DNA of 64,000 nucleotides from Amylibacter marinus (GTDB lineage Bacteria > Pseudomonadota > Alphaproteobacteria > Rhodobacterales > Rhodobacteraceae), in NCBI RefSeq assembly GCF_030160015.1, contig NZ_BSNN01000008.1, positions 186,001 through 250,000 on the forward strand, written 5' to 3'. Below, in pieces: positions 1 through 64,000 of this stretch. Numbering within the stretch: position 1 is the first letter of the stretch; the number at the start of each line of letters is the position of its first letter. The translations under genes were made by a program, and so were the position numbers. The notes under the pieces were generated by a model. It was given only the letters and a program-made list of their open reading frames with translations. It made no database searches and was not told the origin of the DNA.

Positions 1-1482
1 AGAATCCGCCAACTGCTGGATGGCCATGCCAATCGCAGATAGCCCGTCATAGCTAGGGGCCTTAATCCACGGCCAAAACGCCACATGATCAGACGCGGCG
101 CCCGCCCGCGCCTTATCCTGATGCGCCGCAATAAATGCATCTGGCGTCATCTTAGCATCCCCGCCCCCTAGACTGGCAATCGCAAAGGCCCCCAAGGAAC
201 GCCAATACCGAAGCTGATCCAGCGGCATATCCACGCCATAGCGCACCGCACCATCCGCCTGCACCCAACCCAGCGGCCCAAAATCCGCGAACCAACCCAG
301 ATCAATCTGGCCTGTCCAACAGGGAAACAGCGCATCAGACGACAGCCCCAGTATCGCTTGCGCCGCACCGCATTCGCGCACCGATGGCACCGCTGGAATT
401 TTTAGATCACACGGACGCGGCGCTGGCTCAAACAGAAGCCACGCTAACAGACGGCCCATATCCTCCACAAAGGCATGCAGATCCTGTGCACCCTTGCACC
501 GCAGGGCCAGCGCCGCAGATACCGCCCCGCTCAGACGCACCAGATCATCGCCACGGTGGTCAAAACTACAGCTTATAAATTGGGTCTCGACGCCAAAGCC
601 ATTGACCCGAACCTGCTCATCACCAGAACTCACCGACTGATTCACCACACAGCTCTGGGAAAACGCATCGATCACCGCGCCCTGTCGGCCAAACACCTGC
701 GCCAGCCCATCAATGACCGCATCAAACGCCCCTGCCGCGTCAAGCTGACAAGGGTCCCCCACCGCAATCGTTTTCCCATGCGCGATGGTTTCTATCGTAT
801 CGGCCAAATAGGCCATCGCTTGCGTGCCGCTGGCGAATAGAGACGAAATACCCGTCGCATCGGATGATGCGAAAAGTTGCACAGCAATCAACCGCGCGAT
901 TCCATAGTTCATGCGATAGTCATAGGCCCGCTCGGGGTTGGACAGGGCATCGCGGATCAGTGCTAAATCCTTGGTTGTATAGGTCGCGCTTTCTTGATGC
1001 CACACAGCAATCAAGCGCGCCTGAAGGCCTGCATCAATCCCCCCTGCCCCAACGATGGTTTTCAGCTCTCCAATAAATGCACAAACCTCGCGCGCAAGCG
1101 GGGGCATAAATTCAAACCCAGACATCAGCGCCTGAACCCCATGCGCTACCTCATGCCCTAGGCAAATAATATCCGCAGGCGTCCCAGACCAATTGAACCC
1201 AATCTCTATATCCTGATCATCTGTCACATGCGTATAGGGCCGTGAGGCTGTCTGAACAAAGCGCATGCGCTCTAGGCCTGCCGTAATGTCCGGCTGATCG
1301 ATAAACAGCTCTTTGAAACTTGGGATAATCAGATCATCTAGGCAATGCTGAAGGCTGGTGAATGTATAATGCCCTGCATCAAATTCACCCAAGCCTTGCC
1401 AGATCATAGGTGATTTAACCTCTGAAATCCGCTGTAATATGGCGGGGTTTAACCCGTGAATTTTCACCCAGTTGCTGAACAT
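1..1482 (-). CDS. M3-like zinc metallopeptidase, C-terminal part outside window
   Basis: An open frame runs without a stop from an ATG at 1482 to the window edge, giving at least 494 codons. It contains HEVAH (codons at 1155-1141), the HExxH zinc motif of gluzincins, preceded by a hydrophobic DIICLG strand. About 25 residues later comes LAREVCAFIGE, whose glutamates suit the third zinc ligand expected in M3 (oligoendopeptidase/thimet) peptidases. The rest is not similar enough to a named peptidase for me to assign a subfamily. Predicted role: cytoplasmic peptide hydrolysis; no signal peptide is visible. It is alone in orientation, with about 860 bp of gene-poor DNA upstream. The start is the first ATG (MFSNWVK) after upstream AT-rich sequence; no strong ribosome site is seen. 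The family call is moderately sure, the substrate unknown. Confidence 0.55.
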   Translation of the reverse strand, partial: MFSNWVKIHGLNPAILQRISEVKSPMIWQGLGEFDAGHYTFTSLQHCLDDLIIPSFKELFIDQPDITAGLERMRFVQTASRPYTHVTDDQDIEIGFNWSGTPADIICLGHEVAHGVQALMSGFEFMPPLAREVCAFIGELKTIVGAGGIDAGLQARLIAVWHQESATYTTKDLALIRDALSNPERAYDYRMNYGIARLIAVQLFASSDATGISSLFASGTQAMAYLADTIETIAHGKTIAVGDPCQLDAAGAFDAVIDGLAQVFGRQGAVIDAFSQSCVVNQSVSSGDEQVRVNGFGVETQFISCSFDHRGDDLVRLSGAVSAALALRCKGAQDLHAFVEDMGRLLAWLLFEPAPRPCDLKIPAVPSVRECGAAQAILGLSSDALFPCWTGQIDLGWFADFGPLGWVQADGAVRYGVDMPLDQLRYWRSLGAFAIASLGGGDAKMTPDAFIAAHQDKARAGAASDHVAFWPWIKAPSYDGLSAIGMAIQQLADS

Positions 1483-1973
1483 GGAACACTTTTAAAATCA
1501 AACAAAACAATCTATAGGTGTATTGATATGGTCAATCTCTCCTCCCTGTCAAACAAATAAGTTAATTTTTTATTTAGGCGAAATTCACCCCAGTTCAGAA
1601 TGGGTAAACACCCAATAGTCATTGGCCGGACCGAGAAAACTTATCCCCTGTGGCCTCTCAATAGAACCACCCCAAGAGGTCATCTCTGCTCGAATCTCCC
1701 ATGCAGTATCCTGTCATGGGCCTTGATACAGAGCGCTAGAGTTTTTTCATGAGTCTTTCATGAAAGGTATTGGTTCCGATGTCTAAGTTTTTAAATCTAA
1801 ACGGCATGAGGCAACGCATATGTGTTGTTTTCGCTATTTTAACTGCGACGCTGTGAACAGGCTGTTTGTCAACGACATCCCAGGGTGTACCGCGTCAGCA
1901 CTTATGAGTGCAGCCGGTTATGTTTTGCTAAGCTAGAGTTTTTCGCTCATCCTAATCCTAAGAAGCATATAAG
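1483..1973. other. Intergenic region, AT-rich, no clear gene
   Basis: This stretch holds the putative promoter of the minus-strand peptidase (AT-rich from 1490 to 1575). A 25-codon plus-strand frame at 1779-1856 (MSKFLNLNGMRQ followed by a hydrophobic run, then TGA) looks like the basic and hydrophobic start of a secreted protein that stops at once; it may be a gene remnant, but support is weak. I see no tRNA, sRNA or strong terminator. Confidence 0.4.
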
Positions 1974-2159
1974 ATGAGAACGAGAACGGGGCCGAATGGA
2001 TCAGCTGACAGACATATAAAAGAGATAAAGCATAAAACGCGCAGGAAGTTTTCTGCGGAGGAGAAAATTCGTATTGTTTTAGACGGCTTGCGTGGGGAGA
2101 GTTCGATCTCAGAGCTTTGCCGTCGCGAAGGTATTGCGCAAAGCTTGTATTGCAACTGG
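1974..2159 (+). pseudogene. IS3-family transposase OrfA, truncated
   Basis: The 62 codons from the ATG at 1974 give a protein with KHKTRRKFSAEEKIRIVLDG and ELCRREGIAQSLY, the N-terminal helix-turn-helix of IS3-family OrfA. Similarity ends abruptly after SLYCNW at 2159; the frame then runs through the palindrome at 2174-2207, which is not OrfA sequence. No OrfB follows and no matching inverted ends are visible, so this is a dead fragment. It belongs to a different IS3 subgroup from the remnant at 42.1 kb. Confidence 0.8.
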
Positions 2160-2173
2160 CCCAACCCCAGTTC

Positions 2174-2207
2174 GCGAGGCGTTGGATCACTTGATCCAAC
2201 GCCTCGC
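2174..2207. repeat. 34-bp near-perfect palindrome (16-bp arms)
   Basis: The arms GCGAGGCGTTGGATCA and TGATCCAACGCCTCGC are exact reverse complements separated by CT. It lies just beyond the break in the IS3 orfA fragment and about 140 bp downstream of the end of dctM on the other strand. It could be a bidirectional transcription end or a small palindromic repeat; no T-run follows on either strand. Confidence 0.7.
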
Positions 2208-2267
2208 CGCCCAATAGCAAACTTCATCAAAGACCACAGTTGACGGGTTGTATCCCCTTTCTGGTCT

Positions 2268-2311
2268 TTCGGTGACCCGCAAGCATATTCGCCTAGCGTA
2301 GGGTCACCGAA
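2268..2311. terminator. Stem-loop downstream of TRAP operon 1
   Basis: The 11-bp arms TTCGGTGACCC and GGGTCACCGAA flank a 22-nt loop. It lies 34 bp beyond the stop codon of dctM (minus strand), where an operon terminator or 3' stabilising structure is expected. There is no U-tract, so rho-independent action is uncertain. Confidence 0.45.
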
Positions 2312-2316
2312 ACTGA

Positions 2317-2330
2317 TGTGCGATCGCACA
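2317..2330. repeat. 14-bp perfect palindrome TGTGCGATCGCACA
   Basis: An exact 14-bp palindrome ends 15 bp from the dctM stop codon. It directly follows the 2268-2311 stem-loop, making three palindromic structures within 160 bp. It may belong to the same transcript-end structure, or be a protein-binding site; nothing in the sequence decides. Confidence 0.5.
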
Positions 2331-2344
2331 AGGCTATGGCCCCA

Positions 2345-3652
2345 TCATTTTGCATATGCCATCTCAGGGAGGAAAGTGGCAATCGCAGGGATGAACAGTA
2401 TCATAAGCAAGGTAAGAACCTCAATTTGAAGGAACCACCAAATCCCACCGAATATCTCTTTCAAGGAAAACGAGGGTGCAACACCTTTGAGAACGAAAGC
2501 GTTTAATCCAACGGGCGGTGTGATTAAGCCGATCTCAAGTGTTTTGACCACAACAATAGCCAACCAAATCGGGTGCGCACCCAGCTCGATCAGTGGCGGT
2601 ACGAATATCGGCACCGTCAGGAACATTACCGATACCGGATCCACCATACAACCAAGCACCAGCAGCAAGAGCACATAGACACAGACAATGCCCATCATCG
2701 ACATATCAAGGCCAATAATATACTCGGACACCGCGCCCGATGCGCCACTTACGGCTAGATAGGACGAGAAGATCAAGGCCCCAACAAGAATGATGAATAT
2801 GACAGATGTTGTCTGTGCGGTATCAAGAAAAACTTCCTTCAAGACCGAAAATGACAACCGTTTGCGGATCAATGCGATTAAGAAAGACCCGATTGCACCA
2901 ATAGCGCCTGCCTCTGTCGGGGTGATAATACCCGCATAAATGCCACCGATCACGATGCCTCCAAGTGCCAGAAAGCTCCATACACCTTTCAAAGACTGCA
3001 ACCGCTCTTCGATACCAGCCTTAGGAAGTGCTGGTGCCATTTCAGGATTGCGGCTGACGCGGATGTAAATCATCACCAAATACGCAAAAGCTGTCAACAA
3101 ACCTGGTACAATACCAGCGATCAACAACTTCGGTACAGATTCACGCGCGATGATACCATAAACGATTAGGTTGATACTGGGCGGGATCATACCTGCAAGT
3201 GTTCCAACGGTTGCAACACAGCCGGCGGCCAGCTTGCGATTCACCTTTAGCCGCAGCATTTCAGGGATCGCAACGCGGCCAAACACAGCCGTTGACGATG
3301 TGGTCGAACCAGAACAAGCAGCAAAGGCAACCGCAGCGACAGTCGTGGCGATCACCACACTGCCCTTTAGATGTCCAAGCCATGCACGTGTTGCCCGATA
3401 GATGTCCTGCGTGATACCCGCCTTAGCCGCGACATGCCCCATTAGTAGGAACAAGGGCACCGCACTAAGCGCATATCCTGATCCAATATCAAACAAGCGG
3501 CCACCAATGGTATCAAAGGTAATTGTTGTTCCACGAATGAAGGCAAATCCCGCAGCCCCAGAGAGCAGTAACGAAATACCAACCGGTACACGCATGATCA
3601 TTAAAACGGCGACCATTCCGATCACAAACGGTAATTGGAGTGATTCAATCAT
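2345..3652 (-). CDS. dctM: TRAP transporter large permease (DctM family), system 1
   Basis: The 435-residue, very hydrophobic protein has the length and about a dozen membrane segments of DctM, the ion-coupled transport subunit of TRAP importers. Typical features are the GxxxxIPPS motif (GMIPPSINLIVYG), TPTEAGAIGA in the middle and TPPVGLNAFVLKG near the C-terminus. It acts in the inner membrane with DctQ and takes substrate from the DctP binding protein. The ATG overlaps the dctQ stop codon (ATGA), so the two are translationally coupled. Substrate is not encoded in this subunit; neighbouring sugar-acid genes suggest an organic acid or sugar acid. It is the last gene of the operon. Confidence 0.93.
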   Translation of the reverse strand: MIESLQLPFVIGMVAVLMIMRVPVGISLLLSGAAGFAFIRGTTITFDTIGGRLFDIGSGYALSAVPLFLLMGHVAAKAGITQDIYRATRAWLGHLKGSVVIATTVAAVAFAACSGSTTSSTAVFGRVAIPEMLRLKVNRKLAAGCVATVGTLAGMIPPSINLIVYGIIARESVPKLLIAGIVPGLLTAFAYLVMIYIRVSRNPEMAPALPKAGIEERLQSLKGVWSFLALGGIVIGGIYAGIITPTEAGAIGAIGSFLIALIRKRLSFSVLKEVFLDTAQTTSVIFIILVGALIFSSYLAVSGASGAVSEYIIGLDMSMMGIVCVYVLLLLVLGCMVDPVSVMFLTVPIFVPPLIELGAHPIWLAIVVVKTLEIGLITPPVGLNAFVLKGVAPSFSLKEIFGGIWWFLQIEVLTLLMILFIPAIATFLPEMAYAK

Positions 3653-4212
3653 AGCACTTCCTCAACTTCAGTGGATTTTTGATGCGGAAACTCATCATCA
3701 ATGGTTTCCTCAAACAGCTCATTATTGACGATCAAGTTGATCAATTGGGTTAAGAAACGGAATGAAAACAAAGCCAACCCAATAGGAATACCCGCACGGG
3801 CCCACCATGTTTTGACCTCGATAATTCCAAGGATCGTATCCCCCATGACATAATTGCTCCACGCTGATTCAGCGCTTGTCCATGTCAGGATAGCGAAAAA
3901 TAGAAATGCCATTGACAGATAGAGACCTTCAACACCCTTTCGGATGCTGCGGGGTAGGTGATCGTATAGAATACCTACCGTGATATGAGCATCGCGACGT
4001 TGCGAATATCCCAACCCCAGATAAATTAGATATACAAACATCAGGCTTACGTACTCATACGCGCCAGGTAAGCTTTTGGAAAACAGTGCCCGCGCTGCGA
4101 CTTCGAGGACGGTGATTGTCATCATTGTCGCAACGGCCATGGCCGAGGCATAACATGCGATTTCCTCTAACCTTTTTTGTAGCCATAAGACCCTACTGGT
4201 TAAACTTGCCAT
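3649..4212 (-). CDS. dctQ: TRAP transporter small permease (DctQ family), system 1
   Basis: The 187-residue protein has four predicted membrane helices, as in DctQ, the small integral subunit that pairs with DctM. Helices are visible near residues 15-40, 50-70, 90-115 and 135-160, and the segment SQRRDAHITVGILYDHLP matches the family's conserved loop between helices 2 and 3. The acidic C-terminal tail is soluble. It lies between dctP and dctM; the 170-bp gap from dctP contains a stem-loop that probably lowers expression of the membrane subunits relative to the binding protein. Confidence 0.92.
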   Translation of the reverse strand: MASLTSRVLWLQKRLEEIACYASAMAVATMMTITVLEVAARALFSKSLPGAYEYVSLMFVYLIYLGLGYSQRRDAHITVGILYDHLPRSIRKGVEGLYLSMAFLFFAILTWTSAESAWSNYVMGDTILGIIEVKTWWARAGIPIGLALFSFRFLTQLINLIVNNELFEETIDDEFPHQKSTEVEEVL

Positions 4213-4319
4213 CGAGGCATCCCTCCTTCAAAAAATTAGAATTTCGAACTGGCGTCACACGTACAAATCTGTACTGCGCTTTGGCAGAATACACAATTTT
4301 CCGGTGTTTCGACATTCTT

Positions 4320-4357
4320 GCGCCGCCCAAATCCTGTTCAAGTGTTCTGGACGGCGC
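4320..4357 (-). terminator. Stem-loop between dctP and dctQ (system 1)
   Basis: GCGCCG and CGGCGC form a 6-bp GC stem around a 26-nt loop in the gap after the dctP stop. No U-run follows, so it is more likely an attenuator or 3' stabiliser of the dctP message than a full terminator. The other four importers in the window have a hairpin at the same place. Confidence 0.4.
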
Positions 4358-4382
4358 GCTTGTTATTCGTGTAGGCAGGCTT

Positions 4383-5399
4383 TTAGCCTTCGTGTTTCGC
4401 AAGTAACTTCAAGAAGTCATCCAGAACAGCCTGACCAGGTAGGCCGTCTGCTTCGCGGGCTGCGACCCAGCTCTGCCATGCGGCATCGCGCACGTCTTGC
4501 ATCTTAGCCTTCTCAGCGGCATCAAGTTTAACAACTTCGGTCTGCTCGCTCAGTTTAGCGTGAGATTCAATTTCGGCCACCTCAAGAAGGCTACGGGCTT
4601 TCACAACCATCTCATCGTTCAAATCTTCGATCACAGCCTGAACATCAGCAGGAAGCGCGTTCCATGTGTCTAGATTGATGGTCACAGGCAATGGGAAGAA
4701 GAACCAATCTTCGTCATCCCAGTAGCTGAAAATCTCGCCAAAACCAAAGGCATAGGCATCAGCAGGCGAACCAATGATTGCGGCTGTCACAACTTTGCGC
4801 TCCGCAGCAGCAGGCAATTCACCCCATGGGATACCGTATACTGTGATATCAAGCTCCTTAAGGATCTCCGCTGCGCCACCGTGGGCCCGAATTTTGGCGG
4901 CCTTTAGATCGTCAATCGTACGGATCGGCTCGTGCGACAACAGCTGAATAGATGTCCAAAGACCTGGGAACAGGTACTTTTGGTTCATTGCTGTAAATTC
5001 TGCTTCTACAGTCTCAGATTTGAACAGCTCGTGACCTGCCTTTGCATGCGCCAATGGATCGTCGCTCATGAAAGGAAGTGACGTTACGTTCGCAAGCGGG
5101 AAAAGACCAGGGTTGTAGACCGGTGAAAACTCACCCAAGTCAAATGCACCAACCTTAATGTTTTCAGGTTGACCAGAAAGCTTCCCGAGCGCCCCACCAA
5201 AAATCCGTGTAAAGTCTACCTTGCCTTCGGTGCGTTTTTCAACTTCATCCATCCACCAGCGAACAGCAAGGTTAGACGGGCCCTTGCCAGTAAAGGCGTG
5301 GTACTTGAGGTTAACTTCCTCGGCCATGGTTTGGGCGGGGATGGCCAGCGATGTTGCTGCCACCAGCGCACCGGCGATAAGTGTCTTATATAGTTTCAT
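4383..5399 (-). CDS. dctP: TRAP substrate-binding protein (DctP family), system 1
   Basis: The periplasmic receptor of the first TRAP importer, 338 residues. The start chosen is the ATG at 5399, preceded by AGGGAGAA, giving a typical Sec signal (MKLYKTLIAGALVAATSLAI, cleavage after TMA). Family signatures include LKYHAFTGKGPSNLAVRWW at the N-terminus, the FGGALGKLSG segment, and GLWTSIQLLSHEPIRTIDDL before the KIRAHGG region, where DctP proteins usually carry the substrate-binding arginine. An upstream extension to 5468 would add a basic leader and is unlikely. A GCGGAAACCCGC site lies about 185 bp upstream. Substrate unknown; sugar-derived acid is a fair guess from the neighbours. Confidence 0.93.
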   Translation of the reverse strand: MKLYKTLIAGALVAATSLAIPAQTMAEEVNLKYHAFTGKGPSNLAVRWWMDEVEKRTEGKVDFTRIFGGALGKLSGQPENIKVGAFDLGEFSPVYNPGLFPLANVTSLPFMSDDPLAHAKAGHELFKSETVEAEFTAMNQKYLFPGLWTSIQLLSHEPIRTIDDLKAAKIRAHGGAAEILKELDITVYGIPWGELPAAAERKVVTAAIIGSPADAYAFGFGEIFSYWDDEDWFFFPLPVTINLDTWNALPADVQAVIEDLNDEMVVKARSLLEVAEIESHAKLSEQTEVVKLDAAEKAKMQDVRDAAWQSWVAAREADGLPGQAVLDDFLKLLAKHEG

Positions 5400-5578
5400 T
5401 TCAGTTCTTCTCCCTAAGTTTGTTTTTCGCCCGTCCAGACGATGAGCAAATGCTCGGTTTGGCGACACAGTCGTTCGGCGCGCTCCTCGTTACCGATTGT
5501 CAACTGCTTGGTGTTGTCACCTATTATCGAATACCCGACGTGCACAACGGTGCACATGAGGGATCACGCCCTGAATTT

Positions 5579-5590
5579 GCGGAAACCCGC
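5579..5590. promoter_or_regulatory. Candidate operator GCGGAAACCCGC upstream of dctP
   Basis: One-mismatch copy of the GCGGGAACCCGC palindrome found upstream of four transcription units in this region. It lies in the 286-bp gap between the OsmC gene and dctP, where the dctPQM promoter must be. The repressor or activator is not known; the nearby NarL-type response regulator is one candidate. Confidence 0.55.
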
Positions 5591-5685
5591 AGCAATTTGA
5601 TCAGCACTGGCATAGGATGATCTTTCGGTACCAGTCTTGGTTGATCGCTGTAGTTCCTAATAAAATCAGGGCGGGAATCATTGGA

Positions 5686-6141
5686 TTACTTCCTAACCCA
5701 GTTTTCTTGAATTTCGCATCCAGCACGGCGCAACAGCACCGAGACCGGGCATTTTTGTCCAACGATTTCCGCTAGCTTTGCGATCTGTGCATCGTCGGCA
5801 TTGGTATCCAAGGTGACTGTCAGTTCGATCACCGGAAACGGCGTGCCAATCTCGGCCTTGCCAAAAACACCGCGGGTGTCGAAATGGCCACAAACGTCGA
5901 ATTCCATTCCACGAACATCCATTTTCAACAAACCGGCAACGTAGTTAGCAATTACATTTGTACACCCCAGCAAAGAGGATAACATTGTCTCAAGTGGCGT
6001 TGCGAAAAGATCCGTCCCACCACGTTCTATTGGCTCATCAGTTGTAACAACCTTGCCACGTGCAACCATTTCGGTGCGCGCATCACTTACTGCGTGACCT
6101 GTGACATCAATCTTGAACAGATCTGGCATAACATGTGCCAT
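5686..6141 (-). CDS. OsmC/Ohr-family protein
   Basis: The 151-residue protein has the OsmC fold signature: a first cysteine in the helix SLLGCTNVIANYVAG and a second in QKCPVSVLLRRAG, the pair used by OsmC and Ohr proteins to reduce peroxides or other electrophiles. Length matches the family. It is the last gene of an operon with an SMP-30-type lactonase and a tautomerase (43 bp after the lactonase), so it may protect against a reactive intermediate or have an unassigned role in the pathway rather than in general stress. I cannot place it in the Ohr or OsmC branch with confidence. Confidence 0.88.
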   Translation of the reverse strand: MAHVMPDLFKIDVTGHAVSDARTEMVARGKVVTTDEPIERGGTDLFATPLETMLSSLLGCTNVIANYVAGLLKMDVRGMEFDVCGHFDTRGVFGKAEIGTPFPVIELTVTLDTNADDAQIAKLAEIVGQKCPVSVLLRRAGCEIQENWVRK

Positions 6142-6184
6142 TGGCGTCTCCTTTATACTCTATATCTAGGTTATGGTTTCGCGC

Positions 6185-7075
6185 CTAAAACAGCGCAAGA
6201 CCCGGTGTCTTTACCTTGATGCGATACAGCGAGGTAGAAGAGGTAAAATACATATCCGTTAGATCCGCCCCACCCCATGCGAAATTTGCCGTAAATTCGG
6301 CCATGCGGATAACACCCAGCGTTTCGCCCTCTGGTGTGATAACATGAACCCCACCCGGGCCCGTGCAATAGACATTGCCCTTGCTATCAATTTTCATCCC
6401 ATCGGGATGACCCTCGCCTTCGCCAGTTGTCACCTCTACCCAGACCTCGCCGCCGGTGGCGGTGCCGTCCTCGGCAATGTCAAACTTGCGGATATGTTTG
6501 TGCTCGGTATCATTCACATACAACGTTTTGTGATCCAGCGAAAAGCACAGCCCATTGGGTTGAGCAAAATCATCCGCAAGCTGGGTCACGGTCTTGCCAT
6601 CCGGCGTAACACAATACACACCCTGCGCACCCATTTCTAACGCACGCTCGACACCGAAATAATCCATGCGCCCATAGGTTGGATCAGTGAAGTAAATCAA
6701 TCCATCATTGCGTACGACAACATCATTTGGGCTATTTAGCGCCTTGCCATTGTAATGGGTAGCCAAGACCGTCAGCCCGCCATCATGTTCTGTACGGGTT
6801 ACGGAACTTGTAGCGTGCTGACAGGTCAACATACGCCCCTCGGCATCATAGGTGTTTCCATTGCCCATTTCACTTGGCGCGCGGTAGGATGAAACCTTAC
6901 CATCGGCCCCTAAACGAAATTGCTCGTTTCCCGGAATGTCAGAGAAGGTTAGGTGCTTTTCAACAGGGTGCCAGATTGGGCCCTCTGTAAACAAAAAATC
7001 CCCTGCAATTTTTTCCAACGTTGCATCAGCGTCAACAATGTCGTGCATGCCTTCTGCGCGGATCTCAATAGTCAT
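6185..7075 (-). CDS. SMP-30/gluconolactonase-family lactonase
   Basis: The 296-residue six-bladed propeller protein belongs to the SMP-30/gluconolactonase/LRE family, which hydrolyses sugar lactones using one divalent metal. Visible features are FTEGPIWH near the N-terminus with the metal-ligand glutamate, LNSPNDVVVRNDGLIYFTDP with the conserved asparagine, and GHPDGMKIDSKGNVYC with the conserved aspartate. The ATG at 7075 overlaps the tautomerase stop (ATGA), so the reading is coupled. Together with dehydratase A, dgoK and dgoA it would supply the lactonase step of an oxidative galactose-type pathway. No sugar dehydrogenase lies next to it; the exact lactone is an inference. Confidence 0.88.
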   Translation of the reverse strand: MTIEIRAEGMHDIVDADATLEKIAGDFLFTEGPIWHPVEKHLTFSDIPGNEQFRLGADGKVSSYRAPSEMGNGNTYDAEGRMLTCQHATSSVTRTEHDGGLTVLATHYNGKALNSPNDVVVRNDGLIYFTDPTYGRMDYFGVERALEMGAQGVYCVTPDGKTVTQLADDFAQPNGLCFSLDHKTLYVNDTEHKHIRKFDIAEDGTATGGEVWVEVTTGEGEGHPDGMKIDSKGNVYCTGPGGVHVITPEGETLGVIRMAEFTANFAWGGADLTDMYFTSSTSLYRIKVKTPGLALF

Positions 7076-7281
7076 GTCTCTGCCCTTTGCTCTTTCACGC
7101 GCTGACCGCCAGAGAACCAATCGGTTTCATCAACCTCATCAAAGGTCACCCAAACATTTTCTTTTGGGATGCCTGCGGCCTGCGCCAAGGATTCGGTCAC
7201 ATCGGCTTGTACCTTGGCCTTAATGCCCTCGGGGTCATTTTCTATAACTTGCTTAACGATGCGAATGTTGACGAACGGCAT
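7072..7281 (-). CDS. 4-oxalocrotonate tautomerase family protein
   Basis: A 69-residue member of the tautomerase superfamily. The start is the ATG at 7281 with GGAGGA seven bases upstream, so Pro follows the initiator Met (MPFVNIRIVK), giving the N-terminal proline base that these enzymes need after Met removal. An in-frame TTG one codon earlier would bury the proline and is rejected. ENVWVTFDEVDETDW is the typical second half. It is the first gene of the operon with the lactonase and OsmC genes, preceded by a GCGGGAACCCGC site. Function may be keto-enol isomerisation of a keto-acid intermediate; this cannot be fixed from sequence. Confidence 0.88.
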   Translation of the reverse strand: MPFVNIRIVKQVIENDPEGIKAKVQADVTESLAQAAGIPKENVWVTFDEVDETDWFSGGQRVKEQRAET

Positions 7282-7389
7282 CAAAGTCCTCCTTGTTTGG
7301 CATTTTGGATCAGACCCAAAACAACGTTTCTGGAATCAACCATAAATCAGAGAAGTCACTAAGTATCCGTAGGGTCGCGCATGATAACA

Positions 7390-7401
7390 GCGGGAACCCG
7401 C
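7390..7401. promoter_or_regulatory. Candidate operator GCGGGAACCCGC upstream of tautomerase operon
   Basis: A perfect 12-bp palindrome in the 151-bp gap between the response regulator and the tautomerase gene, centred about 114 bp before the tautomerase start. The identical 12-mer stands about 111 bp before dgoK. The matched position supports a shared regulatory role. Confidence 0.6.
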
Positions 7402-7432
7402 AAAACCTTGATGCTTTTAGGGGAGGTAAAGG

Positions 7433-8164
7433 TTAGTGAGACTTCGCCGAAAGCCAAGACATAAGCATTTCCTCTTCCCGGCGCAGCGCGTCAGCATTCA
7501 AAATGCCGCGTGTCATCGCGATCGAAATAGCGCGGGTGCGCGAATTGAAACTGGGGCCCCAGTCAGACGACGGAATATCACCCTTCTCCAATCCCAGCTT
7601 TTGATACAAGCTTTGCAATCTGCTTTGCGCACCGCGCAACGATACATTGCGCCGAGCAGCCATTGCCTTGTCCGTCAGGCCAAGGCACAAATCTACCAAT
7701 GCTTCATATTCAAGCTCACTAAGCCCAGACAAACGGTTCCCCGCCCGTTGTTGAACACCACGAACCTCACGGTCGATAACGCATTGTTCGGCGACAAAAA
7801 CCCCCTGCAGAGCCAGCTTTAGTTGTTCTTCGGGGGCAGATTTAAGAATGTATCCATAGACAGCCGCCGCAGGTACAATTTTTGTGATACCGCGGATATA
7901 GGCCTCTTCTGTGTAGTTTGACCAAAACAAAATCTTGGTCGCCGGTGCCCGCGCCCAAATCGACTTTGCAACCTCGACACCGGTCATTTTTGGCATTTGA
8001 AGGTCCAGAATTACGCAATCGTATTGTGCGGATTTAAAGGCCTCGATCGCCCCCTCTCCATCGCTGGTCAGGGTCATTTCAGCCAAATCAGCAAAGGTGT
8101 CATTTGCCACATCTTCTAGAAAAGATCGGTGAAGTTTGTCATCTTCGGCAATTAATAGTCGCAT
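7433..8164 (-). CDS. NarL/LuxR-type response regulator
   Basis: The 243-residue protein has an N-terminal receiver domain (residues 1-125) with the acidic pair in LLIAEDDK, the phosphoacceptor aspartate in CVILDLQMPKMTG and the lysine in GYILKSAPEEQ. A C-terminal LuxR-type helix-turn-helix follows (about 145-200: LSELEYEALVDLCLGLTDK then NVSLRGAQSRLQSLYQKLG). It is encoded 20 bp after its partner kinase. Its position inside the set of genes carrying the GCGGGAACCCGC site makes it the leading candidate to bind that site, but this is inference. The C-terminal 40 residues extend past the DNA-binding helices with no recognised domain. Confidence 0.92.
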   Translation of the reverse strand: MRLLIAEDDKLHRSFLEDVANDTFADLAEMTLTSDGEGAIEAFKSAQYDCVILDLQMPKMTGVEVAKSIWARAPATKILFWSNYTEEAYIRGITKIVPAAAVYGYILKSAPEEQLKLALQGVFVAEQCVIDREVRGVQQRAGNRLSGLSELEYEALVDLCLGLTDKAMAARRNVSLRGAQSRLQSLYQKLGLEKGDIPSSDWGPSFNSRTRAISIAMTRGILNADALRREEEMLMSWLSAKSH

Positions 8165-8184
8165 GAAATATCCTGCATCAAAGT

Positions 8185-9480
8185 TTAGGGGGCGTCATAA
8201 TCCGGCTGGCCTGCGGTTGCAGGGACTGTGATCCTAACACGCGTGCCCACAGGGTTTTGCAATCGTTCGAAATGAACCTTTGCCGAGATTAAATCAGCAC
8301 GCGTCTTTATGTTTCCTATCCCGCTATGCGATTGCAATTCGGTATCTTGGATTCCCTTGCCATTGTCGTCGATCGTTACACTTATGTCACGGCCCTCATG
8401 TGCGATACGAACTTCGATGCGTCCGCATTCCGCATGCTTCAGCGCATTATTCACCGCCTCTTGTACGATGCGATACAAGGCAGTACGCACGGTATCCTGT
8501 AGGTCGTCCAATTTTCCATGCGACGCATCTTCGACATGCATCTCTACCGGACGATGCATGTTTTTATTGCAGCGCTGTAGATGGGCATCGACGGCCTCGG
8601 CAAAGCCAAACAGCTGTAAGACACCAGGCTTCATATCTTCGACAATACCACGCACCTCGTCTAGACAATGATCTAATTGTTTTTGAATCGCTGCAATTTC
8701 ATCCATTGCCGCCTTTGATCCACCTTCGACACGTGACATGCGTCGGCGAATACGCGCGAGATCCGCAAGCGTTTGATCATGAAGATCCATCCCCAATCTC
8801 TGGCGTTCGCGCTCCATACCTTCGGTCAAACGCAAGGCCCCAATACGCAACGTACGTTCGCGCCCTGTTGCCTCAAGCTCGGCAATTGCGGAATTCTTCG
8901 CCTCTTTCCCGCGCTCTAACGCAAATAGATAGGCCGCCACCAGATCGGCCGCGCCCTGCGCCAGCACCACCATTTCTTCGCTGTAGAAATTCTTTTTGTG
9001 GCTCGAAATCGCAAGCGATCCAATCAGTTCCCCCTGTACACGAAGGGGAACAACGATGCGGCTGCGTAAATTCGCTTCAAAAATTGGCTTGCTATCAGAA
9101 CCCTCAAAATGGAACACAGGGTCAGTCCAAGCGTCATCTGTTATGATATAGTCAGCATCGCCGCGCAGCACATCTCGGATGGGGCTTTCCTCCGTTGGCT
9201 TTGCTGGTGCCTGTGTGTGGTTCCACGATGTGTGCATGCGTGCCTCGTAGCAGACCTGCGTCCCTGTGGCCAACAGCAGTACAATATCGAGATGGTCATG
9301 AGAGATTAAGGCGCGCAGACGGCTGGCAAAGTTTTCAAGCACAAGTTCATAATCAGTCGGGCCAGCAATCGCCCGAGCGATAGATAAATAACAATCCAAT
9401 GCTTCTGCTTTATTCGGCATAACAGCACATGCACCCTCCTGAGGTGCCTTCACATGAACATAACCTGTCTCTTTTTTCAA
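8185..9480 (-). CDS. GAF-domain sensor histidine kinase (HisKA_3/NarX-like)
   Basis: A 431-residue cytoplasmic kinase without membrane segments. Residues about 35-190 form a GAF-like sensor domain. Residues 205-290 are a HisKA_3 dimerisation domain with phosphoacceptor H234 in MDLHDQTLADLARIR. Residues 325-425 are the ATPase domain (VQEAVNNALKHA N-box, DDNGKGI, and GIGNIKTRADLI). The start is a TTG at 9480 preceded by GAGGAAACG; the next ATG would be 19 codons later without a good ribosome site. It pairs with the response regulator 20 bp downstream. As a soluble GAF kinase it presumably senses a cytoplasmic metabolite or redox signal; the ligand is unknown. Confidence 0.9.
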   Translation of the reverse strand: MKKETGYVHVKAPQEGACAVMPNKAEALDCYLSIARAIAGPTDYELVLENFASRLRALISHDHLDIVLLLATGTQVCYEARMHTSWNHTQAPAKPTEESPIRDVLRGDADYIITDDAWTDPVFHFEGSDSKPIFEANLRSRIVVPLRVQGELIGSLAISSHKKNFYSEEMVVLAQGAADLVAAYLFALERGKEAKNSAIAELEATGRERTLRIGALRLTEGMERERQRLGMDLHDQTLADLARIRRRMSRVEGGSKAAMDEIAAIQKQLDHCLDEVRGIVEDMKPGVLQLFGFAEAVDAHLQRCNKNMHRPVEMHVEDASHGKLDDLQDTVRTALYRIVQEAVNNALKHAECGRIEVRIAHEGRDISVTIDDNGKGIQDTELQSHSGIGNIKTRADLISAKVHFERLQNPVGTRVRITVPATAGQPDYDAP

Positions 9481-9513
9481 CGTTTCCTCTTATGGTTAGG
9501 TCTTGGCATAGGC

Positions 9514-10428
9514 TTAAGCACAGCCTCTGGCGCATGCCCAAGCATTTGCAACAGGGGTCAAACCGTCAACAATCGCTAGCGCTCCATCATAAATCAACGG
9601 CGCCAAGTCGTTTTGAGCCAATGCTATTTGATATAGCCGAGAATTTCCTGGATCTCCGATAATTACGACGTCTTGCCCTCGCCACATTTCGCGCATCGCG
9701 GTGATTTCCGCACCAATTAACAAACCAGAAAGATGCGCCCTAAGAAGACCATTATCCGTTCCACTCAACAGCCCTCTGGGCCGTAGGCCAAATAAATGTG
9801 CGGTCAATCTATCAGAGTTCAGCATCGCAGTTTCAACACCTTTCAGAAACGCGCTGTCATCCCATTCGTCACTGGCGGTACAGAACCGCAACACAGAATG
9901 GCGCGTCAACAGGTCGAACAATTCGCCAGTCATGAAGGTCGTAAAAGATTGAACTTTCCCATGTGTAACCCGTGCCCATTTTGAATGGGTTCCAGGCAAA
10001 CAAATGGTACCGCTGAAACTTGGGTTTTTGGCAAGATATCCAGCAATCTGGGTCTCCTCGCCGCGCATGATATCATCGGGCTCACGCTGACAAACACCTG
10101 GCACAATGCGCACCGATAAACGCGGGTCATTCGTTGGTGCATCAACAACAGAGGCCATTTCCACAGGAGAACAAGGCACCTGTGAATAGGCAGCCTCTAA
10201 CCAACCTTGCCTTGCGCCCACCATGCCACAGGCCACAACCTGCATACAGTGGTTATCAGAAAGCCAGTCCCGGATCACATTCAATAAGGTAGCCTCAAAT
10301 TCGCTTGGGGCCAGCTGGGACATACCCTTATTGCTATGGATCCGATCAATTATTACACCCTCTTCACCAATCGCATAGGCGATGAGGTTAGTTGTTCCCC
10401 AATCGAGGGCCACCCACTTAATTGCCAT
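9514..10428 (-). CDS. dgoK: 2-dehydro-3-deoxygalactonokinase (DgoK)
   Basis: The 304-residue protein matches DgoK, which phosphorylates 2-keto-3-deoxy-galactonate with ATP at position 6. The start WVALDWGTTNLIAYAI is the phosphate-binding DWGTTN loop of the ASKHA kinase fold; GMSQLAPSEFEATL, the GMVGARQGWLEA segment and CLPGTHSKWARV are strongly DgoK-like. It is followed downstream by the kinase/regulator pair and preceded at 10534-10545 by a perfect GCGGGAACCCGC site. With dgoA (upstream, separate promoter region), it completes the Doudoroff-type branch to pyruvate and glyceraldehyde 3-phosphate. Start supported by AAGAG eight bases upstream. Confidence 0.93.
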   Translation of the reverse strand: MAIKWVALDWGTTNLIAYAIGEEGVIIDRIHSNKGMSQLAPSEFEATLLNVIRDWLSDNHCMQVVACGMVGARQGWLEAAYSQVPCSPVEMASVVDAPTNDPRLSVRIVPGVCQREPDDIMRGEETQIAGYLAKNPSFSGTICLPGTHSKWARVTHGKVQSFTTFMTGELFDLLTRHSVLRFCTASDEWDDSAFLKGVETAMLNSDRLTAHLFGLRPRGLLSGTDNGLLRAHLSGLLIGAEITAMREMWRGQDVVIIGDPGNSRLYQIALAQNDLAPLIYDGALAIVDGLTPVANAWACARGCA

Positions 10429-10533
10429 CTGCTCTTTTCCACTAAGTTAGTTAACGGCCCATCACCTAAGGGTGCATCTCCACATCTGCCTGACGTAGAC
10501 GAATATATGCACCGCAAAGCGCGCAGCAGTTCT

Positions 10534-10545
10534 GCGGGAACCCGC
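10534..10545. promoter_or_regulatory. Candidate operator GCGGGAACCCGC upstream of dgoK
   Basis: A perfect copy of the 12-bp palindrome in the 151-bp gap between dgoA and dgoK, centred about 111 bp before the dgoK start. It implies that dgoK has its own promoter instead of simply reading through from dgoA. Confidence 0.6.
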
Positions 10546-10579
10546 AACATCCCCCTTAGTGGCAGCAACAGATGTATTG

Positions 10580-11200
10580 CTATCCCAAAGAGCACTCTTG
10601 TAGTGCAACGTTATAGGCCTCGACAATTCTTCGCGCCTTGGCTTGAACATCTTCTGCACGATCATTGGGTGCATAAATCGCAGTGCCGATTCCAAACCCT
10701 GCAATGCCGGCGCGAATCCAATTTGCGAAATTATCTGGCCCTGCTCCACCCACCGCATAACATTGGGTTCCTGTGGGCAAAACAGCGGAAAAGGCCTTAA
10801 ATCCGTCGATGCCAATCACAGACGACGGAAATAGCTTCAACCCGTCAGCACCGTGGCGCAAGGCCGTGAAACACTCTGTCATCGTCGCCACACCCGGATA
10901 GGACTCTAGCCCAGCAAGCTTTGTCTCGCCAATGACATCCGGATTGCAATCGGGGGAAACGATGATTTGCCCCCCAACCTCAGCCACAGCTTTTACATCG
11001 TGGCGAGAAAGAACGGTACCCGCTCCGATTTTAGCATCAGCGCCGAAGGCATTTACAAGCTTGGAAATAGACCGAAGCGCCTCTGGCGAATTTAAAGGGA
11101 CTTCAATCGTTGAAATACCTTCCTTCAAGATGGCCTCACCGATCGCCTCCACCTCTTCAGGTCTAACGCCTCTTAAGATCGCAATTATAGTCTCTGTCAT
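10580..11200 (-). CDS. dgoA: 2-dehydro-3-deoxy-6-phosphogalactonate aldolase (DgoA)
   Basis: The 206-residue protein is a class I KDPG/KDPGal aldolase: IIAILRGVRPEEVEAIGEA at the start, the E in IEVPLNSP, GAGTVL in the central strand and GADGLKLFPSS with the Schiff-base lysine. The LNSPEAL variant, in place of the TLRTP of KDPG aldolases, points to the DgoA branch. It cleaves KDPGal to pyruvate and glyceraldehyde 3-phosphate in the cytoplasm. Start is the ATG at 11200 with GGAG upstream, giving the family's usual length. An unusually long 419-bp gap upstream contains a near-match to the GCGGGAACCCGC site. Confidence 0.93.
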   Translation of the reverse strand: MTETIIAILRGVRPEEVEAIGEAILKEGISTIEVPLNSPEALRSISKLVNAFGADAKIGAGTVLSRHDVKAVAEVGGQIIVSPDCNPDVIGETKLAGLESYPGVATMTECFTALRHGADGLKLFPSSVIGIDGFKAFSAVLPTGTQCYAVGGAGPDNFANWIRAGIAGFGIGTAIYAPNDRAEDVQAKARRIVEAYNVALQECSLG

Positions 11201-11619
11201 GGTTTTTGCTCCAAATCCAACGCGCAACATTGATAAATCAGCCACATATTTTATGTCCTTCGGTCAAATCGTTGCGATCGATTACAGACAAACATGGCCC
11301 ACCAACTAAGAGCGCTATACGGCTTTGGATTCTGCTAAAACGGCATTTCACGTAATAAATCAGCGGGAACACGCGGCAAAACATCCAAGGTGTATTGGCC
11401 CTATGGTCAACTTTTAGGTTCATCTCTGATATCTGGTTGAGAGGCCCGAGAGTCACTGACCGCTAAGGCCCCAATTTTTAACACGGAATGTCACTGGGCA
11501 CCTTTTTGCTGAAATGATTGTTTTTCGGTGTTTTGCACCCCATATAAAGACATTTTTCTGGCCTAGGATCGTTTTCCACGGCCCCTCGCCAACATTGTTT
11601 CAAAACTACTTTGGTGTGG
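11201..11619. other. Intergenic region upstream of dgoA
   Basis: The 419-bp gap between the GntR-A gene and dgoA has no open frame with family resemblance. It carries the GCGGGAACACGC site (11363-11374) and must hold the dgoA promoter. I see no riboswitch fold or hairpin that I would defend. Confidence 0.6.
11363..11374. promoter_or_regulatory. Candidate operator GCGGGAACACGC upstream of dgoA
   Basis: One-mismatch copy of the GCGGGAACCCGC palindrome, centred about 168 bp before the dgoA start. It is the fourth copy, and like the other three it lies in an intergenic control region of a minus-strand catabolic unit. Confidence 0.55.
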
Positions 11620-12354
11620 TTAAACTTCGTCAAACGTGTGCTCGACCTGCCTCCATGCGTCCGCCAGATGCGCACGCAATGCGCCCTCAGCTGAATCGGG
11701 GTCTCTTTCCATGATGGCGTCTAGGATGTCCTTATGCGCGTAATAATTACGCTCGTTTCGATCTGGCAATCGTTGCATTTGCCGCCAATATTCACTGAGC
11801 CATTCAATGAAGGATTTGTGTATCGCTGGAAAAATAGAATTCTTCGGAATCGTATACAATATTGCATGGAAGGCCATGTCGGAATCATAGAACCTTTCCG
11901 AATCTTGTATGCAGGTTTTATTATGCTCTAGGGCGCTTCGTAGCTTCTTGATGTCCTCGGTTGTTGCCTCTAATGCGGCCATTCTGACAAGACTGGCCTC
12001 GACGAATGTGCGAATTTCAAACAGCTCTTTCACCCCCCCAGGGCTCATGGTCAGATGTTTGACCATACCCCCAAGAACGTCAACAACAGTGCTGTATTTT
12101 GGCTTGCGTATGATGGGGCGGTGGCGCGGGCGGGTCTCTATCAACCCCTTGCCGGCCAAGATATTCACGACTTCTCGCCCAACAGTTCTACTGACAGAAA
12201 ATTGCTCAATTATTTCTCGCTCTGCAGGGAGCATGTCTCCATCCTGAAGTTCGCCAGAATAGATTTTCTGTTCCAAAACAGCAACGATTTTATCCGCCGC
12301 GCGTGTATGGCTTTGTTCGCCAATCATAGGTGGAGCGTTGGGTTTTAGGTTCAT
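11620..12354 (-). CDS. GntR-family regulator, FadR/FCD subgroup (GntR-A)
   Basis: A 244-residue transcription regulator: winged helix-turn-helix at residues about 20-90 (LPAEREIIEQFSVSRTVGRE, then LIETRPRHRPIIRKP) and an all-helical FCD ligand domain (about 100-240), with the metal-site D and H residues in FYDSDMAFHAILY and the late KDILDAIMERD segment. The start is either the ATG at 12354 or a GTG at 12369. It is divergent from dehydratase A with a 120-bp shared promoter carrying two TNGTCATACNAAA-like sites. It is a clear paralog of GntR-B (41281-41988); most such regulators respond to sugar acids and act as repressors. Confidence 0.92.
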   Translation of the reverse strand: MNLKPNAPPMIGEQSHTRAADKIVAVLEQKIYSGELQDGDMLPAEREIIEQFSVSRTVGREVVNILAGKGLIETRPRHRPIIRKPKYSTVVDVLGGMVKHLTMSPGGVKELFEIRTFVEASLVRMAALEATTEDIKKLRSALEHNKTCIQDSERFYDSDMAFHAILYTIPKNSIFPAIHKSFIEWLSEYWRQMQRLPDRNERNYYAHKDILDAIMERDPDSAEGALRAHLADAWRQVEHTFDEV

Positions 12355-12396
12355 ACTTTCTTTTTTCACAATCAGAATTACATGACAAGGGCCTGT

Positions 12397-12412
12397 TTTT
12401 CGTCATACAAAA
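12397..12412. promoter_or_regulatory. Candidate GntR site A1, TTTTCGTCATACAAAA
   Basis: This site in the GntR-A/dehydratase A divergent promoter matches TTTTGGTCATACCAAA at 39356-39371 in 14 of 16 positions. The latter is a palindrome of the FadR-type TGGTNNNACCA class. The matching promoters are both linked to paralogous GntR genes, which supports the assignment. Confidence 0.5.
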
Positions 12413-12458
12413 AATACAAATTATATCCAATTTTGCATAGTCTTGACTAATCAATCTA

Positions 12459-12474
12459 TTTTAGGCATACAAAA
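12459..12474. promoter_or_regulatory. Candidate GntR site A2, TTTTAGGCATACAAAA
   Basis: A second, weaker copy of the same motif, 62 bp from site A1 and ending about 15 bp before the dehydratase A start codon. Occupancy there could block the ribosome site or promoter escape. Two copies 62 bp apart would suit co-operative or looping repression. Confidence 0.4.
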
Positions 12475-12489
12475 AGCAAGGGAGAAGCA

Positions 12490-13587
12490 ATGAATTCGAT
12501 AATTTCAATAGATGTTGACCATTTCAATCTGCCACTGGCAGAAGTGCTAAGCGATGCAATGCATGGGGATCATACTCATTTTGAATTAATCACGGTTCGC
12601 CTAAAAACATGTGACGGCACTGTTGGCACTGGATATACCTACACCGGTGGCAAAGGCGGCAGCGCAATTAAGGCGATGATCGAGACCGACCTCGTTCCCT
12701 TTTTGATGGGCAAAGATGCAACAGATATCGAGACCCTAAATACGCAAATGGATTGGCATATCCACTATGTTGGACGCGGTGGGATTGCAGCTTTTGCTAT
12801 ATCTGCGGTCGATATTGCCCTCTGGGATGTGCGGTGTCGCCAACAAGATATCCCCCTATTCAAAGCGGCAGGCGGGGTATCAGATAGATGCAAAGCATAT
12901 CGCGGTGGAATTGACCTAAACTACCCATTACCCAAGCTTTTGAAAAGCGTGCAAAGCTATCTGGATGCTGGATTTAATGGTGTAAAAATAAAAGTTGGAA
13001 AATCCGATTTAGGCGAGGATATCGAACGCGTGCGGGCTGTACGTGACCTTATCGGCCCAAATATCGCATTTATGGTGGATGCAAATTACGCGCTTGATTT
13101 TGAGCGCGCTAAGGCTGCGGCGATCGCATTCCAAGAATTTGATATTCTTTGGTTCGAGGAGCCAATGATACCCGATAACTATGTCGGATATGGCGATATA
13201 GCGCAGACCACAGGATGCCCACTGGCGATGGGTGAAAATCTTCATACCATTCACGAGTTTGAATACGCATTTCGCGATTCCAGGCTTTCGTTTGTTCAAC
13301 CTGATGCATCTAATTGTGGTGGCATAACGGGTTGGCTTCGGGTCGCCAAATTGGCCGACCAACACAATATCCCCGTCTGTAGCCACGGGATGCAAGAATT
13401 ACACGTCAGTCTAGTTTCCGCGCAACCAAATGCTGGCTGGATTGAGGTGCACAGTTTTCCAATCGATCAATACACAACTCGGCCATTGGTGGTGGAGGAC
13501 CATCTGGCTGTTGCCTCCCCGAATGCGGGGACCGGTGTGGCCTTTGATTGGGAGAAACTTCATAGCACACATGATAATCAAGTGTAG
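12490..13587 (+). CDS. Enolase-superfamily sugar-acid dehydratase A (mandelate racemase group)
   Basis: A 365-residue enolase-superfamily enzyme of the mandelate racemase group. The full catalytic set is visible: K166-x-K168 (VKIKVG), metal ligands D197 (VDANY), E223 (WFEEP) and E249 (MGEN), D272 (QPDAS) and H299 (CSHG). Such enzymes abstract the proton next to a carboxylate and dehydrate aldonic or aldaric acids to 2-keto-3-deoxy acids. With the lactonase, dgoK and dgoA it could make KDGal from galactonate, though it is not DgoD-like by eye; galactarate/talarate-type acids are alternatives. It leads the operon with TRAP system 2 and has a paralog at 32163-33263 (about 70% identical over residues 17-115). 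Confidence 0.9.
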
Positions 13588-13624
13588 ACACTATGAAAAA
13601 ATTTAACCTAAGGGAGAAGAGACT

Positions 13625-14605
13625 ATGAAACAAATAACAAAAGTTGCGTTGGCTGCAACGGCATTTGCCGCCAGCACGCTTACAGCTTCTGCAGATGTGT
13701 TGAAATTTGCGCATGTCTACGAAACGAGCCATCCTTTGCATGCGGCGGCATTAGCCGCGGCCGAGCAGTTTGCAGCGGCGACAGAGGGGCGTCACTCTAT
13801 CGAGGTATTTCCAGCATCTGCACTTGGTAAAGAGACCGCACTAAATGAAGGCTTGGGCCTTGGTACGGTGGATATTATTTACACAGGGGCCGGTTTTGCC
13901 GGCACGATTTACGGCCCTGCTTCAATGACAGATTTCCCATTCACCTTGCGAAATATCAAACATTGGGAAGCGTACTACGATAGCGATCTGTTTAAAGATG
14001 TCGCAGAGGGGTATACTGACGCAAGCGGCGGCAACCAAATCGCTTCGGTAAGTTACTATGGTTCTCGTCACGTGACCGCGAATAAACCGGTTTTGACACC
14101 AGAAGACATGAAAGATTTGAAGATCCGTGTCCCCAATGCGCCGGCCTATGTCTTATTCCCAAAAGCAATCGGCGCGAATCCAACGCCAATGGCCTTTGCT
14201 GAAGTTTACCTCGCTTTGCAACAAGGTGTTGTTGACGCACAAGAAAACCCATTGCCAACAATTCAGGCGAAAAAATTCCACGAAGTACAAAGCAACATCA
14301 ACCTTACAGGCCATATCGCCAACTCGATCTTTACAGTTGTTTCCGGTATCACAATGTCCAAGCTAAGTGATGCGGACAAAGAAGCATTGGATGCCGCATT
14401 GGATGCGACAGCGGATCAATCTACCGCAGCAATTTTAGAAGCAGAGGCAAATCTTGTTGCTTGGTTCCGCGAACAAGGCATAACAGTAAACGAAGTTGAT
14501 CGCGCGCCATTTATTGCAGCGGTTGCGCCAGCATTAACCGCTGGTGACTTGCCGTTCAGCGATGACCTATACAACGGCCTTCAGGCTATTCCCGACGCGA
14601 AGTAA
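13625..14605 (+). CDS. dctP: TRAP substrate-binding protein (DctP family), system 2
   Basis: A 326-residue periplasmic receptor with a Sec signal (MKQITKVALAATAFAASTL, cleavage near TASA). The segments VLKFAHVYETSHPLHAAA, LGKETALNEGLGLGTVDI, LKIRVPNAPAY and VYLALQQGVVDAQENPLPT are typical of the sugar-acid/uronate DctP branch. It is not closely similar to the system 1 receptor. It starts 37 bp after dehydratase A with AAGGGAGAAG upstream, so the imported compound is probably that enzyme's substrate. A 10-bp stem-loop follows the stop. Confidence 0.94.
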   Translation: MKQITKVALAATAFAASTLTASADVLKFAHVYETSHPLHAAALAAAEQFAAATEGRHSIEVFPASALGKETALNEGLGLGTVDIIYTGAGFAGTIYGPASMTDFPFTLRNIKHWEAYYDSDLFKDVAEGYTDASGGNQIASVSYYGSRHVTANKPVLTPEDMKDLKIRVPNAPAYVLFPKAIGANPTPMAFAEVYLALQQGVVDAQENPLPTIQAKKFHEVQSNINLTGHIANSIFTVVSGITMSKLSDADKEALDAALDATADQSTAAILEAEANLVAWFREQGITVNEVDRAPFIAAVAPALTAGDLPFSDDLYNGLQAIPDAK

Positions 14606-14622
14606 TTCTTAAAGACAACAAT

Positions 14623-14652
14623 TAAGTTGGCCTTCTTTTGCAGGCCAACTTA
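14623..14652 (+). terminator. Stem-loop between dctP and dctQ (system 2)
   Basis: TAAGTTGGCC and GGCCAACTTA make a perfect 10-bp stem with a 10-nt loop, followed by TATTATTTT. It resembles a weak rho-independent terminator and lies in the 69-bp gap after dctP, so it probably sets a high ratio of binding protein to permease. Confidence 0.6.
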
Positions 14653-14674
14653 TTATTTTCTAGAGGAGGGAATA

Positions 14675-15226
14675 ATGGGCGTTGATAACATCAAATCGTT
14701 GATTGACGAACTAGAAGAGGTTTCCGATGACATCTCGGATGTTCGCTGGATGGACATTCCGGTTTTGGGGGTGTTTTCTGTTCTTTTCTTCATCGTCGCT
14801 TTGCAATTTTTCACACGATACGTTTTAAATGACAGCTTGGGTTGGACAGAAGAGATTGCAAGATACCTTCTTATCCTACTTGGGTTCATTGGTGGGATCA
14901 CCTGCGTTCGTAAGGGCAAGCACATCTATCTGGAATTCATTTTCGGGTACCTTCCTCGACAAATCATCAAACCAATTGTTGTTTTGACAGAAGTTCTAGT
15001 CACGTATTTCTGGGGATACTGTGGCTGGCTAGCGATTGAATTGGCGCAAAAATCACGTAGCAATATGGTGTCGATCGACCTACCAAAGGCCTATGTTTAT
15101 TACATCGTTTCTGCCGGTTGCTTCTTCATGGCGCTGTTTGCCGCGCTCAAATTCCTAGAAGCTGTACGAAAACCATCGGATCAAGTTGCTCGAGAAAAAG
15201 CCGAAGCCCAAAGCGAGGGAATATAA
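14675..15226 (+). CDS. dctQ: TRAP transporter small permease (DctQ family), system 2
   Basis: A 183-residue protein with four membrane helices (about residues 23-45, 58-78, 95-118 and 137-157) and the DctQ hallmark RYVLNDSLGWTEEIARYLL between helices 1 and 2. The start at 14675 has GAGGAGGG upstream; a frame extension to 14627 falls inside the hairpin and is rejected. It partners with the dctM that starts 2 bp after its stop. Confidence 0.93.
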   Translation: MGVDNIKSLIDELEEVSDDISDVRWMDIPVLGVFSVLFFIVALQFFTRYVLNDSLGWTEEIARYLLILLGFIGGITCVRKGKHIYLEFIFGYLPRQIIKPIVVLTEVLVTYFWGYCGWLAIELAQKSRSNMVSIDLPKAYVYYIVSAGCFFMALFAALKFLEAVRKPSDQVAREKAEAQSEGI

Positions 15227-15228
15227 TC

Positions 15229-16506
15229 ATGGCACTTACTGTATTATTCGTACTTTTGATTTTGTTTTTGCTGTTTGGGGTTCCTGTCGCGGTGGCGCTT
15301 GGCCTGTCTTCTTTGGTCTATATTATGATGTCGGGTTTGCCTGATGTTTTGCTGATCCACACCATGAGCGGCGGCATCGACAGTTTCCCACTCTTGGCGA
15401 TCCCCTTCTTTATTCTTGCGGGACACTTAATGAACACAGGCGGCATTACCACCAAGATCTTCACATTTGCGCGGGCCTTGGTGGGCTGGTTGCCTGGCGG
15501 TTTGGGGCATGTCAATGTCGGTGCCTCAGTGATCTTTGCGGGGATGTCTGGCGCCGCTGTTGCTGATGCTGGCGGATTGGGAAATGTCGAAATCAAAGCG
15601 ATGCGCGAAGCAGGGTATGACACCGATTTTTCAGTGGGCGTAACCGCCGCATCTTCGACAATTGGGCCAATTATCCCTCCATCATTACCCTTGGTGATCT
15701 ATGGGGTAATGGCTGGGGTTTCTATTGGCGAATTATTTGCCGCGGGCTTGATACCGGGCTTACTTATGGCGTTCTCCTTAATGATCATGGTTGCCTACTA
15801 TGCACGCAAGCGGAACTATCCCAAGGATGGCGGCATAGATCTATGCAACATTTGGCGTACGTTTAAGGATGCGTTTTTACCACTGTTGACCCCGATTATT
15901 ATCGTGGGGGGCATTGCCACAGGTATATTCACCCCAACCGAGGCGGCAATCGCGGCAGTTTGCTATGCGATGTTCCTTGGCTTGGTTGTGTACAAATCGT
16001 TGAACTGGAAACATTTGGTTCGGGTTTCGATTGATACGATTGAAACATCTGCCTCTATCTTGATGATCATCGCCAGCGCCGCCGTTTTCGCATGGATTCT
16101 GACCTCGAACCAAGTTGCCGTTCTCTTGGGAGATGCGTTGCTCGGCATGACCTCGAACAAACAAATCTTGCTATTAATTATGATGCTAATGGTTCTGGCA
16201 ATTGGGCTATTTATGGAAACCATTGCCGCGATTACTATTTTGGTCCCCGTCCTTTTACCTATTGCACTTAAGGCGGGAATCGATCCTGTTCATTTGGGTA
16301 TACTGGTCATCCTGAACCTGATGCTGGGTTTGCTAACGCCACCCGTTGGCATGGTTTTGTTCGTTTTGTCAGATGTGTCAGGTGTGAAATTTAGCCAATG
16401 CGTCAGGGCCACAATGCCATTCCTTGTTCCATTAGTTGCTGTTCTATTGATGATTGCATTCATCCCAGAAATCGCTCTTTGGTTACCCAATTACGTTTAC
16501 AGATAA
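15229..16506 (+). CDS. dctM: TRAP transporter large permease (DctM family), system 2
   Basis: A 425-residue inner-membrane subunit with about twelve helices. It carries GPIIPPSLPLVIYGVMAG, TPTEAAIAAVCYA and LLTPPVGMVLFVLSD, the three conserved DctM loops. It starts two bases after the dctQ stop (TAATC ATG). A longer frame reaching back to 15118 overlaps dctQ and lacks DctM character. It works with the system 2 DctP and DctQ to import the presumed substrate of dehydratase A. Confidence 0.95.
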   Translation: MALTVLFVLLILFLLFGVPVAVALGLSSLVYIMMSGLPDVLLIHTMSGGIDSFPLLAIPFFILAGHLMNTGGITTKIFTFARALVGWLPGGLGHVNVGASVIFAGMSGAAVADAGGLGNVEIKAMREAGYDTDFSVGVTAASSTIGPIIPPSLPLVIYGVMAGVSIGELFAAGLIPGLLMAFSLMIMVAYYARKRNYPKDGGIDLCNIWRTFKDAFLPLLTPIIIVGGIATGIFTPTEAAIAAVCYAMFLGLVVYKSLNWKHLVRVSIDTIETSASILMIIASAAVFAWILTSNQVAVLLGDALLGMTSNKQILLLIMMLMVLAIGLFMETIAAITILVPVLLPIALKAGIDPVHLGILVILNLMLGLLTPPVGMVLFVLSDVSGVKFSQCVRATMPFLVPLVAVLLMIAFIPEIALWLPNYVYR

Positions 16507-16647
16507 AGGGGCTAAAGTTACCCTTCGGCATTCGCACCTGTGTGACGCCCCTACTTTTACAATGCCCACTGGCACATGATCTCGCTATGCCTGCACTGAT
16601 GCCTGATATTTGTTTTCCGACCGCTATGTCTATGGTATAGATCATTC

Positions 16648-17214
16648 ATGCGCTCTTCCATCCTGCCGTTCTTCCCTCCTGCTGATGCCCGTATGCACGA
16701 GGTTTGCGGTGCTGGGGCATATGCTTTCGCTTTTATGCTTTCAGCACAGCTTGGCGGCCCGTTTATGTGGGTGCGCGAAACTTGGGAAACGGATCAGATT
16801 AATCCAGATGGGTTTGCTGACTTTGTTGAGCCCACCGACCTGACGATCTGTCATACCAAGGATCAAACCACGACCCTAGCCGTAGCGGAAGAAGCACTGC
16901 GATCAGGGGCCGTTGCACTCGTCGTGATGTCGCTGAACAAACCCTTGGGGCTAAATGCAGGGCGGCGCCTACAGCTTGCGGCAAGGGATAAGAAGTCGAC
17001 GTGTTTAGCCATTATCCCCGAAGGCATGGGCAGCAATGCAGCAGAAACACGGTGGCGCTGCAATCCGGTTTTTGACCCAGAACTACACCTACAGGACTCG
17101 ACACTGCAAAATTGGGAACTTATAAAGAACAAATCAGGAACATTAGGTGTTTGGCATGTTCGATGGAACAAAGCGTCGCGTTGTCTCGGTATGGTTTCCC
17201 CGGCTAGCAAGTGA
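16648..17214 (+). CDS. imuA: ImuA-family protein of the mutagenesis cassette
   Basis: A 188-residue protein in the position and size of the RecA/SulA-like ImuA found with imuB and dnaE2 in alphaproteobacteria. Support is mainly context: it overlaps imuB by about 59 bp and reads GAVALVVMSLNKPLGLNAGRRLQLAARDK, similar to the RecA-like core of ImuA, with HEVCGAGAYAFAFMLSAQL near the start. A Walker A motif is not visible, as expected for ImuA. It is thought to support translesion synthesis by ImuB and DnaE2 after DNA damage. Confidence 0.8.
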   Translation: MRSSILPFFPPADARMHEVCGAGAYAFAFMLSAQLGGPFMWVRETWETDQINPDGFADFVEPTDLTICHTKDQTTTLAVAEEALRSGAVALVVMSLNKPLGLNAGRRLQLAARDKKSTCLAIIPEGMGSNAAETRWRCNPVFDPELHLQDSTLQNWELIKNKSGTLGVWHVRWNKASRCLGMVSPASK

Positions 17215-18634
17215 CCGGGTTCTGCGGATGAGCCCAGTGGATGGCCCGTTTGCGCTGACCCATAACCAGAAGAACGCCAATCGGTTATATTGCCTGAATT
17301 CCACCGCAACAGAACAAGGATTGCAACAGGGTATGCCCTATGCCGATGCCCGCGCATTTTGTCCGGCCCTGCAAAGTCGTGTAGCAGAGCCCGCACTGGA
17401 TCAGCGGTTTTTGAAAATCTTACGCCGCTGGGCCACACGATATTGTCCCTGGGTAGGATTAGAGGGGCAAGACGGTCTGGTAATGGATATCACCGGCTCT
17501 GCGCATCTATTTGGTGGCGAGGGCAGGATGCTAATGGATATGCGCGCAAGCTTGATGCGTACGGGGCTGTCTGTCAAAATCGGATGCGCGGATACGCGCG
17601 GGGCGGCATGGGCCTTGGCGCACTATGGCGAAGGGGTTGCGGCGGTAGGTGACACCTTGGCTGCCATAAAATCCTTACCTGTGGCAGCATTGCGGATCGA
17701 GGATAAGATGTCGATCACATTACAGCGTTTGGGCTTGCGTCGCATTGGCGATTTGGCACATGCGGCGCGTGCGCCACTTACCCGTCGTTTTGGGCCTGCG
17801 CTTTTGTTACGGCTTGATCAGGCCTTGGGAACACAAGCGGAAGAAATTTCTCCTTATTGCGACCCTCCACATTATGCTGCACGTATTTCACTACCTGAAC
17901 CTATTGGTTTGGTGTCGGATGTGATGGCCGGAACCGAAAGGTTGCTTGCTCAGCTCTGTACAAAACTAAAAGCACAAGAGATGGGCGCGCGCAAACTATG
18001 CCTCAGCCTGTATAGGGTTGATCAGGATCATCAACAGGTTGAGCTACGCTTGGCACGCCCCCTGCGTGATCCACACCGTATTTTGCCTCTTTTCGAACGT
18101 GGTCTCAAAGAGATCGATGCGGGCTTTGGCATTGATCGACTCAGGCTAGAGGCAACGCAGATTGAATCCCTACAGGCACAACAAATCAGTCATGTGGCAG
18201 ATGGGCGAAAGGACAAGCTGGATGATTTAATCTCACGCCTTGGCACCCGAATTGGTCTTGATAATATTCGCCGCCTGCTGCCTGCGGATAGCCACATCCC
18301 AGAACACAGCTTTATCGTGGCCCCCGCCGCCTATTCAGACCCGGCCGGAAATTGGGTCAGTATGAAGCCACGCCCGATATGCTTGTTCCCACCCGAATTT
18401 ATTACAGCCAATGGGCCACGACCACCCAACCGATTTCGATGGCGGCGGATGCCTTTGACCACCGGCCGCGCAACCGGGCCTGAACGCATCACGCCGGAAT
18501 GGTGGCTAGAGAATGAAAATTGGCGGTCGGGTGTGCGCGATTATTGGTTTGTGGAAACCATGCAAGGGCCGCGACTTTGGTTATTTTATACGCCCCAGAA
18601 CCCAGGCTGGTATGTACAGGGGGAATTCGCATGA
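17156..18634 (+). CDS. imuB: ImuB, catalytically degenerate Y-family polymerase homolog
   Basis: A 492-residue Y-family-like protein. The N-terminal motif is SVWFPRLASDRVLR, where active Y-family polymerases have an acidic DxD metal site, so it lacks the catalytic residue typical of Pol IV; this is normal for ImuB. GLVMDITGSAHLFGGE, SVKIGCADTRGAAWALAHYG and the helix-hairpin-helix region LQRLGLRRIGDLAHAARAPL are family features. It acts as the adaptor linking DnaE2 to the sliding clamp. Start is either the ATG at 17156 or a GTG at 17147. Its stop overlaps the dnaE2 start (ATGA), so the cassette is one operon. Confidence 0.9.
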   Translation: MFDGTKRRVVSVWFPRLASDRVLRMSPVDGPFALTHNQKNANRLYCLNSTATEQGLQQGMPYADARAFCPALQSRVAEPALDQRFLKILRRWATRYCPWVGLEGQDGLVMDITGSAHLFGGEGRMLMDMRASLMRTGLSVKIGCADTRGAAWALAHYGEGVAAVGDTLAAIKSLPVAALRIEDKMSITLQRLGLRRIGDLAHAARAPLTRRFGPALLLRLDQALGTQAEEISPYCDPPHYAARISLPEPIGLVSDVMAGTERLLAQLCTKLKAQEMGARKLCLSLYRVDQDHQQVELRLARPLRDPHRILPLFERGLKEIDAGFGIDRLRLEATQIESLQAQQISHVADGRKDKLDDLISRLGTRIGLDNIRRLLPADSHIPEHSFIVAPAAYSDPAGNWVSMKPRPICLFPPEFITANGPRPPNRFRWRRMPLTTGRATGPERITPEWWLENENWRSGVRDYWFVETMQGPRLWLFYTPQNPGWYVQGEFA

Positions 18635-21600
18635 TTGAAAGAAATCATACACATCGCCCCATTGAGGTGTTCAATCGGAACGTGGTGGAAACTCGCACAC
18701 AAAACCAAGACTATGCCGAACTGTGCGTCACAACGAATTTCACGTTTCTAACTGGTGCATCCCATCCAGAAGAGCTGGTTCTGCGCGCTGCAGAGCTTGG
18801 TTTATCCGCCATTGCCATCACGGATCATAATTCATTAGCCGGAGTTGTACGCGCATGGAGCGCATTGAAGGAATTGAACCGTGAAACAGAGAAGGCATTG
18901 CAAGTGCGCTCTCACCATCAACAGGATTCATCCTCTCGACAACAGGTCGGGCACAATAGGCCCATTACAAAACCAGCAAAGATGACCCTACCAAAACTGA
19001 TTGTCGGATGCCGCCTTGTTCTGCAAGACAGCACTGTTAATTGGATCGCGCTACCGCAGAATCGTGCGGCCTATGAGCGTCTCAGCCGCCTACTGACCAA
19101 AGGTAAGCGGCGCGCAAAAAAGGGGCACTGCATTCTCTATACCAAAGACATTACCAAGGCTTGCAAAGGCATGATCCTCATCGCCCTACCCCAGGGGCGC
19201 CTAACCAAAGCGACTTCGGATATCCACACAATCGTTCAACAGTTTCCCAGTCACGTCTTCCTGGGGGCTGCTCCTCGTTATGACGGCAGCGATCAGGCCT
19301 ATCTGGCGGCTTGCGCCCAATTGGCCCAGCGAACATCTGCGCCATTGGTTGCTGTTGGGGATGCATTGATGCACCACGCCAAACGTCGGCAATTAGCCGA
19401 TCTGCTGACCTGTATGCGCGAACATATCACCATTGATAATATCGGCACCCGCGCCCTGCCCAACGCCGAAAGACGACTAAAGGCGGGGGCAGATATGGCA
19501 CGTCTTTTCCGCGATCACCCGGCAGCGCTGCGTCGCACCATAGAAATCGCAGACAGGTGTAGCTTTGATCTGGGTGAACTATCCTATGAATACCCGCATG
19601 AGGAAACAGAGGCCGAAACACCACAGGAACGTCTGGAACGATTGGCGAAGGAAGGATTGAAACGCCGCTATCCTGACGGCCCGCCGGATCGAGCGCTGGA
19701 GCTGATGCAAAAAGAGCTAACCGTGGTCAAAGAGTTGAAGTTTCCAGCCTATTTCTTGACCGTGCATGACATTGTGCAATTTGCCAAGTCACAGGGCATT
19801 TTATGCCAGGGCCGCGGGTCTGCGGCCAATTCCATCCTGTGCTACCTTTTGGGGATCACCGATGTCAGCCCAGATATGATTGCCATGGTGTTTGAGCGTT
19901 TTGTGTCAAAATACCGTGGCGAGCCACCGGATATTGACGTAGATTTTGAACACGAACGCCGCGAAGAGGTGATCCAGTGGATTTATAAAAAATATGGGCG
20001 CCACCGTGCCGGGCTATGTGCAACGGTGATCCACTTTCGTACCCGTGCAGCCATCCGAGAGGTTGGGAAGGTCATGGGGCTTAGCCAAGATGTAACCGCA
20101 GGGCTGTCTAGCCAAATCTGGGGTATGAGCAACGGCGGTATCGACCTTGATCGCATGCGCGAACTTGGCCTTAACCCAGACAATCGCCGCCTGATGCAAA
20201 CCATCCGATTAATCGGCGAAATTATCGGTTTTCCCCGACATCTGTCTCAACATGTGGGGGGATTTGTCATCACCCGCGGGCGATTGGATGAATTGGCCCC
20301 GATTGAAAATGCCGCCATGGAAGATCGCACCGTCATTTGCTGGGACAAGGATGACATCGATGCCTTGGGCATTCTTAAAGTAGATGTGCTGGGTCTGGGC
20401 ATGCTGACGTGCATTCGAAAAGCCTTTGCCTTGATGGAACATCACGACGGGCAAAGCCTAAACATTGCAACCGTCCCCCAAGAGGATAAACCCACATATG
20501 ACATGCTGTGCCAAGCTGATGCGGTAGGCGTTTTTCAGGTAGAAAGCCGTGCGCAGATGAATTTTCTGCCCCGAATGCGACCCCGAACCTTTTATGACCT
20601 GGTGATCGAGGTCGCCATCGTGCGCCCCGGCCCTATTCAGGGGGATATGGTTCAGCCCTATATCCGTCGCCGCAATAATCAGGAAAGATCTGAACCCTTT
20701 GGCCCTGCATTAGAGAAGGTCACGAAACGCACATTGGGCGTGCCCTTATTTCAAGAACAGGCGATGCAAATCGCGGTTGTGGGGGCTGGATTTTCTGCGG
20801 AAGAGGCGGATCATCTGCGCCGTTCATTGGCTTCGTTCCGGCGCATGGGAACCATCGGCACATATCGGGACAAGTTCATCAATGGTATGTTGAAAAACGG
20901 CTATAGCCCAGAAATCGCCGAGCGCTGTTTTGGGCAAATCGAAGGGTTTGCTGACTATGGATTTCCGGAAAGCCATGCCGCCGCTTTTGCCATGCTGGCC
21001 TATGTCTCGGCTTGGATCAAATGTCATCATCCAGCCGTTTTTGCCTGTGCCTTGTTGAATTCCCAGCCGATGGGTTTTTATGCCCCTGCACAAATTGTGC
21101 GTGATGTCCGTGAACATGGGGTAGAAACGCGCCCCATATGCATAAATCATTCGGATTGGAATAACACGCTAGAGCGCCGCCCCGACGGTGCTTTGGCGTT
21201 ACGGCTGGGGTTTCGCCAAATCAAAGGGTTCAAGGAAGAAGATGCCAAATGGATTATCGCAGCGAGGGGTAATGGCTATCCAGACCCAGAGGCATTATGG
21301 CTACGCGCAGGGTTACACCCGAATGCATTGACGCGACTGGCCGAGGCCGATGCTTTCACCGATGCTGGGTTAACGCGCCGCGCCGCACTATGGCAGGTCA
21401 AGGCGATTCAAAGCCCCAAACCCCTACCGCTTTTCAATGACCCGATTGATGGAGAGATCGTGCGTGAGCCCACTGTTCACCTGCCGAACATGCAACTGGG
21501 CGAAGAGGTCGTCGACGATTACGTCTCAATCCGGCTAAGCCTGCGTGCCCATCCCATGGAGCTGTTGCGCCCGGCACTTCCAGGGCTTGTGACGCATGCT

Positions 21601-22014
21601 TCTTTACAAGACATCGCTTTGGGTCATTATAGCGTCTGCGGCCTGGTTATCACTCGGCAACGCCCAGGCACGGCATCGGGTGTGATTTTTCTAACGCTTG
21701 AAGACGAAACAGGGGTCAGCAATATCGTTGTCTGGCCGAAGGTTTACGAACAGTTTCGCCAGATTGTGATGGGCGGGCGGCTACTGCGCGTAACGGGTTA
21801 TCTACAGCGCGAAGGCATCGTTGTGCATTTAATTGCTCAAAAAATTCAAGACATGTCACATAAATTATCGGAACTGGGGCACCCACAAACCGAAGCGCTG
21901 ACCACCGAAGGTTCTCGCACCGACGACACCCCCAAAACCGCGCGTTACCCCACCAGTGCTATGCACCCTCGTGATCAGGCAAAACGGCTATTCCCAAGTC
22001 GAGATTTTCACTGA
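18631..22014 (+). CDS. dnaE2: Error-prone DNA polymerase III alpha subunit DnaE2
   Basis: The 1127-residue polymerase has the N-terminal PHP domain (CVTTNFTFLTGASHPEELVL and AIAITDHNSLAGVVRAW), the C-family catalytic core with GRGSAANS, PDIDVDFEHERREEV and the AVGVFQVESRAQM fingers region, and the C-terminal OB-fold (GVIFLTLEDETGVSNIVVW). Length and the downstream position after imuB identify DnaE2 rather than the replicative DnaE1. It performs error-prone bypass of lesions. Between residues about 85 and 125 there is a low-similarity insert rich in Gln and Ser. The ATG at 18631 overlaps the imuB stop. Confidence 0.95.
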   Translation: MIERNHTHRPIEVFNRNVVETRTQNQDYAELCVTTNFTFLTGASHPEELVLRAAELGLSAIAITDHNSLAGVVRAWSALKELNRETEKALQVRSHHQQDSSSRQQVGHNRPITKPAKMTLPKLIVGCRLVLQDSTVNWIALPQNRAAYERLSRLLTKGKRRAKKGHCILYTKDITKACKGMILIALPQGRLTKATSDIHTIVQQFPSHVFLGAAPRYDGSDQAYLAACAQLAQRTSAPLVAVGDALMHHAKRRQLADLLTCMREHITIDNIGTRALPNAERRLKAGADMARLFRDHPAALRRTIEIADRCSFDLGELSYEYPHEETEAETPQERLERLAKEGLKRRYPDGPPDRALELMQKELTVVKELKFPAYFLTVHDIVQFAKSQGILCQGRGSAANSILCYLLGITDVSPDMIAMVFERFVSKYRGEPPDIDVDFEHERREEVIQWIYKKYGRHRAGLCATVIHFRTRAAIREVGKVMGLSQDVTAGLSSQIWGMSNGGIDLDRMRELGLNPDNRRLMQTIRLIGEIIGFPRHLSQHVGGFVITRGRLDELAPIENAAMEDRTVICWDKDDIDALGILKVDVLGLGMLTCIRKAFALMEHHDGQSLNIATVPQEDKPTYDMLCQADAVGVFQVESRAQMNFLPRMRPRTFYDLVIEVAIVRPGPIQGDMVQPYIRRRNNQERSEPFGPALEKVTKRTLGVPLFQEQAMQIAVVGAGFSAEEADHLRRSLASFRRMGTIGTYRDKFINGMLKNGYSPEIAERCFGQIEGFADYGFPESHAAAFAMLAYVSAWIKCHHPAVFACALLNSQPMGFYAPAQIVRDVREHGVETRPICINHSDWNNTLERRPDGALALRLGFRQIKGFKEEDAKWIIAARGNGYPDPEALWLRAGLHPNALTRLAEADAFTDAGLTRRAALWQVKAIQSPKPLPLFNDPIDGEIVREPTVHLPNMQLGEEVVDDYVSIRLSLRAHPMELLRPALPGLVTHASLQDIALGHYSVCGLVITRQRPGTASGVIFLTLEDETGVSNIVVWPKVYEQFRQIVMGGRLLRVTGYLQREGIVVHLIAQKIQDMSHKLSELGHPQTEALTTEGSRTDDTPKTARYPTSAMHPRDQAKRLFPSRDFH

Positions 22015-22230
22015 GCAAAACATGCGCGTAATTTTCGGCATCGCTGCGATTATACGCAGGATAAGAAATATGCCCTGAGCCTCAGCGCAATATTTTTTCC
22101 AAAGCAGGCACTCGAAGGGGCAATCTAGCTTCACCGTAGATTTTCAACGATGGCCACAGGTTACCATTCCCCGCGTGGACAACGCGAGAAATTTAGGTGC
22201 TCAAAAAAAACTTCTGGACTCAATTTCATT

Positions 22231-22251
22231 TTGTCGACACAGTGTCGACAA
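22231..22251. promoter_or_regulatory. 21-bp perfect palindrome, candidate GntR-C operator
   Basis: The arms TTGTCGACAC and GTGTCGACAA are exact reverse complements around one central A. It lies 33 bp before the GTG start proposed for GntR-C at 22284. FadR/VanR-group GntR proteins often bind such palindromes in their own promoters, so autoregulation and control of the downstream operon are likely. Confidence 0.65.
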
Positions 22252-22283
22252 TAATAACTTCAACTGCAAGGCTTAGTCCCATC

Positions 22284-23009
22284 GTGGCGAAACAAGAAAC
22301 ATCTTCGACTTTTCAGCGTGGCGCGGCGTCGGGTGAAATTTATCGCGTTCTACGCGATGAAATCCTGACACTTCAGCTTGAGCCCGGGAAATCACTAGAC
22401 GAGACAAGCCTTTCAAAGCGATTTTCTGTTTCCCGATCTCCTATCCGCGAGGCGCTCAATCGCTTGTTGGCTGAACGATTGGTAGAAACCCTTCCAAACA
22501 GATCAACCATTGTCGCACAGGTTGAACTGCGCAATTTTCCAGCACTTATTCAGGCACTGGATATCCAGCAACGTCTTGCCACACGTCTCGCCGCGCAAAA
22601 TAGGCTAGAAACAGATTTACCTCGACTAAGAGAGTTGGCTGATGTGTTTAACGACAGTGTCGGCCAAGCCTCACCTCTGACAATTTTGCAAGCGAATTTT
22701 GCATTTCACATTGCCGTCGCAGAGGCGGGGCGCAACCCCTATGTCACACGGCAGTATCGCGAGTTGCTATCTGAGACGCGGCGTCTTTTGCATATCCATG
22801 TCCAGTTTCTCGACAACGCCGATCGCGTAGAGGTGATGCGTGATCAGCATCATGATTTTGTCGATGTCATTGAAGCACAAGATATCGCAGCAGCTGATGC
22901 CATTGCCCATGCGCACACAATGCAGTTCCATGACCGGTTTCTCAAGGCGCTGCGATATGCGCCGGAGGCTAATTTTGATTTGGGTCTCACAATCCCAGAG
23001 GGCCTTTAG
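22284..23009 (+). CDS. GntR-family regulator (GntR-C) of the amino-acid cluster
   Basis: A 241-residue regulator with a winged helix (EIYRVLRDEILTLQLEPGK, then LSKRFSVSRSPIREALNRL) and an FCD domain (about 90-230) with the NFAFHIAVAEAGRNPY and DQHHDFVDVIEAQD metal-site segments. A longer frame from a GTG at 22197 would put a 21-bp palindrome inside the coding part; the GTG at 22284, just before the conserved region, is preferred, although its ribosome site is weak. Its stop codon abuts the ATG of the next gene. It probably controls the eight-gene operon 22.3-30.1 kb in response to an amino-acid-like effector. Confidence 0.85.
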   Translation: MAKQETSSTFQRGAASGEIYRVLRDEILTLQLEPGKSLDETSLSKRFSVSRSPIREALNRLLAERLVETLPNRSTIVAQVELRNFPALIQALDIQQRLATRLAAQNRLETDLPRLRELADVFNDSVGQASPLTILQANFAFHIAVAEAGRNPYVTRQYRELLSETRRLLHIHVQFLDNADRVEVMRDQHHDFVDVIEAQDIAAADAIAHAHTMQFHDRFLKALRYAPEANFDLGLTIPEGL

Positions 23010-24149
23010 ATGAGTTCGAAAATCAAGAAAATCAAAGTTCACACACATTGTAATGATCTGGGTGGTAAGATCTGGAACCCATCAATCCGCTGGACAAACA
23101 AATATGCAGTTTTTGTCACACTTAACGACAGTGCAGGCAACGTCGGTATTGGTGAGTGCTGGTGCTTTGATACCGCACCAGATGCATTGGTTGCGTACTT
23201 ACGCACAGAGGTCGCCCCACATTTCCTTGATCAAGCACTAGCGGATGTACCCGTTATTGCACGTGGCCTATTCGAAAAAGCAACACTCACCGCGCGCCAT
23301 GGGATGCTTGCTTCTGCGTTGGCCGGGATCGATATCGCAATGTGGGATCTTACAGCAGGGCACGAGAACACCCCCCTATGGCGCTCACTGAATAAGCAGG
23401 GTTCTGGAGCCGCTCATCTTTATGCCAGCGGTGGATTGTACGGCGAGGGGAAATCTGTCGATGACCTCTGCAAGGAAATGTCCTCTCAGACGGCGCGCGG
23501 GTTTGCACTGACGAAAATGAAAATAGGCGCTCTATCGTTGCAGGAAGATACGGCGCGGGTCAAAGCCGTCCTTGCAGCTATTCCAAAGAGCACAAAACTC
23601 ATTATCGACGGCGTTTATAGTTATTCCTACGAAGACGCACTGCGCCTATTTGAGGCGCTCCCGGCAGAAAGGATCGAGGCGTTTCAGTCCCCCACCAAGG
23701 CATGGGATTACAAGGGGATGGCGCATCTGACGAAGGCAGGCGTGCCCGTTATGGCAACGGAGGCTGAATATCGGCCCGAAATACATGACCGGCTTATAGA
23801 AGACGTTGGCGTAGCGTTTTTACAGACAGCACCCGTTGCCGTCGGGGGACTGACCCAAGTTGCAACACTTGCAAGCAAGGTGAACGGCACCCAAACGCGC
23901 CTATCGCTTGAGGTTTCCTCAACCGCCATTGCCTTGATGGCGGCCATACACGCAGCAGCAGCCTACGTCGAAGTTGCCCATGTGGAATACCATACGGTTC
24001 ATACAGTTTTTTTCGACTCGCTAGCATTGGAACGCCGCAAGGAAGAACCGTTCCGAATGGCCCCGCCCAACAAGCCAGGCCTTGGTATTTCGTTACCAGA
24101 GCACAAAGTTCTGATGGCATTCGAGGAGACGAGCAACACCTCACCATAA
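23010..24149 (+). CDS. Atypical enolase-superfamily protein (MR-C)
   Basis: The 379-residue protein has the enolase-superfamily layout: capping domain, then barrel with K169-x-K171 (LTKMKIG) and D200 (LIIDGVYSY). Departures are clear. The second metal ligand, normally Glu in a W-x-E-x-P motif, is Q226 (AFQSPT), and the barrel position that carries His in mandelate-racemase-type enzymes reads E301 (LSLEVSS). The third ligand E251 (MATEAE) remains. It may use altered chemistry or be non-catalytic. It lies in an amino-acid import and transamination operon, so an amino-acid racemase, epimerase or dehydratase role is possible; I cannot name one. It is distant from dehydratases A and B. Confidence 0.8.
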   Translation: MSSKIKKIKVHTHCNDLGGKIWNPSIRWTNKYAVFVTLNDSAGNVGIGECWCFDTAPDALVAYLRTEVAPHFLDQALADVPVIARGLFEKATLTARHGMLASALAGIDIAMWDLTAGHENTPLWRSLNKQGSGAAHLYASGGLYGEGKSVDDLCKEMSSQTARGFALTKMKIGALSLQEDTARVKAVLAAIPKSTKLIIDGVYSYSYEDALRLFEALPAERIEAFQSPTKAWDYKGMAHLTKAGVPVMATEAEYRPEIHDRLIEDVGVAFLQTAPVAVGGLTQVATLASKVNGTQTRLSLEVSSTAIALMAAIHAAAAYVEVAHVEYHTVHTVFFDSLALERRKEEPFRMAPPNKPGLGISLPEHKVLMAFEETSNTSP

Positions 24150-24197
24150 GATGCCGCATGAAACGGCACGCAACCAATCACAACACTGGAGACAAAG

Positions 24198-25232
24198 ATG
24201 AAAACCAAACTTACAAATCTTCTGACGGCAGGTGCAATCGCATTTGGATCAGCGACGGCCGTTCACGCCCAAGATCAAGGGCTTCTTGACACGATCATCG
24301 AACGCGACAGCCTATTGTGTACCGGCCACAATGGCAGCTATCTCGGCTTTGCAGAGGTAGATGGCGCAGGCGAATGGCAAGGATTCGACATCGAATTTTG
24401 CAAGGCCCTCGCTACCGCCATTCTGGGCAGCCCTGACAAACTTCAGATCATTCCCCTCAGCTGGGCACAGCGATTTCCTGCCATCCAATCCGGCGACATC
24501 GATGTGATTATTAAAGTCACGGGCTGGACTATGACGCGCGACACCGAATTGGGTCTCCAATATTCGCGACCCTATTTTATTGGCCCATTCTATGTCATGT
24601 CCAAGACCGAGCTTGGCGCAACGGGCATTGCGGATCTTGAAGGAGGCGTATTCTGCGTAAACGCAGGAACTACGGTTGAACGTGTTCTGACAGATTACAT
24701 GGAAACGAATGGAATCGATTATGAGCCACTTGCGTTTGAAAAGGGCGAAGAGCTGCGCGCCGCTTTCTACGCCGGCCGTTGCGATGCGATTGCTGGTTTT
24801 GGGCCGTTCCTATCTGCCACCCGTGTAAATGCCGATAATCCTGATGATTTTGAAATCCTTGGGGATGTGTTGGCACTTGAACCAGAAGGCATTGTCGTAA
24901 AGCAAGGCGAAGATGACCTATTGGACGTGGTCAACTGGATGGTCAGCGCTTTGTTGATGGCCGAAGAGAATGGCGTCACACAAGCAAACGTGGATGAGAT
25001 GAAGGCCAATCCACCTACCGCATCAGTTGGGCGCCTGCTTGGCTCAACCCCGGGGGTTGGTACACGTCTGGGGCTCAGCGATGATTGGGCCTACAATGTA
25101 ATCAAGACCGTTGGTAACTACGGCGAGATCTATGAACGAACAGTAGGCGAAGGATCACGCTACAAGCTACCACGTGGGTTGAACAACCTATGGAGCAACG
25201 GCGGTCTACTTTACCCGCTTGTTCTTGACTAA
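24198..25232 (+). CDS. aapJ: Polar amino-acid ABC binding protein (AapJ-like)
   Basis: A 344-residue periplasmic binding protein with a Sec signal (MKTKLTNLLTAGAIAFGSAT, cleavage after VHA). The text LLCTGHNGSYLGFAEVDG, GEWQGFDIEFCKALATAILG and SVGRLLGSTPGVGTRLGLSD is typical of AapJ/BztA, the receptors for broad-range polar L-amino-acid importers of alphaproteobacteria. The cysteine pair typical of the family (C in LLCTG and in GRCDAI) is present. It precedes aapQMP in the same operon, separated by a strong stem-loop. The ligand may be narrower than for AapJ given the catabolic genes that follow. Confidence 0.92.
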   Translation: MKTKLTNLLTAGAIAFGSATAVHAQDQGLLDTIIERDSLLCTGHNGSYLGFAEVDGAGEWQGFDIEFCKALATAILGSPDKLQIIPLSWAQRFPAIQSGDIDVIIKVTGWTMTRDTELGLQYSRPYFIGPFYVMSKTELGATGIADLEGGVFCVNAGTTVERVLTDYMETNGIDYEPLAFEKGEELRAAFYAGRCDAIAGFGPFLSATRVNADNPDDFEILGDVLALEPEGIVVKQGEDDLLDVVNWMVSALLMAEENGVTQANVDEMKANPPTASVGRLLGSTPGVGTRLGLSDDWAYNVIKTVGNYGEIYERTVGEGSRYKLPRGLNNLWSNGGLLYPLVLD

Positions 25233-25240
25233 ACGATTTG

Positions 25241-25266
25241 GCCCGGGCGATAGAAATTGCCCGGGC
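25241..25266 (+). terminator. Stem-loop between aapJ and aapQ
   Basis: GCCCGGGC and GCCCGGGC (self-complementary arms) pair around a 10-nt loop, followed by TATTTTAT. It is terminator-like, 8 bp after the aapJ stop and 24 bp before the aapQ start, so it should favour the binding protein over the permease. Confidence 0.65.
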
Positions 25267-25290
25267 TATTTTATATGGATAGGGGGCGCT

Positions 25291-26427
25291 ATGTCACAGC
25301 TATTTTCATCTCAAAAATTCCGCAGAACCGCACTTCAGGGTGGTTTCATTCTGGGCGTCGTTGCACTGATTGTATCTACAGTCTTGGTTGGCAAGAGCAA
25401 CATTGCGGATCAAGGTATGGCAACCGGATTTGGCTTTCTTGAACAGACCACCGGCTGGCCCGTTAACTTCTCTATTATAGAGGTCACAGGCAGATCGACA
25501 TATGCCCTTGTTCTATGGGCAGGCTTGCTCAACACCATGCTCGTTGGGTTTCTGACCCTCATTTTCGCCACTATACTTGGGCTCGTGCTGGCATTGATGC
25601 GGGTGTCGTCCAACACATTGATAAAACTGGTCGGCGCAAGCTACGTTGAGGTGTTCCGCAATGTCCCTGTGATCCTTCAAGTTTTCTTTTGGTATGCGAT
25701 CCTAACGCATCTACCGAGCCCAAAGCAGGCCTATTCACTTGGCGAGTCCTTCTATCTGTCCAACCGCGGCATTATGATGCCTGCGCCCGCCTTATCAGGG
25801 GGGGATGTATTGTGGCTCACAGCTTCGGTCATTCTGGCCGTCATATTTCTGCTCCTAACCCGCAAACACCTGCAAAGTGGCCCAAGGTGGGCAATAGCCG
25901 CCGGTGCCATCTTCATCGTGTTCTGTATTTTACTTCTGACCGGCCGGGAACCAGATAGCGCCCTGATCTCTGTACCACAGCTGAAGGGCCTGCGCTTTGT
26001 AGGCGGTATAACACTCAAGCCCGAATTCACCGCTCTTCTCGTCGGCCTGACGCTTTTTGGGGCCTCCTATATCGGTGAAATCATCCGTGGCGGTCTCCTG
26101 TCGGTCGATCGTGGCAAATTGGAAGCTGGCCGCGCTTTGGGCTTCTCAACGCTCCAAATCAATCGCCTGATCCGCATCCCGTTGGCCTTTCGTGCCATGC
26201 TTCCCTCCCTTACAAACCAGTACATCTGGCTGATGAAGGGCACAACTGTTGGCATCGCAGTGGGCTATCCAGATTACTTTGCCATTGTGTCGACCTCGAT
26301 CAACCAGAGCGGCCAAACGATGGAACTTTTGGCATTGTTGATGGGGGGGTTCATTCTGATCAACTATTCTATCGGCTTCCTCATGAATTTACTGAACGAA
26401 CGCATCAAGCTGAAAGGGAGGAATTAA
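25291..26427 (+). CDS. aapQ: Polar amino-acid ABC permease 1 (AapQ-like)
   Basis: The 378-residue inner-membrane permease has the conserved His/Glu/Gln/Arg/opine permease pattern: NTMLVGFLTLIFATILGLVL, YVEVFRNVPVILQVFFWYA, and the EAA loop GKLEAGRALGFSTLQINRLI facing the ATPase. The long insertion between the first and second halves is typical of AapQ. Start at 25291 follows AGGGGG; an upstream frame to 25219 overlaps aapJ and the hairpin. It pairs with AapM, 3 bp downstream. Confidence 0.93.
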   Translation: MSQLFSSQKFRRTALQGGFILGVVALIVSTVLVGKSNIADQGMATGFGFLEQTTGWPVNFSIIEVTGRSTYALVLWAGLLNTMLVGFLTLIFATILGLVLALMRVSSNTLIKLVGASYVEVFRNVPVILQVFFWYAILTHLPSPKQAYSLGESFYLSNRGIMMPAPALSGGDVLWLTASVILAVIFLLLTRKHLQSGPRWAIAAGAIFIVFCILLLTGREPDSALISVPQLKGLRFVGGITLKPEFTALLVGLTLFGASYIGEIIRGGLLSVDRGKLEAGRALGFSTLQINRLIRIPLAFRAMLPSLTNQYIWLMKGTTVGIAVGYPDYFAIVSTSINQSGQTMELLALLMGGFILINYSIGFLMNLLNERIKLKGRN

Positions 26428-26430
26428 ACT

Positions 26431-27513
26431 ATGGCAATAGAAGCTCAAGCGCCCCCACCAAGCGCAACGGGGCCGGCTGTTTGGCTACGCAAACATTTCT
26501 TTGCGACATGGTACGACACTGTATTCTCTCTGGTCTTTGCCGTCCTAATCTACCTCGCCCTGAAGGCCTTTATCGGTTGGGCATTTGTCGACGCAATCTG
26601 GCGGGTTGAAAACAAAGACCTTTGTACTCATGATGCAGGTGCCTGTTGGGCCGTGATCGAAAGTCGCGGGCGCCTGATCCTGTTTGGATTATACCCCTAC
26701 GAGGAACAGTGGCGCTCAACACTGGCATGCCTTGCGGTGATCATCACGATAGCGCTGTCTTGCCTGCCAAGCTTTTGGTCTATCCGACGTTTACCAATCC
26801 TTTGGATCGCCGGGTTCGCGACATTTGTACTTCTAATGCGCGGCGGGTTTGCTGGCCTTGAATTGGTTACATCAGAACAATGGGGCGGCCTGTCTCTAAC
26901 AATCTTCATATTCTCCGCGGTTTTTGTTATTGGCATGCCGCTGGCTGTGTTGTTTGCTCTGGCGCGGCGCTCTAGCCTGCCTGTCATCGCCAAATCCTTT
27001 GGCTTTTTCATCGACATTGTACGCTCCCTACCGCTTCTAGCGCTGCTTTTTGCAGCAGCAGTTGTCGTGCCACTTCTGGTGCCCGACTGGTTACAGGGAA
27101 ACAAGTTGATGCGGGTGGTAATTGCTTTCGCGATCTTTTTCGCCGCCTATCAGGCCGAGATTATCCGCGCAGGTCTGCAATCCATCTCGCAAGGACAAGA
27201 AGAGGCCGTTGCCGCACTTGGCATGCCCTATTGGTCACTGGTGATAGATATCCTATTGCCACAGGCCTTTCGCAACACCCTGCCCTCGACCATCAATCAG
27301 GCGGTGATCACGTTCAAGGAAACGTCCATCGTAACGATCATCGGTTTCTTCGAGGTCATGGCCTCGGGCAATGCGGCAATCGGAAGCGGTGAATGGGGCA
27401 ACCAATATGTCGAGGTCTATGTCTTCCTCGCCCTTATCTATTTTGTTTTTGTCTTCGGACTGTCACGCTATGGTGCGTGGCTAGAAACCAGAATGAGGCT
27501 CGGCCATGCATAA
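26431..27513 (+). CDS. aapM: Polar amino-acid ABC permease 2 (AapM-like)
   Basis: A 360-residue permease with the same fold as Aap[36 protein letters not shown] and the EAA loop [20 protein letters not shown]. The N-terminal region carries the extra helices and periplasmic loop usual for AapM. Good ribosome site (GGAGGAATT). It overlaps aapP by 8 bp. With AapQ and AapP it forms the membrane complex. Confidence 0.93.
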
Positions 27514-28243
27514 TTCAGCAATCTCAATTCATGGACTGGAAAAATACTATGGTGATTTCCACGCTTTGAAAAACATCACCCTAGAGGTGCCCGACAAACA
27601 GACCTTGGTGATCTGCGGCCCGTCCGGGTCGGGAAAATCTACTCTAGTCCGTTGCATGAACGGATTGGAAACCTATCACTCGGGTACGCTGAAGGTGCTG
27701 GGATTACCCATCGGGGATGATACCAAGGTAATGGATCAGGTGCGCAAGCGTGTCGGTATGGTGTTTCAAAATTTCAATCTGTTTCCACATCTAACCATTC
27801 TGGAAAACTGCGTATTACCGCAGATCCGCGCGCTAGGGCGGGACAGAACGGCCGCGACACGCGAAGCACGTGAACACCTACAGAAGATGCAAGTAGATAT
27901 CCACGCAGAGAAATACCCAGATCAATTGTCAGGTGGCCAGCAACAGCGCGTCGCACTGGCCCGTGCTTTGGCATTAAAGCCTGAAATTATGCTGTTTGAC
28001 GAACCCACCTCCGCCCTAGATCCAGAAATGATTTCCGAAGTTCTTGAGGTGATGCAGGAGCTGGCCCGCGCAGATATGACCATTGTCTGCGTTACGCATG
28101 AGATGGGTTTTGCAAAAGCGGTTGCAGACCGTGTGATCCTAATGGCAGAGGGTGAAATCGTTGAAGAAGGCACACCCGAGCAGATGTTCAACAATCCGCA
28201 GCATCAGATTACCCGAGATTTCATGGAGGTGGTGAACGGATGA
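27506..28243 (+). CDS. aapP: Polar amino-acid ABC ATPase (AapP-like)
   Basis: The 245-residue ATPase has Walker [12 protein letters not shown]-loop [12 protein letters not shown], signature [16 protein letters not shown], Walker [15 protein letters not shown] and the switch histidine in [10 protein letters not shown]. The sequence is standard for PAAT-family importers. It overlaps aapM upstream and the cyclodeaminase-family gene downstream (ATGA), tying the metabolic genes to the transporter. Confidence 0.95.
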
Positions 28244-29166
28244 AATTCATAACACGCGAAACTTTTGGCCCAGTCACGGACTGGAGCGTTTTTACCAAGG
28301 CCATTGATGCGGGCCATGCCTTGCCAAAGGCAGAGGTAGAGGATGTCTTTCTAGGGCCGCCAGGGAATACCCTCCTTAGCCGTGCTGCCCACATTAAAGG
28401 GATCGGCTTTGGCGTTAAATCTGTAACCGTGATTGCCGAGAACACCCAACGTGATCTGCCAAGTGTGCAGGGCGGCATGATCGTTTTCGATGAACAGACC
28501 GGCACCCCAACCGCGCTGATCGACAGCGCATTGATCACGGACATCAAAACCGCCGCTGATTCCGTGCTCGGGGCCCGTTATCTCGCGCGCCCAGATGCAA
28601 AGCATATGGTCGTCCTTGGGGCCGGCAGCGTGGCAGGCAACGTCATTGCCGCCTATCGTCAAATGTTTCCAGATATTGAACGATTTACGCTTTGGAATCG
28701 CACCCATGCTAAGGCTCAGGCCCTTGCTGAAACCTTGCAAAGCAAGGGTTTGCCTGTATCTGTGACACGTGATGTTTCAGAGGCTGTGTCAAATGCTGAT
28801 ATTGTAACCTGCGCGACAATGTCCATCGACCCGGTTTTGAAGGGCAAGTGGCTCCGCCCCGGTACTCATGTCGATCTGATTGGCGCATTTCGCGCAGACA
28901 TGCGAGAGGCCGACGACGACGTTCTAACCCGTGGGCAAATCTACGTTGATAGCCGTGACACAACGCTTGCGCATATAGGAGAGCTGAAAATCCCCTTGGA
29001 CACAGGCGTGATAACCACGGCCGACATTCTTGCGGACTTATATCAACTCAAGGCGACCGGACCAAAGGATCGGCATCCGGACAGCATCACAGTTTTCAAG
29101 AACGGTGGTGGCGCACACCTTGATCTGATGATCGCAAATGCAATTCTCCAATTGAAGGCTGAATAG
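28240..29166 (+). CDS. Ornithine cyclodeaminase/mu-crystallin family reductase or lyase
   Basis: The 308-residue NAD(P)-binding protein has the family's core: [34 protein letters not shown], the Rossmann loop [11 protein letters not shown] and [17 protein letters not shown] with the conserved aspartate. Members include ornithine cyclodeaminase, alanine dehydrogenase, delta-1-pyrroline-2-carboxylate reductase and iminosuccinate reductase, so the likely reaction is imine reduction or amino-acid deamination. The lysine usually found in catalytic loop 1 (here FGVKSVTV) is present. It sits between the ABC ATPase and the aminotransferase with 4-bp and 2-bp spacing. Substrate unknown. Confidence 0.88.
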
Positions 29167-29168
29167 TC

Positions 29169-30092
29169 ATGACCGAAAACAAGCACACCACCCACGATGC
29201 GGCGGATGACATACGCAATGCCGACATCAAAATCTACGTGAACGGCGACATCCTACATCGCGATGACGCCAAGGTTTCTGTCTATGACAGCGGTTTTATG
29301 CTGGGCGATGGTATGTGGGAAGGAATGCGCCTCTACCATGGGAAATGGGCGTTTTTTGACGAGCACATGGATCGTTTTTTTTCCTCATGTAAAGCGATCT
29401 CATTAGAGGTTGGTATGAACCGCGCAGGCATTCTGGACGCCCTATCCAAAACCGCTGATGCCAACGACATGCATCACGACGTGCACTGCCGGCTGATGTT
29501 AACTCGTGGAACAAAAGTGAAGCCGTTTCAGCATCCCTCTCTCAGCCAATCCGGACCAACACTGGTCATCATCATGGAACATTCCAAACCCGTCGAATCC
29601 TTGCTATCGCAGGGCATTCGTTTGGCCACGGTTCCTCAGGTACGCGGGCTACCCATGGCGCAAGATGCAAAGTATAACAGCCATTCCAAGTTGAACTGCG
29701 TGATTGCCAGCCTGCAAGCGGATCAGGCCGGGGCCGACGAAGCACTGATGTTAGATCCGCATGGCTTCGTAAACACGACAAATGCCTGCAATTTTTTTAT
29801 TGTTCGTAAAGGCGAGGTGTGGACCTCAACAGGCGACTATTGCATGAATGGCGTTACACGGCAGAAGGTCATCGACCTGTGCCGCAGCAATGGCATACCG
29901 GTCTTCGAGAAGAATTTCTCACTCTACGAGGCTTACGGCGCCGACGAGGCCTTCCTAACTGGTACGTTTGGGGCCCAGACCCCGGTGGGCGAAATCGATG
30001 GCAAGCGCATTGGAACTGGCAGCCATGAAATGACCATGCGGATCAGGGCCCTGTATAAGGATCTTGTGGCTGAAAACACCGCCTCGGTATGA
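29169..30092 (+). CDS. Class IV PLP aminotransferase, atypical PLP-nitrogen site
   Basis: A 307-residue fold-type IV transaminase: IYVNGDILHRDDAKVSVYD, the SGFMLGDGMWEGMRLY start, and the Schiff-base lysine K174 in SHSKLNCVIAS. In branched-chain and D-amino-acid transaminases a Glu in G-x-V-x-E contacts the PLP pyridine nitrogen; here the segment is GFVNTTNACNFF, with Thr in that place. I recall similar subgroups with a non-acidic residue here, but cannot assign one. Which stereo-series it acts on is unclear. It ends the operon of importer, enolase-like protein and imine-reductase-family protein. Confidence 0.85.
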   Translation: MTENKHTTHDAADDIRNADIKIYVNGDILHRDDAKVSVYDSGFMLGDGMWEGMRLYHGKWAFFDEHMDRFFSSCKAISLEVGMNRAGILDALSKTADANDMHHDVHCRLMLTRGTKVKPFQHPSLSQSGPTLVIIMEHSKPVESLLSQGIRLATVPQVRGLPMAQDAKYNSHSKLNCVIASLQADQAGADEALMLDPHGFVNTTNACNFFIVRKGEVWTSTGDYCMNGVTRQKVIDLCRSNGIPVFEKNFSLYEAYGADEAFLTGTFGAQTPVGEIDGKRIGTGSHEMTMRIRALYKDLVAENTASV

Positions 30093-30358
30093 TTGAAGAG
30101 ATTTCATAACATGGGCCGTTGAAGGTGGATTGCAGGTTTATCTGTACAGGCCAAGCAGCAGCGGTGACAAATCTAATCAGTCCTCCCTATCCCAGTTTTC
30201 CCGTGCCGCTCATTTTCGATTTCTCTGTTCACGTCGTTGGAGCCGAATGGCGCCTACGCTGGCCGCTCACCCCGCAATTTTTAGCGCGGATGAGACGCCA
30301 GGTATAGAATTTCAATCTAGCGGAAAAGGATGCAACCCTTCGTCTGGTAGAACCGACA

Positions 30359-31129
30359 TCAGCGCCCCATCCAACCACCATCAACCACCAAGGTTTCCCC
30401 ATTCACATAGTTTGCAGCGGAAGATGCTAGAAAGACCACTGGGCCGGCAAAATCTTTAGGAGTGCCCCAGCGCCCCTGTGGTATGCGCTCAAGAATAGAT
30501 TTTGAACGCGCTGGATCGTCTTGTAGCGCCTGTGTGTTATCTGTTGCAATGTAACCAGGCGCTATTGCATTCACATTAACACCTTTAGACGCCCATTCAT
30601 TTGCCAATGCTTTGGTTAATTGCCCCACCCCACCTTTGGATGCCGCATACCCCGGTACGGTGATACCGCCCTGAAATGTCAGCAAGGATGCGGTAAAGAT
30701 AATCTTGCCCGAACCACGCTCGACCATGCCCCGCCCAATTTCACGAGACAATACGAACTGTGCAGACAGGTTAACCTCTAAGACCTCATCCCATAGATCA
30801 TCAGAATGATCGCTTGCGGGTGCGCGTTTAATTGTGCCCGCGTTATTTACCAATATATCAGGTTTTACGCCATCGGCCTCAATTTGGGCGGCAAAATTGC
30901 GCACAGCGTTCCTATCAGAAAAATCACATTGATAGGCCTTAAAAGAGCGCCCAATTCCTTGAATTGATTTTTCAACTGCGCTGCCTTCAACTTCTAGCGA
31001 CGCACTCACCCCAACAATATCAGCACCAGCCTCGGCCAATGCTTCGGCCATTCCGCGACCAATGCCCCGCTTGCAACCGGTTACCAATGCGGTTTTTCCC
31101 GTTAGGTCGAAAGTAGAAAGAACACTCAT
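30359..31129 (-). CDS. SDR oxidoreductase, KduD-like
   Basis: A 256-residue short-chain dehydrogenase with the TGCKRGIGRGMAEALAEAGA cofactor loop, NNAG, the catalytic S in FTASLLTFQGG, YAASK (Y and K) and the C-terminal VNGETLVVDGGWMGR. The FQGGI.VPGYAASKGGV segment strongly resembles KduD, 2-dehydro-3-deoxy-gluconate dehydrogenase, and 2-keto-3-deoxy-L-fuconate dehydrogenases. It probably oxidises the keto-deoxy acid made by dehydratase B. It is the last gene of a seven- to eight-gene operon and overlaps the MDR gene (ATGA). Confidence 0.88.
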   Translation of the reverse strand: MSVLSTFDLTGKTALVTGCKRGIGRGMAEALAEAGADIVGVSASLEVEGSAVEKSIQGIGRSFKAYQCDFSDRNAVRNFAAQIEADGVKPDILVNNAGTIKRAPASDHSDDLWDEVLEVNLSAQFVLSREIGRGMVERGSGKIIFTASLLTFQGGITVPGYAASKGGVGQLTKALANEWASKGVNVNAIAPGYIATDNTQALQDDPARSKSILERIPQGRWGTPKDFAGPVVFLASSAANYVNGETLVVDGGWMGR

Positions 31130-32166
31130 GCCAACTCTCCAACTTTAATCAAGCTTTTCATTGCTGTAGGATTGCGATCCAAATCTTCAAATGCGGCTTG
31201 GATATCCGCCAATGGGCTGATGTCTGTGATGACGGTATCTGCATCGACGCCACCGCTTTTAATAACCTTGATCGCCTTTTCATAGTCTTGCGGCTCATAG
31301 ACACGCGCGCCAAGTAGCCTCAGCTCTCGCCAAAAGAATTGGAACATATCAATCGTTGGCTTGGATGCATGGATGGCCACCATAACAATACGCCCCCGTG
31401 TGGCTGCAACGGTCGTCATAGCATCGACGCCGGGCTGTGATCCGGATACTTCGAAAACGACCTCAGCGCCCTTCCCATTGGTTTTGGTATTTATTTCAGA
31501 AGCTAAATCCGCCTTTAATGGATTTATGGTGTCAAAACCCAACTTCTGGGCTATTGCTAAACGGTTCTCATTTACCTCTGAAATGGTGACCTTGCCCCCC
31601 AAGTCGCGCGCAACCATGGCAACCAGGATGCCAATCGGGCCACCGCCGATAACAACCACGTCTTCACCGTCTTTTAGCTCTGATAAGCGCACGTCGTGAC
31701 AGGCAACAGCAACGGGTTCAATAAGGGCGGCATGATCCAAGCGCAAATCATCTGGTAAAATATGCAAGGTGTGCGCTGGAACCGTCCAATACTCTTGCAT
31801 AGCGCCGTCCGTATCAAGACCTAAGAATTTAAGATTATGACATACATGTTCATACCCTTCGTTGCATGCAGGACAATCACCGCAATGATCCAATGGGCGC
31901 ACGACAACCTTTTGTCCCAGCTGTACGTTTTCCACGCCTTCGCCCACTGCCTCGATGATACCAGACATTTCATGGCCAACAATGCGGTTCAAACCAACGC
32001 GCGCGTCCATATTGCCGTGATAGACGTGCATGTCAGTGCCACAGATACCACAGTAAGCTATACGCAGGGTTACCTCGCCCGCTTTGGGGGCTGTTTTATT
32101 CGCCTGTTCGACAACAAAAGTTTTATCGCCTCTGTAGTATGCGGCTCTCATCGTTTCGTTATTCAT
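31126..32166 (-). CDS. Zinc-dependent MDR alcohol/polyol dehydrogenase
   Basis: A 346-residue medium-chain dehydrogenase with catalytic-zinc [13 protein letters not shown] and GHEMSGII, the structural-zinc cysteines [15 protein letters not shown] and the cofactor loop [17 protein letters not shown]. The general sequence fits sorbitol/L-idonate/L-threonine-type dehydrogenases. Context suggests oxidation of a sugar or sugar acid in the same pathway as dehydratase B and the KduD-like enzyme. ATGA overlaps on both sides indicate tight coupling. Confidence 0.88.
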
Positions 32167-33263
32167 ATATGCATTTCCTTATGGGCATTTTGCAATTTGT
32201 CCCAGTCAAACGACACACCAATACCAGGGGTATCAGGTGCGATTGCCAGATGGTCTCGAACCACCAAAGGACGGGTTGTATATTCATCGATTGGGAAGGA
32301 ATGCACCTCTATCCAACCTGCATTTTCTTGGGCAGAAACAAGGCTCACATGCAACTCTTGCATGCCATGAGAACAAATCGGAATGGCGTGTTCAAGGCTA
32401 AGTTTTGCAACCTGCAACCACCCCGTAATACCACCACAATTTGACGCATCAGGTTGCAAAAACCCCAGGTTCGCTTGATCTACCGCATATTGAAACTCAT
32501 GAATCGTATGCAGGTTCTCCCCCATCGCCAGCGGAATAGTGGTGGATTTGGCGATTTCAGCAAACCCTTTGTAATCATCGGGAATTGTAGGTTCTTCAAA
32601 CCAAGCCAAGTTATAGGGCTCGAAGGCTTTCGCGGCCTCGATCGCCTGTGGCACCGACATCGAATAATTAGCATCTACCATGAACATGATATCGGGGCCG
32701 ATCAATTCACGTACTTTCTTGATCCGCGCGATGTCCTCATCCAAGGTTGGTTGACCAATTTTGATTTTGACAGCGTTAAACCCGCGATCCAAATATCCTT
32801 GAATCGAATCCAATAACTTTGGCATAGGGAAGTTCAAATCAATCCCCCCCGCATAAGCACGACAGGCATTCGATGTGCCACCAATAACTTTCCAAAGTGG
32901 TTTACTAAGCGCTTTGCACCGCAGATCCCAAAGAGCGATATCAACCGCCGAAATCGCAAAGGATGCGATACCACCGCGTGCAACATAATGCACATGCCAC
33001 TGCATCGCGTCATAAAGCTCCTCAACGTCGCGCGCATCTCTGCCAATCAAAAAACCAGCCAAATCATGCTCGATCATTGCCGCAATAGCGCGACCACCCT
33101 TACCGCCAGTATAGGTATAACCTGTGCCCTGCGATCCATCGGCTAAATGCACGGTTGCTGTCACCAACTCAAAATGCGTGTGGTCTCCGTGTTTCGCATC
33201 GGTCAATACCTCTGCAAGGGGAACATCAAAAATCCTGACTTCAACTTTGTTAATATGAGCCAT
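32163..33263 (-). CDS. Enolase-superfamily sugar-acid dehydratase B (mandelate racemase group)
   Basis: A 366-residue enzyme with the intact catalytic set seen in dehydratase A: VKIKIG, VDANY, WFEEP, MGEN, QPDAS and CSHG. It is a close paralog of dehydratase A (71 of about 100 aligned residues identical in the N-terminal region by eye). The two are each tied to a paralogous GntR regulator, so a duplication of a regulator-enzyme pair is likely. Start at 33263 is one base after the permease stop. The other genes here (KduD-like, MDR, aldehyde dehydrogenase) suggest a non-phosphorylating route, unlike locus A. Confidence 0.9.
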
Positions 33264-33264
33264 A

Positions 33265-34269
33265 TTAGTGTGTGCCCCTCTTGCCAGAGTTTGCAACTCG
33301 GCTTTGGAAAACGATCACAAAGAACAAAAATGCCCCTCGAATAATCATTTGCCAGTAGGCACTTAGGCTGATGACCCCGCGGCCATTTTCGAAATTGAGT
33401 ATGTTAAAAACAAGACCAAGCAATAGCGCACCGGCAACCGTTGCCGTGATAGATCCCATACCACCCGTCAGAAGGGTACCACCAACAACAACCGAGGCAA
33501 TAGCCGTCAGCTCCCAACCGATACCTTCAAGCGGTTGTCCTGCACCAAATCCAGAGGCCAGAAAAACACCAGCCATACCAGCACAACCACCGCTAAGCAC
33601 ATAGACAAACATTTTGGCACGCCTGACATTTAGGCCCATCATAGCGCTCGCATCTTCACCACCGCCAATCGCAAGCACAGTGCGGCCAAGTGATGTTTTT
33701 TCAAGGATGATCCAAAACAAGACAACAACAAATGCAGTGATAACAATTGTCCAAGGTAAAACGCCAAAGGCAAGTTCTAGGCCCAGCTTGGTGAAGTTTG
33801 ATGACCAATCAATCGAGATCGTCTGAGCACCCGATATGACCAATGCGCCCCCTTTGGCACCCAGCATCGTTGCCAGCGTTGCAATAAAGGGTGGGATGCG
33901 CATTACGACGATGAAAAAACCATTCAAGGCACCAAAAGCAATACCGGCCAAAACCGCACCAGGTAACGCGACCTGAATCCCATAGGGCGAAAGATAAGCG
34001 GCAATCACCGATGTAAAGGCGGCAACCGACCCAACAGAAAGGTCAATTCCCCCCGCCATAATTACAAAACACATCCCAACAGAAATCACGATGAACATCG
34101 CATTGTAATTTAAAAACGATGAAACGTTGTATGTCCCACCGAAGTTTTCATAGCGCAGCAGACCAAAAATAATCAAAGCGAACAATGTGATCCAGACACC
34201 CAAATTATGGGTGTTACCCTGAATGTAGCGTCGTAAATCAAAAGCAGAAGTATCAAGCATCTGGTTCAT
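33265..34269 (-). CDS. Ribose-type sugar ABC permease 1
   Basis: A 334-residue RbsC-family inner-membrane permease with about ten helices: [48 protein letters not shown] and [20 protein letters not shown]. It pairs with the second permease (ATGA overlap) and the double ATPase in the same operon. The substrate is presumably a sugar or sugar lactone that feeds the dehydrogenase/dehydratase genes downstream. Confidence 0.93.
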
Positions 34270-35261
34270 TCCTTCCGTGCTTGTTGGACATAAACAGCAA
34301 GAATAATAATGCCCGCCTTTGCAATCAGCGCCACTTCGTCAGCTACGCCATTTGCAAGCAATGTATATTTTACCAGTTGGATGATTATAGCACCAAGGAT
34401 GGCACCAAAGATTGGCGCCTTGCCGCCCTGTAATAAGGTGCCACCGACAACAGCAGCAGCAATCGCATCAAGCTCCATCAAGTTACCGATCCGCGCAGCA
34501 TCGGATGCAGAATTAATCGCCACAACAATCAAGCCCGCAAGACCTGATAAACCCGCGCAGATGACATAGGCACCGATCTTGACACGTTTCACTGGAATGC
34601 CTGACAACTGCGCCGCGCGCTCATTACCACCAACTGCCAATAATTGACGACCAAAAACGGTGTATGCCATTAACCACCAAACTGCGACGGCAATGACAAT
34701 CACCAGATACCCTTGAAATGGAAACCCTAGAATCTTACCAGTGCCCAGATAACTAAAGGCGGGGTTCGAAAATGTCTGAAGGTTGCCGTTTGTCAGGACC
34801 AACGCGATCCCGCGACCAGATATAAAGAAAATCAGCGTTGCAACAATGGGTTGCACATTCAGAAAACTTACCATCGCACCGTTGAACACCCCGCAAAGTA
34901 GCGCAACAAAAATCGGGACGATGATCGCCAAGGCCAAGCCCAATTCTGGATTTGCCTCTGCGAAGGCAGACGTAAATATCAAAGGCGCAATTGCACCCGC
35001 CAATGCCATGATCGCACCGACACTAAGATCAATACCCCCTGTCGCGATCACCAAGGTCATACCGACGGCAACAATAGCGATGGTTGCGACTTGGCTAATA
35101 TTCACAAACAATGTTTGCGGGTGCAGGAAGTTGGGCGTAACCAAAACATTAAAAAGAAGGATCACCAACAGCGCAACAACACCGCCGTTTTGTGTAATCA
35201 TACCCCAGCTAAGCTTACGCGTCGTATCAGACGCAACAGCTGTGTGGTTATCTTGTGTCAT
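34266..35261 (-). CDS. Ribose-type sugar ABC permease 2
   Basis: A 331-residue RbsC-family permease: [40 protein letters not shown], and MELDAIAAAVVGGTLLQGGK. Two different RbsC-type permeases behind one ATPase imply a heterodimeric channel (seen, for instance, in some CUT2 systems such as YtfT/YjfF). It overlaps the ATPase stop by 1 bp. Confidence 0.93.
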   Translation of the reverse strand: MTQDNHTAVASDTTRKLSWGMITQNGGVVALLVILLFNVLVTPNFLHPQTLFVNISQVATIAIVAVGMTLVIATGGIDLSVGAIMALAGAIAPLIFTSAFAEANPELGLALAIIVPIFVALLCGVFNGAMVSFLNVQPIVATLIFFISGRGIALVLTNGNLQTFSNPAFSYLGTGKILGFPFQGYLVIVIAVAVWWLMAYTVFGRQLLAVGGNERAAQLSGIPVKRVKIGAYVICAGLSGLAGLIVVAINSASDAARIGNLMELDAIAAAVVGGTLLQGGKAPIFGAILGAIIIQLVKYTLLANGVADEVALIAKAGIIILAVYVQQARKE

Positions 35262-36781
35262 TAAGCTGTCCTCTCGTGGTGATGCGCAATGGCCGCGATA
35301 AGGCTTTCCTCGGTCACGCCTGGATTCTGTAGCTCAGAAACGGAATACCCATCTTGAAGAACAACAATGCGATCCGCGCCTTCGACGAGTTCTTCGAATT
35401 CCGAGCTAATCAGTAAAATACCAAGCCCCTTATCTACATATTCACGAATGATAGATTGAATTTCTAGCTTTGCTCCAACATCCACACCGCGCGTCGGCTC
35501 ATCCAGAATAAGAATGTCAGGCTCTAAGGCCAACCAGCGTGCCAACAAAACTTTTTGCTGATTGCCGCCAGATAATTCACGTATGGGCTGTTCCATTCCA
35601 GCGGTCTTGATGCCAAGGCTCTTGATGAAGCCCTCGACAAGTTCCGTCTCTCGTTTGCGATCTACATGCCCCATTTTTTTAAGCTGGGGTAACAAGGCAA
35701 GCGTCATGTTCTCTCGCACCGACATGTGCGGAATAATACCTTCGCGTTTGCGATCTTCGGTTAAAAAGCCAACGCCTTCGGCGATCGCCTCTGCAGGTGT
35801 TTTAAACGCCGATTTTCCACCCCCGCGTGCAATGCTTCCAGATCTTAGCGTGTCTAAACCAAACAAGGCCCGTGCCGCCTCGGTTCGTCCCGATCCCAAT
35901 AATCCACCCAGCCCAACAATCTCGCCCTTACGAATAGCAACGGACACATCCTTTAGCCCGCGGCCGGTTTCAATACTCTTTGCTTGCAATAGCACCTCCC
36001 CTGGTGCCTTAGAATTGCCCCCAAGCCCCGTCATGCCCGCGGCTTTAATCTCTTCTGGGTCACGCCCCAGCATTTCAGAAATCAAACCAAGTTTGGTTGT
36101 TTCAGAGATCACATGCTGTGCCACGGTTTGGCCGTCACGCATGATCGTAACGCGATCACAAATTTGATAAAGCTCGTCTAGGAAATGCGAAATATAGAGA
36201 ACGGCAACGCCCTCTTTCTTTAGCTCACGGACCACACCAAACAATATCTCGATCTCTTGATCATCCAACGAAGACGTTGCTTCGTCCATGATTACAAGCT
36301 GTGCGTTCATCGAAACCGCTCGTGCAATCGCGACCAGCTGTTGGATCGCGGTCGAATAGGATCCAAGCTGTGCACGCACATCAATATCAATCCCAAAACG
36401 AGTAAGAATTTCTTGTGTTCTTTTGTGCGCTGCGGTCCAATTTATCAATCCAAGCCGCGTGCGGGGCTCGTACCCCATCATCACATTTTCGGTAACGCTA
36501 CGCAGTGGAACCAAACTGAGTTCTTGGTAGATCGTTGCAATCCCTGCGTCCTGCGCTTCGCGCGGCGTCGAGATGACGGCAACATTTCCGTTTATTTTCA
36601 CTTCACCGTCGTCTTTTCGATAAACACCGGTAAGAATCTTAATAAGCGTCGATTTTCCCGCACCATTTTGACCAATGATCGCGTGTACTTCGCCAGGTGT
36701 TACATTAAGATTGGCGCTTTGAAGCGCGGCGACCCCAGCAAAGGATTTTTTGATCCTGTTCATTTCAATAAGATTGGGCAT
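35261..36781 (-). CDS. Ribose-type sugar ABC ATPase (two-domain, RbsA/MglA family)
   Basis: A 506-residue tandem ATPase. Domain 1 has Walker A GQNGAGKSTLIK, signature-like YSTAIQQLVAIARAV and Walker B LVIMDEATSSL. Domain 2 has a degenerate Walker A (GLGGLLGSGRTEAARALFGL), signature LSGGNQQKVLLARWLA and Walker B ILILDEPTRGVD. This asymmetric pair is normal for CUT2 importers. Start is the ATG at 36781; a TTG two codons earlier is possible. It follows the binding-protein gene after a bulged hairpin. Confidence 0.93.
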   Translation of the reverse strand: MPNLIEMNRIKKSFAGVAALQSANLNVTPGEVHAIIGQNGAGKSTLIKILTGVYRKDDGEVKINGNVAVISTPREAQDAGIATIYQELSLVPLRSVTENVMMGYEPRTRLGLINWTAAHKRTQEILTRFGIDIDVRAQLGSYSTAIQQLVAIARAVSMNAQLVIMDEATSSLDDQEIEILFGVVRELKKEGVAVLYISHFLDELYQICDRVTIMRDGQTVAQHVISETTKLGLISEMLGRDPEEIKAAGMTGLGGNSKAPGEVLLQAKSIETGRGLKDVSVAIRKGEIVGLGGLLGSGRTEAARALFGLDTLRSGSIARGGGKSAFKTPAEAIAEGVGFLTEDRKREGIIPHMSVRENMTLALLPQLKKMGHVDRKRETELVEGFIKSLGIKTAGMEQPIRELSGGNQQKVLLARWLALEPDILILDEPTRGVDVGAKLEIQSIIREYVDKGLGILLISSEFEELVEGADRIVVLQDGYSVSELQNPGVTEESLIAAIAHHHERTA

Positions 36782-36807
36782 CCCCAAGCCGCCTTTCGTT
36801 AGAGGAC

Positions 36808-36832
36808 AGAGGGGCCACGAATGGCACCCTCT
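36808..36832 (-). terminator. Stem-loop between sugar-binding protein and ATPase genes
   Basis: AGAGGGGCCA pairs with TGGCACCCTCT (10 bp with one bulged A) around a CGAA loop. It lies in the 65-bp gap after the binding-protein stop. No U-run follows, so it is more likely a message stabiliser than a terminator. Confidence 0.5.
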
Positions 36833-36846
36833 TCTCTGGGAAAAAT

Positions 36847-37821
36847 TTAGTAAGCTTCGTCGATGTGATCAGCGGCATTTTCAATCGTGAAGACACGGTC
36901 TTCTACCTTGACCCAACCTGGGATTTTTTCGCCAGCAGCATATTTTTTCATGACATCACATGCCAACGGGCCAAAGAACGGGGAGCTTTCAACCGTTACA
37001 CCCATTTTGCCGTCAATAATCGCCTGTAATGCGTCACGAGTACCATCGATAGAAACCACAGTGATATCCACACCTGGCTTGCGACCCGCAAGTTCTAACG
37101 CTTGGATCGCACCAATCGCCATTTCATCATTATGCGCATAAACAACATTTACGTCCGGATGCGCTTGCAGCAATGTTTCCATGACTTGGCGCCCTAGATC
37201 ACGCGCAAAGTCACCGGTTTGCGAGGCAACAATTTCAAAACGATCATCTTGAAGAATACGATCATCAAAACCCTTTTTGCGATCATTCGCAGGAGAAGAT
37301 CCCGTTGTGCCTTCCAGTTCAACAATCACACCCTTTTCACCGGCGAAATTATCTATAAGCCATTCGGCGGCGCGATTACCTTGTTCAATAAAATCAGACC
37401 CAAGGAATGCAACAAAATGCTCGCCCGCTTGGGCAATGTTTGAATCCACCGAGCGATCAATCAAAAATGTTGGAATGCCCGCCGCCTTGGCTTTCATTAC
37501 TGCAGGAAGCAATGGCTTCTCTTCGCGTGGTGGCAAGAACAACACATCAATGCCCTGTGCAATCATAGAGTCAACATCTGCAACCTGTTTCGCCGCAGAA
37601 CCCGCAGCATCTGTGGCAATCAACTCCCAACCACATGATTTTGCTGTGTCATGGAATGACTTGGTTTCAGCAATACGCCATGGGTTGTTTGATTCCATTT
37701 GCGCAAAGCCAACACGGTATGTGTCCTTAACTGCCAATGGTGGTGTATCAGCAAATGATACACCTGCACTTAGGCTTACACTCACGGCAATTGCTGCTCC
37801 AAGCAGAATTCGTCTTTTCAT
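36847..37821 (-). CDS. Sugar ABC binding protein (RbsB-like, CUT2)
   Basis: A 324-residue periplasmic protein with Sec signal (MKRRILLGAAIAVSVSLSAG, cleavage near SFA) and the RbsB-type fold: YRVGFAQMESNNPWRIAETK, DVLFLPPREEKPLLPAVMKA, IDRSVDSN, VIVELEGTTGSSPANDRKKG, VVYAHNDEMAIGAIQAL and VVSIDGTRDALQAIIDGKMG. The pattern is closest by eye to the YtfQ-type galactofuranose/pentose group. Clear ribosome site GGAGGAATACT. It follows the aldehyde dehydrogenase by 58 bp. Confidence 0.93.
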   Translation of the reverse strand: MKRRILLGAAIAVSVSLSAGVSFADTPPLAVKDTYRVGFAQMESNNPWRIAETKSFHDTAKSCGWELIATDAAGSAAKQVADVDSMIAQGIDVLFLPPREEKPLLPAVMKAKAAGIPTFLIDRSVDSNIAQAGEHFVAFLGSDFIEQGNRAAEWLIDNFAGEKGVIVELEGTTGSSPANDRKKGFDDRILQDDRFEIVASQTGDFARDLGRQVMETLLQAHPDVNVVYAHNDEMAIGAIQALELAGRKPGVDITVVSIDGTRDALQAIIDGKMGVTVESSPFFGPLACDVMKKYAAGEKIPGWVKVEDRVFTIENAADHIDEAY

Positions 37822-37879
37822 TAGTATTCCTCCAGTTTAATTGACGGCCTTTTCCTCCCAGCCGTAGTTTTGAATGAGG

Positions 37880-39346
37880 CTACCCCCAATTCATATAAAG
37901 GCTCTGCTTGCGCATATACCCATCGAAACCATATTTACCGTCTTCGCCGCCTAGCCCCGATTGCCCCCAGCCATTGTGGAAGGCATGGACTTGTTCGCCA
38001 TTGGCACGGTTTACGTAAATTTCACCGAACTTAAGCGCATATGGCGTTTGCATTATGCGCCTGTGGTTTTCGGTGAATATGTAGGCAGATAAACCAAATT
38101 CTGTGTCGTTTGCCTGCGCAATCGCATGATCAAAATCATCAACCCGCATGGCCGCCACAGCAGGCCCGAACACTTCGCTTTGAACAATTGGCGAGGCATT
38201 ATCTTTAACCTCAAGCACAGTCGGTGCATACCAATGCCCGCGTTTGAACCGCCCCTGCGTTAACGGGCCGCCCTCCAAAAGCACCTCGGCACCATCCGCT
38301 AGCGCGCTTTGAACGATGGATTGAACTTTATCAACCTCGACACCGCTAACCTTTGGGCCCATATCAGGGCTTTCCATCGGGTCACCAATCGTCAATGCCG
38401 CAGACTTGGCGACGAACTTCTCTAAAAATTCATCCGCAATATCTTTGTGCAGGTACATGCGCTCGTTGCAGGTGCATATCTGACCACAGTTGGTATATCT
38501 CGCAGCAACGGCCGCCTCGACCGCTTTGTCAATATTGGCATCCCCCAACACGATAAATGGTGCTTTACCACCCAATTCAAGGCGCAGCACCTTCATGCCA
38601 TCGGCGGCCGCTCGGAAAATCTCTTGGCCAGCGCGATTGCTACCGGTCATTGTAACCAATGAGGTAATTGGGCTTTGCACCAACGCCTGCCCAACAACCC
38701 GACCATATCCCGTAAGAACATTGAATAGCCCCTTTGGAACCCCCGCTTGTTCTGCCAAGGAGGCGATAAATAGTCCTGACAAAGGTGTAATTTCATGCGC
38801 TAATAGGACGAAACCGTTACCCGCCACCAACGCAGGCCCCAACTTGCGTGTCGCCAGCGCCGCAGGATAATTCCAAGATGTCAGACCAACTACCACACCA
38901 TAGGGATGGCGCCTAATTTGCACCTCTTCGTTCACATTGTCAGAGGCAATAATATCCCCTTCAATGCGGCGTGCATTCTCGGACGCATAATAGAGAAATG
39001 CGGCCGCCGCGGCGACTTCGCCTCTTGCTTGGTCTAGGGGCTTACCCTGCTCTGCTGTAATCAATGCCGCCAGATCGTTAGCGCGCGCTGTGATCAAATC
39101 TCCCAGCTTGCGCACAACCTGACCGCGCTGCACGGCGGGAACCTTTGCCCAAGAGGCCTGCGCTATTTGCGCCACTTCAAGGGCGCGAATAGCATCTTCC
39201 TGCGTCCCAATGGGGGTTGTCGCAATCACCTCTTCAGTTGCGGGGTTTTCCACCGCAACAGTTTCGGTTGTTGCACCTGCAACCCAATCGCCACCGATAT
39301 ACATTGATGCGTTCTGCACCTTTCCGGATGTCATATCGAAGTCCAT
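37880..39346 (-). CDS. Aldehyde dehydrogenase, AldA-like, altered NAD-site motif
   Basis: A 488-residue aldehyde dehydrogenase resembling E. coli AldA (lactaldehyde/glycolaldehyde dehydrogenase): ELGGKAPFIVLGDANIDKAV with the general-base Glu, the catalytic Cys in NCGQICTCNERMY and the FGEIYVNRANGEQVHAFHNG ending. The usual V-x-KPSE cofactor motif is replaced by FVLLAHEITPL, so the Lys that normally binds the adenosine ribose is absent. This is read on intact codons, not a frameshift. Start is the ATG at 39346 with AAAGGA at a proper distance. It heads the minus-strand operon of locus B and lies next to a TGGTCATACCA site. Confidence 0.9.
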   Translation of the reverse strand: MDFDMTSGKVQNASMYIGGDWVAGATTETVAVENPATEEVIATTPIGTQEDAIRALEVAQIAQASWAKVPAVQRGQVVRKLGDLITARANDLAALITAEQGKPLDQARGEVAAAAAFLYYASENARRIEGDIIASDNVNEEVQIRRHPYGVVVGLTSWNYPAALATRKLGPALVAGNGFVLLAHEITPLSGLFIASLAEQAGVPKGLFNVLTGYGRVVGQALVQSPITSLVTMTGSNRAGQEIFRAAADGMKVLRLELGGKAPFIVLGDANIDKAVEAAVAARYTNCGQICTCNERMYLHKDIADEFLEKFVAKSAALTIGDPMESPDMGPKVSGVEVDKVQSIVQSALADGAEVLLEGGPLTQGRFKRGHWYAPTVLEVKDNASPIVQSEVFGPAVAAMRVDDFDHAIAQANDTEFGLSAYIFTENHRRIMQTPYALKFGEIYVNRANGEQVHAFHNGWGQSGLGGEDGKYGFDGYMRKQSLYMNWG

Positions 39347-39355
39347 CACCATTCC

Positions 39356-39371
39356 TTTTGGTCATACCAAA
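39356..39371. promoter_or_regulatory. Candidate GntR-B operator TTTTGGTCATACCAAA
   Basis: The core TTTGGTCATACCAAA is a palindrome with TGGTNNNACCA, the class consensus for FadR-subgroup GntR regulators. It lies 10 bp before the aldehyde dehydrogenase start in the 193-bp divergent promoter shared with the GMC gene. The paralogous GntR-B gene is nearby at 41281. Confidence 0.65.
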
Positions 39372-39439
39372 CTAAGGCAGTTGTCGGTCATCCTGTTAAA
39401 TTCGTCAAGCATTTTCTAAAAATATGTTACTCTTGCTGA

Positions 39440-39455
39440 TTTTGGTATGATCATA
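39440..39455. promoter_or_regulatory. Second candidate GntR-B site (TGGTATGATCA)
   Basis: TTTTGGTATGATCAT, read on the minus strand as ATGATCATACCAAAA, matches site B1 in the GATCATACCAAA half. One arm is imperfect. Its centre is 84 bp from that of site B1 and lies on the GMC side of the same promoter region. Confidence 0.45.
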
Positions 39456-39539
39456 TACACTATATATCTGTACACAGCAACGTATGCGTTAGCCTGAACC
39501 CTTTCGCGGCCAATTGCACCACCACATAGGAGTAGTAAC

Positions 39540-41159
39540 ATCGACACATTTGATTTCATTGTTGTTGGCGGCGGCGCATCGGGCTGTGTAGTCGCCGCGC
39601 GCTTGGCATCCGAGGGCGATTACAAAGTTCTGTTACTTGAGGCTGGTTACTCAAATAAACACCCCTTGCTGGATATGCCTCCTGGAATTTTTAAAATGAT
39701 CAACGGTACGAAATATATGCGATACCACAAAACCGTGGCGCAACCGCATCTGAATAACCGCGTACATGAAATACCACAGGGGCATGTGTTGGGCGGCGGA
39801 TCTTCTGTCAACGCACAGGTTTATATGCGTGGTCGCCCAGCCGATTATGATGACTGGCACAGTGAACTTCGGGGCAGCAATGATGGGGTAGATTGGGATT
39901 GGAATGCCGTTTTACCCCACTTTAGAAATATGGAAGACAACAATAGATTGAACAATGATCTGCACGGATCAGGTGGCGCGCTTCTCGTGTCTGATCCCGG
40001 CCATGTTGATCACCTTTCACGCCTTTTCGTAAAATCGGTTCAGGGCTTGGGCGAGCCGTTTACGCCAGATTTTAACGGCAAGCGGCAACGGGGCGTTGGT
40101 TTTTATCAATTTATGAACAGAAACGGCCGCCGCTCCTCGGCAGCATATGCATATATCACCCCCCAAGAATCCAACCCAAATTTGACAATCCGATTGCAAG
40201 CCGAAGTGCATTCGCTTGTGATCGAAAACGACACAGCAATCGGTGTTAAATATGCCGACAAATCCGGTCGAATACACACCGTCCACTGCACCCGCGAGGT
40301 CGTCCTAGCAGCAGGGTCCCTGATCACCCCCAAAATACTGATGCTTTCAGGAATCGGCCCGCGTGAACACCTAGAAGACATCGGTATCACCTGCAAAAAT
40401 CACCTAGCTGGCGTCGGTCAGAACTTGATCGACCATCCCGAAGTCCCCATTACCGCACGTGTTAAGGGTAAACATGGCTATTACAAACAAGGCGAAGGAT
40501 GGCGAATGCTCAAAAACGGTCTGCAATTCAAAATGTTTGGCAGCGGCCCTATTACGTCTGCGGGTGTCGAAGCCGGTGCATTTGTTAATCCAACCAGCCC
40601 CAATGACCCGCCCACTATACAAGCCTTTTGCGTCCCGATCGTCTATGTGGATCGTGATACGCGTGATCTGGTTCAAGACGGCTATGGCCTGACGGTGACC
40701 ACAGTCGTGGTAAAGCCAAAATCACGCGGCACGGTTAAACTTGCCTCGGCAAATCCCAAAGATATGCCACTGGTTTCGCCGAACTTGTTAAAACACTCAG
40801 ATGATATGGATGCGATGATTGAGGGACAGAAGTTTTTCCTACGCGCATTTGACACAATGCCGCTTTCAGAACACGTTGACAGGGTCATGCTTCCGGATCC
40901 AAAAGAAAAAAGCGACGAAGCCCTGCGAAATTACTGTAAGCGCTTTGTCAAAACCAACTATCACCCAGCGGGCACCGCGCGAATGGGCAAAGACGGAGAC
41001 CCCATGGCCGTGTTAGACCCACGCATGCGCGTTCGCGGCATCAAGGGGCTACGTGTTTGTGACCTGTCAGCCATGCCCAACATAAATGCAGGTAATACAC
41101 AAGCACCGGCAATGATGATGGGTGATCGATGTGCTGATATAATTATGGGACACATTTAA
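39540..41159 (+). CDS. GMC-family oxidoreductase with apparent AUC start codon
   Basis: A 539-residue FAD-dependent GMC oxidoreductase (choline dehydrogenase/alcohol oxidase group). The FAD loop DFIVVGGGASGCVVAARLAS begins at once, then LLLEAG, HVLGGGSSVNAQVYMRG, AAGSLITPKILMLSGIG, and the C-terminal NYHPAGTARMG and NINAGNTQAPAMMMG with catalytic His. There is no ATG, GTG or TTG between the in-frame TGA at 39495 and the FAD motif. The only start at the right distance from a ribosome site (AGGAG at 39528-39532) is the ATC at 39540. A TTG at 39603 would delete the FAD motif. Probable role: oxidation of a sugar, polyol or alcohol in locus B. Confidence 0.85.
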   Translation: MDTFDFIVVGGGASGCVVAARLASEGDYKVLLLEAGYSNKHPLLDMPPGIFKMINGTKYMRYHKTVAQPHLNNRVHEIPQGHVLGGGSSVNAQVYMRGRPADYDDWHSELRGSNDGVDWDWNAVLPHFRNMEDNNRLNNDLHGSGGALLVSDPGHVDHLSRLFVKSVQGLGEPFTPDFNGKRQRGVGFYQFMNRNGRRSSAAYAYITPQESNPNLTIRLQAEVHSLVIENDTAIGVKYADKSGRIHTVHCTREVVLAAGSLITPKILMLSGIGPREHLEDIGITCKNHLAGVGQNLIDHPEVPITARVKGKHGYYKQGEGWRMLKNGLQFKMFGSGPITSAGVEAGAFVNPTSPNDPPTIQAFCVPIVYVDRDTRDLVQDGYGLTVTTVVVKPKSRGTVKLASANPKDMPLVSPNLLKHSDDMDAMIEGQKFFLRAFDTMPLSEHVDRVMLPDPKEKSDEALRNYCKRFVKTNYHPAGTARMGKDGDPMAVLDPRMRVRGIKGLRVCDLSAMPNINAGNTQAPAMMMGDRCADIIMGHI

Positions 41160-41280
41160 CACTTGGCACCTAAATCCAGAATTCACATATGGGCCGAGCT
41201 CATCTACACCAAGGAAACGGGATGTTGTCTACGCTCGTTAATATGCAACACAAACCTATGGTCACCAAAGGAGAACTTTC

Positions 41281-41988
41281 TTGTCAGATAAAGACAACAC
41301 CGACCGCGCAGCGGATCTTGTGGTTCGCCAACTTTCCCTTAAAATACAATCAGGGGAACTAAAGGACGGACAAACCTTGCCCGCAGAGCGCGATCTGATG
41401 GAAGAATTCGGCATCAGTCGCACCGTAGTTCGCGAGGCAGTTGTTGCTCTTTCAAACAAGGGTTTAGTAGAAGCGCGACCACGTTACCGCCCCGTAGTTC
41501 GCAAACCTGGATACGATGCCGCGTTCAATGCATTAGAAAGCATTGTCACGCATCTCTTGCACGAACCAGGTGGTGTAAAGAACCTGTTCGACACCCGTAT
41601 TATGATTGAATCGATGTTGGTACGCGAAGCCGCAAAGGACGCCGACAAATCAGACATCGCAAGGCTTAAAGAGGCACTTGCAGCAAACAAAGAGTCCATT
41701 GAAAACAGCGCCGCTTTCTATCAAACCGATATTGATTTTCACAAGGTTCTTTATGGCATCTCGCGCAATCCGGTTTTGCCCGCAATAAACAAAGCATACA
41801 CAACATGGCTTGCCCCACATTGGTCAAAGATGCCGCGACTCCCATCACGCAATGAAGCAAATTACCAAGCACATCTCGCAATTTTTGATGCAATCCTGAT
41901 GCGCGACGCAGATCTGGCAGAGGCTGCGCTACGCGATCATCTGCAGAATGCTTGGTCACAAGTAAGAGAAACTTTCGGAGATATATAA
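41281..41988 (+). CDS. GntR-family regulator, FadR/FCD subgroup (GntR-B)
   Basis: The 235-residue regulator starts at a TTG (41281) after AAAGGAGAACTTTC. Winged helix: LPAERDLMEEFGISRTVVRE, then LVEARPRYRPVVRKPGY. FCD domain from about 90, with FYQTDIDFHKVLYGISRNP and AHLAIFDAILMRDADLAEAA. It is paralogous to GntR-A along its whole length, even in the rare ARPRYRPVVRKP wing. It most likely controls the divergent aldehyde dehydrogenase/ABC operon and the GMC gene through the TGGTCATACCA sites. The upstream gap contains ATGGTCACCAAA, a possible degenerate self-site. Confidence 0.92.
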   Translation: MSDKDNTDRAADLVVRQLSLKIQSGELKDGQTLPAERDLMEEFGISRTVVREAVVALSNKGLVEARPRYRPVVRKPGYDAAFNALESIVTHLLHEPGGVKNLFDTRIMIESMLVREAAKDADKSDIARLKEALAANKESIENSAAFYQTDIDFHKVLYGISRNPVLPAINKAYTTWLAPHWSKMPRLPSRNEANYQAHLAIFDAILMRDADLAEAALRDHLQNAWSQVRETFGDI

Positions 41989-42028
41989 TAGCGAACTTGT
42001 CCCATTTAGTGCCGCTCCAAGTTTTCAT

Positions 42029-42073
42029 TTAGGCCGCCATTCGCTCGAAAGCCAAGGGGCTTTTCCATCCTAC
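42029..42073 (-). pseudogene. IS3-family OrfB C-terminal fragment
   Basis: The minus strand reads VGWKSPLAFERMAA then stop, the usual last residues of one IS3-subgroup OrfB (…GWKSPLAFER…). Nothing upstream in frame resembles a transposase, so only the final 14 codons survive. It is immediately next to, and opposite to, a second IS3 fragment. Confidence 0.65.
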
Positions 42074-42097
42074 GGTCGAAAGTTTTCGACATGGATC

Positions 42098-42510
42098 TGA
42101 CCTGCGCCTCTAAAATTCCCCCAAAATGATGCAGAGTCTGCCCAAGCAAAGGACAAACCTATGAAGAGGCGATTTACCGACGAACAGATAATATCAATCT
42201 TGAAGGAACAGGAGGTTGGTGAGCGGACTGCAGACCTATGCAGAAGGCACAGGACCAGCGAGGCGACGTTATACAAGTCCAAGGCCAAGTGCGGCGGAAT
42301 AGAGCCATCCGATGCGCGCAAACTGAAGGCGCTGGAAAGCTGTAACGCCAGACCGCGTGATGAATTGCTGAATGGAGAAATATGCTACACACTCAAAGAA
42401 GCGCAGATCATCATTGAAAATGGAGGAATCTCTACAACACAGAAAGCCCCCACAGCGCACTGGGATACAAACCATCAGCGCCAAAAAGCATCATGCTAGA
42501 CCAAAGGCCG
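42098..42510 (+). mobile_element. Internally deleted IS3-family element (OrfA-OrfB fusion)
   Basis: The left end begins TGACCTGCGCC (42098), a usual IS3/IS407-type terminus. An ATG at 42161 opens OrfA (MKRRFTDEQIISILKEQEVG, TADLCRRH) up to about residue 58. The frame then continues directly as the OrfB C-terminus: ESCNARPRDELLNGEICYTL, the region of the last catalytic Glu. The junction at about 42335 removes the rest of OrfA and the first two Asp residues of the DDE triad. One base is missing after 42418; in the corrected frame the end reads NWRNLYNTESPHSALGYKP. The element is inactive. No clean right inverted repeat is visible. Confidence 0.75.
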
Positions 42511-42633
42511 ATCATGCACCGATATTAAACATGAACCAACTCGGCGGGGCTAAGCCACGCATGGCATTTCAGGTAATTGAACAACATAGGGAAGCGGCTA
42601 CCCTGTCAGCATAAATTACATTTTCTTTTCAAT

Positions 42634-43329
42634 TCAGGTACGACTTTTCTCAAACTCCGTCCATGCAGCTTCAAATTTATCGAAGTCAAAGTTGGGTTCA
42701 GATGCGGGGCCAATAATAAGATGTTCAGTGGACAAAAGTTTTTCGATTGCGGCTTCCAATTTACCGATCACGTCACGCGGAACAACGACTGCGCCATGGC
42801 GATCTGCATGAACTAAATCACCTTCTTCAACGCATAGCCCAAACACATTTACAGGTGTGCCAATCTCACGGACATGAACAAACCCATGGCTAGGCCCAAT
42901 TGATCCTGCAACCACGGGAAACCCATCTGGCATATCGCCCAAGTCGCGCATCACACCATTCGTCAAGGTCCCTGCCATACCAAACCCTTTGTGGATTGTT
43001 GTATTAACCTCGCCCCAATAGGCACCAATACAATCGGGATAATCCACATCTTCGATCACAACAACTGACGGTGCTGGCGCCTCTGCCATGTACCTGTAAT
43101 AATCCATGCGTCTTTTTTTGATGACATCAGTCGGTTCGCTTGGCGGGTTAACAGCTGCAATTTTTGCAGTTCGCGCAAAGCCGACAATGGGCGGCTCGTC
43201 TGGCGCGCTGCATAACATCGTCCCACGGGTAAATGCGGAAAACCCGCGTTTACCTTGCGCAACTTCGATAGCATTGCAAACCGTCGGCGTGTCTACAGAT
43301 CTTAGTTTTTTAAGTAGGGATGGGGTCAT
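42634..43329 (-). CDS. RraA/HMG-aldolase-family protein
   Basis: A 231-residue member of the RraA-like family, which includes 4-hydroxy-4-methyl-2-oxoglutarate/oxaloacetate aldolases and keto-acid lyases. Features are SVDTPTVCNAIEVAQGKRG, GAYWGEVNTTIHKGFGMAGT and TNGVMRDLGDM with the R-D pair that binds metal and substrate. It is slightly longer than the bacterial RraA (about 160) because of N- and C-terminal extensions, as in catabolic members. It is the last gene of the long operon and overlaps the hydrolase gene (ATGA), so it may perform the final retro-aldol cleavage or decarboxylation. Confidence 0.82.
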   Translation of the reverse strand: MTPSLLKKLRSVDTPTVCNAIEVAQGKRGFSAFTRGTMLCSAPDEPPIVGFARTAKIAAVNPPSEPTDVIKKRRMDYYRYMAEAPAPSVVVIEDVDYPDCIGAYWGEVNTTIHKGFGMAGTLTNGVMRDLGDMPDGFPVVAGSIGPSHGFVHVREIGTPVNVFGLCVEEGDLVHADRHGAVVVPRDVIGKLEAAIEKLLSTEHLIIGPASEPNFDFDKFEAAWTEFEKSRT

Positions 43330-44009
43330 ACTGCCTCTAACCAGCTTCGCAATGCGGCTGTCGTTTGGGTTGGGTTTTCAAGTGTTGGCAAATGGGCCGC
43401 GTTTTCAATCAGTGTTAGTGTGGCGTTTGGAATAATGTTCGCCATCTCCTCGTGTCTTGATACTGGGCATAATTGGTCATACGCTCCGCACATGACTAAA
43501 ACCGGACAGGAGATCGCCGCTAACGTATCGCTTTGATCGCGTCGATCCATTAGGGCGTTGGACTGGTTGACAAATGCCTCCGCACCTAAATCCATCGCCA
43601 TGTCCATACAAATATCCAAAATACGTGATTTGTTTGGCCCATCTACCAAGTAGCGAGGTTTCATTTCTTCGCGCATTACCGCCGACAAGCGTCCCGTGTT
43701 GGCCGCCTCAATTTGCGGAGCCCGCGCCTGCTTCACCGCATCCAATTCCGCCCGGTGATTGGTATCCATCAATGCTAGGCGTCGAACGCGTTTAGGTGCC
43801 AATCGCATGATTTCCATGGCAATAATACCGCCCATGGACAATCCCGCTAAGTCAAACTGATCTGGTGCTTGTTGTAGAACATTTTGCGCCATATCCGTCA
43901 TACTATTCTCGCGGACGGGCGTATAAACAACAGTATCGTCAAAGGCTTCGATCTGTGGCGCAAACAATCGTTCATCGCACATCATTCCAGGCAACAAAAC
44001 CAACGTCAT
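43326..44009 (-). CDS. Alpha/beta-hydrolase
   Basis: A 227-residue hydrolase: LVLLPGMMCDERLFAPQI at the N-terminus (oxyanion region), the nucleophile elbow AGLSMGGIIAMEIM with Ser, CPVLVMCGAYDQLCPVSRHE with the acid Asp, and the catalytic His in IENAAHLPTLENP. It resembles 3-oxoadipate enol-lactonase and BioH-type carboxylesterases. It probably cleaves an ester, lactone or C-C bond in this pathway. It starts two bases after the MetE-like stop. Confidence 0.87.
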   Translation of the reverse strand: MTLVLLPGMMCDERLFAPQIEAFDDTVVYTPVRENSMTDMAQNVLQQAPDQFDLAGLSMGGIIAMEIMRLAPKRVRRLALMDTNHRAELDAVKQARAPQIEAANTGRLSAVMREEMKPRYLVDGPNKSRILDICMDMAMDLGAEAFVNQSNALMDRRDQSDTLAAISCPVLVMCGAYDQLCPVSRHEEMANIIPNATLTLIENAAHLPTLENPTQTTAALRSWLEAV

Positions 44010-44011
44010 AA

Positions 44012-45139
44012 TCAGCCACTCACCAGCGCCGCGCCATCAACAAGACTGGCCAATTTAGCATAGGCAATATCCGGATCAACCGCACCAAATCCGGCAAAGG
44101 TGCCAAATCCGCAATCTGATCCAGCAATAACACGATCCGCCCCGACAATCGAAACAAAGCGCTCAATGCGCTGCGCCACCAATTCCGGGTGTTCAACAAA
44201 GTTAGTTGTCGTATCAACCACACCTGGCACCAAAACTTTATTTTCTGGAATTTCTGATTTACGGTTTTGAAAGACCGTCCACTCATGCGCATGGCGAGGG
44301 TTGGATGTTTCGAATAACACATATTGCGGCTTGGCGGACATCAATGTCGAAAACACTGTATCCATCGGGATATCGCAACAATGCGGCCCCTCATAATTCC
44401 CCCAACAAATATGCAAACGTATTTTCTCGGCTGGAATGTTTTCCAATGCATGGTTTAACGCTTCAACATGCATTGCCGCGACTTTCAGAAACTCTGCATC
44501 ACTTAGATCGTTAAACAACATGTGCCGCGACAGTGCTAAATCTGGGCAGTCCAGTTGCAAATCTAACCCCGATGCAACAATCGTTTCATACTCATCCCGC
44601 ATGGCATCTGCCAAAGCCGCCAAATAAGCTTCGCGAGTTTTGTAAAAATCGTTTTGCAAAAACAATGAAATCACGCCCGGTGACGCCGCATTCATGAAAC
44701 CACGCGTAACACCGTGTTTCGCCATCCCAGCCTTTAGGTTGTCGATGTCCTTTTGCAATTCTCCTTGACCTTTGGATTTCACCTCGCCCGTACACATTGG
44801 TCGGGCATATTGCGGTGTTCCACCATCATCGGCCAATCGCTTTAGAAACCCGGGAAACATTTTTAGATCCTCTGGCGCATTGCGTTCACTGTCACCCGAA
44901 AATCCCGTGTAGCGATCCTTCACATAGGTCGCATAGGAAATTTTGGACGTCTCGCCATCACTCACAATATCAATACCAGCTTTCGCTTGTTTACCAACTG
45001 TGTCATCCACTGCCGCCGTCATCGTGGCATCAAAAGCGGCAGTGTCGTATTCTTTGCCATTTTCCCGCGCAAAAATAAAATCAACCACTTCTTGGCTGCG
45101 TGGCAGGCTACCCACATGTGAGGTTAGTATTTTTGTCAA
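44012..45139 (-). CDS. MetE-C-like protein (cobalamin-independent methionine synthase fold)
   Basis: The 375-residue protein has the C-terminal MetE/UROD barrel: SHVGSLPRSQEVVD at the start, DIVSDGETSKISYATYV, LQLDCPDLALSRHM, the zinc-ligand segment RLHICWGNYEGPHC and GSDCGFGTFAG. Zinc ligands (His, Cys and the later Cys) are present, so thiol alkyl transfer is possible. It lacks the N-terminal half of MetE, as do epoxyalkane:CoM transferases and the short methyltransferases. Here, in a catabolic operon, a role in C-S bond making/breaking or methyl transfer is likelier than methionine synthesis. Start is a TTG at 45139 with AAAGGGATAG upstream. Confidence 0.83.
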   Translation of the reverse strand: MTKILTSHVGSLPRSQEVVDFIFARENGKEYDTAAFDATMTAAVDDTVGKQAKAGIDIVSDGETSKISYATYVKDRYTGFSGDSERNAPEDLKMFPGFLKRLADDGGTPQYARPMCTGEVKSKGQGELQKDIDNLKAGMAKHGVTRGFMNAASPGVISLFLQNDFYKTREAYLAALADAMRDEYETIVASGLDLQLDCPDLALSRHMLFNDLSDAEFLKVAAMHVEALNHALENIPAEKIRLHICWGNYEGPHCCDIPMDTVFSTLMSAKPQYVLFETSNPRHAHEWTVFQNRKSEIPENKVLVPGVVDTTTNFVEHPELVAQRIERFVSIVGADRVIAGSDCGFGTFAGFGAVDPDIAYAKLASLVDGAALVSG

Positions 45140-45158
45140 TTTCTATCCCTTTCAAAAA

Positions 45159-46127
45159 CTACAGGTTTGTCCACGTCGGGCCGGCAGGGTCGTCATTCGA
45201 AATTATACGATAAAGGCTGGCTTCACCCGTCATTGAAGGTGCCAAGAGATGCTTGAAATTTGCCGGCAGCAAACATGTATCACCAGGGTTCAACGTGGCT
45301 GAGCCCCCTTCCCATTCAAGTTTCCAATGCCCCCGCACCGGCATCAGAACAACATTATCTTGGAATTCAATTTCTTCGCCTTTCAGCGAACCACGTGACA
45401 CGAAATCAATTTCAAATCCCGGTTTGTCACGCAGGATGCCATCTTCGGCGATAACTTTGGCAGGTGCATTTCGGGACAACCCCATCAAATCGAGGTACCT
45501 CGCGACATACTGTGGGATAACCTCGGTGGATGTTGGTTCTGGAATTCGTTCCAACAAATCCTCCGTTAAGGTTTTCATTGGCGCAACATTATCGGGTAGC
45601 TCCTGACCCTGTTTGGTGTCGTACAAACGCCCATTTTCACCCAGAACCAAACCGTGATCCGCCGCATCTTCAATCACCTGTGGGGCCCAGGTTACGCCGC
45701 CACCCGCATCATCACCGCCAAGAACTGCCATGATCATCCCATAGTCGGTGCCAATGTTCTCAAAACCGCGGAAAATTCCGGTTGGAATATTGAAAATATC
45801 ACCTTCTTCCAACGTCACCTCACCGGCTGTACCCCAACGTCCCCAGAAAAAACGCCATCTTCCCTTTAGAACAAAAAACACCTCGGCTGTTGTGTGAGTA
45901 TGCAATGAATTTCTACACTTTGGTGGCTGGCCGGCGGCGCCGATGTTAAACCCTGGCGTGTCACGAATGTGAACATGTTGATCCGCGCTTTCGCTGACAC
46001 CGCCACCAATAATCGTAAAGTTTTCTTTTTGATCGCTTCCAGGCGTGTGTGCATCAATGAATGCGGTTTTACATGGCATCAATTCGCCATATCTTACGAT
46101 GCGTGCTTCCATTTCTGTCGGTGTCAT
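45159..46127 (-). CDS. Bicupin protein
   Basis: A 322-residue protein with two cupin domains. The first has CRNSLHTHTTAEVFFVLKG with two His and Glu ligands and EEGDIFNIPTGIFRGFENI. The second (about 235-315) has VVLMPVRGHWKLEWEGG and LNPGDTCLLPANFKHLLAPS, with fewer obvious ligands. It resembles gentisate dioxygenase-type or acireductone-type bicupins in plan, but ring-cleavage cannot be claimed. The start at 46127 lies 4 bp past the SnoaL-1 stop. It may be a metal-dependent oxygenase, isomerase or lyase. Confidence 0.8.
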   Translation of the reverse strand: MTPTEMEARIVRYGELMPCKTAFIDAHTPGSDQKENFTIIGGGVSESADQHVHIRDTPGFNIGAAGQPPKCRNSLHTHTTAEVFFVLKGRWRFFWGRWGTAGEVTLEEGDIFNIPTGIFRGFENIGTDYGMIMAVLGGDDAGGGVTWAPQVIEDAADHGLVLGENGRLYDTKQGQELPDNVAPMKTLTEDLLERIPEPTSTEVIPQYVARYLDLMGLSRNAPAKVIAEDGILRDKPGFEIDFVSRGSLKGEEIEFQDNVVLMPVRGHWKLEWEGGSATLNPGDTCLLPANFKHLLAPSMTGEASLYRIISNDDPAGPTWTNL

Positions 46128-46131
46128 CACT

Positions 46132-47109
46132 CTATCCTGTGTGCATTGCGATTTGTTTCCAAATCGCGGTTTCGTCAAATAATGTATATTCGCGGCGAAT
46201 ACCCCAAGGGCCGAATTCGACATGGCTGATGCCCATCACGTGAACTTCCGCACCTGTTGGCTTGCCAAAATCGCCCCAACCTTCATGTTTACCTGTCAGG
46301 CTCCAGCGAATTGCGGCGCGTGGCGGCATCATTGGATCTTCACGTCCGATTTGGTGTTCTATTTTGAACTCTGCGGACGGGAATGATGACCGCAGTCCAA
46401 TCCAAAACTTGTCAACACCATCCGTTGATAGCAATTCATGGCCACCCGGATAAAATCCGGTCACAGCACGGTCGTATTCAGCGGGTATCACCCCTAAATC
46501 TGCACCCATAATGCGGTTCAAAACATCCGCGTATTTCTGCCCCCACACATTGTCATTTCCACGCCCCTTGTAGGGGCCTTCTTGATCCATGCGCGGGTGG
46601 AACGGCGCGCTACAATGTTCCGGCCCGCCTTCCTTTTCAATTAAATCAACAGCGTATTGTTTTGGATCCCACCCCATTTGGCGCACGATTGCACCTTGGT
46701 CTCGGATCAACCATTCGTCGTTGATTTGGTTATTGATCGCATGACAATCTGCGATGATGCGATACTGTAATTTTTTACCAGTCGCGGCGCCATAAACACC
46801 ATTTCCGGCGTGTGTGGCCGTTGACAAAATACGGTGCGACGACAGCATCCCCTCTTCAGGTGTACCAGACCATATCACATCCTCGCCCAACAGGCGGCGA
46901 TCTGGAAATTCGGCCAATGTCGCCATCGTTGCGGCAATAACACCCTTATTTCCAATCACGATGGATGATGGCGAACGCACGGGAATGTCGGGTGCGTAAT
47001 AGTGGTGCAATGTCGCCAAACCGCGATCTTCCCAAATCTCTTTGGTGATCCCGATTATGTAATCTGGGAAGTCGCTAAATTTTTCCGAGAAACCTTTCAT
47101 GTGTCCCAT
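46132..47109 (-). CDS. SnoaL-like double-domain protein 1
   Basis: A 325-residue protein with two cone-shaped (NTF2/SnoaL-like) domains. Domain 1 (about 10-150) includes IWEDRGLATLHHYYAPDIPV and GAATGKKLQYRIIADCHAIN. Domain 2 (about 205-322) has YDRAVTGFYPGGHELLSTDG and KPTGAEVHVMGISHVEFGPW. This fold serves as polyketide cyclase, ketosteroid isomerase, hydratase or dehydratase. It lies directly after the LacI regulator in the operon (13-bp overlap) and differs clearly from SnoaL-2 and -4. Function in the pathway unknown. Confidence 0.85.
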   Translation of the reverse strand: MGHMKGFSEKFSDFPDYIIGITKEIWEDRGLATLHHYYAPDIPVRSPSSIVIGNKGVIAATMATLAEFPDRRLLGEDVIWSGTPEEGMLSSHRILSTATHAGNGVYGAATGKKLQYRIIADCHAINNQINDEWLIRDQGAIVRQMGWDPKQYAVDLIEKEGGPEHCSAPFHPRMDQEGPYKGRGNDNVWGQKYADVLNRIMGADLGVIPAEYDRAVTGFYPGGHELLSTDGVDKFWIGLRSSFPSAEFKIEHQIGREDPMMPPRAAIRWSLTGKHEGWGDFGKPTGAEVHVMGISHVEFGPWGIRREYTLFDETAIWKQIAMHTG

Positions 47110-48116
47110 CCTTTTGGAATTTTGGCTGATCCGCGCACAATCAAAGGGCTTTCAACCTTGATATGGCGTGCAACAGATACAGGATTATCAATTTTCTCGA
47201 TGATCAGGCTTACCGTTTCTTCAACCATAACATTTGCCCTTTGGCGCACGGTCGTTAGATTATAAGCCTTCAATGCTGCGGGTGGCACATCATCATATCC
47301 CACAACGCTGACGTCTTCGGGAATTTTTAAGTTCAATTCGAACCGCAAAACATCCATCACCGCCAACGCCATGTGATCCGTTGCCACGAAAACCGCATCG
47401 GGGTGATTGCTCACTGAAAACATCTCACGGGCGACGTCTTGCGCCTTCTCAACAACAAAATCCCCCAGCCCATGCGCCGCCAAGGTATGACCTGCATCAT
47501 TCAAACCCGCACGAAACCCTGCTTCGCGGTCACGTTGTGTCGATGCCCCTTCCCAACCGCCTATATAGGCAATCCGATTGTGACCGCCTGCCACCAGAAA
47601 CTGCGCGACTACTTTGCTACCTGCGAAGTTATTAGAGGTGACGGCGGAATGCTCCGTTGTCTCTTGCGATCTGTTGAACAAGACCACTGGAACGCCAACC
47701 GCCTCGCAGCGTGCCGTCAACGTGCTGGAAATGCCAACGCTGGCTACGATAATTCCATCCACTTGATAATCTAACAATTCATCAATCACTGTCTCTGTGG
47801 ATTGAGTGTCGTTTGATGCCATGAAAACCAACACGTGATAACCCTGCGCCTGCAAGGCGTTGGATAACTTTTCCAAAGCAACAGGGTAAAAATAATTATC
47901 CAAATATGCGACAACCAAGCCGATGATCCGACTTTTCCCAGTGATTAAGGAACGCGCCAAAACGTTTGGCCGATACCCCAATTCCATCGCCGCTTCGCGC
48001 ACCTTTTGCACTGTTTTCGGGCTGGCTGATGCCCCGGGTGTAAACACGCGGCTCACCGCGGATTGGCTGACGCCGGCAAGTTTTGCAACTTGTGATGAAG
48101 TAACCTTCTCTTTCAT
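47097..48116 (-). CDS. LacI-family regulator
   Basis: A 339-residue LacI/GalR regulator: helix-turn-helix SSQVAKLAGVSQSAVSRVF, hinge LGYRPNVLARSLITGKSR and periplasmic-binding-like core (IIGLVVAYLDNYFYPVALE, DAVFVATDHMALAVMDVLR, VSVVGYDDVPPAALKAY). The start ATG at 48116 shares one base with the SDR stop. It is embedded in the middle of the operon it very likely controls. A TTGCATACGAATGCAA palindrome with a central CG stands in the divergent promoter at 56130-56145, as expected of a LacI-type operator. Confidence 0.92.
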   Translation of the reverse strand: MKEKVTSSQVAKLAGVSQSAVSRVFTPGASASPKTVQKVREAAMELGYRPNVLARSLITGKSRIIGLVVAYLDNYFYPVALEKLSNALQAQGYHVLVFMASNDTQSTETVIDELLDYQVDGIIVASVGISSTLTARCEAVGVPVVLFNRSQETTEHSAVTSNNFAGSKVVAQFLVAGGHNRIAYIGGWEGASTQRDREAGFRAGLNDAGHTLAAHGLGDFVVEKAQDVAREMFSVSNHPDAVFVATDHMALAVMDVLRFELNLKIPEDVSVVGYDDVPPAALKAYNLTTVRQRANVMVEETVSLIIEKIDNPVSVARHIKVESPLIVRGSAKIPKGWDT

Positions 48117-48874
48117 CAGCCTGCTGTCCAACCCCCATCAATAATCATATGCGTACCCGTCACCAAAGACGCCGCATCAGACGCAAGGTATAACGCCGCC
48201 GCCATCACGTCCTCGACCTCGCCAACACGATTAAGTTTGATTTTATCGTTGATCCACGCGGCCCGCTTCGGATCGTCCAACGTCGCCCGGGTCAAAGGCG
48301 TGCGAATGAATGTGGGGCAGATGGTATTGATCCTGATGCCCAATTCACCCCACTCAATCGCCATCGCCTTTACCATACCTTCAAGCGCATGCTTTGACGC
48401 GGAGTACACCGTACGATCAGTGCCGCCAACATGCCCCATTTGCGAAGACAGATGGATAATTGATCCTTGAACACCATTATCCTTCATCGCCGACGCCGCA
48501 AATTTCGACAGAAAATATGCAGACCGTAAATTAAGTGACATCACCGCATCGTAGTCTTCTGGCGTTGTTTCCAACGCGGGTTTATGCCGGCCCATACCCG
48601 CCGAATTGATAACAATATCAAACGGTTCACGCATGGCTGTTTCCAACTGATCCAAATTCGTTTGATCCAATTGTAACGCACTGGCATCCCAGCCTTGTTC
48701 CTGCATGTCATCCACGGTTTTGTTTAATGGTCCAGCCGTGCGCGCCGCGCATACTACAGATGCACCAGCTTCAGCCATCGCCACGGCACAGGCTCGTCCA
48801 ATCCCCGACGATGCACCGGTGATCAACGCACGTTTTCCCTTCAGCGAAAACGATGGTGTTTTAGGCAACATCAT
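48116..48874 (-). CDS. SDR oxidoreductase of the SnoaL/HisD cluster
   Basis: A 252-residue classical short-chain dehydrogenase: TGASSGIGRACAVAMAEAGA, NSAGMGRHKPALE, catalytic Ser in IHLSSQMGHVGG, YSASK and GTHMIIDGGWTAG. The start may be the ATG at 48874 or 48871, both overlapping the SnoaL-2 stop (ATGATG). It likely oxidises a secondary alcohol or reduces a ketone intermediate. It is not closely similar to the KduD-like enzyme at 30 kb. Confidence 0.88.
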   Translation of the reverse strand: MMLPKTPSFSLKGKRALITGASSGIGRACAVAMAEAGASVVCAARTAGPLNKTVDDMQEQGWDASALQLDQTNLDQLETAMREPFDIVINSAGMGRHKPALETTPEDYDAVMSLNLRSAYFLSKFAASAMKDNGVQGSIIHLSSQMGHVGGTDRTVYSASKHALEGMVKAMAIEWGELGIRINTICPTFIRTPLTRATLDDPKRAAWINDKIKLNRVGEVEDVMAAALYLASDAASLVTGTHMIIDGGWTAG

Positions 48875-49905
48875 ACACATCCTTCTTGTAAAACAGGCGC
48901 CGTATTCCTTGCCATATTGAATGCCCGCAATCTGGCAAACACATCGACACCCAACTGATGGTAAACATCTAAAAGATCAACCAAAACCCAGTTTTCGCGA
49001 ATTTTCCCATTCTCCAACCGCCAGAAATCCAACGACCGCAAAGAAATCTTTTGATTATTTGGAACAATCCCTAACCAACCGTCACCTGTTAGGGTTTGCA
49101 CCATGTCTGGCCACCCAGTAACGGCAACATATTCTCCTTCGCCAAAAAAATGAGGCGCGATTTCATCTGGGAATTGCCCACGGTCGGGCATCGCATTTAA
49201 AAACGGAATTTGATGCCATTTGCGAAACCCTTCAATCCCGCGTGCCGTGCCGATCCCCGCTGGGCCATACCAATTCATTTTTGGATGCCAGAACTTTTCC
49301 AATTCCATTGCTTCGACTGGTTCAACGGGATGCCTGATCAAGGCCGTCAACATGTCCAAAACATGTTGAACACTTGCATCGGTTTTGCAGAGATCGTGAT
49401 CGGTTAAACCATCTTGGGTCATCGGTGCGGGTGTTGCCCATTCGCGCCCTAAACTGGGTGCCATTGGCCAGGCATTCGCCTGCATCATCAATTCGGGGAT
49501 ATCCCAAATCGCTTGGACCTCTACGATCTTGCCGTTTTCAATCATGAAAAACTCGTGAAACCGCATATGTGCCAAATGGCCCGTTGGTGGGATGTCCAAA
49601 AACGATGCTTTAAAGGTGCCAACATAACTGCCACAGTAGCCAATCCAATCACGGCCCTCTGGTGTTTGACCGGCCACAACAATTGTATCGCGACACTCGA
49701 CGTCGGGCATCGCCTGAACCAGCGGTGCAAAACAAGTGTCATAAAAATTATCCGCCCCTAAATCACCAAACGGATGGCACATGTGCACAACGGCATTTGG
49801 ATCCATGAGCGCGCCCAAGCGTTCGCGTACAATCGCCCCATCAAAATCCCGCAACGCCGCGCGAAGCGGCGCAATCATGTGCTTATGGTTGGTTGGGTTT
49901 GACAT
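48871..49905 (-). CDS. SnoaL-like double-domain protein 2
   Basis: A 344-residue protein made of two SnoaL-like domains. Domain 1 (about 10-145): RERLGALMDPNAVVHMCHPF, then PPTGHLAHMRFHEFFMIENG. Domain 2 (about 185-335): FWHPKMNWYGPAGIGTARGI and ISLRSLDFWRLENGKIRENW. The signature W-Y/W-GPAGIG in domain 2 is shared with SnoaL-4 (56256-57242), so these two are paralogs. The ATG immediately follows the HisD-like stop. A hydratase/isomerase-like role on a sugar-derived or polyketide-like intermediate is possible; unproven. Confidence 0.85.
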   Translation of the reverse strand: MSNPTNHKHMIAPLRAALRDFDGAIVRERLGALMDPNAVVHMCHPFGDLGADNFYDTCFAPLVQAMPDVECRDTIVVAGQTPEGRDWIGYCGSYVGTFKASFLDIPPTGHLAHMRFHEFFMIENGKIVEVQAIWDIPELMMQANAWPMAPSLGREWATPAPMTQDGLTDHDLCKTDASVQHVLDMLTALIRHPVEPVEAMELEKFWHPKMNWYGPAGIGTARGIEGFRKWHQIPFLNAMPDRGQFPDEIAPHFFGEGEYVAVTGWPDMVQTLTGDGWLGIVPNNQKISLRSLDFWRLENGKIRENWVLVDLLDVYHQLGVDVFARLRAFNMARNTAPVLQEGCV

Positions 49906-51234
49906 CTATTCTGTGGGTTCACGGTGCGGGGCGCCTGTGCCATATGGCACGTTAATCCCACCATAGCGACGTACGCGAATATTGCATTGCTCTGCATGCC
50001 CAACAAAACCTTCTAGCATGCACAATCGGCTACCATATTCCCCAACCAAGGTTGCGGCCTCATCCGTTGTAATTTTTTGATATGAATGCGTTTTTAGGAA
50101 TTTTCCAACCCACAAACCACCGGTGTAACGACCTGCTTTCTTGGTGGGCAATGTATGGTTGGTTCCGATTACTTTATCCCCATTAGAAACATTGGTGCGC
50201 GCACCCAAAAACAATGCACCATAACAGGTCATTTTTTCCAAAAACCAATCATCTCGGTCCGTCATAACCTGTACATGTTCGGACGCAATATCATCTGCAA
50301 CCTGCAACATTTCATCGTAGGTATCGCACAGGATCACTTCGCCATAATCCGCCCAACTGACGGATGCTGTATCTGCCGTTGGCAGAATTTTCAAAATACG
50401 CTCGATTTCGCTTAATGTGTCTTCGGCCAGCTTTTTAGAATTGGTCAACAAAACCGCGGGGCTGTTGTACCCATGTTCGGCTTGGCCCAGCAAATCTGTG
50501 GCACATAATTCACCATCCACAGTGTCATCCGCAATCACCATGGTTTCTGTCGGCCCCGCAAACAGATCAATACCCACACGCCCAAACAATTGACGTTTGG
50601 CCTCGGCCACAAATGCATTGCCTGGCCCAACTAGCATATGCACGGGTTCCAGTGTTTCCGTTCCAATTGCCATCGCGCCAACGGCCTGAATGCCGCCCAA
50701 TACGTAAATTTCATGCGCACCGCCCAAATGCATGGCCGCAATCACCGCCGCATTAGGCTTTCCTTGGAATGGCGGCGTGCAGGCAACAATGCGCGGCACC
50801 CCCGCTACGGACGCCGTCGCCACGGACATATGCGCGGATGCAACCATCGGGAATTTACCACCCGGCACATAGCACCCCACAGATTGCACGGGGATATTCT
50901 TATGGCCCAAGATCACCCCAGGCATTGTTTCTACTTCAATGTCCAACATGCTATCGCGCTGGGCTTGGGCAAAATTGCGAACCTGTTCTTGGGCGAACTT
51001 GATATCTGCCAATTCGCGTGGCGTCAGGCTGGCGATCAAATCGGAAATTTCCTGTTCCGTCAGTTTGAATGATTTTGGTGAGTAGCCGTCAAACTTTTCC
51101 GACAACTCGCGTACGGCCACATCTCCGCGTTGCTCTATATCTTTCAAAGTGCTTTCAACAACCGCTTTCGTTTTCGCATCGTCCTCTGCGCGTTCTGTAT
51201 CGGGTTTGCCGTGTTTAAGATATGTAATCGCCAT
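49906..51234 (-). CDS. Histidinol dehydrogenase-family oxidoreductase (HpsN-like)
   Basis: A 442-residue HisD-family NAD enzyme with conserved residues: zinc ligands in [13 protein letters not shown] (Gln, His), the acid/base pair in ASEHVQVM, Asp in [16 protein letters not shown] and His in EGFVGHAEQ. HisD-family enzymes oxidise a primary alcohol to an acid in two steps. The catabolic context, far from his biosynthesis genes, and the form of the C-terminal third resemble HpsN, the sulfopropanediol dehydrogenase of roseobacters. Whether the substrate is a sulfonate is open; no HpsO/P, HpsKLM or sulfo-lyase gene is seen here. Ribosome site AGGATTAAAG. Confidence 0.88.
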
Positions 51235-51242
51235 CTTTAATC

Positions 51243-51776
51243 CTAATCGCTCTTCGGTTTGGGCGGTGTCTTTTCGCCCTTGTCATATGCTTCCCATCCG
51301 TGACCGTTGAAAACATCAACACCCAGTTGGGCCAATACATGCGGGAAATCGACCATCACCCAATTGTCCACAATCTTGCCGTCAACAACTTTCCAAAAGT
51401 CCATGTATCGGATTTCAATTCTTTTGCCCGTAGGCTCGATCCCCATAAACAATCCATGATGGGTCGCTTCTTGGCGGCCAAAAGCGGCTGCCCATTCGCC
51501 CATGTAAAGACGGGCCTCATCAACGCAAACCTTGTCACCAAACGCCGCCTGAAAAGGCTTTTGCCAATTGTCCTGAAATTCACGCACCCCCTGTTTGGTG
51601 CCACAGCCTCTATTTCCCATCCAACGGAAGGTCTCGGAAAAGAAATCGCCAATGTCGGCAATGCGGTGATCGTTCAATCCATCAACCATGCCTTCGATAA
51701 CCGCCCGTGTTTGCGCGGTTTTCGCCATATCTGTATCGCGTGACAGAACCGCCTGCTCAGGTCTTGAACCCCTCAT
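51243..51776 (-). CDS. SnoaL-like single-domain protein 3
   Basis: One SnoaL domain in 177 residues: [20 protein letters not shown], then [20 protein letters not shown] and [20 protein letters not shown]. It matches the second halves of SnoaL-2 and SnoaL-4 in the DxW-V-x-V/IDLL(H) ending. The ATG at 51776 overlaps the permease stop (ATGA), but an internal ATG at 51728 gives a more typical N-terminus ([13 protein letters not shown]). It separates the transporter genes from the enzymes. Confidence 0.85.
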
Positions 51777-52657
51777 CCTTTTACCGCTCCTGCAGTTAGG
51801 CCAGAAACAATCTGGCGTTGGAAAAACATAACTAAAACAAATAATGGGGCCGTTGCGGATACAACCGCCGCAACCGCAAACATCACATTTCCTTCGGTTT
51901 GTGTGGTGCCCAAAAACGCCGCGATTGCGGGGACCATGGTGCGGTTCTCTTCGCTCAGCAACAAGGCGCCAACCACGAAATCATTATAGGCCAACAAAAA
52001 GCTGAACAAACCTGTCGTAATCACACCCGGCCACATGACGGGGATAATAACATGGCGAAATGCTTGGAACTGTGTACAGCCATCGACCTTTGCGCTTTCG
52101 TCCAACTCTTTTGGAATTTTCTGGAAGAAACTGTGCAACATCCATAAGGTAAATGGCTGATTAATCGCCACCAGAACAACAATCGTCGTGGGCAAATAGC
52201 CCCACAGGTTCCATTGAAAGAACGGTAACAAATACCCAGAGACCAAGGTGATTGGCGGCATCGCGCGGAACATCAACGCGGCAATCAACAGCCAGAAAGT
52301 ATAGCGGTAATTGGAACGCGACAACGCGTATCCCCCCAAGGTTCCCATGGTCAGCGACAAACAAACCACACAGAAACATACAACCGCGGTATTTATTACT
52401 GCGCGCCAAAATTCTTGCTCTATCCACGCGCCATGATACGCGGTTGTGGTTGTGGTCGTTCCGTAGGCACGTTCGGTATTCGCACCCGTCAACGCATTCG
52501 TCCAATCCGCAATGGAAAAGAAATCCAATTCAACTTTAAAACTACCCCAAAGTGTCCACAAAAATGGGAAAGCGGCCAATATTAACCAGAAAACTACAAA
52601 CGCATTCGCGGCAATACGAAGACCCTTTGGGCGACGCTGGGCGGAAACTGAGGACAT
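51773..52657 (-). CDS. Maltose-type sugar ABC permease 2 (MalG family)
   Basis: A 294-residue CUT1 permease with about six helices. Typical MalG elements are NTAVVCFCVVCLSLTMGTLG, YALSRSNYR, the EAA loop ELDESAKVDGCTQFQAFRHV, IPVMWPGVITTGLFSFLLAY and VAAFLGT-type ending (VPAIAAFLGTTQTEG). Start at 52657 has AGGAGAAAACCTA upstream and shares a base with the stop of permease 1. Confidence 0.92.
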   Translation of the reverse strand: MSSVSAQRRPKGLRIAANAFVVFWLILAAFPFLWTLWGSFKVELDFFSIADWTNALTGANTERAYGTTTTTTAYHGAWIEQEFWRAVINTAVVCFCVVCLSLTMGTLGGYALSRSNYRYTFWLLIAALMFRAMPPITLVSGYLLPFFQWNLWGYLPTTIVVLVAINQPFTLWMLHSFFQKIPKELDESAKVDGCTQFQAFRHVIIPVMWPGVITTGLFSFLLAYNDFVVGALLLSEENRTMVPAIAAFLGTTQTEGNVMFAVAAVVSATAPLFVLVMFFQRQIVSGLTAGAVKG

Positions 52658-53682
52658 TAGGTTTTCTCCTGAAAATCGCGCCACGTGCGTACCAGCACTG
52701 GGGATAACAATATGGCAACGCCAACCAGCGTCATCACAGATGTCGCCGCCGCCGAAGACAACAGTTGCGTTTCGCCACTTAAGTCATTCAAAATCATCCA
52801 CGACAGCGATGTCGCATGCGCCTCGGCATTAAAACCAATGATCTCTTCAAAGACGCGAAACTTATCCATCAGCTGGATCAAGGCAACGAAGGTCACCAGT
52901 GGCATGATATGTGGGATCACAACATAACGCACCTGCTCCCAGCGAGACGCACCGTCAATTTGCGCCGCTTCCATTTGATCTTGGGGCAATGTTTGTAAAC
53001 CTGCATAGAAAACCACGAATGCAAATGGCGCTGAATGCCAAATTCCATAAACAATAATCATAACCCACGTCAGGGGCGTCGATGCCTTCATCGATAAATC
53101 AGGATCATTTGCAAGGTATTGAATAAACGTCCCCAATACCCCGCGACTATCAACCATCCAGTACAACACCAGTGACCCAACCAACGGCGCAACAATCATT
53201 GGTAATAAGGAAAAGAAGATCACAACGCCCTTAAGGTGTCGGTTCAACGAATTCACCGCCAATGCTATGATAAATCCCAAAATAATCAGTAAAGGCACCG
53301 AAATGAATGTGAACGTAAGCGTAAACGTCATCGCGCGATAAAACGGCAGGTTATAAATACTTGAAAAGAATACGCCCATGGTTTCCGAACCACGCCACGC
53401 CGCACCAATTTCACCAAAGGCCAAATGTCCACGATCGGTAAAAATTTCTGTTCCCACAAATTTCCCCAGCGGTTCAGCGGCGCGCAAACTTGCCGTAGCT
53501 TCTTGATCAATTGTGGTTGCTTGCTTGCATCCAAATGGGCCGCAATTTTCCACCGTGATCAAAACTGCATCATGCGGGGTATACATTGATTGAATAACAA
53601 CTGACACAATCGGAAACGCAATGAATAACAACATCGCTAGTCCCGTAGGTAAGAAAAACCAAAAGAAGGTCTTATGTTTCAT
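52657..53682 (-). CDS. Maltose-type sugar ABC permease 1 (MalF family)
   Basis: A 341-residue CUT1 permease: FFLPTGLAMLLFIAFPIVS at the N-terminus, FTLTFTFISVPLLIILGFII, EAA loop DQMEAAQIDGASRWEQVRY and IPHIMPLVTFVALIQLMDKF. A periplasmic loop after helix 1 contains a Cys pair (ENCGPFGCKQ). It forms the channel with the MalG-type permease. It follows the binding protein after a stem-loop. Confidence 0.92.
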   Translation of the reverse strand: MKHKTFFWFFLPTGLAMLLFIAFPIVSVVIQSMYTPHDAVLITVENCGPFGCKQATTIDQEATASLRAAEPLGKFVGTEIFTDRGHLAFGEIGAAWRGSETMGVFFSSIYNLPFYRAMTFTLTFTFISVPLLIILGFIIALAVNSLNRHLKGVVIFFSLLPMIVAPLVGSLVLYWMVDSRGVLGTFIQYLANDPDLSMKASTPLTWVMIIVYGIWHSAPFAFVVFYAGLQTLPQDQMEAAQIDGASRWEQVRYVVIPHIMPLVTFVALIQLMDKFRVFEEIIGFNAEAHATSLSWMILNDLSGETQLLSSAAATSVMTLVGVAILLSPVLVRTWRDFQEKT

Positions 53683-53703
53683 GTTTTCAATCCAGTAAAG
53701 TGG

Positions 53704-53731
53704 TTCAGGGGAAGGTTATCCTCCCCCTGAA
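53704..53731 (-). terminator. Stem-loop between binding-protein and permease genes (CUT1 system)
   Basis: TTCAGGGGAAGG and CCTCCCCCTGAA make a 12-bp stem with one mismatch around TTAT. It sits in the 58-bp gap after the binding-protein stop. No U-run follows. It parallels the hairpins in the other four importer operons. Confidence 0.6.
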
Positions 53732-53740
53732 ATGGGTTTC

Positions 53741-54970
53741 TTAGTTCAAGAAACCTTTTTCTTTTGCCGCGGCAGTGTACGCCGCTTCTGTATCTGCCAA
53801 TGCTTGTTCCGCAGACTCTTTGCCCAACATAAAGTCGGACAATTCCGCACCCAATGCTGTGTGCAACAAACCTTGGTACGGTACCATCGGATAAGGTGTA
53901 GAACCCGCGCTCGCCGCATCAAACACACCAACAGCCGCTGGTGTTGGCTCGTATCCGTCAATCAACCAAACCGCTTGTTTTGCAACTTCTTCGTCGGCCA
54001 AAATTTCAGGACGAATTGCATTTGTTAGCGCGATAAATGTAGCTTCGGCTTCTGCATCGCTGATGTTTTTGGCAACAGTCCAACCGTCCCACCACAACGT
54101 CGTGGCCGGTGTGGAACCACCAGCAACTGTCATTGGGCCAGCGATTGCCATGCCGTTTTTCACTTCATCTGAAACGCCTTCGGCATCGCTCAATGTTGCC
54201 GCACGTGATCCCCACATGTTCATCAATGCAACGTTGCCCGCGCGGTATTCCGCGTTGGTCGCGTTTGAATCATGTGTCAAGAAATCTGGATTCATGTATT
54301 CAGACAATGATTTCATCATATTCAATGTCGCAACACCTTGCGCATTGTTGATGGATACTTCTGCTGAACCAGGCTTAAAGAATTCGCCACCATGACCAAT
54401 GTACATGTTGTTGAATTCTTGGGCCAAATTCCAACCCGCTTTGTAGGCACCGCCAACTGGGTTTTCCATGATACCCATTTCGCGAATTTTCTTGGCAGCT
54501 TCCAACATATCTTCATATGTTTTTGGTGCTTCTACGCCTGCTTTTTCCAAAACATCCGCACGGTAAACAAGGTGCTGCGCATTCGCCATAAAGGCAACGG
54601 CCATCACTTTGCCATTGATTGTAATCAACTGGTTCTTCTTCAAACCTGCGCCGTGTTTTGCAACCAGATCATCCAATGGACGAATGACATCTTCGTTCAT
54701 CAATGCAACGATAGAAGAGTTAGCAACAATCGCAGAAGTGTATTCTGCTGGATTCCCGGACATACCCGCCAAGTTGATTTTTTGGTGATCTGCAGTCAGG
54801 TTAGTCGATACTTCGCCACCCTTACATTCTTGTGCCGCCGCACCAACGGTTTGGATCGCGGGGAATTCATTCCCAACAATTGAAACACGTGCACCAATTT
54901 CACACGCATACGCGGATGTTGACGCCAAAAGCGACAAAGCACCAGCCACAGCTATCCTTTTGAAATACAT
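53741..54970 (-). CDS. Sugar ABC binding protein (CUT1, extracellular family 1)
   Basis: A 409-residue periplasmic receptor with Sec signal (MYFKRIAVAGALSLLASTSA, cleavage before CEIG). The family-1 pattern includes FPAIQTVGAAAQECKGGEV, VYRADVLEKAGVEAPKTYED, ALMNMWGSRAATLSDAEG and ATTLWWDGWTVAKNISDAEA. The start at 54970 follows GGGAGA; a frame extension to 55132 has no signal-peptide character and overlaps the ATPase gene. Predicted to bind a carbohydrate, polyol or similar hydroxylated compound; ligand unknown. Confidence 0.92.
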   Translation of the reverse strand: MYFKRIAVAGALSLLASTSAYACEIGARVSIVGNEFPAIQTVGAAAQECKGGEVSTNLTADHQKINLAGMSGNPAEYTSAIVANSSIVALMNEDVIRPLDDLVAKHGAGLKKNQLITINGKVMAVAFMANAQHLVYRADVLEKAGVEAPKTYEDMLEAAKKIREMGIMENPVGGAYKAGWNLAQEFNNMYIGHGGEFFKPGSAEVSINNAQGVATLNMMKSLSEYMNPDFLTHDSNATNAEYRAGNVALMNMWGSRAATLSDAEGVSDEVKNGMAIAGPMTVAGGSTPATTLWWDGWTVAKNISDAEAEATFIALTNAIRPEILADEEVAKQAVWLIDGYEPTPAAVGVFDAASAGSTPYPMVPYQGLLHTALGAELSDFMLGKESAEQALADTEAAYTAAAKEKGFLN

Positions 54971-55049
54971 ATATTTTCTCCCTGTTGTGATGAATGCATC
55001 TTCGAATAATGCACCCATGCTGTTGACCCAATTGAAGGGTATGCGGGGG

Positions 55050-56099
55050 TTACCCCCCAATTCGCGCACCTGTTTGTGCATCAAACATATGGCAAATCTC
55101 TTTGGGCACAGAAATGCGAACCATGTCGCCAATTTCTGCGCGGTAATCTTTTGCGGCTTTCACGGATACCAATTCACCGTTGACCTTGACTGTAATCATG
55201 GTCGCATCGCCCAACAATTCCATGGTATAAACAGGCGCTTGTATTTGCCCGCCCTTCTCCACAATAGCGGCATCCTCAGCACGAAACCCAAGGGTTACAG
55301 GGCCATCAGGCAAATCAAGTCCGCTGACGCTAATTGTATCGCCAGAAAACGCTTTCTTGGTGACTTCGCCGTTTATCAAATTCATCGCGGGTGATCCAAT
55401 AAAGCTGGCAACAAACGCATTTGCGGGTGTGTCGTAAATCTCTGTTGGGCTGCCCACTTGTTGAACAATGCCCCCCTTCATCACCACAACACGATCGGCC
55501 AATGTCATCGCTTCGATCTGATCGTGCGTTACGTAGATTGTGGTCACTTTCAATTCATGGCTCAGATTTTTGATCTGTGCACGTGTTGAAACACGCAACT
55601 TCGCATCCAGATTGGACAATGGTTCATCCATCAAAAACACATTCGGTTCGCGCACAATCGCACGCGCCAGCGCAACACGTTGCCGCTGACCACCGGATAA
55701 TTCTGCGGGTTTACGATGTAAAAAATCGTCCAACTCCACCATCGCAGAGGCACGCATCACACGCTCTTCATGCTCTGCTTCAGGTACCTTGCGGACTTTC
55801 AATGGAAAGCGAATATTCTCATATACGTTCATATTCGGGTACAATGCGTAAGATTGGAAAACCATCGAAACATCGCGGTCTTTGGGTTCAAGGTCGTTGA
55901 TAACCTTCCCATCGACCAAGATCTCGCCATCGGTCACATCTTCCAGCCCCGCAATCATGCGCATGGTTGTGGTTTTGCCACATCCTGACGGGCCTAACAG
56001 CACCAAAAACTCTTGATCAGCAATTGTCAGGTTAAAATCCTGAACCCCAACAAAAGAACCCCATCGCTTCGACAGATTGCGTAATTCAATCTCGGACAT
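55050..56099 (-). CDS. Sugar ABC ATPase (MalK/UgpC family)
   Basis: A 349-residue CUT1 ATPase: Walker A GPSGCGKTTTMR, Q-loop VFQSYALYPNMNVYENI, signature [16 protein letters not shown], Walker B FLMDEPLSNLDAKL, switch YVTHDQIEAMTLADR and a C-terminal TOBE/MOP-like domain (about 240-345). It is the first gene of the long operon; the promoter contains the LacI-type operator at 56130-56145, 31 bp before its ATG. Confidence 0.94.
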   Translation of the reverse strand: MSEIELRNLSKRWGSFVGVQDFNLTIADQEFLVLLGPSGCGKTTTMRMIAGLEDVTDGEILVDGKVINDLEPKDRDVSMVFQSYALYPNMNVYENIRFPLKVRKVPEAEHEERVMRASAMVELDDFLHRKPAELSGGQRQRVALARAIVREPNVFLMDEPLSNLDAKLRVSTRAQIKNLSHELKVTTIYVTHDQIEAMTLADRVVVMKGGIVQQVGSPTEIYDTPANAFVASFIGSPAMNLINGEVTKKAFSGDTISVSGLDLPDGPVTLGFRAEDAAIVEKGGQIQAPVYTMELLGDATMITVKVNGELVSVKAAKDYRAEIGDMVRISVPKEICHMFDAQTGARIGG

Positions 56100-56129
56100 T
56101 CATTTCCCCCTGTTGGCGCAATCGCATTC

Positions 56130-56145
56130 TTGCATACGAATGCAA
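56130..56145. promoter_or_regulatory. LacI-type operator TTGCATACGAATGCAA
   Basis: TTGCAT and ATGCAA are perfect 6-bp arms around ACGA, with the central CG usual for LacI/GalR operators. It stands in the 156-bp divergent promoter between the MalK-type gene and SnoaL-4, so one site can control both directions. The LacI regulator at 47097 is the obvious ligand. Confidence 0.65.
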
Positions 56146-56255
56146 AACCATAGACTCCAACCACGGATTAGTGCAAGATTTTTTTAACAGGCGGAATATT
56201 TCGCCCAAATCGCACACACCACAATGTCGTAAAGACTATAAAAACAAGGGCCCCC

Positions 56256-57242
56256 ATGTCTGGATTTCAAACCGAAAAAAATCTAATCCGCACCTATTAC
56301 ACCGCATTGGATAAGGCCACTGACCAGGGAATCACCCAAGTCCTGCGGGACTTCACAGCCCCGCAATACACGTGGCGCGCCTACCATCCGTTTCATGTGC
56401 AAACTGATGTGGCCGAAATCTCCGCCACTTTTTGGCAACCGTTCCGCCATGCGATCACCTCCATGCAACGCCGCATTGACGTATTCTTTGCAGGCGACAA
56501 TGTGATAGATGGCGGTCAATCAACATGGGTGGTTTCGATGGGCCATCTTATGGGATTGTTTGATCACCCCTGGCTTGGCATTCAGCCAACAGGTAAAATG
56601 GTGATGCTGCGCTACGCGGAATTTCACAAAGTTGAAGATAACAAAATCACCGAAACCGCATTCTACTTCGACATCCCACACCTGATGGCACAGGCGGGAC
56701 AATCCCCGTTTGCCGATCAACGCGGCGCACACAACATTCAACCAGGACCGCAACCACATGACGCAGTGATGTATGATGACGCGGATCTCTCAGAGGGCCG
56801 CAAAACCATCGATGCAATCCATGCGATGATTACAGATCTTGGAACATGGCAAAGTGGCCTCCCAATCGAGGAAGAGCTGGCCCGCACTTGGAGCAAAGAC
56901 ATGATTTGGTGGGGGCCTGCTGGAATTGGTTCAACCTACACAATCGAAAGATATGCAAAACAACATGCCATCCCATTTCGCGCGGCATTCACCGACCGAT
57001 CCTCAACGGGTCACATCGCCCGCTTGGCCGAAGGCCAGTACGGTGGCTTCTTTGGTTGGCCAAATTTTACTGCCCGCCCCACAAATGGGTACCTCGGCCT
57101 GCCGCCCAGCGATAGGTTGTGCGAGTTCCGCGTGATTGACCTTTATAGACGAGAAAATGACAAGCTTGCTGAAAATTGGGTATTCATCGATCTACTGCAC
57201 TTCTTCAGCCAAATGGGCGTAAACCTGTTGGACGAGAGTTAA
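56256..57242 (+). CDS. SnoaL-like double-domain protein 4
   Basis: A 328-residue two-domain SnoaL-like protein, divergent from the main operon. Domain 1 (about 10-150): YTWRAYHPFHVQTDVAEISA and IQPTGKMVMLRYAEFHKVED. Domain 2 (about 190-325): IWWGPAGIGSTYTIERYAKQ and LAENWVFIDLLHFFSQMGVN. The GPAGIG signature links it to SnoaL-2. Its separate transcription from the shared LacI-controlled promoter suggests a different required dose, or a first enzymatic step. Confidence 0.85.
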   Translation: MSGFQTEKNLIRTYYTALDKATDQGITQVLRDFTAPQYTWRAYHPFHVQTDVAEISATFWQPFRHAITSMQRRIDVFFAGDNVIDGGQSTWVVSMGHLMGLFDHPWLGIQPTGKMVMLRYAEFHKVEDNKITETAFYFDIPHLMAQAGQSPFADQRGAHNIQPGPQPHDAVMYDDADLSEGRKTIDAIHAMITDLGTWQSGLPIEEELARTWSKDMIWWGPAGIGSTYTIERYAKQHAIPFRAAFTDRSSTGHIARLAEGQYGGFFGWPNFTARPTNGYLGLPPSDRLCEFRVIDLYRRENDKLAENWVFIDLLHFFSQMGVNLLDES

Positions 57243-57490
57243 GCTTTCATAGATCTCAGCCGGCAGGAAACGTAGGATGTCGTCATACAACGGTTAACAC
57301 GTCTCAAAATATATCAACTACAATCTTTTAGAAATCTCGGCGCTACACCGATTACACTCCGATACAAAAGGCTTTTCGAATTTCAGGTTTATCGTCAAAT
57401 ATCGTTCCTATGTTTGCCGTAGCAAGCGTCTCCTTTCCGCCCTAATCAGCTTTCTTCACAATGACTTAGTAAAAAGTAGGGGTTTGAACT

Positions 57491-57553
57491 TAAAAGGGCA
57501 AAAAGAAGCGCTTTTGGCAAGAAATGCTATGCTTTGTAGCACATCACACAACA
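57491..57553. repeat. 63-bp direct repeat, copy 1
   Basis: The segment TAAAAGGGCAAAAAGAAGCG, CTTTTGGCAAGAAATGC … CACATCACACAACA is repeated with about a dozen differences at 59494-59556. Ends are well conserved (GGCAAAAAGAAGC and CACATCACACAACA), the middle less so. It is not tRNA-like and not an IS end. The two copies flank ridA, the WYL regulator and an IS3 remnant. Confidence 0.7.
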
Positions 57554-57813
57554 TGTAACCTGCCACAAAACATCGCCTTTTTAATAAAGTTAAGCCCTTG
57601 ATTTAATTGGTAGTATATTCTCAATCCCGCATTAAAGTAACCTTTTTTGCCAAAATAGTCGTCATTTTACTTCTCGTTGTTCAAGCCCGAGTAAGACATA
57701 CGTTTTAGCTCAAAAGCCGTTGCGTTGAACTGAAACCCGCCTTCCCCCAAAAGCATCTTGCACTAGAGGGCGGGCGATCAAAGTGGGTTCACGCTACAAA
57801 TGCATAGACAGAA

Positions 57814-57848
57814 GACCGTTTGAGGTCCGCTTTGCGGACAAAGCGGTC
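57814..57848 (-). terminator. Hairpin downstream of ridA
   Basis: GTCCGC-TTT-GCGGAC forms a perfect inner hairpin (57825-57839), extended outwards by GACCGTTT and AAAGCGGTC with one bulge. It lies 41 bp beyond the ridA stop on the minus strand, the place of a terminator. The T-run is weak. Confidence 0.5.
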
Positions 57849-57889
57849 ATTTAAATATATACATCACAATGACCGCGCGCCTTTTTCGT

Positions 57890-58285
57890 CTAAGCTGTGG
57901 CCGTTGCTTCAATTTCGAACAAAAGACCTGGTATCGCAAGACGTGTGACACCAATCAGTGTCATAGGTGGTGCAACTTGATGTGGGCCAAAGCGTGCACC
58001 CATGAGATCAAAGTTCTTCAGCGCTTCGTCAACATCTGTGACGTAGACGCCCAGTTTGGTGACATTGCTCACATCCATTCTGGCGTCCTTCAACACTGCT
58101 TCGAGATTATCCAGTGCCAAATTGATTTGACCGCGCATGTCGCCTGGGTGTTGCGGATTGCCATCCCCGTCTACAGCCGTCTGACCGGCACAGATAACTT
58201 GGCGCGTAGCACCTTCAATCACTTCGGCCTGATTGTATCCCAGCTTCAAAGACCAGTCCCATGGATTCACTGCAGTACGTTTCAT
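57890..58285 (-). CDS. RidA/YjgF-family protein
   Basis: The 131-residue protein is a RidA-superfamily member: EGATRQVICAGQTAVDGDGN, DMRGQINLALDNLEAVLKDA, and LIGVTRLAIPGLLFEIEATA. The Arg that binds the imine carboxylate in true RidA (usually within a C-P-x-R motif near the end) is not present as such (GVTRLAIPG carries an Arg earlier), so deaminase activity is uncertain. It is divergent from a WYL regulator with operator-like palindromes between, and has ribosome site AAGGAG. Confidence 0.88.
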   Translation of the reverse strand: MKRTAVNPWDWSLKLGYNQAEVIEGATRQVICAGQTAVDGDGNPQHPGDMRGQINLALDNLEAVLKDARMDVSNVTKLGVYVTDVDEALKNFDLMGARFGPHQVAPPMTLIGVTRLAIPGLLFEIEATATA

Positions 58286-58316
58286 CTTTTTTTCTCCTTG
58301 TTTGATGTTGCTGAAA

Positions 58317-58330
58317 TTGGTTTAAACCAA
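58317..58330. promoter_or_regulatory. 14-bp palindrome TTGGTTTAAACCAA in ridA promoter
   Basis: A perfect palindrome 32 bp upstream of the ridA start. It abuts a second inverted repeat at 58330-58356, so the 87-bp divergent region is dense with likely binding sites. Confidence 0.55.
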
Positions 58331-58356
58331 AATAGTGCCAAAATATGTCACTATTT
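58330..58356. promoter_or_regulatory. Inverted repeat AAATAGTGCCA-N5-TGTCACTATTT, candidate WYL operator
   Basis: Eleven-base arms match in 10 of 11 positions around AAATA. It ends 16 bp before the WYL regulator ATG and probably overlaps its promoter. Autoregulation and control of ridA by the WYL protein are likely. Confidence 0.6.
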
Positions 58357-58372
58357 ATGATATGGTAGCCAA

Positions 58373-59092
58373 ATGAATATTCGACTCAGACATGATGCAA
58401 TTGTTCGCAGCCTTCGCCGTAACGGAACTACCACTATAGATCAGCTTGCTGAAGAAGTGGGAGCGTCGCGCCGCACTATTCTGCGCGACATCAGTACATT
58501 ACGCGATGAAGGGTTTGTCGTTCATTCCGATGTTGGACGTGGAGGTGGCCTACAGCTTGATCCGCAATCAGTGCAAACCAAAGCGCGATTAACAGTGCCC
58601 GAGGTGTTCGCCCTTTTGATTTCCGTCGCAGCGATGCGGGCTGAAGGCAACTTACCCTTTTCAGACCTTGCTGATGCTGGCCTTGCCAAGATAGAAAAAT
58701 CACTGCCCTCTGACAAAGTTCGTGACCTGCGCGCCTTTCTCGACTGCTTGCATGTTGGAAGCCTGTCTTCGCATCAGGACCTGTCAGACGTGACTCGGAT
58801 AGACGCAGATTTGTTGCCTGTATTTGAAACGACTTTCCTAAACCACCAGTACATTCGCTTTGATTATCGTGATGCGAAAAACCGCAAATCGCAGCGACAG
58901 GTGGAGCCACAGGCCATGCTAATCCTTCCACCGCTTTGGTATCTAGTTGCTTGGGATCCAACAAGAAAAGACTTCCGGCACTTTCGAATGGACCGGATCA
59001 GCAACCCCACCGCCATAGTGGATCAAAATTTCCGCCGTCGCCATGTCCCATTCGAAGACGACGTTTGCCCGTACAGTGAATTGGTGCGTTGA
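58373..59092 (+). CDS. WYL-domain (YafY/DeoR-type) transcription regulator
   Basis: A 239-residue regulator: N-terminal helix-turn-helix (IRLRHDAIVRSLRRNGTTTI, DQLAEEVGASRRTILRDIST) with the HSDVGRGGGLQL wing, and a C-terminal WYL domain (about 140-225: YIRFDYRDAKNRKSQRQVEP and PLWYLVAWDPTRKDFRHFRM). WYL domains sense ligands such as nucleic acids or small molecules. It is shorter than most YafY proteins but no part seems missing. It is divergently paired with ridA. Confidence 0.9.
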   Translation: MNIRLRHDAIVRSLRRNGTTTIDQLAEEVGASRRTILRDISTLRDEGFVVHSDVGRGGGLQLDPQSVQTKARLTVPEVFALLISVAAMRAEGNLPFSDLADAGLAKIEKSLPSDKVRDLRAFLDCLHVGSLSSHQDLSDVTRIDADLLPVFETTFLNHQYIRFDYRDAKNRKSQRQVEPQAMLILPPLWYLVAWDPTRKDFRHFRMDRISNPTAIVDQNFRRRHVPFEDDVCPYSELVR

Positions 59093-59171
59093 GATCGCCA
59101 AAACCGCCGCAGCACCGGTCAAATTGGGCTCAAAGCTGACGTTCGGAATTTGGACGGATTTTTAATACAAG

Positions 59172-59309
59172 TGACCTGCGCCCCAAGTTCCCTCCAGCCT
59201 TAGTAGAGTCCTTGGTTTAATTTTGATGCCGTCATGCGGCCAGTTTGTCTAGTTTAATGTTCTCCACAAATTCTGATGGTGTTAGGTTTCCGATTGATGA
59301 ATGAGGACG
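59172..59309 (-). mobile_element. IS3-family remnant: terminal end and OrfB C-terminus
   Basis: The minus strand from 59309 reads RPHSSIGNLTPSEFVENIKL and DKLAA, then TGA (59232-59234), the last residues of an IS3-family OrfB. About 60 bp further out is TGACCTGCGCC (59172-59182), identical to the first 11 bases of the fragment at 42098. Only this right end survives; the transposase body is gone. Confidence 0.75.
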
Positions 59310-59493
59310 GACAAGGAGCAGCTAGCTTCATGGTTGGAGGGGCCGCTTTCGCTGAGTACAATGGGCTATAAATACTGGTAACCAGTGTCCGCATTCTACC
59401 CACATCAACACACCAGCTTACGGCACAATATTGGCAAACAACTTAATCGAAAATATCGAAAGCAAACCTTTAAGAAAAGGGTATTTGATCCTT

Positions 59494-59556
59494 AAAAAAG
59501 GCAAAAAGAAGCATTTTTGGCAAGAAGTGCGATGTTCAGTGGCACATCACACAACA
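59494..59556. repeat. 63-bp direct repeat, copy 2
   Basis: The second copy of the repeat at 57491-57553, in the same orientation, starting AAAAAAGGCAAAAAGAAGC and ending CACATCACACAACA. It begins 17 bp from the 3' end of nrdJ. Confidence 0.7.
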
Positions 59557-59572
59557 CAAGGACATTCCCCAG

Positions 59573-61837
59573 CTACCCGCATTTAGAATGACCACAGGAC
59601 GCACAGGTCATGCACCCCTCTACCATGCGCATTCCCGGCGTGCCACAGCTGGGGCACGATTTTCCACCAGCGTTGCCGCCCATCTGTACAACAGTTGCTT
59701 CTGGATCCGCCTTTAGGTACTGGCCCTCGCCTTCGATAAACCCGATGGCAACCATATGTTGCTCTATCACGCTACCAATAGCGGCAAGGATCGACGGGAT
59801 ATATTTCCCCCGCACCCACGCGCCGCCACGCGGATCAAACACCGCCTTTAGCTCTTCAACAACAAAGCTGACATCACCCCCACGACGGAACACCGCAGAA
59901 ACCATACGCGTCAACGCCAACGTCCATGCATAGTGCTCCATGTTCTTCGAATTGATAAACACTTCAAACGGGCGTCGCTCACCATTGGAAATCACATCAT
60001 TAATGGTGATGTAAATGGCATGCTCGTTTTCAGGCCACTTGATTTTATAGGTCATGCCATCCAGCGCCTCTGGGCGGTTCAACGGCTCTGCCAGATAGAC
60101 AACATCCGCGCCAGTATCAATCTCAGGGGTTTTCTCGCTCTCTTCTGATACAGACAGAACAGAACCCGTCACATCATTGGGGCGATAGGTTGTACAGCCC
60201 TTACAGCCCTGATCCCACGCGGCCATATAGACCTCTTTGAAATCCTCAAACGAGATATCCTCAGGGCAATTAATGGTCTTGGAAATAGAGCTGTCGATCC
60301 ACTTTTGCGCCGCCGCCTGCATGCGCACGTGATCCAGCGGGGCCAATGTCTGTGCGTTCACAAAGCTCTCTGGAAATGCCCTGTCGCCAAATTTTTCGCG
60401 CCATAAATCTACGGCATAATCAACCACTTCTTCTTCAGTACGAGAGCCGTCTTTTTGCAAAACTTTGCGTTTATAAGAATAGGCAAAAACAGGCTCGATG
60501 CCGCTGGACACATTGCCCGCATATAGGCTGATTGTGCCGGTCGGTGCGATGGATGTCAGCAGGGCGTTGCGTATCCCCTTTTCACCAATCGCCGCGCGCA
60601 CATCTTCGTCCATTTCCTGCATGGTTTCAGACGCCAAAAACGCCTCGCGATCAAACAAGGGGAATGCCCCCTTTTCCGCGGCCAAATCCGCGCTGCCCAA
60701 ATAGGCAGAGCGCGCGATTTGCTTCATCCATGCCTCGGTTTGGGCCGCCGCCTCTTCTGAACCATAGCGCAAGCCCACCATCAGCAAGGCATCCGCAAGA
60801 CCCGTTACGCCCAACCCAATGCGCCGTTTGGCCTTGGCCTCGCCGCGCTGTGCATCCAATGGGAATTTCGACGCATCAACCACGTTGTCCATCATCCGAA
60901 CAGCCGTGCGCACCAAATCATCCAATGCATCCAAGTTCAGCTTTGCCGCCGCATCAAAGGGCGCCTCGATCAGGCGGGCCATATTGATAGACCCAAGCAG
61001 GCAAGCCCCATATGGAGGTAAGGGTTGTTCGCCACATGGGTTGGTCGCGGCAATGGTTTCGGCGTAATGCAGGTTGTTTTTAGTGTTGATCCGGTCAATA
61101 AAAATCACCCCGGGTTCGGCAAAATCATAGGTGGATTGCATTATTTTATTCCACAAATCCAGCGCCTTAACCGTTTTGTAGACACGGCCATTGAATTTCA
61201 ACTCCCAGTCGCCGCCGCTCTTCACCGCCTCCATAAAGGGATCGGTAATCAAAACAGATAGGTTAAACATCCGCAGGCGCGCGGCATCTTGTTTTGCCAC
61301 AATGAAATCTTCGATATCTGGGTGATCACAGCGCATTGTTGCCATCATGGCCCCGCGGCGAGAACCCGCAGACATGATCGTGCGACACATGGCATCCCAC
61401 ACGTCCATGAATGATAATGGCCCAGAGGCATCCGCAGCAACGCCCTCGACCAAGGCCCCCTTGGGGCGAATGGTCGAGAAATCATAGCCAATACCACCGC
61501 CCTGTTGCATGGTCAGCGCCGCTTCTTTTAGCATCTCGAAAATGCCACCCATGCTGTCTGGGATGGTGCCCATAACAAAACAGTTAAACAAGGTCACCGA
61601 ACGATCCGTCCCCGCGCCTGCCAAAATTCGCCCAGCAGGTAGGAATTTAAAATCCTCTAGCGCGCTGTAAAACTTGTCTTCCCACTCTTTTGGGGTGTCC
61701 TCTACCTTCGCCAATGCCCGCGCAACACGGCGCCAGCTATCAGAAACAGTGCCATCTAATGCCTCGCCGTCTGCAGATTTCAGGCGATACTTCATATCCC
61801 AAATTTGTTCGGCAATAGGGGCAGAAAACTGGCTCAT
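59573..61837 (-). CDS. nrdJ: Adenosylcobalamin-dependent (class II) ribonucleotide reductase
   Basis: The 754-residue enzyme converts ribonucleotides to deoxyribonucleotides by a B12-initiated radical. Key segments: FLPAGRILAGAGTDRSVTLF, GGIGYDFSTIRPKGA, the active-site ATNPCGEQPLPPYGACLLGS with the catalytic Cys and Glu, and IAPTGTISLYAGNVSSGIEP. The C-terminal CPSCGTPGMRMVEGCMTCAS with CGHSKCG supplies zinc-ribbon cysteines for redox renewal. The family size is normal. No cobalamin riboswitch fits in the 49 bp to the upstream divergent gene, so its expression looks unlinked to B12 at that level. Confidence 0.96.
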   Translation of the reverse strand: MSQFSAPIAEQIWDMKYRLKSADGEALDGTVSDSWRRVARALAKVEDTPKEWEDKFYSALEDFKFLPAGRILAGAGTDRSVTLFNCFVMGTIPDSMGGIFEMLKEAALTMQQGGGIGYDFSTIRPKGALVEGVAADASGPLSFMDVWDAMCRTIMSAGSRRGAMMATMRCDHPDIEDFIVAKQDAARLRMFNLSVLITDPFMEAVKSGGDWELKFNGRVYKTVKALDLWNKIMQSTYDFAEPGVIFIDRINTKNNLHYAETIAATNPCGEQPLPPYGACLLGSINMARLIEAPFDAAAKLNLDALDDLVRTAVRMMDNVVDASKFPLDAQRGEAKAKRRIGLGVTGLADALLMVGLRYGSEEAAAQTEAWMKQIARSAYLGSADLAAEKGAFPLFDREAFLASETMQEMDEDVRAAIGEKGIRNALLTSIAPTGTISLYAGNVSSGIEPVFAYSYKRKVLQKDGSRTEEEVVDYAVDLWREKFGDRAFPESFVNAQTLAPLDHVRMQAAAQKWIDSSISKTINCPEDISFEDFKEVYMAAWDQGCKGCTTYRPNDVTGSVLSVSEESEKTPEIDTGADVVYLAEPLNRPEALDGMTYKIKWPENEHAIYITINDVISNGERRPFEVFINSKNMEHYAWTLALTRMVSAVFRRGGDVSFVVEELKAVFDPRGGAWVRGKYIPSILAAIGSVIEQHMVAIGFIEGEGQYLKADPEATVVQMGGNAGGKSCPSCGTPGMRMVEGCMTCASCGHSKCG

Positions 61838-61919
61838 AGGGACATCTCTTTTTGATTCAAATGGAACGGCTTGTCTAAAATAACAGATGCCGATTTACAA
61901 TTCAAATTCAGGAGGTATT

Positions 61920-62360
61920 TTGAAAAATATGCAGGGGAAACTACATCTAATAAAACTAAGCGTAGGCACCGAGGATTTAAGCGGGCTTGAACAATGGCAA
62001 AAGGGCCAGCGCCTGTTGCATGGCCGCGAACACGGTTTGCACATCACCCGCATGTGGCCCAAACGCGAGTCAGAGCTTTTGTCCGGTGGCAGCATCTACT
62101 GGGTGATCAAAGGCGCCATTCAGGCACGTCAGCGGCTTGTTAGGTTCGATGAGATCATCGGCGACGACGGGATTCGACGCTGTGGTTTTGTGCTGGATCC
62201 TGAAATCATTGCCACCACCATGGCCACACGGCGCCCCTTTCAGGGCTGGCGCTATTTGGCGGGTAATGAGGCCCCCAAGGATATGCCCAAATCCCGCGCA
62301 TCAGAACCAGACCTACCCGATGATATGGAACAACATCTGGCGGATCTGGGCCTGTTATAG
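61920..62360 (+). CDS. DUF1489-family protein
   Basis: A 146-residue conserved alphaproteobacterial protein with no defined function. Recognisable parts are LHLIKLSVGTEDLSGLEQWQ, HITRMWPKRESELLSGGSIY, WVIKGAIQARQRLV and RPFQGWRYL. The start taken is the TTG at 61920 because AGGAGG stands 4 bases before it; the ATG three codons later (61929) is further from that site. It is divergent from nrdJ and convergent with panC, their stops being 1 bp apart. Confidence 0.8.
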   Translation: MKNMQGKLHLIKLSVGTEDLSGLEQWQKGQRLLHGREHGLHITRMWPKRESELLSGGSIYWVIKGAIQARQRLVRFDEIIGDDGIRRCGFVLDPEIIATTMATRRPFQGWRYLAGNEAPKDMPKSRASEPDLPDDMEQHLADLGLL

Positions 62361-62361
62361 C

Positions 62362-63216
62362 CTAGTTTACAGCCAAGTTATCAATCAGCCGCGCCGACCC
62401 CAAATGCGCCGCCGCAAACAGGCGCGCGGGGCGATCTCCAACCTCTTCGATCAAGGACAAATCCTGCGCATCGCGGCACTCTACATAATCGATGGACTCA
62501 AACCCCGCATCCAGTATCGCCTGCGCAGCCGTTGCGCATTGCGCCTGTGCAGGGCCACCGGTGCCAATATCATAGGCCGCACGTTTCAAGATCACGTTCA
62601 TTTTGCGCGCCACCTCCAGCTGTAGATCGCTAAGGTAGGAATTGCGCGAAGACAGTGCCAGCCCATAATCATCGCGCACAATCGGCACACCAACGATGCG
62701 CGTGGGTATATCCAAATCCTGCACCATACGCCGGATCACCGCCAGCTGTTGCCAGTCTTTTTCCCCAAACAGCGCCATATCGGCACCTGCTTGGTTTAGC
62801 AATTTCGACACCACCTGTGTCACACCATCAAAATGCCCGGGTCTGCGCGCACCACACAGCATATCCGTTAGCCCAGCCACCTCTACTTTGGTCGCAAAAC
62901 CCTCGGGATACATCTCGCGGGCACTGGGGATAAACACCCCCGCCCCGCCGCTCTCGGCAATCATCGCCACATCCACCGCCTCTTGGCGCGGATAGCTGTC
63001 TAAATCCTCGCCCGCGCCAAATTGTGTAGGGTTCACAAAAATCGTGGTGATCACCCGATCCGCCATCTGCACCCCGCGCGACACCAGCGATTGATGTCCC
63101 GCATGTAACCCGCCCATGGTGGGCACAAGGGCGATCCGATCCCCCGCCGCGCGCCACAGGGCAACCTGTGCGCGCATATCAGCAACAGTTCTAAAAATTA
63201 TCGGACGTGTGCTCAT
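62362..63216 (-). CDS. panC: Pantothenate synthetase
   Basis: The 284-residue enzyme joins pantoate and beta-alanine with ATP in coenzyme A synthesis. Visible are the nucleotide-binding VPTMGGLHAGHQSLV (HIGH-type), FVNPTQFGAGEDLDSYPR, LFGEKDWQQLAVIRRMVQDL and VPIVRDDYGLALSSRN with the KMSKS-like position replaced by SSRNSYL. All are diagnostic. Its ATG overlaps the hisG stop (ATGA), an unexpected but tight link of pantothenate and histidine genes. Confidence 0.96.
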   Translation of the reverse strand: MSTRPIIFRTVADMRAQVALWRAAGDRIALVPTMGGLHAGHQSLVSRGVQMADRVITTIFVNPTQFGAGEDLDSYPRQEAVDVAMIAESGGAGVFIPSAREMYPEGFATKVEVAGLTDMLCGARRPGHFDGVTQVVSKLLNQAGADMALFGEKDWQQLAVIRRMVQDLDIPTRIVGVPIVRDDYGLALSSRNSYLSDLQLEVARKMNVILKRAAYDIGTGGPAQAQCATAAQAILDAGFESIDYVECRDAQDLSLIEEVGDRPARLFAAAHLGSARLIDNLAVN

Positions 63217-63908
63217 AACTGTGGAACCTCCCAGCCCATTTTAGTGCAGAATTCGGCCAATGGCGCGGCTCTGTAATCCGCAGATTTTGATGCAAAAACA
63301 GTGGCCTGAGATTTCAACAACACACCATCGCTTAAAATCTTCAAATGGTTTGCCTCTAGGGTCGCACCGCTGGATGTGATATCAGCAATCGCCTCTGCGG
63401 TTAGGTTCTTTACCGTGCCCTCGGTGGCGCCTTGGCTATCCACCAGTTGATAATCTGCCACGCCAAAATCGCGCAACCCCGCGCGCACCAGATTATGGTA
63501 TTTGGTGGCGATGCGCAGACGAAACCCGTGATCTTTGCGAAACTGTGCCGCCGCCGCGTCCAGATCATCTAGGCAATTTACATCCACCCAGACCTTAGGC
63601 ACCGCGATGATCAGATCGGCAAAGCCAAACCCCATCTCTTCTAGCGGGATCACCTGCCCCACATGATCGGGCAGTTTCTCTTGGATTAGATCAGTGCCTG
63701 TAACCCCCAGATGAATACGCCCCTTGGCCAGCTCTTTGGGGATTTCTCCGGCGGATAATAGCACCAGCTGTACATTATCCACGCCTTCAACACTGCCGGT
63801 GTATTCGCGATCAGACTCTGTGCGCTTTAGCGTGACACCACGCTGTGCGAACCATTCAAACGTATCTGCCTGCAAGCGTCCTTTGGACGGTACACCCAAT
63901 TTCAGCAT
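63213..63908 (-). CDS. hisG: ATP phosphoribosyltransferase, short form (HisG)
   Basis: The 231-residue catalytic subunit catalyses the first step of histidine synthesis. LKLGVPSKGRLQADTFEWFA, VLLSAGEIPKELAKGRIHLG, VTGTDLI and LRIATKYHNLVRAGLRDFGV are family features. It lacks the C-terminal regulatory domain (short form), so it needs HisZ, which appears to precede it. The start is the ATG at 63908 sharing one base with the upstream stop codon. Confidence 0.95.
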   Translation of the reverse strand: MLKLGVPSKGRLQADTFEWFAQRGVTLKRTESDREYTGSVEGVDNVQLVLLSAGEIPKELAKGRIHLGVTGTDLIQEKLPDHVGQVIPLEEMGFGFADLIIAVPKVWVDVNCLDDLDAAAAQFRKDHGFRLRIATKYHNLVRAGLRDFGVADYQLVDSQGATEGTVKNLTAEAIADITSSGATLEANHLKILSDGVLLKSQATVFASKSADYRAAPLAEFCTKMGWEVPQL

Positions 63909-64000
63909 CACATGGCCTCCTTTTGTGCCAAGAGCAAATCAGGGCGAATAACCCCACCCACCGCCGGAATATGGCGCCCATTGCCCAGCACCGTCGTTAG
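63908..64000 (-). CDS. hisZ: Probable HisZ (ATP-PRT regulatory subunit), C-terminal end only
   Basis: The last 30 codons of a gene entering from the right edge, ending NGRHIPAVGGVIRPDLLLAQ and KEAM, then TGA overlapping the hisG start by one base (TGATG). GxG…AVGG is the type of ending seen in HisZ/HisRS-like proteins, and short-form HisG requires a HisZ, usually coded just upstream. The fragment alone is too short to prove it. Confidence 0.55.
   Translation of the reverse strand, partial: LTTVLGNGRHIPAVGGVIRPDLLLAQKEAM

Follow-up and report, generated by a model that had tools for sequence, protein, structure and literature searches.

A conserved gene cluster of Amylibacter marinus as a candidate LacI-regulated operon for the catabolism of mycosporine-like amino acids

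In a 64,000-nucleotide stretch of the Amylibacter marinus genome (contig NZ_BSNN01000008.1; hereafter the window), we identified a conserved cluster of 15 genes that could be a LacI-regulated operon for breaking down mycosporine-like amino acids (MAAs) or near relatives among the mycosporines and gadusols. We assign this tentative reading, in which the substrate, the reactions and their order are deduced from the encoded protein families, a probability of roughly 0.37. It draws on gene linkage, a recurrent operator, a hint of a methyl group in the substrate, fold matches, and a route from 4-deoxygadusol that balances to pyruvate and oxaloacetate. Algae, corals and fungi use MAAs and gadusols as UV sunscreens. 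Bacterial conversion of MAAs has been reported, with no gene or enzyme named for it in the available passages of those reports, and a candidate operon whose chemistry is predicted step by step makes this breakdown testable. As the first-pass annotation had supposed, no described pathway with the same gene set was found in the open-access literature, among the matches listed.

All 15 open reading frames of the first-pass annotation were recovered by profile searches, in the same positions and families. Fourteen of them lie on the minus strand, beginning with a complete CUT1 importer that consists of a MalK-type ATPase with OB/TOBE domains (55050-56099; PF00005, 1.9e-34; PF17912; PF08402), a solute-binding protein (SBP; 53741-54970; PF13416, 6.2e-19) and two permeases (52657-53682 and 51773-52684; PF00528, 4.9e-16 and 1.4e-18). 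These are followed by the one-domain SnoaL protein Sno1 (51243-51776; PF07366, 1.5e-19), a HisD-superfamily dehydrogenase (49906-51234; PF00815, 4.6e-132), the two-domain SnoaL protein Sno2b (48871-49905; PF07366 in two stretches, 3.2e-24), an SDR oxidoreductase (48116-48880; PF13561, 2.5e-58), a LacI-family regulator (47097-48131; PF13377, 2.6e-29; PF00356, 1.5e-10), the two-domain Sno2a (46132-47109; PF07366 in two stretches, 8.5e-16), a bicupin (45159-46127; PF07883, 1.1e-9), a MetE-like protein (44012-45139; PF01717, 9.2e-13), an alpha/beta hydrolase (43326-44009; PF12697, 1.4e-11) and an RraA-family protein (42634-43329; PF03737, 4.4e-17). The fifteenth gene, Sno2c (56256-57242, plus strand; PF07366 in two stretches, 1.1e-18), is divergent, and because three of the four SnoaL proteins match PF07366 twice, the cluster encodes about seven such domains. 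From the RraA gene through both permeases, intergenic spacing ranges from -28 to +19 bases (with the cupin start taken as 46127), and the two wider gaps, of 58 and 79 bases, separate the permease from the SBP and the SBP from the ATPase, respectively.

The cluster is a real conserved unit, widespread and accessory. Of 394 genomes sampled from a single bacterial family, 138 contain Sno2b; 133 of these also carry the HisD type of the cluster, and only one lacks both HisD and the cupin; HisD accompanies the cupin in 159 of the 164 cupin-bearing genomes, and all three genes co-occur in 129 of the 394. Another 29 of the 394 genomes carry this HisD type with neither Sno2b nor the cupin. CUT1 genes are found in 50 and HisD in 44 of the 52 long relative loci, contrary to the suggestion that the enzymes might rarely be linked to the transporter. 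The earlier proposal of a single catabolic unit that includes an importer of its own, dehydrogenases and an aldolase-family enzyme is supported. All 14 genes lie on one strand in 22 of these 52 loci, 19 of which have the exact order seen in the window, and the arrangement is therefore more than chance.

Sites that agree with a LacI-type operator, TTGCATACGTATGCAA, at 13 or more of 16 positions are present in 58 of 80 loci, and the operator consensus yields 109 sites in these 80 loci, compared with 4 for the reversed consensus. In the window, the putative operator TTGCATACGAATGCAA (56130-56145) lies in the divergent promoter region and agrees with the conserved palindrome at 15 of 16 positions; no other site in the genome comes within one mismatch of the pattern. 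We infer that the LacI protein of the cluster binds there. The operator is also found in clusters of Deinococcus, Priestia, Pantoea, Novosphingobium and Sinorhizobium, and the first three genera share a set comprising HisD, SDR, cupin, alpha/beta hydrolase, HpaI/GarL-like aldolase, LacI and SnoaL. In Priestia, the SDR of this set carries the annotation glucose 1-dehydrogenase. An amidase coincides with a second HisD clade in 7 of the 20 variant loci retrieved, and neither occurs alone; such a pair would suit mycosporine-glutamine and -glutaminol, fungal compounds described in passages of the literature. A bolder extension, offered only as a possibility, is that the cluster represents the first complete bacterial MAA pathway and that Deinococcus, Priestia, Pantoea and rhizobia possess a sister version of it for the mycosporines of fungi, controlled through a related LacI operator. 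If the MAA reading is true, the pathway is present in about a third (138/394) of the sampled genomes of one family; even with another substrate, a marker in 138 of 394 genomes and distant versions in Deinococcota and Bacillota would denote an unassigned route of carbon turnover.

In the proposed pathway, the CUT1 importer would take up an amino-acid-substituted cyclohexenone or cyclohexenimine, and the SnoaL proteins would hydrolyse the C=N or enaminone bonds, freeing the amino acids and leaving a 4-deoxygadusol-type core. The HisD-superfamily enzyme is then predicted to oxidise the C5 hydroxymethyl group to a carboxylate (four electrons), and the cupin, with O2, to cleave the 1,3-diketone ring, which would give the methyl ester of 4-carboxy-4-hydroxy-2-oxoadipate. 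The alpha/beta hydrolase could remove the methyl ester, and the RraA-family enzyme, as a final pyruvate-type aldolase, could split the product into pyruvate and oxaloacetate, while the MetE-like protein would handle the methyl group or, if the steps run in another order, take it off earlier. By hand, the formulae balance: C8H10O6 + O2 = C8H10O8, and hydrolysis gives C7H8O8 = C3H4O3 + C4H4O5.

The SnoaL/NTF2 fold was confirmed by PF07366/PF12680 matches and by a model of Sno2b (pLDDT 84.3), for which PhzA/B ranked 40, 47 and 50 among the fold matches. PhzA/B is an NTF2-fold enzyme that forms imines on cyclohexenone rings, acting on their C=N bonds. The cluster shares this fold with PhzA/B and the SnoaL polyketide cyclases and differs from them in its catabolic appearance and its tandem two-domain proteins. 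The first-pass annotation had placed SnoaL rearrangement or dehydration in the middle of the pathway; we revise this to a probable first step, since importer and SnoaL genes look like a separable front module, occurring as minimal runs in Vibrio and two roseobacter loci. The argument is limited: only one of the 138 Sno2b genomes is without both HisD and cupin, and the Vibrio plasmid has a weak cupin relative (35.8%) elsewhere, so loci that have split off may still need a back module. One variant locus (L116) has TRAP genes with HisD, SDR and cupin, and a Roseibium run reads TRAP-HisD-SDR-LacI-cupin-hydrolase-RraA. TRAP uptake would suit an enolate such as gadusolate; enol and enolate forms are described in passages of PMC4665425.

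The bicupin, to which no step had been assigned although its family was correctly called, is probably a ring- or diketone-cleaving dioxygenase, judging from its structural model. The best fold matches are quercetin dioxygenases (quercetin 2,3-dioxygenase and YxaG bicupins); storage proteins and oxalate decarboxylases also match. Of the HxH(x3)E and second-motif His expected of a cupin dioxygenase, the HxH and Glu are invariant in 12 sequences, but the His, the last metal ligand, is replaced by Arg, unlike in quercetin 2,3-dioxygenase and YxaG. The open reading frame extends to 46223, 92 bases into the adjacent gene; in most relatives the alignment begins only near residue 30, and the start is therefore probably the ATG at 46127. 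The cupin relatives in Deinococcus and Priestia are single-domain proteins. At least 97% of 47 alpha/beta hydrolase sequences share S58, D178 and H206, and at least 97% of 43 RraA-family sequences share R128, D129 and D132; we take the latter to be the R-D-x2-(E/D) motif of the RraA/CHA aldolase superfamily.

Several observations speak against the MAA scheme. It leaves the SDR without a step, because 4-deoxygadusol has no secondary alcohol; gadusol has one. A single methyl group would not require both the MetE-like protein and the hydrolase, yet the two occur together in 24 of the 42 long cupin-bearing loci (MetE only, 10; hydrolase only, 6; neither, 2). The cupin lacks its last metal His and also resembles non-dioxygenases in fold, the SBP resembles sugar-binding proteins, and the RraA-family protein scores 29.9 bits against the LigK equivalog model, far below the cut-off of 304.5. 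Among the 20 variant loci, L116 alone is TRAP-fed with no CUT1 genes, and L126 combines CUT1 genes and the back module with no SnoaL match in its stretch; immediately upstream of the Roseibium run lies a CUT1 and ester cyclase group, and downstream of it a small NTF2 gene. Finally, the scheme has no role for an L-fuconolactonase-like Amidohydro_2 gene that adjoins Sno2c in 32 of the 80 loci.

A somewhat unlikely alternative is the non-phosphorylative breakdown of a methylated sugar or sugar acid, in which the SDR would form a lactone or keto acid, the Amidohydro_2 protein or the hydrolase would open it, SnoaL proteins or the cupin would act as dehydratase or isomerase, HisD would oxidise the terminal CH2OH, and an RraA-type aldolase would release pyruvate. 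This gives the SDR a step, and the closest models to the SDR are of the KduD/glucose 1-dehydrogenase type, none over its cut-off among the best 25 listed. The lactonase-like gene and the HpaI/GarL-like aldolases of the distant clusters fit as well, as does the CUT1 importer with its sugar-type SBP, which is related to SmoF (E 6.2e-10); the cluster shares CUT1 architecture with the sulfoquinovosyl-glycerol importer (SmoF and partners) but has none of the sulfoquinovose enzyme families. However, profile searches of the 15 genes revealed neither a sugar kinase nor a recognised sugar-acid dehydratase, the lactonase-like gene was not found in the window genome, the cupin fold is nearest to dioxygenases rather than isomerases, and TRAP-fed variants exist. 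Rather unlikely, in our estimate, is another methylated, hydroxymethyl-bearing non-sugar ring (a cyclitol ether, a kojic-type pyranone or an unknown algal metabolite) processed by the same module logic. The anatomy would be the same, modules are swapped among importers and the HisD clade occurs in several contexts; nothing points to a particular compound, though, and none accounts for more genes than the MAA core does. Detoxification or modification of a secondary metabolite is improbable: SnoaL proteins are chiefly known for their part in polyketide pathways and minimal importer-SnoaL runs exist, but an importer with a binding protein, control by LacI and a terminal enzyme of an aldolase family have a catabolic look, and profile searches of the 15 genes detected none for efflux or resistance.

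The suggestion of a methyl group comes from the MetE-like protein (375 aa), which comprises the catalytic domain only: the seven models listed all score below their cut-offs, and it is not a full two-domain MetE. Its H243, C245 and C343, shared by at least 97% of 50 sequences, are presumably the His-x-Cys and Cys zinc ligands of the MetE catalytic domain. Elsewhere in the genome, pieces match MetH, but each falls short of the cut-off for the whole protein. MetE-like relatives occur in loci with DesA/LigM-type O-demethylases, MetF, PurU and FolD, which suggests a methylated substrate. In sphingomonad lignin-monomer loci for O-demethylation and 4,5-cleavage (DesA/LigM, LigAB, LigK), a 51-53% identical MetE-like protein is followed by a SnoaL/NTF2 gene, and LigK, of the RraA superfamily, is present in L103. 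Catabolism of a methoxylated, lignin-type aromatic monomer is nonetheless a faint prospect, since no LigM/DesA, VanA, P450 or LigAB family was detected among the 15 genes by profile searches, and uptake and breakdown of such acids would not be expected to involve a CUT1 importer and HisD. No CUT1, HisD or cupin is annotated in the two sphingomonad stretches shown.

The family assignment of the HisD-superfamily dehydrogenase stands, with the qualification that it is closer to HpsN (E 1.9e-116) than to the histidinol dehydrogenases in the PDB (6.2e-73 or weaker), yet lacks the HpsN histidine. A passage of PMC11382572 describes His126 of HpsN (motif at residues 122-126) as recognising the sulfonate. 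At this position the window protein (motif GKFPM) has Met, and 71 relatives have Met (66) or Leu (3), with two unparsed; the zinc ligands and the Glu318/His319/Asp352-type residues are kept, as judged by alignment to 8v35 and conserved columns. The His126 test discriminates, since a separate gene of the same genome (L139) has the HpsN motif (GRYAH). Of the earlier suggestion of a methylated or sulfur-containing substrate, only the methylated half gains support: although HpsN is the best PDB match and DHPS catabolism (HpsN, HpsO/HpsP, SuyAB) likewise places a zinc dehydrogenase of this superfamily beside another alcohol dehydrogenase, breakdown of DHPS or another sulfonate by an HpsN-like enzyme is very improbable, given the missing His126, the separate HpsN-motif gene and the lack of a sulfolactate lyase among the 15 genes in profile searches. 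CUT1 uptake and the added SnoaL, cupin and aldolase genes are further differences from the DHPS system.

Histidinol dehydrogenase is unlikely as well: GKFPM is not a HisD-type motif, and a separate copy (L138, GLASYPSS type) scores higher on TIGR00069 (532.8 bits; cluster gene, 427.3; cut-off, 243.8), a model that all three HisD-superfamily genes of the genome pass and that has no power to separate clades. By motif, the cluster enzyme thus belongs to a third clade, neither histidinol nor DHPS dehydrogenase. Outside the cluster, this clade (61-84% identity) is found with TAXI-TRAP and SDR genes, with pntAB/acs, and with GntP and a CoA-acylating aldehyde dehydrogenase; because of these contexts, and of the 29 genomes that carry it without Sno2b and the cupin, its substrate may be broader than, or different from, that in the MAA scheme. 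The records that we saw annotate this clade as histidinol dehydrogenase.

All 15 genes that the first-pass annotation had placed at window 42634-57242, 14 on the minus strand and one SnoaL gene divergent on the plus strand, were found there with the families it had named. The cluster appears to be an ABC-fed catabolic operon, a kind of system already known. The genome that holds the window is 2.72 Mb in size, and the window lies on its contig C8. From the RraA gene through both permease genes, intergene spacing ranges from -28 to +19 bases, and gaps of 58 and 79 bases flank the gene for the CUT1 solute-binding protein (SBP). The open reading frame of the cupin begins at 46223, but in most relatives the alignment sets in only near its residue 30, which makes 46127 the probable start.

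Relatives in named genomes were collected with the two-domain SnoaL protein Sno2b (48871-49905) as query, and the best 80 of 122 confirmed loci were taken, 52 of them at least 20 kb long. Among these best 80 of 122, and the 52 long ones, respectively, the two-domain Sno2a was detected in 75 and 48, the LacI regulator in 67 and 44, the SDR in 60 and 41, the cupin in 60 and 42, the one-domain Sno1 in 60 and 44, the divergent Sno2c in 57 and 45, the MetE-like protein in 50 and 37, the hydrolase in 43 and 33, and RraA in 42 and 32. The proposed linkage of the enzymes to the importer was borne out, with a CUT1 SBP or permease gene of any kind in 68 of the 80 and 50 of the 52 loci, and the HisD-superfamily dehydrogenase in 67 and 44. 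All 14 genes share a strand in 22 of the 52 long loci, 19 of which keep the window order. Of the 42 long loci with a cupin, 24 have both MetE and hydrolase, so these two are not strict alternatives. Most named hosts of the best 80 of 122 belong to the Rhodobacteraceae; SAR116, SAR324, Oceanospirillaceae, PS1, Thiotrichaceae, Phyllobacteriaceae and others are also represented. Ruegeria conchae is one of the carriers of the cluster. The SBPs of these loci fall into groups with roughly 41-46, 48-63 and 70-80% identity to the SBP in the window, a pattern that would suit replacement of the importer around a constant set of enzymes.

In the relative loci, the stretch that separates the divergent ATPase and Sno2c genes repeatedly contains a palindrome, TTGCATACGTATGCAA, which we infer to be the operator bound by the cluster's LacI. 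At a threshold of at least 13 of 16 matches it is present in 58 of 80 loci (in 1.44 Mb, 109 sites versus 4 when the consensus is reversed) and absent from 22, many of them short; by a hand count of the sites, 42 loci carry two, 53-56 bases apart. The window's single site (56130-56145) is the sole one in the genome that departs from the pattern at no more than one position. Just one further near match, with two mismatches, lies elsewhere, on contig C3 (5740-5755). Allowing up to three mismatches, the genome yields 66 strand matches in all versus 24 for the reversed control, palindromes being counted on both strands, and further operons may be under the control of this LacI. The same or near forms occur in clusters of Deinococcus, Priestia, Pantoea, Novosphingobium, Sinorhizobium, Martelella and Paracoccus and in a TRAP-bearing variant locus (L116). 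The operator was not found in three full-looking variant loci (L122, L128, L130), nor in stretches with HisD and no cluster (L082, L085-L088, L090, L091, L093, L094).

Marker searches of 394 genomes of the family (E ≤ 1e-60 for Sno2b, ≤ 1e-150 for HisD, ≤ 1e-70 for the cupin) identified 138 carriers of Sno2b, 192 of HisD and 164 of the cupin. Sno2b and HisD coincide in 133 genomes, cupin and HisD in 159, Sno2b and cupin in 133, and all three in 129, counts that ignore relatedness and hence carry no p-value; HisD occurs without the other two in 29. HisD and cupin occur without Sno2b in 30 genomes, and variant loci were fetched from 20 of them. The expectation that such genomes would be TRAP-fed was not borne out, with CUT1 genes still present in 19 of the 20 loci; only L116 has a TRAP gene at good identity and no CUT1, and L125 has weak TAXI-type matches too. 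A SnoaL-family match is present in 15 of the 20 and absent from the fetched stretches of L112, L120, L123 and L126, all CUT1-bearing. In seven of the 20, an amidase accompanies a second HisD clade, with 45-47% identity to the HisD in the window, and neither occurs alone.

The closest PDB matches of the window HisD are HpsN/(R)-DHPS dehydrogenases, followed by histidinol dehydrogenases, and its zinc and catalytic residues are retained. His126 is reported to distinguish DHPS dehydrogenases from histidinol enzymes (PMC11382572). At this position the window HisD has Met (GKFPM versus GRYAH in HpsN), as do 66 of 71 relatives, with Leu in 3 and 2 unparsed, so a sulfonate substrate is set aside. The genome encodes two further family members, one with a HisD-type motif (L138) and one with the HpsN motif GRYAH (L139, contig C4, 354634-355821); through the latter, the organism may degrade DHPS too. 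Because His126 is absent and separate HisD-type and HpsN-type genes exist, the window HisD appears to belong to a third clade that acts on a different substrate. This clade is wider than the cluster: among plasmids (tblastn, E ≤ 1e-100) it is represented in 177 records, 122 at 60% identity or more, in contexts that include TAXI-TRAP-HisD-SDR runs, HisD-pntAB-acs on pRL8 and HisD with a CUT2-type transporter, and in Metabacillus it adjoins GntP.

The MetE-like protein consists of the catalytic domain alone, with zinc ligands kept, and is the sole PF01717 match in the genome. A housekeeping role in methionine synthesis is unlikely, as MetH-matching pieces exist elsewhere, though none passes the whole-protein cut-off. 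Separate genes on contig C2 (322224-323986 and 571036-571881) align with consecutive segments of the MetH model, as though a methionine synthase were divided between two genes. Relatives with 51-53% identity in Croceicoccus and Novosphingobium each precede a SnoaL/NTF2 gene, with an aminomethyltransferase-family gene, MetF, PurU and FolD in the vicinity; the Croceicoccus aminomethyltransferase-family protein exceeds the NCBIfam cut-offs for DesA (839.9 against 800) and LigM (619.9 against 580). In sphingomonad lignin loci (L103, 9001-11271; L104, 8004-10296), the MetE-like gene comes directly before a small SnoaL/NTF2 gene and an IclR gene. More distant relatives (36-40% identity) in haloarchaea may be ordinary methionine synthases. 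The relatives in O-demethylation loci strengthen the earlier hint of a methylated substrate and suggest, short of proof, that the pathway handles a methyl group.

The Sno2b model (pLDDT 84.3, pTM 0.86) matches polyketide cyclases and polyether epoxide hydrolases, with PhzA/B lower in the list. The cupin model (pLDDT 82.6, pTM 0.83) has its best matches among quercetin dioxygenases (E 2.5e-14), with storage proteins and oxalate decarboxylases matched as well. A PDB match of the cupin to acireductone dioxygenase (E 0.074) is at chance level and carries no weight here. The cupin's metal motif is HxH...E, and all 12 sequences aligned have Arg instead of the usual last His; the Deinococcus and Priestia forms have a single domain.

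Importer and SnoaL genes form runs without the other enzymes in Vibrio pelagius and two roseobacter loci (L036, L044), and a Roseibium run, TRAP-HisD-SDR-LacI-cupin-hydrolase-RraA, has no SnoaL gene inside it. Because these runs occur apart, importer plus SnoaL seem to form a front module, and HisD-cupin-hydrolase-aldolase a back module. The front-module argument is limited by the single genome among 138 with Sno2b that lacks both HisD and cupin, and by a weak cupin relative elsewhere on the Vibrio plasmid. The Roseibium run is itself flanked by a CUT1, ester cyclase and amidase group upstream and a small NTF2 gene downstream, and the variant locus L126 combines importer and back module with no SnoaL match in the stretch. 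In the Deinococcus, Priestia and Pantoea clusters, HpaI/GarL-like aldolases replace RraA (best models 121-187 bits, all below cut-off), which supports a final aldol cleavage.

A substrate suited to this enzyme kit would be substituted and importable, would offer bonds on which several SnoaL enzymes could act, would carry a methyl group and a CH2OH beside an oxygen, would present the cupin with a diketone or enediol, and would have a skeleton that ends in a 4-hydroxy-2-oxo acid. Mycosporine-like amino acids (MAAs) fit this description. Their core carries C5-OH, C5-CH2OH and 2-OMe. Gadusol is described as an enolised cyclohexane-1,3-dione, and 4-deoxygadusol as symmetrical, with enol and enolate forms (PMC4665425). 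Oxidation by HisD would give C8H10O6, and dioxygenation C8H10O8, the formula of a methyl ester of 4-carboxy-4-hydroxy-2-oxoadipate; ester hydrolysis would then yield C7H8O8, and aldol cleavage pyruvate and oxaloacetate. LigK, of the same superfamily as RraA, performs an aldol cleavage to these two products. Fungal mycosporine-glutamine or -glutaminol as substrates would explain the amidase and second HisD clade of the variant loci. We put the probability that the cluster is a catabolic operon for MAAs or close relatives at roughly 0.37, lowered because the Roseibium flanks, the Vibrio cupin, the genome overlaps and the variant loci weaken the front-module and TRAP arguments. That it represents the first complete bacterial MAA pathway is more doubtful. 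There is a minority chance that the cluster is a first breakdown route for an entire natural-product class; among the matches listed in the open-access literature, we found no paper with this combination of genes and none that, judged by its title and the opening of its abstract, describes genes for MAA breakdown.

A sugar-acid route is a serious rival because several features fit the MAA scheme poorly: 4-deoxygadusol has no secondary alcohol for the SDR, the roles of MetE and hydrolase overlap, the HisD clade has its other contexts, L126 is SnoaL-free, and the SBP is merely sugar-like. To these is added an Amidohydro_2 lactonase-like gene (for example L019, 1373-2323, minus strand), which has no role in the MAA scheme and is present in 32 of 80 loci, with no match in the window genome. 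The pantothenate/pantoate, apionate, deoxyribonate and homarine pathways are provisionally set aside, since they are not known to require SnoaL, cupin and aldolase in combination.

G120, the only genome of the same genus listed, lacks Sno2b, HisD and cupin alike, and the cluster is therefore an accessory trait. Its GC content is 49.5%, versus 50.6% for the remainder of the window. Flanking RidA, WYL and GntR genes are absent from the best 80 of 122 relative loci. Beyond the operon end, the window encodes an aldehyde dehydrogenase, a GMC oxidoreductase and a GntR regulator (37880-41988), of which the first is found in 5, the second in 6 and the third in none of the 80 loci. Just past the operon end lies a plus-strand N-terminal transposase fragment (42161-42499; HTH_Tnp_1, PF01527, 1.3e-14), consistent with horizontal gain of the cluster. 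On a 77-kb plasmid of Paracoccus alcaliphilus DSM 8512 (L083), a cluster without MetE lies near a relaxase gene.
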